Positions 1-28,302 of a stretch of 28,302 nt of DNA are shown here, piece after piece. The notes under the pieces are model-generated. The model worked only from the letters and a program-made list of their open reading frames with translations, ran no database searches and was not told where the DNA came from. The stretch's first letter is position 1. Each line of letters starts with the position of its first letter. Source of the stretch: a virus; IMG/VR virus record IMGVR_UViG_3300043395_001300, positions 1 through 28,302 of that record. One strand, written 5' to 3'. The translations under genes were made by a program, and so were the position numbers.

Positions 1-2
1 AA

Positions 3-197
3 CAAACAGCAGTTATATGGTTAACAAACTATATGAAAGCAAATTTTCATTTGACTGATGAATCAATAGAAATATTTGAACAAGCCAAACAAATGGAAAA
101 AGAGCAGATAATGGAAGCATTCAAAATTGATGACAATGGACTTGGTAACGATGAATGGGCTGAACAATATTACAACGAAACTTATAATGAACACTAA
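3..197 (+). CDS. small hypothetical phage protein, 5' truncated
   Basis: An open frame runs in from the left edge and stops with TAA at 195-197, giving 64 visible residues. The frame starts at base 3; the true start is outside the window. The protein is soluble and mostly helical. It contains EQAKQMEKEQI and then the acidic stretch NDEWAEQYYNETY near its end. This pattern (QTAVxWL at the front, EQAKxMEKxQI in the middle, AEQYYNET at the end) is one I recognise from small uncharacterised proteins common in Bacteroidetes phages; no function is known to me. Its end overlaps the next gene by 11 bases, so the two are probably co-translated. Confidence 0.75.
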   Translation, partial: QTAVIWLTNYMKANFHLTDESIEIFEQAKQMEKEQIMEAFKIDDNGLGNDEWAEQYYNETYNEH

Positions 198-414
198 ATC
201 AAATAATATAAGACTGGCAATTGATTGGATCAATAATGAATTATCAATAGATAATAAATCGGTAAGTATTAATAATTGTATTTTAATCAATGACTTACAT
301 TATTTTTTAAAAGCACAATTGGAATTATTGCAATCTGATTTTGATATTTCAGTTAAAAGTGCATATCGTAGAATCAAAAAACTTAAAGACTATTTTAATG
401 AAATTAACAGATAA
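187..414 (+). CDS. hypothetical protein, 75 aa
   Basis: An ATG-started frame of 75 residues. An in-frame ATG exists further upstream (127), but it lies deep inside the preceding gene, so the start at 187, overlapping that gene by 11 bases, is preferred. The product is helical and ends with a basic segment (SAYRRIKKLKDYFNEINR). It shows no membrane segment and no motif I can name. Its 3' end overlaps the start of the DNA methyltransferase by 17 bases. Function unknown. Confidence 0.6.
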   Translation: MNTKSNNIRLAIDWINNELSIDNKSVSINNCILINDLHYFLKAQLELLQSDFDISVKSAYRRIKKLKDYFNEINR

Positions 415-1042
415 AATAGAAATTACCAATGAAAATAATATGGATTTAATGGCACGTTATCCTGATAATTACTTTGATTTAGCAATTGTTGATCCACCAT
501 ATGGTATTGATGTTACTAAAATGACTCTTGGTAATGGAAATAAAAAAGTAAATAGAGGTACTTCAAATTGGGACTCTAAAACTCCAAATCAAGAATATTT
601 TAATGAATTATTTAGAGTTTCTAAAAATCAAATTATATGGGGAGCAAATTATATGATTGATAAAATAAAAAAACCAAGTATGTGTTGGTTATTTTGGGAC
701 AAAGGAAATGGAGATAATGATTTTAGTGATGGAGAGTTAGCATGGACTTCTTTTGATAAAGCATTAAGAAAGTTTAAAAAGACTTGGGTAGGTGCTAATG
801 CGAAAGATTATTTTGGTAGAGTTCATGCTACTCAAAAACCTATTGATTTATATAAATGGATTTTAGATAAATATGCCAAAGAAAATGATAAAATACTTGA
901 TACACATTTAGGATCTGGAAGTATAGCAATAGCTTGTCACGATTATAACTTTGAACTGATTGCATGTGAATTAGATAAAGAATATTACGATAATGCAATT
1001 AAAAGAATACAAAATCATGTAGCACAACAAAAACTATTTTAA
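398..1042 (+). CDS. DNA methyltransferase, beta-class (N6-adenine or N4-cytosine)
   Basis: A 214-residue protein with DPPYG at residues 32-36 (motif IV, the catalytic site), TQKP (motif X region) near residue 148, and DTHLGSGS at 168-175 (motif I, which binds S-adenosylmethionine). Motif IV before motif I is the beta-class order. DPPY fits adenine N6 methylation best, but cytosine N4 cannot be excluded. The phrase IIWGANYM between them is also typical of the family. An upstream in-frame ATG at 341 lies inside the previous gene, so 398 was chosen. No restriction endonuclease is adjacent, so this looks like an orphan phage enzyme that protects the DNA from host restriction or marks it for regulation. 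The target sequence cannot be read from the protein. Confidence 0.9.
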   Translation: MKLTDKIEITNENNMDLMARYPDNYFDLAIVDPPYGIDVTKMTLGNGNKKVNRGTSNWDSKTPNQEYFNELFRVSKNQIIWGANYMIDKIKKPSMCWLFWDKGNGDNDFSDGELAWTSFDKALRKFKKTWVGANAKDYFGRVHATQKPIDLYKWILDKYAKENDKILDTHLGSGSIAIACHDYNFELIACELDKEYYDNAIKRIQNHVAQQKLF

Positions 1043-1043
1043 A

Positions 1044-1382
1044 ATGAAAAATCTTAATGACAAAACTATGGTGACTTATGTTGGATTAATAAATGCTTTA
1101 ATAGATATCATGGAAAATGATTTTTCTAAATCAGTATTTAATAAGCAACAGATTAAATTTAAAACTCAAAATCTATTAAGTGAGTTTAAGAAAATAGAAG
1201 ATAAATTATTTCCGCCTGGAGATCATGGTGAAGCCTCCACACAATATATTGATGCTGGAACTATTATGCTTAAATTCTTTAAGCTTGGCATGGAAATGAC
1301 AGAACTTGATAATCATAAGCAAGAAGGATTAAATACGCAGTTGAATATATTATTTAAAAATTATGGAATCAAATTTGAATAA
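1044..1382 (+). CDS. hypothetical protein, 112 aa
   Basis: It begins one base after the methyltransferase stop and encodes 112 residues. It is predicted to be largely helical and soluble, with a central PPGDHGEASTQYIDAG segment that breaks the helices. I do not recognise a family. Its codon use matches its neighbours, so it is very likely a real gene. One copy of the recurrent octamer GTGGAGGC (reverse strand, 1233-1240) lies in it, encoded as Ala-Ser-Thr with the locally rare codons GCC TCC. Confidence 0.7.
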   Translation: MKNLNDKTMVTYVGLINALIDIMENDFSKSVFNKQQIKFKTQNLLSEFKKIEDKLFPPGDHGEASTQYIDAGTIMLKFFKLGMEMTELDNHKQEGLNTQLNILFKNYGIKFE

Positions 1383-1408
1383 TCAAAAAAATTATTTATA
1401 ATTTTACA
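1374..1408 (+). promoter_or_regulatory. candidate Bacteroidetes-type promoter
   Basis: TTTG at 1374-1377 is followed, after 21 bases, by TAATTTTACA at 1399-1408. The known Bacteroidetes consensus is TTTG around -33 and TAnnTTTG around -7 with a similar spacing. Here the -7 element has TTTA in place of TTTG. It lies in the 40-base gap before the DUF3310 gene, which would give a leader of only about 10 bases. The same TAnnTTTACA occurs in two other intergenic gaps. Confidence 0.4.
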
Positions 1409-1422
1409 TAAAATTAAATCTA

Positions 1423-1689
1423 ATGGAAGATACACCGGACTACGATAAGGAACTTGAAGAATTAGCAGATTTTGATATGAGTATTGAAATGGTAAACCAT
1501 CCAAATCATTATCAAGGTCAAGGATTAGAAGCAATTGATGTAATTGAATCATTTAATTTAGGATTCAATATTGGTAATGTTATCAAATATCTTTTAAGAG
1601 CAGGAAAAAAAGGATTATACATTCAAGATTTGCAAAAGGCTCAATGGTATTTAAACAGAGAAATTTCAAAGGTTAATAAATACGAGTAG
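1423..1689 (+). CDS. DUF3310 family protein
   Basis: An 88-residue protein carrying the DUF3310 signature: VNHPNHYQ, then EAIDVIESFNLGFNIGNVIKYLLRA, then DLQKAQWYLNREI (residues about 25-83; shown here in pieces). The family is widespread in phages as a small single-domain protein or as a fusion partner of nucleotide-metabolism proteins; its biochemical role is not settled. The first 24 residues are acidic and variable. It stands alone between a candidate promoter at 1374-1408 and a strong terminator at 1700-1731, so it may have its own transcript. Confidence 0.85.
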   Translation: MEDTPDYDKELEELADFDMSIEMVNHPNHYQGQGLEAIDVIESFNLGFNIGNVIKYLLRAGKKGLYIQDLQKAQWYLNREISKVNKYE

Positions 1690-1699
1690 ATTCATTAAT

Positions 1700-1731
1700 A
1701 ATAGCCATAGCATTTAGTTGTGGCTATTTTT
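1700..1731 (+). terminator. rho-independent terminator after the DUF3310 gene
   Basis: A perfect 8-bp stem, AATAGCCA at 1700-1707 with TGGCTATT at 1721-1728, has a 13-base loop and runs into TTTTT. It sits between the DUF3310 stop (1689) and the next start (1737), and closes the first block. Confidence 0.8.
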
Positions 1732-1736
1732 GTTGC

Positions 1737-2255
1737 ATGAAAACAAGACAAGAAATTATTGCTGATTTATATATTTCGAAAGAAGTAAAAAATACCTTGT
1801 CAAAAATGCAACCTGCTTCAATTCGTGAGGATTTAAAGCAAGAAATATTTTTAATACTTTGCAATCTATCTGAAGAAAAGTTCTGGAATTTAGTCAATAA
1901 CAATGCGTTAAAATTTTGGTTTGCCAGAACAATGCTAAATTTAATTTACCAGTCAAGACCAAGTGAATCATTTTTTAAGAACTTTAGAGCCAAATTTGAA
2001 TGCCTTGATGATTTTAATTTATTACCAGATACATTAGGCGAATCAGATGATAATAAAGAAGTAATAGAGCAAACATTAATTAAACTTGAAAATTCAGTTA
2101 ATGAATTGCATTGGTATGAAAAAGGAATACTTGAAATTTATATTGATTGCAAGATGAATCAAAAAAAGGTATCAAGAGAAACAAAGATACCTTATATGTC
2201 AATTGTAAGAACTATTACTACAATTAAAGATAAAATTAAAAACGATTTAAAATGA
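1737..2255 (+). CDS. sigma-factor-like helix-turn-helix protein
   Basis: A 172-residue protein, fully helical in character. The C-terminal 45 residues (YEKGILEIYIDCKMNQKKVS, then TKIPYMSIVRTI) have the form of a sigma region-4 type helix-turn-helix: a helix, a turn around SRETKIP, and a recognition helix. The middle (FWFARTMLNLIYQSRPSESF) resembles the sigma region-2-like part of short phage sigma-like proteins in Bacteroidetes phages. It directly follows a terminator, and the ATG at 1737 is only six bases after the T run. It may direct host RNA polymerase to late phage genes. The family assignment is by pattern only. It could instead be a different HTH regulator that does not bind RNA polymerase. 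Confidence 0.6.
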   Translation: MKTRQEIIADLYISKEVKNTLSKMQPASIREDLKQEIFLILCNLSEEKFWNLVNNNALKFWFARTMLNLIYQSRPSESFFKNFRAKFECLDDFNLLPDTLGESDDNKEVIEQTLIKLENSVNELHWYEKGILEIYIDCKMNQKKVSRETKIPYMSIVRTITTIKDKIKNDLK

Positions 2256-2473
2256 TATACTTTTTAGCATCAATTGCTTTTGTATTGTTTTGGGAAATGA
2301 ATCATTTATGGCATCCATATTTGAAGTTTAAGCCATTTAATTGCGTTCCTTGTCTATCAGTATGGGTAGCATTATTATTGTGCTTTATAAATAAAGAAAT
2401 TGTAGAAGTTATTTTTTATTGCTTTAGTGCTGGAGTAATAGCACCATTGCTTAAACATTGGTTAAAGTTATGA
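2252..2473 (+). CDS. small membrane protein with NCVPC motif
   Basis: A 73-residue protein with two or three hydrophobic segments: residues 1-16 (MIYFLASIAFVLFWEM), about 33-48 (CLSVWVALLLCFI) and 53-68. Between the first two lies KPFNCVPCLSVW, a Cys-x-x-Cys pair close to a membrane segment. This resembles the K-P-[FL]-x-C-x-x-C-x-S-[VF]-W pattern of small DUF1360-like phage membrane proteins, whose role is unknown. It overlaps the preceding gene by four bases (ATGA-type) and the next one likewise. Confidence 0.65.
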   Translation: MIYFLASIAFVLFWEMNHLWHPYLKFKPFNCVPCLSVWVALLLCFINKEIVEVIFYCFSAGVIAPLLKHWLKL

Positions 2474-2697
2474 CAGTTGAAGAACTTAAATTTATAGAAG
2501 ACAATATTGAAAATTTCGCTGCAATCAATGATGGATATTGTAAGCACATGGATCATAATATTTTAGGTGCTTATGAAAGCATTTATAGAAGCAATCTGGA
2601 TAAACATTTTGTACTTACCAAATGGTGTGGACATTGCGTATTTGATATGATGCTACGATTAAGAAACTATTACGAAGAAAATAAACCTAAAAAATAA
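2470..2697 (+). CDS. small protein with WCGHC motif
   Basis: A 75-residue soluble protein. A TTG four codons upstream (2458) could also open the frame, but the ATG at 2470 overlaps the preceding stop as ATGA, which is the coupling used throughout this genome. The C-terminal half contains KWCGHCVFDMMLRLRNYYEE, with a Cys-Gly-His-Cys group that could bind a metal or be redox active. An extra Cys (GYCKHMDHN) may complete a metal site. I know of similar small unnamed proteins in Bacteroidetes phages but no function. Confidence 0.65.
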   Translation: MTVEELKFIEDNIENFAAINDGYCKHMDHNILGAYESIYRSNLDKHFVLTKWCGHCVFDMMLRLRNYYEENKPKK

Positions 2698-3707
2698 TGA
2701 GAATACTTGCAGTTGGTGATCGTAGTTCTGGTGTAACTTACCATCGTTTGGCATTACCATTGTCAATCATGAAAAAGGATTATTGTTTAATTACTGATGT
2801 TATAAGCGAAGAATTATTAAAAGAAAAGCAATTTGACATTGTAGTTATTAATCGTTTTTATAATAATGAGCCATTGCAAACAATCATGGAGTGGAGGCAA
2901 AAGTATGGCTTCAAACTTATTGTTGATATTGATGATTATTGGGTTTTGTATGAGCAACATCCATCACAGAACGCTTATCGAAAACTTGGAATTACTGGAG
3001 TAATTACTTCTTACATTCGAATGGCAGATTTAGTTACTTGTACGCATAATCGTTTAGCTTTAGAAATTAAAAAAATTAATCCAGAGGTATACGTTTTACC
3101 TAATGGATTACCATTTGATAAAGACCAATTCATAGATACTAAATTAGATCACGACAAAGTAAACATTGTACATACTGGTTCAATCATGCACTTTGCAGAT
3201 ATTAAGCAAATCAAAAGTGATATGGTTAAGCTTTCTAAATCAAAAGCATTTGTGGAGGCATCAAGAATGGTAGTTTGTGGATGGCATGATTATAACGATT
3301 GGCATTGGAAACAAATTGCAGATATTTTAACTGCTAAACAAAAGCTTGATTACCAAGTATTGAATCATTTACCAGTTGAATCGTATATGAATTTTTACAA
3401 TGAAGCTGATATATTGATAGTGCCATTATTAGATAACAAATTCAATAGAATGAAATCTAATTTAAAAGCTTTAGAAGCAGGTGCTAAACGTATACCTATT
3501 ATGACTTATAAAAAGCCACCATACGATGATATACCAACTTGTTTCTTTGTTGATGATTGGGAGAAAGATTTAAAACGTATGGCATTTTCAAAGCAAATGC
3601 GTGTTGATTTTGGAGAAGCAAATGCTGAATACGTTCGTAAGCATTATGATATTTTCAAAATTAATGAAGAAAGGTATGCTATTTATAATAAACTAATAAG
3701 CAAATAA
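2697..3707 (+). CDS. GT-B fold glycosyltransferase
   Basis: A 336-residue protein. The N-terminal domain begins MRILAVGDRSSGVTYHRLAL, a phage variant of the nucleotide-sugar transferase opening, and contains VDIDDYW. The second domain has VLPNGLPFD, VHTGSIMHFADI (start of the C-terminal Rossmann domain), MVVCGWHDY, and then NEADILIVPLLDNKFNRMKS followed by NLKALEAGA. This is the E(x7)E-like donor-site region typical of GT-B family enzymes related to GT4, with FNRMKSNLKALEAG as its most diagnostic part. It transfers a sugar to an unknown acceptor, perhaps phage DNA, a virion protein or a host surface glycan. It heads a cassette with an HAD-type hydrolase and a small-molecule methyltransferase, and its start overlaps the preceding stop (TAATG). 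Confidence 0.85.
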   Translation: MRILAVGDRSSGVTYHRLALPLSIMKKDYCLITDVISEELLKEKQFDIVVINRFYNNEPLQTIMEWRQKYGFKLIVDIDDYWVLYEQHPSQNAYRKLGITGVITSYIRMADLVTCTHNRLALEIKKINPEVYVLPNGLPFDKDQFIDTKLDHDKVNIVHTGSIMHFADIKQIKSDMVKLSKSKAFVEASRMVVCGWHDYNDWHWKQIADILTAKQKLDYQVLNHLPVESYMNFYNEADILIVPLLDNKFNRMKSNLKALEAGAKRIPIMTYKKPPYDDIPTCFFVDDWEKDLKRMAFSKQMRVDFGEANAEYVRKHYDIFKINEERYAIYNKLISK

Positions 3708-3709
3708 TT

Positions 3710-4141
3710 ATGCCAGTAATAAAGTGTAACAACGGAAAATGGAGAATCGGTAGTGGCGATTGTATTTACGATACAGAAGAAAAAGCAATAGAAGTTTACC
3801 AAGCTATTTTAGCAGGTGGTGAATTTGTCGTAGATTCTCGCAAAGTTTCGTTTGATTTTGATGATACACTTTCAACTCAAAAAGGTCAAGATATAGCTTT
3901 ACGTTTAAAAAGAGAAGGTAAAACTTTATATATCATTACTCGTAGACAATCATCAATGAGTGGTGAAGTGTTTAAAGTAGCTGATAAGATTGGTATTCCA
4001 CATTCGAGAGTTTATTTTACAAATGGTAAAATGAAATGGGAAACAATTAAACGATTAAATATTGGCATTCATTACGATAATAATCAAGATGAAATTGATT
4101 TAATAAACAAAAACACACAATGCCGAGCGATAAAGTTTTAG
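3710..4141 (+). CDS. HAD-like hydrolase with N-terminal KWRIGSG domain
   Basis: A 143-residue two-part protein. Residues 1-37 form a small domain (IKCNNGKWRIGSGDCIYDTE, then EKAIEVYQAIL) that I have seen at the front of other phage proteins. Residues 45-143 look like a compact HAD phosphatase: VSFDFDDTL at 46-54 supplies the catalytic Asp49 and Asp51 (DxDxT), IITRR supplies motif II Thr, GKMKWETIKR a Lys for motif III, and HYDNNQDEID a late acidic motif IV. There is no cap insertion, so a phosphorylated sugar, nucleotide or protein substrate could fit. It lies between a glycosyltransferase and a methyltransferase, so a role in sugar-precursor handling is plausible but inferred. Its end overlaps the next gene by 22 bases. 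Confidence 0.7.
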   Translation: MPVIKCNNGKWRIGSGDCIYDTEEKAIEVYQAILAGGEFVVDSRKVSFDFDDTLSTQKGQDIALRLKREGKTLYIITRRQSSMSGEVFKVADKIGIPHSRVYFTNGKMKWETIKRLNIGIHYDNNQDEIDLINKNTQCRAIKF

Positions 4142-4680
4142 TAGCAACAGATAAAGAGTTTTTTTATCATGAGGTATCTACTGGTGTAACACCGGAGAAC
4201 ACGAACTATTATAACTTAATGGATAATGTGGCACAAAATATTTCATTACTTGCCAAAGATGTTATTGAAATTGGTGCAGGAATGGGAACACTTGGGGAAT
4301 GTTTATTAAAAAGAAATTGTTCTTATTATGGTATTGAACCAAATATTTATCATCGACAATTTGCGTTAAATAGAAACGTTGAATTACATGATTTAGGTGA
4401 TTATCCTTCAAAGTGTGATTTGATTGCCACGATTGAAGTATTTGAGCATTTAACTGATAGACAAATAAACGATTATATGTCAAGTATTGAAGCAAGATAT
4501 TTATATTTTTCTTCAACACCATATCACACAACACCAGAGTTTGATGCTTGGTGGGGACACATCAATATCAAACAAGAAGAAGAATGGATTTCATTGTTTA
4601 GCAAATTTGGTTACAAACTAATTGCAAAGCCAATGATGCCTACTGAATGGACTTTAGTTTTTGAACATGAAACCATATAA
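4120..4680 (+). CDS. class I SAM-dependent methyltransferase (small-molecule type)
   Basis: A 186-residue protein with VIEIGAGMGTLGECLL near residues 46-61, the glycine-rich SAM-binding motif I, then YYGIEPNIYHRQFA (acidic end of strand 2), CDLIATIEVFEHL (motif for strand 4, as in methyltransferases of the Methyltransf_11/23 type), and a C-terminal WWGHINIKQEEEW. There is no DPPY, so it is not a DNA amino-methyltransferase. The substrate is probably a sugar, lipid or other small molecule. It overlaps the HAD-like gene by 22 bases and the terminase small subunit by 14 bases, which ties the cassette to the packaging operon. Confidence 0.85.
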   Translation: MPSDKVLVATDKEFFYHEVSTGVTPENTNYYNLMDNVAQNISLLAKDVIEIGAGMGTLGECLLKRNCSYYGIEPNIYHRQFALNRNVELHDLGDYPSKCDLIATIEVFEHLTDRQINDYMSSIEARYLYFSSTPYHTTPEFDAWWGHINIKQEEEWISLFSKFGYKLIAKPMMPTEWTLVFEHETI

Positions 4681-5095
4681 AAATATTGACCATGAAGAAA
4701 TGATGCAATGGGCAGAAAAGTACATTGATCATTGCCTTGAATCTACTAAAGAAGTTGCAACTGCAGGTGGTGTTAAAACAATTCGTGAAAGACATTTACC
4801 TACAATCAGTTATTTTCTTTTAATTTGGCTACCAAGACAAGGTCAACACTTATACAAACGAACTGCTTACTATTACGCATTAAAAGATGATAAGAATCCT
4901 AATCATCAATTAGTAAAAGAAATAGATGAAATGTTTCGTGCATTAGCAGCAGACATTGTAGCCAACGAAGGTAAAGGTGCGTTTTACGCAAAGAATCTTC
5001 TTGGATGGACTGACAAACAACAAACCGATGGTAAACAAGAGATAGTTGTTACCTATGAGCAAAAAGATACAAATCAAACTTCCGAAGGAACATAG
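4667..5095 (+). CDS. terS: terminase small subunit (putative)
   Basis: A 142-residue protein directly before and overlapping the large terminase. The ATG at 4667 is preferred to the TTG at 4661. The N-terminal part is helical (about residues 8-75) and would hold the DNA-recognition helices. The C-terminal part contains AADIVANEGKGAFYAKNLLG followed by WTDKQQTDGKQEI, a pattern I know from small terminase subunits of Bacteroidetes phages (ending with a xFxLKNxxGWxDKxE-like motif). It would bind the packaging site and load the motor. The assignment rests on the motif and the position. Confidence 0.75.
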   Translation: MKPYKNIDHEEMMQWAEKYIDHCLESTKEVATAGGVKTIRERHLPTISYFLLIWLPRQGQHLYKRTAYYYALKDDKNPNHQLVKEIDEMFRALAADIVANEGKGAFYAKNLLGWTDKQQTDGKQEIVVTYEQKDTNQTSEGT

Positions 5096-6230
5096 TGGGC
5101 AATTACAAATCCTAAATGAAGCTAAACGTTTTAATGTAGTAGATTGTGGTCGTAGATGGGGTAAATCCGTTATGGCTACTAATCTATTGGCTAATTGTGC
5201 AATAAAAGGATTACCTGCAGGTTATTTCACACCAACCTACAAACTTCTAAACGAAACATTCAATAATTTATTGCTGATTCTTGATCCTATTATTAAACGT
5301 AAAAATGATAATCAATTTATTGAACTTATTACTGGTGGTAAGATTGAATTTTGGTCATTAGAAAATGAATTAGCAGGTCGTTCAAGAAAATATCAATTAC
5401 TTATAGTAGATGAAGCTTCATTTACAAAGAATCTTTGGCAACGATGGACTGAATCACTTCGAGCAACATTGTCAGATTTGCGTGGTGATGCTTGGTTTTT
5501 TTCAACACCAAAAGGGAAAAATGATTTTTACAAATTATATGTTCGTGGCTTAAATCAAGAAAATGGATGGATGGCATGGAAAATGCCTACATCTACAAAT
5601 CCATTTATACATCCAGATGAAATTGAAGATGCTAAACGAGATATGCCGTTTGATGCTTTTGCTCAAGAATACATGGCAGAGTTCAATGAAAATGCGAGTA
5701 ATCCATTCGGTAGAGATAATATTGAAAAATGTATTAAACCTTTGAGTTTAAATGCAACTCAATGTTTTGGCATAGATTTGGCTAAATCAAGCGACTGGAC
5801 TGTTATCATTGGACTTGATGCGTTTGGCGATGTCTCTTATTTTGATAGATTTCAAAATGATTGGGGAACTACAATGGCAAAAATTAAAGCTTTGCCAAGA
5901 TTGCCAATGTTGATAGATTCTACTGGTGTTGGCGATCCAATCGTAGAACAACTTCAAACAAGTGGTCTTGATGTGGAGGCATTCAAATTTACTTCTACTT
6001 CAAAGCAAGAATTAATGAAAGGTTTACAAGTTGCTATTCAACAAGGAACTATTGGCTACCCAGAAGGAATAATCGTTAATGAACTTGATGTATTTGAGTT
6101 TCAATATAGCGTTAATGGTGTTAAATATTCTGCACCAAATGGATTTCATGATGATGCAGTTATGGCTTTAGCTTTAGCAAATCGTAAGAAAGTTTTCAAT
6201 GTTGGTAGTGGCAGATATTCTTTTAGTTAA
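5055..6230 (+). CDS. terL: terminase large subunit
   Basis: A 391-residue packaging motor. ATPase domain: CGRRWGKS at residues 31-38 (Walker A variant), LLIVDEAS at 115-122 (Walker B with Asp119-Glu120), and FFSTPKG at 148-154 (coupling motif). Nuclease domain with RNase H fold: FGIDLAKSSDWT from about residue 238 (first catalytic Asp241), MLIDSTGVGD (second acidic site), and GFHDDAVMALALA from 363 (third acidic cluster, Asp366-Asp367). All key residues are present. The start chosen is the ATG at 5055, inside the end of the small subunit. A TTG at 5046 is possible but less likely. Confidence 0.97.
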   Translation: MSKKIQIKLPKEHSGQLQILNEAKRFNVVDCGRRWGKSVMATNLLANCAIKGLPAGYFTPTYKLLNETFNNLLLILDPIIKRKNDNQFIELITGGKIEFWSLENELAGRSRKYQLLIVDEASFTKNLWQRWTESLRATLSDLRGDAWFFSTPKGKNDFYKLYVRGLNQENGWMAWKMPTSTNPFIHPDEIEDAKRDMPFDAFAQEYMAEFNENASNPFGRDNIEKCIKPLSLNATQCFGIDLAKSSDWTVIIGLDAFGDVSYFDRFQNDWGTTMAKIKALPRLPMLIDSTGVGDPIVEQLQTSGLDVEAFKFTSTSKQELMKGLQVAIQQGTIGYPEGIIVNELDVFEFQYSVNGVKYSAPNGFHDDAVMALALANRKKVFNVGSGRYSFS

Positions 6231-6245
6231 AATTACTATTTATAT

Positions 6246-6902
6246 ATGATGACATGGAATGATATTAGTGTGTGGCAATGGCAACAATTACAAATGTTGC
6301 ACCTTAAAAAAGATGCTGATTCTACTGATTTAGATTTAGCAGTTAAGGCATTGTGCATACTAAAAAATTATAGCGAAGAAGAAGTTGATTCTTTTTCTTT
6401 AGAACGTTTAAGGGTTGAATTAAAATCAATTGATTTTTTTACAAACTCACAACCAGAGCCAAAACCAGTTGATGTCATCAAGGTTAATGGTAGAAGGTAT
6501 CGTTGTATTTATGACATTAGAAATTTACCAACTGCTCGATATTTAGAAACAAAGTATTTTGCAAATGATGTAGTTTTTAATTTACATCGAATAGGTGCTT
6601 CAATGGTTTCTCCTATTAAATTTACTTGGAGGGGTTTTAAGGTTTGCAACTATGATGCTTCTAAACATGAGGATTATGCAAATGATTTATTAGAAGCAAA
6701 ATTTGTTGAAGTTTATGGTTCGGTGGTTTTTTTTTGTCAAGTATTCAAGAACTCGATCGAAAGTTCAAAGGATTATTTGATGAAGGAAATACAGAAGAAT
6801 CCACAGATGAAGCAAGTAGAGAAGTTGGTGGAAATTTTATGGCAAAATTTGGATGGATTTACCAAGCTACCATCGTTGCCGAGCATGAAAAAATTAAGTT
6901 AG
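6246..6902 (+). CDS. tail assembly chaperone, zero-frame product
   Basis: It follows terL by 15 bases. Two ATGs are adjacent (6246, 6249). The zero frame gives 218 residues. The N-terminal 160 residues (WNDISVWQWQQLQML, then VNGRRYRCIYDIRNLPTARY, then YDASKHEDYANDLLEAKF) are of a type I know from Bacteroidetes phages at the tail-chaperone position. After a run of nine T (6727-6735) the zero frame continues for 55 codons to TAG at 6902, but third codon positions there are unusually G/C-rich, unlike the rest of the genome. The same stretch read in -1 looks like normal coding DNA. The short product probably corresponds to lambda gpG and the shifted one (254 residues, 6246-7009) to gpGT. Confidence 0.8.
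   Translation: MMTWNDISVWQWQQLQMLHLKKDADSTDLDLAVKALCILKNYSEEEVDSFSLERLRVELKSIDFFTNSQPEPKPVDVIKVNGRRYRCIYDIRNLPTARYLETKYFANDVVFNLHRIGASMVSPIKFTWRGFKVCNYDASKHEDYANDLLEAKFVEVYGSVVFFCQVFKNSIESSKDYLMKEIQKNPQMKQVEKLVEILWQNLDGFTKLPSLPSMKKLS
6727..6735 (+). other. T9 slippery run, -1 frameshift or transcriptional slippage site
   Basis: Nine T in a row, read in the zero frame as GTT TTT TTT TGT. The heptamer T TTT TTT (6728-6734) fits the X XXY YYZ rule, so tandem slippage by -1 continues as TTG TCA AGT. RNA polymerase slippage on T9 adding one base would give the same product. A miscounted T in the assembly is the trivial alternative. Confidence 0.7.
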
Positions 6903-7009
6903 ATGAAGTTTATCAATTACCAACTATTCAATTTTTGAATGATTTGAGTTATTTGAAAGCTAAAAGTGCTTATGAAAGTGATCAAATAAAGAAGTTAAAG
7001 AATGGATAA
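6734..7009 (+). CDS. tail assembly chaperone, -1 frame extension (gpT-like)
   Basis: This 91-codon frame opens at the T9 run and is -1 to the upstream chaperone gene. It has no convincing start of its own at the 5' end (only TTG at 6734), so it is best read as a C-terminal extension made by a shift on the T run. It has an acidic linker (DEGNTEESTDEASREV), then a helical part (MAKFGWIYQATIVAEHEKIK, then LDEVYQLPTIQFLNDLSYLKA). Third positions are A/T-rich from the first codons after the T run, as in ordinary genes here, which argues that the whole frame is translated. An alternative is internal initiation at the ATG at 6839, giving a 56-residue protein. Confidence 0.75.
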   Translation: MSSIQELDRKFKGLFDEGNTEESTDEASREVGGNFMAKFGWIYQATIVAEHEKIKLDEVYQLPTIQFLNDLSYLKAKSAYESDQIKKLKNG

Positions 7010-7607
7010 TGTTGAACAAGTACTTACTGAATATGCAGTTAGGTTTTTAAAACTTGCACAACAAACTATTTCTAAAGCGAAAAAGATAGATTTAGGTAAT
7101 TTAATGGACATGCAAGTTAGTGCAGTCGAAAAAAAGCCTAATTCTTATTCAATAACTATTGGTTATGATAAATCTAATCCTGCTTCAAAGTATTACGATT
7201 ATGTAGATAAGGGTGTAAAAGGAGTTAAAAATAAATCAAAAGCACCTGGTTCACCATATCAATACAAAACATTAAAAGTAGGAAGTGAATTTACAAAAGT
7301 TATTATGGCTTGGTATATAAGGCATAAAAACTATATTAGAAAAGAAACACAAGTAAAGAATTTAAGTGCCTTACAACAAAAAAGAAAGACATTAGCACAA
7401 GTAAGTGAGAATGATAGAATTAAATCAATTTCTTATTTAACTGCTCGTAAAATAAAACGAGAAGGTTTAAAACGAATTGGTTTCTTTTCAAATAATATTG
7501 ATAAGGTATTCAATGACAAATTTAAACAAGATTTGGCAAAGGCAATAGGGCAAGAAATAGTAGTAAGTATAAAAGATACATTAAATGGCAATAACAATCA
7601 AAAGTAG
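7002..7607 (+). CDS. conserved tail-region protein, 201 aa
   Basis: It starts eight bases before the end of the chaperone extension. The product is basic and lysine-rich, with an N-terminal helical part, a middle segment DYVDKGVKGVKNKSKAPGSP followed by YQYKT, then a helical linker, and SYLTARKIKREGLKRIGFFS near residue 165. Such proteins are common between chaperone and tail genes in Bacteroidetes phages. The arrangement of a strand-rich middle and the GLKRIGFFSNNI helix recalls small head-tail or tail-completion proteins (HK97 gp10-like), but I cannot confirm this. No membrane segment or enzyme motif is visible. Confidence 0.6.
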   Translation: MDNVEQVLTEYAVRFLKLAQQTISKAKKIDLGNLMDMQVSAVEKKPNSYSITIGYDKSNPASKYYDYVDKGVKGVKNKSKAPGSPYQYKTLKVGSEFTKVIMAWYIRHKNYIRKETQVKNLSALQQKRKTLAQVSENDRIKSISYLTARKIKREGLKRIGFFSNNIDKVFNDKFKQDLAKAIGQEIVVSIKDTLNGNNNQK

Positions 7608-8718
7608 TCCAAGTGCTTATTCTTCAGCAAACAAAGGATTATATCATGTTGTAACAAGTAGTAATTCAACACAACCTAATTTCAAATTTGTGTTTGATGT
7701 GCTAATAAATAATATTACGATTGCTTCAATCAAGCTTTTTGCAGATAGTGGAGGCTATGGAGTTTTTGATGCAACTGAAATAATTCGCCAATACTTTCAA
7801 ACTGGATTCATAAGCAATGCTTCTGGTATCACAATGAATAATTATGATTTTATTTCTTGTACGTATAAAATCAATTATGGTGAAGAATATGGTGGAACAA
7901 CATACACCAATTTAACAAACGCAACAACTACTGTTTACAATTACGTTAACGATCCATTCTTAAATGGTATTTCAAGCTTTCAAAACAAGTTTTTGACTAA
8001 TAGAGATAAAAACAATATTGAAGTAGGATTTGGTGAAAACTACTACATAACTTATTTTAATACTTCATTATCAAACGTTACTGCTACCATTCAAAAAATT
8101 AATTCAGATGGTTCAAATGATGGCTATTCAGTTACAACTTCATCACTTGGAAGTGCAAGAAGTATTTTAATGAATTTTTGTGCTACTAACATAAACACAA
8201 GTGTTGGTAGTTCATTTATTACTTCTTCAACGTATGGTTATAAAGTAACAATTGGAAGTGATACGATTACAATTGTACATGTTTGCAATACAAGATTTAA
8301 TAATTGCAACATGGTATTTTTAAATATGCTTGGTGGTTATGAAACATTTACTTTTAGATTAGCATCAAGAAGAAAGAAAAATGCAGAGCAATTTACTTAT
8401 TCGATTCCAGAATATATACGAAGTGGTGATAATATGATTACATCAATTAATGGTGTAACTTTTGGTGGTAAGCGTTCTTATGGAATTAATACTACAACTT
8501 CATATACTGCAGTTTCTGATTATCTATCAGAGCAAGATTACAATTTAGGTGCTGAAATTATTACATCACCTGAAACGTATTTTCAAATTGGTGCTTTATA
8601 CTATCCAATGATTTTAAAACAAACTAATTGGACTCAAAAACTTCAAAGTACAGATAAAATCTTTAACTATGAATTTGAGTTTGATTTATCTTATAATTTA
8701 AGAAGCCAAATTAGATGA
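7585..8718 (+). CDS. putative virion (tail) protein, 377 aa
   Basis: A 377-residue beta-rich protein with high Asn, Thr, Ser and Tyr content and no signal peptide, overlapping the previous gene by 23 bases. The recognisable core is VFLNMLGGYETFTFRLASRR (residues about 245-264), followed by a C-terminal half with SYTAVSDYLSEQDYNLGAEI and SPETYFQIGALYYPMILKQT. The segment LNMLGGYETF is shared by Bacteroidetes phage proteins that always sit next to the large tail protein encoded after this one. A distal tail or baseplate component is the best guess. The exact role is inferred from context. Confidence 0.6.
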   Translation: MAITIKSSPSAYSSANKGLYHVVTSSNSTQPNFKFVFDVLINNITIASIKLFADSGGYGVFDATEIIRQYFQTGFISNASGITMNNYDFISCTYKINYGEEYGGTTYTNLTNATTTVYNYVNDPFLNGISSFQNKFLTNRDKNNIEVGFGENYYITYFNTSLSNVTATIQKINSDGSNDGYSVTTSSLGSARSILMNFCATNINTSVGSSFITSSTYGYKVTIGSDTITIVHVCNTRFNNCNMVFLNMLGGYETFTFRLASRRKKNAEQFTYSIPEYIRSGDNMITSINGVTFGGKRSYGINTTTSYTAVSDYLSEQDYNLGAEIITSPETYFQIGALYYPMILKQTNWTQKLQSTDKIFNYEFEFDLSYNLRSQIR

Positions 8719-10883
8719 TTACAGAATTATTTGTCGAAGATGTTAGATTGGATTTATTCGATGATATTGGATTCGATTTAAACTATCAAATAGATGATAT
8801 TAAAGACTTTTCAGCAAGGAATACAAGCTATTCTAAAACTATTACTATTCCAGGCAATGCGAATAATAATAAGCTTTTTGGTCATATTTATAACATTAGT
8901 GCTGCAAATAATTATTTCAACTCTAATCCTGATCTCCCGAATATTGGCTACAATTTCGATCCTTCACGACAAGCTTCTGCAAAAATATTCATAAACAAAA
9001 TTCAAGTTTTTAAGGGTGTACTTCGTTTACTTGAGGTGCAAGTTAAAAATGGAATGATTACATATGAGTGTGCAGTATTTGGTGAACTTGGTGGGTTTGT
9101 TAATGATATTGGAAAGCTTCTAAATAACAAAACTAAATTAGAAGATTTAGATGTTTTTAATCAATACAATAAAGAATGGAATTATGCTAATATAGTAGCA
9201 TCATGGAATGCTTCAAATGTTGCTCAAGGAAAAGGAGTTGTTTTTCCATTAATTGATTATGGTCAATGTAAAAGTGGAAGTGGAGGCGATTATCATTTGA
9301 ATGCTTTTAGACCTGCATTTTTTGTATATGAAATAATTGATGCGATTATTACGAAAGCAGGTTACACCTACGATTCGCAATTTTTAAATGGTGATTTCTT
9401 TAAGACTTTAATAATTCCAAATAATCGTGCTAATCTTGAGCAGATTAGAAAAGACTTATTAGCAGTTGGTAGTGGAAGTTCAATTTCAAGTAGTGCTTCT
9501 CTTCCAATGAGTAATGTAATTACTTTGAATTTATTTACAAATAGTGGTAATACCGATTTTGCTTTTACTGGTTCTAATGGAACTATTGGTAGAGTAAAAT
9601 TAAAAGGAACTTATAATCTTACTACTCCTGCAACGACTACAATTACTCTTTATAAAAATGCAAGTGTTATTGCCACTGAAACTACTACTTCAGATTATAA
9701 TAATAGATTAGTTACATTAGATTGGGACTATGCAACTACTTTAAATACTGGTGATAATTTATCAATTGGTGTTACAATTAGTGCAGTAGATCCATACAAC
9801 TTTTCATTTGACCATGATTTAGAATTAGATTTTGTATCTGATTATGCACAAGCTTCAGTTGCTACTTCTGGAGTTATGTTAAACATGCAAAATTTACTAC
9901 CAAAAGGAATTGAGCAAAAAGACTTTTTCTTGTCAATTTGTAGAATGTTTAATTTATATGTTTTTGAAGACAGAAACAAAACGAAACATTTAAAGATTGA
10001 ACCATTTGTTGATTTCTATGATTCTACTGGTTTTATTAATATAGATACAACACAAGATTTAGTATTGCATGGCGAAACTGGAGATCCTACTGGATTAGTA
10101 TATCTATATAACCAATGGTCTAAAGCATTAGATTGGTCTAAAAAGGTTAATAGCGATACTGATATGAAAATTAAGCCAATGAGCGAGTTAAACTCAAGGT
10201 TCTATAAATTCATGTATGAGCAAGATGAAGACTTCTACAATGATTCATATTTTAAAAGGTACAATCAAACATATGGTGATAGATTATTTGATACTAAATT
10301 TCAATTTTCAAATGATACAACAGAAGTTAAAGTAATTTTTGCACCTACTGTTTTAGCATCAAGAAGTGGTGATACTAAATTAGCATCACAAATATTTAAA
10401 GTTGATTCAAATAACGTTGAAGTTCCTTTTGATTCTAAAATAAGAATATTGCAATACAAATATATTGCTGATACACCAAGCTTTGCAATTAAAGAAGTTT
10501 ATCCTAATACTTCTACAACACTTGGAACACCAACAACTTATGGTTATTGTGGTCATTTAGATTCACCAACATCGCCAACTAAAGACTTAAATTTTGGTGT
10601 GCCTAATGAATTAAGATTTACTTTAAATACATCTTATCCTACTGCAAATTTATTTACTACAAATTGGGGTTCTTATTTAGCTGAAATCATTTCGAAGGAT
10701 TCTAAATTAGTTACTTGCTATTTATATTTGACAATCGCAGATATTTATGCTTTAGATTTTTCTAAACTTATTTTCATAAATAACGCATTCTTTAAGATTA
10801 ACAAAATCATTGATTTTAATCTATTAAGAAGTCAGACAACGCAAGTAGAATTATTAAAAGTTATTGAATTAACATATAATTAA
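8715..10883 (+). CDS. large tail (hub/baseplate-like) protein, 722 aa
   Basis: The N-terminal segment (ELFVEDVRLDLFDDIGFDLN, then NTSYSKTITIPGNANNNKLF near residues 35-55) is a hallmark of a large tail protein found across Bacteroidetes siphoviruses. Residues about 268-377 look like an inserted beta-sandwich (alternating Thr/Ser-rich strands, for example TTTITLYKNASVIATETTTS), of the kind seen as carbohydrate-binding or BppU-like modules. After it follow FFLSICRMFNLYVFEDRNKT and ALDWSKKVNSDTDMKIKPMS, which resemble tail-hub domains. It probably forms part of the tail tip with its upstream partner. No protease or lysozyme motif is seen. Start and stop overlap both neighbours by 1-4 bases. Confidence 0.7.
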   Translation: MITELFVEDVRLDLFDDIGFDLNYQIDDIKDFSARNTSYSKTITIPGNANNNKLFGHIYNISAANNYFNSNPDLPNIGYNFDPSRQASAKIFINKIQVFKGVLRLLEVQVKNGMITYECAVFGELGGFVNDIGKLLNNKTKLEDLDVFNQYNKEWNYANIVASWNASNVAQGKGVVFPLIDYGQCKSGSGGDYHLNAFRPAFFVYEIIDAIITKAGYTYDSQFLNGDFFKTLIIPNNRANLEQIRKDLLAVGSGSSISSSASLPMSNVITLNLFTNSGNTDFAFTGSNGTIGRVKLKGTYNLTTPATTTITLYKNASVIATETTTSDYNNRLVTLDWDYATTLNTGDNLSIGVTISAVDPYNFSFDHDLELDFVSDYAQASVATSGVMLNMQNLLPKGIEQKDFFLSICRMFNLYVFEDRNKTKHLKIEPFVDFYDSTGFINIDTTQDLVLHGETGDPTGLVYLYNQWSKALDWSKKVNSDTDMKIKPMSELNSRFYKFMYEQDEDFYNDSYFKRYNQTYGDRLFDTKFQFSNDTTEVKVIFAPTVLASRSGDTKLASQIFKVDSNNVEVPFDSKIRILQYKYIADTPSFAIKEVYPNTSTTLGTPTTYGYCGHLDSPTSPTKDLNFGVPNELRFTLNTSYPTANLFTTNWGSYLAEIISKDSKLVTCYLYLTIADIYALDFSKLIFINNAFFKINKIIDFNLLRSQTTQVELLKVIELTYN

Positions 10884-12637
10884 TGGCAAACGAGGTAGTA
10901 GGTATTGATATAAAAGCTGATGTTCGAAGTTTAAGAACACAGATAAGAGAAGCAACACAAGAGTTTGCAAGATTACAAAATACGGCAGGTGCATCATCTA
11001 AAGAAATTGCTGATAGTGCAAAACGAGTAGCTGAATTAAAAGATAGGTTAGCAGATGCTCGTTCTACTATTGATGCTTTCAATCCTGATCAAAAATTCAA
11101 AGCTTTTAGCCAATCTATTCAAGGTGTAGCAGGTGCTTTTGCTTCTGCACAAGGTGCTTTAGGATTATTTGGTGCTGAATCAGAAAATCTACAAAAACAA
11201 TTACTTAAAGTTCAAAGTGCTTTAGCATTATCTGAAGGATTAAACACAGTTCTTGATAGCGTACAAGGATTTAAAAACCTTGCATTAGTGATTAAAACTA
11301 ATGTTATTGGTGCATTTACTACTTTGCGTGGTGCTATTATAGCTACTGGAATTGGTGCTTTAGGAGTTGCATTAGCTTATGTAATTGGTAATTTTGAAAA
11401 AGTTAAAGAAGTAGTTTTAAAAGTAGTTCCAGGTCTTTCAAAAGTTGGTGAAGTAATTGGTTCAATTGTTGAAAATGTAACTGATTTTGTTGGAATTACT
11501 TCAGAAGCTGATCGTGCTTTAGACAAATTTAGTGCTAATTCTAAAAATAGAAGAGATACTTACGAAAACGAGTTAAAAGTTATGGAGGCACAAGGTGCCT
11601 CTGAAAAGGCTTTAGCTAATAAACGTAAGCAAATCATTCAAGAAGACATTAATTTACTTGTTGTAAAGCAAAAGAATGGCAAACAATTAACTGAAGAAGA
11701 AGTAAAACAACTTCGTGATTCAAGAAATGAGTTATTAGTTATTGATGCTAAATATCGTAAGTCTGTTTTAGACCAACAGGCTAAATCACAAGATGAATAC
11801 AATAAAAAACAAGAAGAAGAAACTAATAAATTTGTTGAACAAGCTAAACAAAGAAACGAAAAAATCAATGAAATTGGTCTTTCTTTTTTAGATGAGCAAG
11901 AACAAAAATTAGTTAAGTTAGCCGATAACTATCAAAAAGAATTAGAATTATTAGGAGATAATTTAGAAGCTAAAAAATTATTACAAGAAAAATATTCTAA
12001 TGATTTTATGAGCATAGTTAAGTATGAAAATACTAATTATGTAAAATCAAAAGAAGCTACAAATGCAAAAGAATTTGATTATAAATTAGCTTTAATTAAT
12101 CGAATTGAAAAAGTAAATAAAGATTTTGCTAAAAGAGATGTAGATATTTCTAAAGTTACTACGGCAGCAAAAGTTGCAATTGTAGGCGATGCTTTTGGTA
12201 TTTTATCTGGAATGGCAGAACAAGGAACTGCATTGCAAAAAGGTTTAGCTTTAGCACAAGTGGCAATTGATACTGGAGTTGCAATTTCTGGTTTAACTGC
12301 CTCCACTTCAGCACCATCACCAGACAACTTGGCAACTGGAGGAATTAGTGGTTTTGCTAAATATGCTGCTGGTATCATTAAAATATTGGCAAATATTGCA
12401 CAAGCTAAAAATATTATATCAAGTGCAAGTACAAGTTCAAGTGCAAGTAGTTCAACTCCAAATGTAGAAACTGCTGCCCCTATTATTCCACAATTTCAAC
12501 AAGCATCTACTGTTAATTTAAGTAGTGAAACAATGAATAAAATGAATAATGTCGCAGTTCGTGCTTATGTAGTTGAAAGTGATATTAGCAATTCACAACA
12601 AAGAATAAAAAGATTAGAAAATTCAGCAACATTTTAG
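10883..12637 (+). CDS. tail tape measure protein
   Basis: A 584-residue protein with a helical, Ala/Lys/Gln-rich N-terminus (residues 10-70, coiled coil), a Gly/Ala-rich stretch, a long hydrophobic segment at about 141-170 (VIGAFTTLRGAIIATGIGAL), a long coiled coil (about 215-400, many Lys/Glu/Gln), a second hydrophobic Gly/Ala segment (GLALAQVAIDTGVAISGLTA and GGISGFAKYAAGIIKILANI), and a Ser-rich tail. This build is that of tape measure proteins, which set tail length and are ejected into the host envelope. By the rule of about 0.15 nm per residue the tail would be near 90 nm (inference). No peptidase domain is evident. The ATG overlaps the previous TAA. Confidence 0.85.
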   Translation: MANEVVGIDIKADVRSLRTQIREATQEFARLQNTAGASSKEIADSAKRVAELKDRLADARSTIDAFNPDQKFKAFSQSIQGVAGAFASAQGALGLFGAESENLQKQLLKVQSALALSEGLNTVLDSVQGFKNLALVIKTNVIGAFTTLRGAIIATGIGALGVALAYVIGNFEKVKEVVLKVVPGLSKVGEVIGSIVENVTDFVGITSEADRALDKFSANSKNRRDTYENELKVMEAQGASEKALANKRKQIIQEDINLLVVKQKNGKQLTEEEVKQLRDSRNELLVIDAKYRKSVLDQQAKSQDEYNKKQEEETNKFVEQAKQRNEKINEIGLSFLDEQEQKLVKLADNYQKELELLGDNLEAKKLLQEKYSNDFMSIVKYENTNYVKSKEATNAKEFDYKLALINRIEKVNKDFAKRDVDISKVTTAAKVAIVGDAFGILSGMAEQGTALQKGLALAQVAIDTGVAISGLTASTSAPSPDNLATGGISGFAKYAAGIIKILANIAQAKNIISSASTSSSASSSTPNVETAAPIIPQFQQASTVNLSSETMNKMNNVAVRAYVVESDISNSQQRIKRLENSATF

Positions 12638-12639
12638 AT

Positions 12640-13524
12640 ATGGAATTACCAATTTATAAATTAGAAATTAGCGACAATATCAATGATGATGTTGAAGTAG
12701 ATTTTGTAGCATTAGTAAATAGACCTGCAATTGAAAAGAATTTTATGGCTTTTGCTGAAAATTCATTTAGTAATTATCCTGATTCAGTTAGTAATAATGC
12801 TAAAAAAGCTTTAGAATGGGCAGATGAAAATGGATGGGGATCATGTGGCACTAATGTAGGTAAAACTCGTGCTAATCAATTAGCAAATAAAGAACCAATA
12901 TCTTACGATACAGTTCAAAGAATGTATTCATATTTATCAAGACATAAAGTTGATTTAGATAGTTCTAAATCATATGAAGATGGATGTGGAAAATTAATGT
13001 ACGATGCTTGGGGTGGTGAAGAAGCATTATCTTGGTCTCAAAGAATCATCAATAAACAATCATTTGCTATCCAAAGTGAAGAACAACAAATAGCATCTGG
13101 ACCATTGATGTTAGCAGATACACCAATTTATCGTAATGATAATGGCAAAGAATACTATGTAGTTTTTCCAAAAGATACCATTAGAAAAATTGTTTTAAAA
13201 TTCTTTAAGAAAGGTTATCAAAGCAATGTTAATTTAATGCATGATGCTTCTCAAGCAGTTGATGGAGTTACAATGTTTGAATCTTGGATAACTGATTCTA
13301 ATCGTGGAATATTACCAATGCAAGGTTTTGAGGATGCACCAGATGGATCATGGTTTGGTTCTTTTAAGGTTGAAAATCAAGATGTTTGGAATAAAATTAA
13401 AAGTGGTGAATTTAAAGGATTTAGTGTTGAAGGATTCTTTAACTATAAAAAAGAAGCACAACCAATGAGTGTTGAAGAATCACTATGGAATCAAATCGTA
13501 GATGTTCTTTCTCAAGTTAAATGA
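12640..13524 (+). CDS. XkdF-like prohead protease with inserted helical domain
   Basis: A 294-residue protein. Residues 1-40 (LEISDNINDDVEVDFVALVN followed by RPAIEKNFMAF) begin the XkdF-type protease fold. Residues about 44-138 are an insertion (NAKKALEWADENGWGSCGTN, then GKTRANQLANKEPISYDTVQ, and GCGKLMYDAWGGEEALSWSQ), a small domain known from many phage capsid-maturation proteins. Residues 139-270 resume the XkdF fold (VFPKDTIRKIVLKFFKKGYQ, SNVNLMHD, MFESWITDSNRG, GSWFGSFKVEN, FKGFSVEGFF), where His of LMHD and Ser of FSVEG are candidate catalytic residues. It cleaves scaffold and capsid proteins during maturation. Position directly before the scaffold supports this. Confidence 0.85.
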   Translation: MELPIYKLEISDNINDDVEVDFVALVNRPAIEKNFMAFAENSFSNYPDSVSNNAKKALEWADENGWGSCGTNVGKTRANQLANKEPISYDTVQRMYSYLSRHKVDLDSSKSYEDGCGKLMYDAWGGEEALSWSQRIINKQSFAIQSEEQQIASGPLMLADTPIYRNDNGKEYYVVFPKDTIRKIVLKFFKKGYQSNVNLMHDASQAVDGVTMFESWITDSNRGILPMQGFEDAPDGSWFGSFKVENQDVWNKIKSGEFKGFSVEGFFNYKKEAQPMSVEESLWNQIVDVLSQVK

Positions 13525-13565
13525 TAAAGTATTAATTAATTATTTATTTATAAACAAAAAACAAT

Positions 13566-14144
13566 ATGACATTTAAAGAAGCAATTGACAAAATCAAAGT
13601 GATGCTTGAGGAAAATCAAGCTGAAACTGTTGAGCAAGTTGATGCACCTTCAAATGAGCTTAAATTTGAAACATACGATTTAAAAGATGGTTCAAAAATT
13701 GATTTAAGTGCATTAGAAGTTGGTGCTGATGCCATGTTGGTAGATGAATCTGGTAATGGTAGTCCTGCACCATCTGGCGAATATGAATTAGCTGATGGTA
13801 CAATGGTTTCTGTTATGGATGGAAAAGTTGAAGGAATTGAAACACCTGAAGCTGAATCACCAATGGTGGAAGAAGAAATGGGAACTGAAGAAGTAAACAA
13901 ATTCGAAACAATGAATGCAACTATTGAGTATTTACAAGCTGAAAATGAAGCTTTAAAATCAAAAGTTGAATCATTAGAAGGTAAATTTAAAGAAGGTTTT
14001 GCAAACGTAGCTGAAGCATTAGAGAAGTTATCTAACATTCCAAGTGCTGAACCTGCACAAGAACCAAAAGCTAAATTTGCTTTAGTAGAATCAAAGGATT
14101 CAAAAATCAATAGATATTTAGAGTTAGTTAAAAATTTAAAATAA
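13566..14144 (+). CDS. capsid scaffolding protein (putative)
   Basis: A 192-residue, strongly acidic protein lying between protease and major capsid protein. The N-terminal half is Glu/Asp-rich and Gly-rich with ELADGTMVSVMDGKVEGIET. The C-terminal half is a coiled coil (YLQAENEALKSKVESLEGKF, residues about 118-137), ending in a basic helix (KDSKINRYLELVKNLK) that could contact the capsid protein. This composition and position fit a scaffolding protein that is removed by the protease. A reverse-strand open frame of 184 codons covers it but has no support. Confidence 0.75.
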   Translation: MTFKEAIDKIKVMLEENQAETVEQVDAPSNELKFETYDLKDGSKIDLSALEVGADAMLVDESGNGSPAPSGEYELADGTMVSVMDGKVEGIETPEAESPMVEEEMGTEEVNKFETMNATIEYLQAENEALKSKVESLEGKFKEGFANVAEALEKLSNIPSAEPAQEPKAKFALVESKDSKINRYLELVKNLK

Positions 14145-14151
14145 AATAAAC

Positions 14152-15114
14152 ATGGCATTTGATGTATCAAGTTTGGCTAATTATACCAAACAAAACGCAC
14201 AAGAGTTAGTTGTTTCAGCAGTATTAGGTGCTAAAACGGCTCAATTAATTAAAACTTCAGGTAACGTAATTCCAGGCATTAAGTCTTCACAGACTATTAA
14301 CGCAATGGATACTGATGCTTTCTTCCAAGATGGTTCTGCATGTGGATGGAATGCTTCTGGTACTACTACTTATTCTCAAAGAACTTTGACAGTTGGTAAA
14401 ATCAAAGTACAAGAGGCTTTATGTCAAAAAACTTTAGAAACTAAATATTTGCAAGAAGCTTTACCTGCTGGTGGAACTTATGATTCTTTAGTATTTGCTC
14501 AACAATATTCTGATCGTAAGGCTCAAATCATTGCAAAACAATTAGAGACTGCTATTTGGCAAGGTGATACTGCTTCGGCAAATGGTAACTTAAACAAGTT
14601 TGATGGTTTTGTTAAATTGATTGCTGCTGCTTCAGCTTCAGTTATTCATGCTAACACTTCAACTTATTATGGCACTCCATTGGCTGCTTCTGCAGGTTAC
14701 ACTACTTCAAATATCTTGAACGTAATGGATGCTATTTACAAAGCTATCCCTGCTGAAATTATCGCTAAAGATGATGTAGTTATTGCAGTAGGTATGGATG
14801 TATTCAAGTTGTACACAATTGCATTGAAAAATGCTAACTTGTTTGCTTACAACTTCGATGGTAAAGCAGATTCTGAATTTACATTACCAGGTACTACTAT
14901 CAAGGTAATTGCATTACAAGGTTTAAATGGTACTAACAAGATTTACTCTACTAACTTGAGCAACTTGTTCTTGGGTACTGACTTAATAAATGAAGAAGAG
15001 CAATTCTCAATCTTCTATGCTCAAGAGGCTATGGAAATGAGATTTGCAGCAGATTTCAAGATGGGTGTACAATTTGCATTCCCAACTCAAATCGTTGACT
15101 TCATTTTAGCTTAA
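14152..15114 (+). CDS. major capsid protein
   Basis: A 320-residue protein starting seven bases after the scaffold. Features: MAFDVSSLANYTKQNAQELV at the N-terminus, INAMDTDAFFQDGSACGWN, a repeated Ala-rich helix, and a conserved C-terminal part LGTDLINEEEQFSIFYAQEA followed by MEMRFAADFKMGVQFAFP, which matches the P-domain end of HK97-fold capsid proteins in Bacteroidetes phages (EEE...MRFxAxFKxGxQ). Codon use is shifted toward C-ending codons (AAC, TTC, ATC, TAC) compared with its neighbours, as expected for a highly expressed gene. It is followed by a 9-bp hairpin (15123-15146). Confidence 0.88.
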   Translation: MAFDVSSLANYTKQNAQELVVSAVLGAKTAQLIKTSGNVIPGIKSSQTINAMDTDAFFQDGSACGWNASGTTTYSQRTLTVGKIKVQEALCQKTLETKYLQEALPAGGTYDSLVFAQQYSDRKAQIIAKQLETAIWQGDTASANGNLNKFDGFVKLIAAASASVIHANTSTYYGTPLAASAGYTTSNILNVMDAIYKAIPAEIIAKDDVVIAVGMDVFKLYTIALKNANLFAYNFDGKADSEFTLPGTTIKVIALQGLNGTNKIYSTNLSNLFLGTDLINEEEQFSIFYAQEAMEMRFAADFKMGVQFAFPTQIVDFILA

Positions 15115-15122
15115 TAATTCTG

Positions 15123-15146
15123 GGTAGGCTATTAAGTTAGCCTACC
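15123..15146 (+). terminator. 9-bp hairpin after the major capsid gene
   Basis: GGTAGGCTA at 15123-15131 pairs perfectly with TAGCCTACC at 15138-15146 around a six-base loop. The downstream bases are TTACACC, not a T run, so this is a weak terminator, an RNA processing site or a 3'-end stabiliser for capsid mRNA rather than a full stop. Confidence 0.6.
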
Positions 15147-15170
15147 TTACACCTTAAAAAGAATAAAAAT

Positions 15171-15698
15171 ATGGCATTAGCATCATGTGCATTAACACAA
15201 AGCTATACATTAGATTGTAGAGATTCTTTAGGTGGCATAACAGAAGTATATTTCATCGAAGCAGCAAACGTTACTTCAGTAACTGAATCAAGTGCAGGTG
15301 GAACTATTACTGCAATTACAAAAGCAAGTGGTAAAGTATTTCGTAAGTATGAATTAGTTCCAGGAACTTCTTCATTAACTGAAAACGTAAATGCTAACTT
15401 GCAAAACGGTACAGTCTTTTATGCACAAGAATTATCTATTATTCTAAATAAGCTTCAAGCAAATACAAGAAATGAAATCTTGTTATTAGCAAAGAATAAT
15501 TTAAAAGTAGTTGTCGGAGATAATAACGGCAAGTATTGGTATCTTGGCAGAGTAAACTCAATGACATTATCAGGTGGTAATGGTACAACGGGTACTGCTA
15601 ATGGAGACCGTAGTGGTTACACTTTAACTTTTGCAGGATCTGAAAAAGAACTTGCACCAGAAGTTTCAAGTTCAATCATTGCAGGTCTAACGGCATAG
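15171..15698 (+). CDS. major tail (tube) protein, putative
   Basis: A 175-residue beta-rich protein starting 57 bases after the capsid gene. It begins MALASCALTQSYTLDCRDSL and contains FYAQELSIILNKLQANTRNE followed by ILLLAKNNLKVVVGDNNGKY with WYLGRVN and the C-terminal GYTLTFAGSEKELAPEV. The last phrase (GYxLTFxGxE-type) is typical of tail tube proteins of Bacteroidetes siphoviruses. Its position after the capsid gene, a strong terminator behind it, and A-rich leader fit a highly expressed structural gene. I would test for a tail-tube fold before relying on the name. It could also be a head decoration protein. Confidence 0.65.
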   Translation: MALASCALTQSYTLDCRDSLGGITEVYFIEAANVTSVTESSAGGTITAITKASGKVFRKYELVPGTSSLTENVNANLQNGTVFYAQELSIILNKLQANTRNEILLLAKNNLKVVVGDNNGKYWYLGRVNSMTLSGGNGTTGTANGDRSGYTLTFAGSEKELAPEVSSSIIAGLTA

Positions 15699-15724
15699 GG
15701 TTTGTTGTTTGGGTAGTGATAGAG

Positions 15725-15751
15725 GGGGTGGCGATTGCCATCCCTTTTTTT
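15725..15751 (+). terminator. strong rho-independent terminator
   Basis: GGGGTGGC at 15725-15732 pairs with GCCATCCC at 15737-15744 (one G-T pair) around the loop GATT, followed by seven T (15745-15751). It separates the capsid and tail tube genes from the portal block. It is one of the few GC-rich spots in the window. Confidence 0.85.
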
Positions 15752-15783
15752 ATACAATTTATTTAATTTGCTATTTATATTTG

Positions 15784-16167
15784 ATGATACATTTAACAAA
15801 AGGTAATACGGATAGAGTAATTTTAACATTGACAGAGAAATGTCAATTGACTTCACCTAATTATTTATTTGTATTTACATCAAGAGAAGACCAAACAATT
15901 GTTAAATTTGTTATATTAAACAACGCAGATTTATCAACAAGTAAAGTACGATTTAATCAATTCAACATAGTTACTAATACTTATTTTGCTAATAGTAAAA
16001 GTGGTGAATTTGAATATCAAATTTATGAGCAAACAAGTTCAAGTAATTTAGATCCAACACAAGCAAGTGGATTGGTAGAAGTTGGACAAATGTCTCTATC
16101 AGATGGTTCTAATTTTGCATTTACACAAAGAAATACTACCAATACATTTAAGGTAAGAGAAATATGA
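15784..16167 (+). CDS. conserved virion-block protein, 127 aa
   Basis: The frame is open from 15709, but that start would translate through the terminator stem. The ATG at 15784, after the terminator, is preferred. The product (127 residues) is beta-rich with IHLTKGNTDRVILTLTEKCQ, NYLFVFTSR and NTYFANSKSGEFEYQIYEQT. It is a Bacteroidetes-phage family I recognise from the region between capsid/tail tube and portal genes, without a known role. A small head or neck protein is likely. The four-base overlap ATGA with the portal start shows tight coupling. Confidence 0.65.
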   Translation: MIHLTKGNTDRVILTLTEKCQLTSPNYLFVFTSREDQTIVKFVILNNADLSTSKVRFNQFNIVTNTYFANSKSGEFEYQIYEQTSSSNLDPTQASGLVEVGQMSLSDGSNFAFTQRNTTNTFKVREI

Positions 16168-17987
16168 ATGATTTAATATTTTTAAATTTTGCAGAAGCTA
16201 AAAAACCCGAATACAAAGAAAAGAAAGGTGCAGGTAATGGCTACATGGAATTTGGAGAAGCAAATGATTATCCAAACTATTTAGTTAGTTTGTACGATAA
16301 TAGTGCAAAGCATAATGCAATTGTAAAAGGAAAAGTCAATTATATTTCTGGTAATGGATTTAAAGTTAAAGAAGGTGTTGATCCAATAGCAGAACAATTC
16401 ATCGCTCAAGCAAATCCAAGCGAATCACTTGATGAAGTAGCAAAAAAAGTAATTACTGATATTGAAATATTTGGTGGTTCATATTTGCAAGTTATTTGGT
16501 CTGTTGATGGTAATAATATTGCAGAAATCTATCATAGCGATTACACTAAATGGAGAACTAACAAAGACAACACACAATTTTGGTATAGCGAGGATTGGAA
16601 AAATAACAAAGTTGAAAAATCAGTATATAACGCATTTAATACACAAGTAAGAACTGGTTGTCAAATTCTTTATATCAAAGAATATAGACCAAATTTGAAT
16701 GCTTATTCATTGCCTGGTTATTTTGGTTCTTTAAATTACATTGAATCAGATATCGAAATATCAAAGCATATTTTAGGTAATGCACAAACTGGATTCTCTG
16801 CATCTAAAATGATTACTCTTCCAAATGGAGAGCCAACAGATGATGAGAAACGACAAATTGAACGTAAATTTACAAATCGTTTTACTGGTAGTGATGGTAA
16901 AAAATTTATTCTTTCATTCGTTCAAAGTGCAGATAGAAAACCTATCATTGATGATTTAGGGGTAAGCGATATTACAAAAGAAGATTTCCAAAACGTAGAT
17001 AAGTTGATTCAACAAAACATCTATGCCGGGCATCAAATCACAGCACCAGATTTGTTTGGCATCGCAACTCCTGGTGCTTTAGGTCAAAGGCAACAAATGC
17101 GTGATTCTTATGAAATATTTAAGAACACTTATGTTAATGATAAACAAAGACAAATTGAGCAAGTATTTAGCAATTTAGCTAAATTAAGAGGTGCAACAAG
17201 TGAATTAGTTATAGTTCAAGTAGAGCCAATAGGAATTGAATTTAGTGAAAATATAATCACTCAATTTGCACCTAAAGAATGGATTTTAGAAAAATTAGGA
17301 ATTGATAGTTCAGAATTTAATCCAGATCCTACCATTGTAGAACCACAACAAATGAAAGCATCATTTAGCGATGATGATGTAATTAACTTATTTGCTAATT
17401 GTGGTGAAGATAAAGAGCAATATCAAATTTTTCAATCAAGAGAAGTTTTTAGCAATGTAGCTAATGAAAGTGAGGAGGCTATGCACATGGAATTTGCAGA
17501 GCAATCATTAACACAATTAGAATCTAACATAGTAGATTTAATTTCAAAAGACAAACGCATTAGTCCAGAAACAATAGCCTCCACACTAAAGGTAGATATT
17601 GGTATAATTGAAAAAGTTTTAAGTGGTTTAGAAAGCAAAGGTATTTTGGGTGGTAAAACTGGTGAAAAACGAGTGTTAAAACCATTGCGTGAATTAAATG
17701 CACCAAAACCAACTACTACAACTTTTCAAATCAAATATTCTTATGAATGGTTAAGTTCTATTCCATCATCACAAAGAGATAGTGCTAATCATCCATCAAG
17801 AGAATTTTGTCGTAGATTAATGAAATTGAATAAATTATATTCAAGAACAGAAATTGAAGCAATTAGTGCAAGATTAGGCTATTCAGTTTTTGATCGAAGA
17901 GGTGGATGGTGGACAATGCCTAATGGAGAACATTCTCCATCTTGCAGACATCGTTGGTTTTCACAAGTAGTAATTAAAAAAGGTTAA
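16164..17987 (+). CDS. portal protein with winged-helix-like and MuF-like C-terminus
   Basis: A 607-residue protein. Residues 1-400 have portal features: NDYPNYLVSLYDNSAKHNAI near 31-50, KVNYISGNGFKV, EIFGGSYLQVIWS, NAQTGFSASKMITLPNGEPT, IYAGHQITAPDLFGI, and a helical stem and clip region. After an acidic linker, residues about 448-500 (VDLISKDKRISPETIASTLK, then IIEKVLSGLESKGIL) look like a winged helix-turn-helix. The last 90 residues (about 517-607) contain SREFCRRLMKLNKLYSRTEI and GEHSPSCRHRWF, which recall the C-terminal part of minor head (MuF) proteins. The portal forms the 12-fold ring at the capsid vertex. Here it lies downstream of the capsid gene, far from terminase. Confidence 0.88.
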   Translation: MNDLIFLNFAEAKKPEYKEKKGAGNGYMEFGEANDYPNYLVSLYDNSAKHNAIVKGKVNYISGNGFKVKEGVDPIAEQFIAQANPSESLDEVAKKVITDIEIFGGSYLQVIWSVDGNNIAEIYHSDYTKWRTNKDNTQFWYSEDWKNNKVEKSVYNAFNTQVRTGCQILYIKEYRPNLNAYSLPGYFGSLNYIESDIEISKHILGNAQTGFSASKMITLPNGEPTDDEKRQIERKFTNRFTGSDGKKFILSFVQSADRKPIIDDLGVSDITKEDFQNVDKLIQQNIYAGHQITAPDLFGIATPGALGQRQQMRDSYEIFKNTYVNDKQRQIEQVFSNLAKLRGATSELVIVQVEPIGIEFSENIITQFAPKEWILEKLGIDSSEFNPDPTIVEPQQMKASFSDDDVINLFANCGEDKEQYQIFQSREVFSNVANESEEAMHMEFAEQSLTQLESNIVDLISKDKRISPETIASTLKVDIGIIEKVLSGLESKGILGGKTGEKRVLKPLRELNAPKPTTTTFQIKYSYEWLSSIPSSQRDSANHPSREFCRRLMKLNKLYSRTEIEAISARLGYSVFDRRGGWWTMPNGEHSPSCRHRWFSQVVIKKG

Positions 17988-17988
17988 G

Positions 17989-18558
17989 ATGAGAAATACA
18001 TTATTCATCGGTGCAACAACAATTAAAGAACGTACTGCAGTTCATTCAAATATTGATGATAAATCAATTATGAGTGAGATTAAAACTGCTCAAGATATGT
18101 ATATATTACCTGCTCTTGGTTCTTCACTTTATTCAAGATTACAAGATGGTATTGAAAACAATAATTTGACCTTGCAAGAAACTGCATTATTGGATAACTA
18201 TGTTACCGATACATTGGTTTACTTTGTATTAAGCGAATTGCCAGTAGGTTTATCTTATCAATTTTACAACAAAGGTTTAGTTCGTAAATCAAGCGATAAT
18301 ACAGATGTTCCTTCTATGACTGAATTAGTTGATGTAGCTAATCGTTTTCGTTCAAGAGCCGAGTTTTACAAGCAACGTTTAATTAAGTTTTTAAGAGCAA
18401 ATATAAATACGTTCCCAGAGTATGCTAATCCTGGTGCAACAATTGATACAATTATTCCAGAACGTGATGGATATCAAGCTTCAATGTGGCTTGGTGATGA
18501 AAACGATTGTAGAATACCATTAGAGAAACGTTATCAAGGTAAATACGGAATTTGTTAA
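17989..18558 (+). CDS. head-tail connector / head completion protein (DUF6712-like)
   Basis: A 189-residue helical protein that follows the portal by one base. Visible features are MSEIKTAQDMYILPALGSSL near residue 29, LLDNYVTDTLVYFVLSELPV near 67, LSYQFYNKGLVRKSSDNTD, and a conserved RFRSRAEFYKQRLIKFLRAN near 116. These belong to a family common in Bacteroidetes phages next to the portal, often listed as DUF6712, whose all-helical form resembles connector proteins. It would seal the portal and join the tail. The family name is from memory. Confidence 0.7.
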   Translation: MRNTLFIGATTIKERTAVHSNIDDKSIMSEIKTAQDMYILPALGSSLYSRLQDGIENNNLTLQETALLDNYVTDTLVYFVLSELPVGLSYQFYNKGLVRKSSDNTDVPSMTELVDVANRFRSRAEFYKQRLIKFLRANINTFPEYANPGATIDTIIPERDGYQASMWLGDENDCRIPLEKRYQGKYGIC

Positions 18559-18559
18559 T

Positions 18560-18697
18560 ATGCCTAAAGATTATTCAAACAAAAACATACAAAAGCTAAA
18601 AATTTATTTAGAAAGAAATGGCAGTAAAACAATTGACATTAAATCAAACAATAAAGCTAATAAAGGACATAGCTTTAAGCCATTATCAAATAAATAG
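18560..18697 (+). CDS. small overlapping gene candidate, 45 aa
   Basis: An ATG one base after the connector stop (TAATATG) opens a 45-codon frame (MPKDYSNKNIQKLKIYLERN, then basic) that ends with TAG at 18697. It overlaps the start of the next gene by 80 bases in another frame. The first 19 codons lie in the 59-base gap between the two neighbours and look like a short amphipathic helix. Support is the coupled start and the otherwise unexplained gap. Against it: short length and no recognised family. Confidence 0.4.
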   Translation: MPKDYSNKNIQKLKIYLERNGSKTIDIKSNNKANKGHSFKPLSNK

Positions 18698-19076
18698 TGT
18701 TTATTTTGGCGATGTTTGGGAGTTTTTAGCACAACCAGACAATACTTATCCTGCAATGTTTTATTCATTGACTGGTGCTTCTATTACTGAAAGAAATCTT
18801 GATATGAGTTTTTCTTTCTTTTTTCTTGATAGACAACTTCAAAATGAAGATAATGAAAATGAAGTTTTAAGCGATCAACTTCTAATTGCTCAAGATATTT
18901 ATGCAATGATGAAATCGCCTAAATTTTCATGGGAAATGGGAACTTCAGCAACATTAAAGTTTTTTACAGAAAACGAAAAAGATTATTTAGCAGGTGTAAA
19001 AATGGAATTAACTATTACTTATCCATTCTTGGCAGATAGATGTCAAGTTCCTAATAATTTTGTTTACCCAAGTTAA
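18618..19076 (+). CDS. tail terminator / neck-like protein (putative)
   Basis: A 152-residue protein beginning MAVKQLTLNQTIKLIKDIAL with NSVYFGDVWEFLAQPDNTYP, then SFSFFFLDRQLQNEDNENEV and ending MELTITYPFLADRCQVP. The alternation of N-terminal helix and strands, with a long central helix of Asp/Gln/Ile, recalls the fold of tail terminator proteins that cap the tail tube, and this family is regularly next to the connector in Bacteroidetes phages. The assignment is from context and layout, without a diagnostic motif. Confidence 0.6.
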   Translation: MAVKQLTLNQTIKLIKDIALSHYQINSVYFGDVWEFLAQPDNTYPAMFYSLTGASITERNLDMSFSFFFLDRQLQNEDNENEVLSDQLLIAQDIYAMMKSPKFSWEMGTSATLKFFTENEKDYLAGVKMELTITYPFLADRCQVPNNFVYPS

Positions 19077-19089
19077 TTGAACCTTATAA

Positions 19090-22000
19090 ATGGCTAATAA
19101 AAGAATAGATGAACTAATATCAAAAGCAATTATAGATGCTAATGATTTAGTTTTTGTTGGAGATCCTCTAACTGGATGGCTTTATAAAGCAACAGTTGCT
19201 GATTTACAAGCAGGTGTAACGGGTGGTATTGGTGGAAGTGGAACTGCTAACTTTATACCAAAATTTGCTACTGCAAACACGATTGGAAATTCAACAATAT
19301 TCGACAATGGAACTTCAGTTGCTATTGGAACTACAACACCAAATGCTTCTTTTAAATTTGTTGTTAATGGCAATGTTAGTTTTGGTGAATATGGCTTAAA
19401 TACTGGATTTGTTTCATTTGATACAACACCTACTAATACACCAACAAGTGCAGGAACACTTTCATGGAACGATACAGATGGCACTTTAGATTTAAAACTT
19501 AAAGGTGGTAATGTAACAAATCAAATTGGTCAAGAAATCAACAAAAGAGTTGTTAATAAAAGTGGTGCAACTTTAAATGAAGCTGATTTCAGAGCCGTAA
19601 GAATACGTTTGGTTAGTGAAGGTGGCGCACAAGGTCAAAGATTAGCAGTTGTTTTAGCACAAGCAGATAATGATACTAATAGTGCAACTACAATTGGTTT
19701 AGTTACAGAAACAATTGCCAATAATGCAGAAGGTTTTATTACATTAATTGGCGAAGTTAAGGAAATTGATACTACTGGTGCTAAATCATATGGTGGTACA
19801 GAAACATGGTCAGATGGTGATATATTATATCTTTCACCTACTCATGCAGGGTACTTAACAAACATTAAGCCACAAGCACCACAACATACAATCGTAATTG
19901 GTTTTGTTTCTTATGCTCATGCTATTCATGGTAAAATAGATATTAAAGTAGATAATGGCTATGAATTAGATGAATTACATAATGTTAAAATAAATACATC
20001 ATTACATAACCAAGCTTTAATATTTAATTCTTCAGACAATACTTGGAGAAATCGTACAATTATTAAAACAGATGGTTACGTTCCTTATTTTGATCAATCA
20101 AGTTTATTTTTAGATTCACCATTATATACTAATGGAACTAAAGTAGCAATTGGAACTAATTCATTCATTGGAACTAATTTACTTTCGGTTCAAGGTGGAA
20201 TTTATAGTGAAGAACACACGATAAATGGAAATTTATTAATTCATTCAAATACATTAAGTGGTAATGCTTTTATTTCTCGTTGGAGTGGAACTATTTGGGA
20301 TGTAGAACAAACCTTTTATAGCGATCATATCCTTTTCTCAAAAGATATTGAAAGTACAAAATTTACTAAAACTGGTGGTACTTCTGCACAATTCTTAATG
20401 GCAGATGGTTCAACTGCAACTACTTCAAGTTTAAGCTTATTAACTGGTCCTGGAACACAAAACTACATAGCCAAGTTTTACGATGCCTCTGGATTAATGA
20501 TGTACAATTCACAATTGTATGATAATGGCACAAATGTAGGTATCGGAACAACTAGTCCATTTAAGAAATTCACTGTTCAAGGTGGTGCAATAAGTGTGTA
20601 TTCATCATCAACTAATTATGGGTTTATGGATACATCCAATAACTCATTTAGTTTTACTTCTGCAAATGGATTTTATTTTGTTGCAAATAATATTGGAACA
20701 GTAGCTTCAACTTATGTCGATACAACTGGTAAATGGGGTTTTGGTGTAGGTACGCCATCATATAAAGTTGATGTAAATGGTGATGTAAATACAAATGGTA
20801 TTTATCGAATTAGTGGTTCGCCTCTAAGCACTACAAATATTGCTGAAGGTACAAACTTATACTTCACATCTAATCGTGTCTTAGGTCAAGTATTAACTGG
20901 CTTAAATTCTTCGTTATCAGGTACAATGTTAGCTACTGATTCTTTAATTGAAGGATTAAGTAAAGTACAATACCAATTAAACAATAAAGAAGGATTAATA
21001 ACGGCAGGAACAACTGCTCAATACTGGAGAGGGGATAAAACTTGGCAGACATTAAATACTTCTGTTGTACCTGAAGAAACTAATCTATACTACACAGATG
21101 CTCGTTCAAGAAGTGCAATTAGTAGTTCAGCAACTGGATTAACTTATACAAGTGGTACTGGTGTATTTAGCTTAACGGCAGGGTATGCAATTCCTACTAC
21201 TTCTGCTTTAGGTAATTATGATACTGCTTACAATCGTAGCTTAACTGCAGTGGCAGTTAGTGGTACAACAACAAAGACTATCACTTTAACAAAGCAAGAT
21301 GGAACAACATTAACTGCTTCGTGGAGTGATTATGATACTGCACCAGTTACTTCTGTATTTGGTCGTACTGGGGCAATCGTAGCAACAAGTGGAGATTATA
21401 CTACTGCACAAGTTACTGAATCAGGAAACTTATATTATACAGATGCAAGAGCAAGAGCAAGTGTTAGTGCAGGAACGGGAATAAGTTATAATTCAACTAC
21501 TGGTATTATTTCTTATAGTGGAACTGTTTATACAGATTCTTCTATTCGTGCTTTATTTTCAGCAGGAACTGGTATTTCTTATAACAATACAACTGGTGTT
21601 ATAGCTTCTACAATAACGCAATATACAGATGCTATGGCTCGTGCTTCTTTGTCATTTACGGCAGGAAGTGGTGCTTATAATAGTACAACTGGTGTTATTA
21701 CTATTCCAACTAATACTTCACAATTAACGAATGGTGCAAACTTTATTACGTTAGCTTCTTTAAGTGCAAGTAGTCCTTTAAGTTATAATAGTGGTACTGG
21801 TGCTTTTAGTATTTTACAAGCTACTACTACAACTAATGGCTATTTAAGTTCAACAGATTGGAATACGTTCAATAATAAGCAGAATGCTTTAGGTTATACT
21901 CCAGTACCAACAACAAGAACTTTAACTATTAATGGTACTGCTTATGATTTAAGTGCTGATAGGAGTTGGACTGTTGCAGGAACGATTAGTGGATTGACAA

Positions 22001-23958
22001 GTGGATATATTCCAAAGGCAACAAGTGCCTCCACGTTAGGGAATAGTTTGATTTATGATAATGGTACGAATGTAGGAATCGGCACAATATCACCAAATAG
22101 TTCTTTAGATGTTGTTTCAAATACTAATGCAAATGCAATTTCAATTAGAGCAAGAAGTACAAACGATTATGGAGTTTTAGATTTTAGAAGTAATAATGGT
22201 TCTGAAACAATAAGTGAAATATACATTCATAGAACAAGTGCAAATATTGGAAATTTAATATTTAGTACAAATAATGGAGGTACGGCAACTGAAAGAATGC
22301 GTCTCACCTCCGCAGGAAATCTTGGATTGGGGACGACATCACCCGAAAGTTTAACAAATCAAATTAGTCTTAGTATAAAAGGTACAAGTTATGCAAGACT
22401 TGATTTATATGATTCTACCAACAAAAATATGTATTTGTATGGTGGAAGTGGTTATGCAGTTGTAGGTGCAACAAGTTCAGCAACAAATGGTTTACAATTT
22501 GAAGTAAATGGTGCAACGAGAGCAACTATTTCCTCCTCTGGCAACCTTGGTTTAGGTGTTACACCGAGTGCGTGGACAAGTTGGAAAACCCTTCAAATTT
22601 CAGGTGGCGCGGTAGTTGCAGGGTATAGTAATAATACAATTTTAGGCAATAACTGGTATTATGATGGGACAGATAGATATTTAGCATCGACTAATGCAAG
22701 TATATATCAACAAGCTGGTGGAGTTCATTATTGGTATAATGCCCCTTCAGGCACGGCAGGAACTGCCATCAGCTTTACCCAAGCGATGACTTTGGATGCG
22801 AGTGGTAGACTAGGTATTGGTACTACAAGTCCGAGTGGCAGATTGGATGTACAAGCATCAGGATTATCTACATTTAGTTATTATTTTAAAAATTCTAATG
22901 GTGGATACGGTGGAGGAATTTATAATACAAGTGGTGTTAATACTCAATTGTATTTAGCTACCTCTGCTGGTACTGAAAATGTTTTATTAAATTCAAGTGG
23001 TTCATCTTGGTTAAATGGTGGCAACGTAGGTATAGGTACTACGAGTCCAAGTAGACAATTAGATATAAATGGCAATCTTAGGGTTCAGTCAGGAACAATT
23101 GATTTTAGTAATGACTTTAATAACCAAATATGGTCATTGTCAAATAATCTTAATTTCAAAACAAATGGTTCTGAAAAAATGATTATTACAAGTGGTGGTA
23201 ACGTAGGTATTGCGACAACATCTCCATCTGCTCAATTTCACGTTGCATCAGGTAACGTAGTAATAGGTGGTAATCCTACAACACAATATAAATTTAACGT
23301 ACAAGGTGTATCAGGTAAATATCTATCATTTTGGACTCCAACAATATCAAGTGCTAATAACAATGGTATAATGAGCCATGATGGTAATGGATTAAGTGGC
23401 TTAACACCATTTGGTCATTATGGCAGCTTCCATGTTTTTAATGGTGAGGTAACTGGTGGTGGAATGGTTCAAGTTGCAGGTGATGTAAACATTAGTGGAA
23501 CATTTAAAGTAAATGGAACACCAATTGGAACTGGTGGTGGTGGGGTATCAGGTAGTGGTAGCACTAATTATCTTGCAATGTGGTCAAGTGCTACTTCATT
23601 AACTAATGCACCAATGTATTTTTCTTTATCAACTATCTATATGCAAAATAATATTTACGCAATGACTTCAGCTAACTATTTTGGCACATCAAGTCAAGCG
23701 AATAAACTTTTAATTGCAAGACCATCAGATGGTAATTTTAGTGCAACATATGTAGGATTCCATGATGCTAATAATACAAATTTTGGTATAGCTAATAATA
23801 GTGGAAATGGAGAAGTTCAAATTTATGCTAACTCTTATGCAGCAATGAAAGTACGTTGGAATACTATTGAATTACCAAATCTTGCTTCAGGTTCAACAGG
23901 TAGAGCATTAATGGAATTATATTATGATGCTAACGGATTCGTAAAAATTAAACTATAA
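19090..23958 (+). CDS. tail fibre / receptor-binding protein, 1622 aa
   Basis: The largest gene. The N-terminus (MANKRIDELISKAIIDANDL, then VFVGDPLTGWLYKATVADL) is the attachment part seen in Bacteroidetes and marine phage fibres. The rest is repetitive: units of DNGTxVxIGTTxP followed by LDVxG (nine variants from about 19,300 to 23,260), YTDARxR units (20,854-21,650), and a four-times repeated YIPKxxxxxTLGNS-like lead-in. Residues 1060-1260 contain LGLGVTPSAWTSWKTLQISG and SGTAGTAISFTQAMTLDASG, a module widespread in phage fibres. The C-terminus (MELYYDANGFVKIKL) is not a typical S74 chaperone, so no self-cleavage is predicted. It would trimerise and bind the receptor. Confidence 0.9.
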   Translation: MANKRIDELISKAIIDANDLVFVGDPLTGWLYKATVADLQAGVTGGIGGSGTANFIPKFATANTIGNSTIFDNGTSVAIGTTTPNASFKFVVNGNVSFGEYGLNTGFVSFDTTPTNTPTSAGTLSWNDTDGTLDLKLKGGNVTNQIGQEINKRVVNKSGATLNEADFRAVRIRLVSEGGAQGQRLAVVLAQADNDTNSATTIGLVTETIANNAEGFITLIGEVKEIDTTGAKSYGGTETWSDGDILYLSPTHAGYLTNIKPQAPQHTIVIGFVSYAHAIHGKIDIKVDNGYELDELHNVKINTSLHNQALIFNSSDNTWRNRTIIKTDGYVPYFDQSSLFLDSPLYTNGTKVAIGTNSFIGTNLLSVQGGIYSEEHTINGNLLIHSNTLSGNAFISRWSGTIWDVEQTFYSDHILFSKDIESTKFTKTGGTSAQFLMADGSTATTSSLSLLTGPGTQNYIAKFYDASGLMMYNSQLYDNGTNVGIGTTSPFKKFTVQGGAISVYSSSTNYGFMDTSNNSFSFTSANGFYFVANNIGTVASTYVDTTGKWGFGVGTPSYKVDVNGDVNTNGIYRISGSPLSTTNIAEGTNLYFTSNRVLGQVLTGLNSSLSGTMLATDSLIEGLSKVQYQLNNKEGLITAGTTAQYWRGDKTWQTLNTSVVPEETNLYYTDARSRSAISSSATGLTYTSGTGVFSLTAGYAIPTTSALGNYDTAYNRSLTAVAVSGTTTKTITLTKQDGTTLTASWSDYDTAPVTSVFGRTGAIVATSGDYTTAQVTESGNLYYTDARARASVSAGTGISYNSTTGIISYSGTVYTDSSIRALFSAGTGISYNNTTGVIASTITQYTDAMARASLSFTAGSGAYNSTTGVITIPTNTSQLTNGANFITLASLSASSPLSYNSGTGAFSILQATTTTNGYLSSTDWNTFNNKQNALGYTPVPTTRTLTINGTAYDLSADRSWTVAGTISGLTSGYIPKATSASTLGNSLIYDNGTNVGIGTISPNSSLDVVSNTNANAISIRARSTNDYGVLDFRSNNGSETISEIYIHRTSANIGNLIFSTNNGGTATERMRLTSAGNLGLGTTSPESLTNQISLSIKGTSYARLDLYDSTNKNMYLYGGSGYAVVGATSSATNGLQFEVNGATRATISSSGNLGLGVTPSAWTSWKTLQISGGAVVAGYSNNTILGNNWYYDGTDRYLASTNASIYQQAGGVHYWYNAPSGTAGTAISFTQAMTLDASGRLGIGTTSPSGRLDVQASGLSTFSYYFKNSNGGYGGGIYNTSGVNTQLYLATSAGTENVLLNSSGSSWLNGGNVGIGTTSPSRQLDINGNLRVQSGTIDFSNDFNNQIWSLSNNLNFKTNGSEKMIITSGGNVGIATTSPSAQFHVASGNVVIGGNPTTQYKFNVQGVSGKYLSFWTPTISSANNNGIMSHDGNGLSGLTPFGHYGSFHVFNGEVTGGGMVQVAGDVNISGTFKVNGTPIGTGGGGVSGSGSTNYLAMWSSATSLTNAPMYFSLSTIYMQNNIYAMTSANYFGTSSQANKLLIARPSDGNFSATYVGFHDANNTNFGIANNSGNGEVQIYANSYAAMKVRWNTIELPNLASGSTGRALMELYYDANGFVKIKL
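20854..21650 (+). repeat. YTDAR-type repeats inside the fibre gene
   Basis: Five copies of a unit that begins [LVQ]Y[FY]T[DS]xxxRxxxS: LYFTSNR at 20854, LYYTDARSR at 21081, LYYTDARARASVS at 21427, VYTDSSIRALFS at 21526 and QYTDAMARASLS at 21619. The last three carry SAGTGISYNSTTG or a close version behind them. Such repeats make up triple-helical shafts of fibres. They are also recombination targets. Confidence 0.75.
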
Positions 23959-23975
23959 TAAAAAAAAAATAATAT

Positions 23976-23985
23976 TAAATTTACA
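23976..23985 (+). promoter_or_regulatory. candidate -7 element TAAATTTACA
   Basis: In the 45-base gap between the fibre and the next gene lies TAAATTTACA, matching the TAnnTTTACA found at 1399 and 27402. No TTTG is found at a proper distance upstream, so this is weaker than the copy at 1399. The leader behind it is purely A/C-rich up to the ATG at 24004, as in well-translated Bacteroidetes genes. Confidence 0.3.
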
Positions 23986-24003
23986 AAAACAAACAACAAA
24001 AAA

Positions 24004-24408
24004 ATGACAACAACAAAGAAAACTTTTGGAGAATTATTAACTCTAATTACTTATCTAAATGCTTCAGTAAAAGAAGGAAAAACTATTGGTGAAAAGAAAT
24101 TAGCCATATTTGCTAAAAAACTTCAACCACATTTAGATGCTTATAATGAAAAGTTAGAAGATATTCGTTTAGAGAATGCTTCAGTAGACAAGGATAAGAA
24201 CTTGTTGCTAAATGACAAAGGTGGCTATTTATATACAAGTGAAGCTACTAAAAAAGTAAACAAAGAAGTAAAAGAATTAATTGCTGAAGAATTTGATTAT
24301 GAGATGATTCCAGTTAAGCAAAAGATTGATTTAGAAAAATATACTTTTTTGAATGGGTGGGTTACTGGTTTAGATTTTGATATTGAAGAAGAAGAAATAG
24401 AATTATAA
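24004..24408 (+). CDS. conserved hypothetical protein, 134 aa (DUF1617-like layout)
   Basis: A 134-residue acidic protein with a helical front (FGELLTLITYLNASVKEGKT), a long helix around AIFAKKLQPHLDAYNEKLED, a turn KDKNLLLNDKGGYLYT and a C-terminal helix with TKKVNKEVKELIAEEFDYEM. This arrangement is like DUF1617-type small tail-region phage proteins, but the sequence is too far for me to be sure. It follows the fibre and precedes a DUF7936-like protein, with a one-base overlap (TAATG). A small accessory tail or chaperone role is possible. Confidence 0.55.
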   Translation: MTTTKKTFGELLTLITYLNASVKEGKTIGEKKLAIFAKKLQPHLDAYNEKLEDIRLENASVDKDKNLLLNDKGGYLYTSEATKKVNKEVKELIAEEFDYEMIPVKQKIDLEKYTFLNGWVTGLDFDIEEEEIEL

Positions 24409-24764
24409 TGGAAATAACTTTTAAATGGATTTGGGAAGCAGGATCATTAGGATCACTTCCAGAAGTAGATGGCAAGAAAGACTATGTAGTAGTCGTAAAT
24501 TGGAGATATCGTGGTACTTGTGCCGATCCAAGAGATGTAAATCAAGATATCATGGTTGACAAATATGATCAATCTACTTTCAAAGTAGAAGAAGATCAAA
24601 AAGATTATATTCCATACGAAGAACTTACTGAAGAAATCATTGTAGGATGGTTAAATTTAGATGTTAATGCTATGGAAGAAAGTTTAACTAAACAAGTGGA
24701 GGCGATTTTAAATCCTCCAATCGTTTATCCTCCTATTCCATTTACTTCAAGTTCTAAAAATTAA
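24408..24764 (+). CDS. DUF7936-like protein, 118 aa
   Basis: A 118-residue beta-rich protein. It begins with EITFKWIWEAGSLGSLPEVD, followed by VVVVNWRYRGTC, then YIPYEELTEEIIVGWLN and EESLTKQVEAILNPPIVYPP. The phrase xPYExLTEExVxGWL, followed by a helix and NPPxVxPPLPF, is a recurrent small protein in phages from marine and freshwater metagenomes (DUF7936-like), usually found near tail fibre genes. Its role is unknown. Fibre assembly or attachment would fit the position. Confidence 0.7.
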   Translation: MEITFKWIWEAGSLGSLPEVDGKKDYVVVVNWRYRGTCADPRDVNQDIMVDKYDQSTFKVEEDQKDYIPYEELTEEIIVGWLNLDVNAMEESLTKQVEAILNPPIVYPPIPFTSSSKN

Positions 24765-24775
24765 TTGGAAGAGAG

Positions 24776-25057
24776 ATGAATTACGATGACATAATAGTTC
24801 CTTCAGTTACTGGTGCATTAGGTGCATTTGTTTCATGGTTAGTTGGGAAGAAGAAAGAGAACGTAGAGATACAAACAAGTGAAATCAGCAATGTGCAAGA
24901 AGCTATAAAGATATGGAAAGAAATGGCTCAAGAACTTAAAGAAGAAGTTGCAGAGTTAAAAGAAAAAGTTGAAACTTTAACTACTGAAGTCCATACCTTA
25001 CGATCGGAAAACATCTCTCTTCGTTCAAAGCTTGGCTTACAAAATGAAGATAACTAA
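24776..25057 (+). CDS. holin-like membrane protein with coiled coil
   Basis: A 93-residue protein with one hydrophobic segment at residues 6-23 (IIVPSVTGALGAFVSWLVG), a basic stop-transfer (KKKENVE), then a 60-residue coiled coil (EMAQELKEEVAELKEKVETL and on). It directly precedes and overlaps the endolysin. This pattern, a short N-terminal segment and cytoplasmic coiled coil, is common at the holin position of Bacteroidetes phages. Whether it forms holes is not shown by the sequence. It could also be an accessory protein of the lysis block. Confidence 0.6.
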   Translation: MNYDDIIVPSVTGALGAFVSWLVGKKKENVEIQTSEISNVQEAIKIWKEMAQELKEEVAELKEKVETLTTEVHTLRSENISLRSKLGLQNEDN

Positions 25058-25502
25058 AATTGGTTCAAAAGGATTAGCTTTAATTAAAAACTTTGAAGGT
25101 TTTAGAGCAAGTCCTTATTTATGCCCAGCTAATGTGCCAACGATAGGTTATGGTTCTACTTATTATCCTGGAGGACATAAAGTAAAACTAACCGATCCAC
25201 CAATTAGTGAGCATCAAGCTTCAGTTCTTTTAGAAAATCTATTGCAACCATTTGAAAAAGCAGTAGATTCTTATATGCGAGATGATATAAATCAGAACCA
25301 ATTCGATGCTTTATGTGCATTTGCATATAATGTTGGTATTAATGCTCTTAAAACAAGCACATTACTTAAAAAAGTAAATGCTAATCCAAACGATCCAACA
25401 ATAAAAGATGAGTTTATGAAATGGGTAAATGGTGGTGGCAAAAAATTACCTGGACTCGTAAAACGTAGAATGGCAGAAGCAAATCTTTATGAATCAATTT
25501 AA
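25044..25502 (+). CDS. GH24 endolysin (T4-type lysozyme, muramidase)
   Basis: A 152-residue muramidase that cleaves the beta-1,4 bonds of peptidoglycan. The catalytic layout Glu-8aa-Cys-5aa-Thr is visible: Glu18 in NFEGF, Cys27 in YLCPAN, Thr33 in PTIGYGST. Cys replaces the Asp of T4 lysozyme (Asp20), a known variant in this family. NQFDALCAFAYNVG near 90 is the other family hallmark. The ATG at 25044 is preferred to the TTG at 25032. There is no signal peptide, so export depends on a holin. The start overlaps the holin-like gene by 14 bases and the end overlaps the next ORF by 14. Confidence 0.93.
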   Translation: MKITKIGSKGLALIKNFEGFRASPYLCPANVPTIGYGSTYYPGGHKVKLTDPPISEHQASVLLENLLQPFEKAVDSYMRDDINQNQFDALCAFAYNVGINALKTSTLLKKVNANPNDPTIKDEFMKWVNGGGKKLPGLVKRRMAEANLYESI

Positions 25503-25716
25503 CATAGCAGAACTAATTAAAGCAATAGCCTTTCTATTGCTTATTTTTTTATTGGTATTTATTACTTCTAAATGCGAAAAAATAGTTAAACAACCAACTA
25601 CAACTAAACAAGATGAAAAAATTGCTCACATTGATAGTCTTATTATTGAGTTGCCTTATACATTGCCCGAAAGCACTCGCACAATCTTCTTGGACAACTA
25701 CCAAAAATTCCGTTAG
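25489..25716 (+). CDS. small membrane protein, i-spanin-like candidate
   Basis: A 75-residue protein with an N-terminal membrane segment at residues 11-27 (IAFLLLIFLLVFITSKC) and a hydrophilic tail (EKIVKQPTTTKQDEKIAHID). Its start overlaps the endolysin end by 14 bases. The second half overlaps the next ORF by 104 bases in another frame, an arrangement like the embedded Rz/Rz1 spanin genes, though here the second gene runs far past the first. The T-rich coding of the membrane segment coincides with a terminator. The topology fits an inner-membrane spanin subunit, but it is short for one. Confidence 0.5.
   Translation: MNQFNIAELIKAIAFLLLIFLLVFITSKCEKIVKQPTTTKQDEKIAHIDSLIIELPYTLPESTRTIFLDNYQKFR
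25520..25550 (+). terminator. intrinsic terminator inside the spanin-like gene
   Basis: AAGCAATAG at 25520-25528 and CTATTGCTT at 25534-25542 form a perfect 9-bp stem around the loop CCTTT, followed by ATTTTTTT (25543-25550). It begins 18 bases after the endolysin stop, but lies inside the first part of the next gene, which it encodes as a membrane segment. Confidence 0.75.
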
Positions 25717-25972
25717 TTATATATGCTTACGTTCAACGTTAGTAGACACTATCATTCATGACTTAAAAGAACGTAAGTTAATGCTTAAAAAAGATTCGCT
25801 TTTAATCATCAATAATTCGATTTTAAGAAGCGAAAATAGTATGGTTAATATAAAGACTAATCAACTACAAAAATCGTTGAATATAGAGCAATTTAAAAGG
25901 CAACGTAATGGGTGGCAACGTAATGTTTTTATAATCACTACCATAATTGCTACTTACTTATGTATAAAATAG
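25613..25972 (+). CDS. exported protein, candidate unimolecular spanin
   Basis: A 119-residue protein, +1 to the gene it overlaps. N-terminal signal: MKKLLTLIVLLLSCLIHC, then PKALAQSS. Either LLSC is a lipobox (lipoprotein) or cleavage follows ALA. A helical, charged region follows (DLKERKLMLKKDSLLIINNS, then ENSMVNIKTNQLQKSLN) and a C-terminal membrane segment near residues 105-119 (VFIITTIIATYLCIK). Anchors at both ends with a coiled coil between is the u-spanin design, which joins inner and outer membranes during lysis. Position two genes after the endolysin supports this. An alternative is a separate exported protein. The exact lipobox needs checking. Confidence 0.6.
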   Translation: MKKLLTLIVLLLSCLIHCPKALAQSSWTTTKNSVSYICLRSTLVDTIIHDLKERKLMLKKDSLLIINNSILRSENSMVNIKTNQLQKSLNIEQFKRQRNGWQRNVFIITTIIATYLCIK

Positions 25973-26157
25973 ATATTGACTTGGCAAATAAAGATTCTAA
26001 TGATTCAACTAAAGAAGCTTTAGGTATCATGGTAGATTTGCTTGAAACTATTAATTGTGTTGATGATGTGCCTACATTTTCAATTAAAATGAAATTGCTA
26101 AACAATATCGAATTTATAGTCGATAATTTAATGGATAACTACATTCATGGAAAATAA
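25960..26157 (+). CDS. hypothetical protein, 65 aa
   Basis: A 65-residue acidic helical protein starting inside the end of the spanin-like gene (13-base overlap). It has KDSNDSTKEALGIMVDLLET and ends IEFIVDNLMDNYIHGK. There are no membrane segments or known motifs. Its end overlaps the start of the metallophosphoesterase by 11 bases, so the two may be translated together. I do not recognise it. Confidence 0.55.
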   Translation: MYKIDIDLANKDSNDSTKEALGIMVDLLETINCVDDVPTFSIKMKLLNNIEFIVDNLMDNYIHGK

Positions 26158-27280
26158 AAGATATGCTGAAATAATCCAAGAAGCTTTACAAGCATACAAT
26201 CAAGGAACGTTTCAATCACAATCAAGTGCAGCAAGATTTTTCTCTCAAAAATATAATTATGAAAATTGGCAAACCATTCGAAAGGGAATGACTAAATCCA
26301 ATTTTAATAAACAACATGTTGCCTTACAAAAAGAATGTGAATCAGTAGGTATTCCACATGAAAGAGTTGGTAATTATTGGTACAAGGGAAAACACTTTTC
26401 AATTCATGCTTCTAATAAAAAAGAAATAAACTATGAAGAAGTTCGTGATGGTATTATTGAGGCAATGGATTTGCATTCGCCAAAATATACAACTATTGAT
26501 AGAAAAGAAATAGAAGATGGTCATTTATTGGTCATTGATCCTGCAGATATTCACATTGGTAAACTTGCTACTACATTTGAAAGTGGTGATGAATATAATA
26601 TCAATATTGCAATTGAACGAGTAAGAGATGGAGTTGAAGGAATTATCAACAAATCAAAAGGGTTTAACATAGAGCAAATAGTTTTAATAATTGGAAATGA
26701 TATATTACACATTGATTCACCTAAAAGAACTACCACGAGTGGTACACCACAAGATACAGATGGGATGTGGTACGAAGGATTTTTGGAAGCCAAAAAGCTA
26801 TATGTTGAAATAATAGAACGATTAGTTACATTAGCTAATATTCATGTGGTTTTTAATCCATCAAATCATGATTATATGAGTGGATTCTTTTTAGCAGATG
26901 TTATAAAATCATGGTTTAGATTATGCGAAAACATAACTTTTGATACTTCAATTTCACATCGCAAGTATTATCGATATGGTAATAACTTAATAGGATCAAC
27001 ACATGGTGATGGTGCAAAGCTTTCAGATTTACCATTGCTTATGGCTCAAGAAGCACCAGATGCATGGTGTAATACAAAACATCGATACATTTATTCACAT
27101 CATTTACATCACTACCAAGCAAAAGATATGATAGGTGTATCATTAGAAACATTACGTTCAGCATCAGGAACTGACTCCTGGCATCACCGAAATGCTTATC
27201 AACATGCACCTAAAGCAATCATGGGTTTTATTCATCACAAAGAATATGGACAAATTGCAAGATTAAATCATTACTTTTGA
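26147..27280 (+). CDS. metallophosphoesterase with HTH-like N-terminus
   Basis: A 377-residue protein. Residues 1-55 (SQSSAARFFSQKYNYENWQT, then IRKGM) look like a helix-turn-helix. From about residue 128 a calcineurin-like phosphoesterase domain shows all metal-binding blocks: Asp134-x-His136 (ADIHIGK), Asn184-Asp185 (GND), Asn240-His241-Asp242 (SNHD), His286 (THGD), and the HHLHH group at 318-322. The GNDxLH, SNHD and THGD set is that of two-metal phosphodiesterases, including SbcD/Mre11 relatives. It could cut DNA ends or hydrolyse a nucleotide. No SbcC partner is nearby. Similar proteins are frequent in Bacteroidetes phages and prophages. It lies last in its block, before a terminator. 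Confidence 0.85.
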   Translation: MENKRYAEIIQEALQAYNQGTFQSQSSAARFFSQKYNYENWQTIRKGMTKSNFNKQHVALQKECESVGIPHERVGNYWYKGKHFSIHASNKKEINYEEVRDGIIEAMDLHSPKYTTIDRKEIEDGHLLVIDPADIHIGKLATTFESGDEYNINIAIERVRDGVEGIINKSKGFNIEQIVLIIGNDILHIDSPKRTTTSGTPQDTDGMWYEGFLEAKKLYVEIIERLVTLANIHVVFNPSNHDYMSGFFLADVIKSWFRLCENITFDTSISHRKYYRYGNNLIGSTHGDGAKLSDLPLLMAQEAPDAWCNTKHRYIYSHHLHHYQAKDMIGVSLETLRSASGTDSWHHRNAYQHAPKAIMGFIHHKEYGQIARLNHYF

Positions 27281-27315
27281 GTAAGTTTTCATAGTTAGTT
27301 TAGGTTTAGCAATTG

Positions 27316-27348
27316 AAAAGACCATTTAGTTTCTATTTGGTCTTTTTT
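27316..27348 (+). terminator. rho-independent terminator after the phosphoesterase
   Basis: AAAAGACCA at 27316-27324 pairs with TGGTCTTTT at 27338-27346, with a 13-base loop and the T run to 27348. On the reverse strand the A-rich left arm gives a similar structure, so it may act in both directions. Confidence 0.8.
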
Positions 27349-27401
27349 GTTAATTGAAATAAAATTTTTTATAAATAATTTTTTTTTATCGAATTAAGTT
27401 G

Positions 27402-27411
27402 TACTTTTACA
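27402..27411 (+). promoter_or_regulatory. candidate promoter element TACTTTTACA
   Basis: In the 151-base gap after the terminator, TACTTTTACA matches TAnnTTTACA. The upstream 40 bases are nearly all A/T with a long T run (27379-27387) but no clear TTTG. The leader of about 15-20 bases before the ATG at 27432 (ATCAACAAAAACAAAAACT) is free of G and A-rich. This is the best place for a promoter driving the ERF block. Confidence 0.4.
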
Positions 27412-27431
27412 TCAACAAAAACAAAAACTAT

Positions 27432-27647
27432 ATGAAAACATTATTTGAAAGATTATCAAAAGAACATCAAGAAGCTTTATTAGCTTATGAGGATTGTGCA
27501 ATGAAAAGTATAACATTGCGAGATTTACAAAACAACAATTTTGTTTGTAATATATTATTTTTGACAGCATTAAATTTGGATGTAATGCTAAATCTTGGCA
27601 AAAATGATTACTTAACTATTTCCCTTTTATTTAACAATGAAAACTAA
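27432..27647 (+). CDS. hypothetical protein, 71 aa
   Basis: The frame opens at TTG 27399, but that would lie over the candidate promoter; the ATG at 27432 is chosen. The 71 residues form a helical N-terminus (LFERLSKEHQEALLAYEDCA) and a hydrophobic middle (VCNILFLTALNLDVMLNL), which is borderline for a membrane segment. It is the first gene of the block that leads to ERF. No family is recognised. Confidence 0.6.
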   Translation: MKTLFERLSKEHQEALLAYEDCAMKSITLRDLQNNNFVCNILFLTALNLDVMLNLGKNDYLTISLLFNNEN

Positions 27648-27786
27648 AAACCCATTCGTATTCTCTGGTTCAGAATCAGACAACGAAATTTTAACTCGTG
27701 CAATTATTATTGCACTTATCGTATTTCCTACTTTTTTATGTGCTTATGATTTATCAATTTATCTTTTAAAACTAATACTAAAATGA
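27637..27786 (+). CDS. small membrane protein, 49 aa
   Basis: An ATG-started frame overlapping the previous stop by 11 bases and ending TGA with a four-base overlap with the ERF gene (ATGA). It has a short hydrophilic front (MKTKNPFVFSGSESDNEI) and one membrane segment (AIIIALIVFPTFLCAYDLSI). The two coupled overlaps make it more believable than its length alone. Function unknown. Confidence 0.5.
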   Translation: MKTKNPFVFSGSESDNEILTRAIIIALIVFPTFLCAYDLSIYLLKLILK

Positions 27787-28302
27787 AAAACTTAATTAAA
27801 GATCTTGGAAGCTTCCAAAATGAATGTCCAGTAATTCACAAAGATACTAAAGGACACAATTACACTTATGCAGATTTACCACAAATTTTTTCAATCATTA
27901 ATCCATTACTCAAGAAGCATAATCTTTGTTTTACACAATTACTTGAAGATGGTGGTATTCGTACAATATTGTTTCATATTCCCTCTGGAGAGCAATTAGA
28001 ATCTTATACACATATTCCATTAGTTAAACTTGGTAACATGAATGATTATCAAGCTTATGGTAGTGGTATAACTTATTTTCGCAGATATGCATTATCATCT
28101 ATGCTTGGATTAATTACAGATAAAGATATAGATGCACAAGGTGAACAAGTTCGCCAACAATCAATGAATGGAAAGACTTGGGCAGATGCAATCAATAAGA
28201 TTAATACCATAGAAGAATTAACTGCATTTTATAACTCAAATAAAGCAGTAATCGATACTAAAAAAGAAGTACTTGACTTATTAACTAAACGTAAACTTGA
28301 AT
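27783..28302 (+). CDS. erf: ERF family single-strand annealing protein, 3' truncated
   Basis: The gene starts at ATG 27783 and runs off the right edge after 173 codons. The ERF core is clear: HNYTYADLPQIFSIINPLLK near residues 25-44, LCFTQLLEDGG, LESYTHIPLVKLGNMNDYQA, and YGSGITYFRRYALSSMLGLI followed by TDKDIDA, which is the family's GxxxTYxRRYxLxxxLGI..DxDxDG-like signature. ERF proteins anneal complementary single strands during phage recombination and genome circularisation. The missing C-terminal part of the family is variable and may be beyond the edge. It follows a new promoter region, so it starts the replication/recombination block. Confidence 0.9.
   Translation, partial: MKNLIKDLGSFQNECPVIHKDTKGHNYTYADLPQIFSIINPLLKKHNLCFTQLLEDGGIRTILFHIPSGEQLESYTHIPLVKLGNMNDYQAYGSGITYFRRYALSSMLGLITDKDIDAQGEQVRQQSMNGKTWADAINKINTIEELTAFYNSNKAVIDTKKEVLDLLTKRKLE

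Follow-up and report, generated by a model that had tools for sequence, protein, structure and literature searches.

The AddAB Chi words are AGCGG in Bacillus, GCGCGTG in Lactococcus and GAAGCGG in Staphylococcus, and the Chi of Haemophilus occurs in the forms GNTGGTGG and GSTGGAGG, in which a degenerate position is tolerated. The Chi of E. coli, GCTGGTGG, is read by RecBCD and was found to be over-represented in lambdoid phages which possess a recombinase and lack a RecBCD inhibitor (PMC3784561). A candidate proteobacterial Chi was given as GCTGGAGG (PMC8022716). The phages of the Bacteroidota are in many cases uncultured, and our search of open-access papers found no Chi described for this phylum.

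The octamer GTGGAGGC, present in ten copies in the stretch of phage DNA analysed here (in the following the window, 28,302 bases making up the entire IMG/VR record), occurs in related phages in the slightly degenerate form GHGGAGGC, where H is A, C or T. With the Chi words of Bacillus, Lactococcus and Staphylococcus it would have the two-subunit AddAB-type reader in common, as encoded by the candidate host, whereas those words are shorter, unrelated in sequence and belong to Firmicutes. Like the Chi of E. coli, it is rich in G, non-palindromic and eight letters long, shows polarity on the candidate host chromosome and is over-represented in phages, as described for phages not blocking the enzyme (PMC3784561), but the sequence is another one and the enzyme class would be AddAB-like instead of RecBCD. 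Moreover, the E. coli Chi reaches about 0.2 copies per kb both in E. coli and in its Rec- phages, while the phage density observed here (about 0.4 per kb) by far exceeds that of the sampled chromosomes. The core TGGAGG is shared with GCTGGAGG (PMC8022716) and the Haemophilus forms; compared to these, the octamer is shifted (G-TGGAGG-C) and can have A, C or T at position 2, and its final C is indispensable in phages. The density in phages over that in hosts and the allele at position 2 are the unusual features.

The window encodes a terminase, a portal, a tail fibre, capsid-region proteins and an endolysin, together with three DNA-processing proteins on the + strand: a DNA N6/N4 methyltransferase (341 to 1042, PF01555), a phage DNA repair exonuclease of the SbcD/Mre11-like phosphoesterase family (26147 to 27280, phrog_704, E 1.8e-72) and an Erf-family single-strand annealing protein (27783 to 28301, PF04404, E 4.4e-24). 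With the last of these, the phage is equipped with an annealing recombinase of its own. The Erf gene is truncated by the end of the contig, which probably makes the record an incomplete phage genome.

Six of the ten copies of GTGGAGGC lie on the + strand. Two were found in the glycosyltransferase-like ORF 2697 to 3707, at 2891 to 2898 (Glu-Trp-Arg-Gln frame) and at 3252 to 3259 (GTG GAG GCA, Val-Glu-Ala), and one at 5973 to 5980 in the ORF of the terminase large subunit (5046 to 6230, Val-Glu-Ala). The others are located at 7748 to 7755 (ORF 7585 to 8718) and 9280 to 9287 (ORF 8715 to 10883), both in a Ser-Gly-Gly frame, and at 24696 to 24703 (ORF 24408 to 24764, GTG GAG GCG, Val-Glu-Ala). The four copies on the - strand are all written as GCC TCC ACN for Ala-Ser-Thr, namely with ACA at 1233 to 1240 (ORF 1044 to 1382), ACT at 12299 to 12306 (ORF 10883 to 12637), ACA at 17577 to 17584 (portal ORF 16164 to 17987) and ACG at 22027 to 22034 (tail-fibre-like ORF 19090 to 23958). 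The copy closest to the left end lies on the - strand and the one closest to the right end on the + strand; so oriented, they would stop an enzyme coming in from either end. This is a weak hint, as the contig ends are maybe not the physical ones. The window has a single variant copy of GHGGAGGC, GAGGAGGC at 17472 to 17479 (+ strand), which may be functional in view of the enrichment of the A form among relatives.

In dinucleotide shuffles of the window, GTGGAGGC showed a mean of 0.13 copies and never more than one, and Markov models of orders 0 to 3 gave an expectation of 0.08 to 0.18. The expectations of orders 4 to 6 (1.0, 2.5 and 7.1) absorb the signal, because GTGGAGGC, which ranks first in over-representation among the octamers of the window, dominates its own sub-words in a 28 kb sequence; GGAGGC, for example, occurs 12 times, 10 of them within GTGGAGGC. 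The strongest null was a permutation of synonymous codons (n=1000) keeping every protein and the codon usage, which resulted in a mean of 0.235 and a maximum of 2 copies compared to the 10 observed. The codons used in the copies are locally rare, with TCC accounting for 1.7% of Ser, GCC for 4.8% of Ala and GTG for 5.2% of Val codons. Since the permutation never exceeded two copies and otherwise avoided codons are used, the data support that selection acts on GTGGAGGC as a DNA word. The first-pass annotation had arrived at this view from the same ten positions and strands, which all proved exact, from an expectation of about 0.13, from three reading frames excluding one repeated peptide (four peptides were counted) and from synonymous choice in favour of the octamer. 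Each of these points was reproduced, with the Markov-corrected excess present at orders 0 to 3, and selection on the word is further borne out by its conservation and gain in the relative L033 and its enrichment in many other relatives.

A near DNA relative of the window was not found in the phage collection. The contig L033 showed 87.7% nucleotide identity to the window over about 6.2 kb, and all four copies of GTGGAGGC which the window has in this stretch (at 1233, 2891, 3252 and 5973) are kept, compared to 35 to 44% of comparable 8-mers conserved. L033 has two further copies, at sites occupied by GTGGTGAA and GTGGAAAT in the window, so that this close relative both retains the octamer and adds to it. 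Regarding the host, most genome contigs carrying relatives of the exonuclease are Bacteroidota MAGs, and among named phages, Nonlabens phage P12024S has the nearest portal, with 26% identity. From these protein relationships, the host of the window phage would be a Bacteroidota bacterium, placed at the level of the phylum. Several phages of the Bacteroidota Flavobacterium, Elizabethkingia, Cellulophaga and Nonlabens showed no excess of the octamer.

Over eight phage contigs, GHGGAGGC was found at 0.28 to 0.44 copies per kb, with a strand distribution of 47:44. Six contigs (G010, G011, G012, G013, G019 and G020) comprised 9 to 14 copies of GNGGAGGC each, compared to about 0.5 to 0.7 expected. 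In 78 phage loci drawn via the Erf protein, some of which are closely related so that the copies are not all independent, GNGGAGGC was observed 238 times with 17.3 expected, was present in 70 of the 78 and ranked first de novo among patterns of its shape. The substitution table showed 51, 133 and 52 copies with A, C and T at position 2, with 4 to 6 expected for each, while G at this position was not enriched and changes elsewhere were near background. The flanks carried no information in 89 non-orthologous contexts, i.e. those left in a related set once similar flanks were removed. GHGGAGGC is accordingly a short, sequence-specific and non-palindromic word, as is typical of Chi. Position 2 is T in all ten GTGGAGGC copies of the window, beside the single GAGGAGGC; only T is also found in L033 and almost only T in the phage pieces of the genome G003 described below, while C prevails in G019, G020 and many Erf relatives. 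The allele may mark the host lineage, which suggests its use as a clue to the host.

The distribution of the octamer was compared to that of the phage genes. Of ten motif-bearing contigs checked, only G020 has a relative of the window methyltransferase (50% identity). The T and C forms are absent from G024, G025 and G028, all of which possess the exonuclease; G024 has five copies of the octamer in 51 kb, and G025 and G028 showed no excess at all, so that a tie to the exonuclease was rejected. The same holds true for a tie to Erf, as G009 to G012 carry the word without a related Erf. Since the octamer tracks neither the exonuclease nor Erf nor the methyltransferase, a rule set by the host is favoured.

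Among 296 Bacteroidota genomes across the phylum, no low-GC genome came near the octamer density of the phages. Prophage searches by terminase found no genome; with portal and capsid as queries, the genomes obtained were all distant. G100 was among these, a genome of 59% GC from the order of the Cyclobacteriaceae, which served as negative control: the octamer was found 19 times with 18.1 expected, was not polar and was absent from the prophage. The candidate host is G003, a Cyclobacteriaceae MAG with three to four copies of GTGGAGGC in each of its phage pieces (L172, L200 and the start of L201). In two large contigs of G003 comprising 895 kb, GTGGAGGC was found at twice the expectation with a strand ratio of 36:5, and no enrichment was seen for the corresponding words having C, A or G in place of T. 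In the same 895 kb, none of 8037 heptamers was more polar than GTGGAGG (130:39, P 1e-12), which occurred at 1.7 times the expectation or about 190 per Mb and was still distributed 94:34 outside the octamer. In G361, another genome of the family, GTGGAGG showed 50:14 and rank 4 in polarity. The excess of GTGGAGG was 1.7- to 1.8-fold in the sampled contigs of G003 and G361, where it has to be considered that contigs C12, C13, C30 and C43 were chosen partly for holding copies and that the switch point in C13 was placed with the help of the copies, with the GC skew changing its sign nearby. On the whole-genome level, GTGGAGGC amounted to about 1.4-fold in G003 (152 copies, some of them in phage contigs, compared to about 98 extrapolated) and to about 0.9 in G361 (70 compared to about 75 extrapolated), i.e. 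no excess in the latter. Contig C43 of G361, which is dense in the octamer, was considered as a prophage and rejected, as it holds ordinary chromosomal genes. In G003 (P 0.0015) and in G361 (P 0.005), neighbouring octamers were co-oriented beyond chance, and no more than by chance in G336, G061 and G006; the full list of octamer places in G061 showed no polarity. Within the candidate family, the word is strongly polar in G003 and partly so in G361, but only weakly over-represented. In G003, a gene for an AddA/RecB-like protein (1077 aa) also lies next to one for an AddB-like protein (942 aa), an operon that could provide the cognate enzyme, and PDDEXK_1 matches were obtained in four other Bacteroidota genomes.

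Altogether, GTGGAGGC is probably, with considerable room for doubt, a Chi-type signal of the Bacteroidota host of this phage, read by the host AddAB. We infer that this host belongs in or near the Cyclobacteriaceae and that the octamer protects the phage DNA. The host helicase-nuclease would enter a broken or linear end of the phage DNA and degrade it until GHGGAGGC is met in the right orientation; it would then switch to making a 3' single strand, which could be passed to RecA or to the phage Erf protein and thereby feed recombination. By analogy, a phage with an Erf recombinase and a hoarded octamer would match the precedent of the lambdoid phages and the Chi of E. coli (PMC3784561). Among the proposals of the first-pass annotation, the Chi-type signal is the best supported one: the sharp G-rich octamer on both strands in phages and its polarity in a candidate host with AddA/AddB-like genes speak in its favour, while the weak chromosomal excess, the missing polarity in G336, G061 and G006 and the several Bacteroidota phages without enrichment do not. 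With a crisp octamer derived from phages and a polar word in a possible host, the question can be tested with one purified enzyme, and a general route is suggested by which the Chi of uncultured hosts could be inferred from the word their phages hoard.

The enrichment in phages (10- to 100-fold) lies far above any chromosomal excess, the copy density is similar in unlike phages, and the octamer is unusually sharp with one degenerate position. These observations would also fit a recognition word of another host or phage protein than AddAB, acting for example in replication, partition or escape from defence. This explanation is rather unlikely, considering that the octamer does not follow the exonuclease, Erf or methyltransferase genes and that the polarity of the core in the two Cyclobacteriaceae genomes fits a signal of host DNA processing; it keeps some weight on account of this gap between the phages and the chromosomes. 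To a similarly minor degree, it is conceivable that the octamer is no classical Chi and instead serves as a compulsory "passport" for a host protein, shown about every 2.5 kb by a large group of Bacteroidota phages while the chromosome is not rich in it. In this case, the host lineage would set the allele (T only, or C, T and A at position 2), and the host range of a phage would be readable from its octamer.

A further explanation, which we consider decidedly improbable, is a polar chromosome-segregation word of the KOPS or AIMS type, read by FtsK in the host and taken over by the phages. KOPS and AIMS are octamers as well, show polarity on host chromosomes by favouring the leading strand and become denser and more biased towards the terminus. 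The strong strand polarity in G003, partly seen in G361, would be expected of such a word. However, KOPS in integrated elements keep one permissive orientation (PMC5993296), whereas the copies here are about equally distributed over both strands (47:44 in the phages, 6:4 in the window), and there is no known reason for a phage to raise the density of such a word so far.

The first-pass annotation had further proposed a target of the phage methyltransferase and a packaging signal. The former would be supported by the N6/N4 methyltransferase encoded in the window itself (341 to 1042), but nine of the ten motif-bearing relatives checked have no recognisable relative of this enzyme and the word is non-palindromic and ungapped, while sites of a host restriction system should be lost and not gained; a methylation or restriction target is thus very improbable. 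The latter is unlikely as well, since the copies are scattered and lie on both strands. Finally, although all copies of GTGGAGGC lie in coding sequence, a compositional or coding accident caused by repeated peptides or local codon fashion is practically out of the question, being refuted by the three frames, four peptides and rare codons, by the codon permutation, by the enrichment over 78 loci of diverse relatives and by the substitution table.

Further over-represented words were observed. In the window, ACGGCAGG (five copies) and GCAGGAAC (six copies) occur exclusively on the + strand, at 21001 to 22753 and at 10982. Almost all copies lie inside the tail-fibre-like gene (19090 to 23958), and both words are probably repeated coding units; ACGGCAGG, as second over-represented octamer, was set aside due to this restriction mostly to one gene and to one strand. 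In the phages of the 53% terminase group (L054, L065, L075, L081, L084 and others), which lack GNGGAGGC, TAGACGA was 7 to 12 times over-represented and found almost only on the + (match) strand. CCTGAAG and GCGCTGG were found on both strands in L151 (1 to 20984) and also in L134 and L149, CCTGAAG with 21 copies compared to 1.7 expected in L151 and GCGCTGG with 12 compared to 0.8 in L151 and 8 compared to 0.4 in L134; these are possibly Chi-like words of another host group. In L030 (1 to 17023), a relative by terminase, AGCGGGA showed 14 copies compared to 0.8 expected with a strand ratio of 8:6, which makes it a candidate for another host-specific word.
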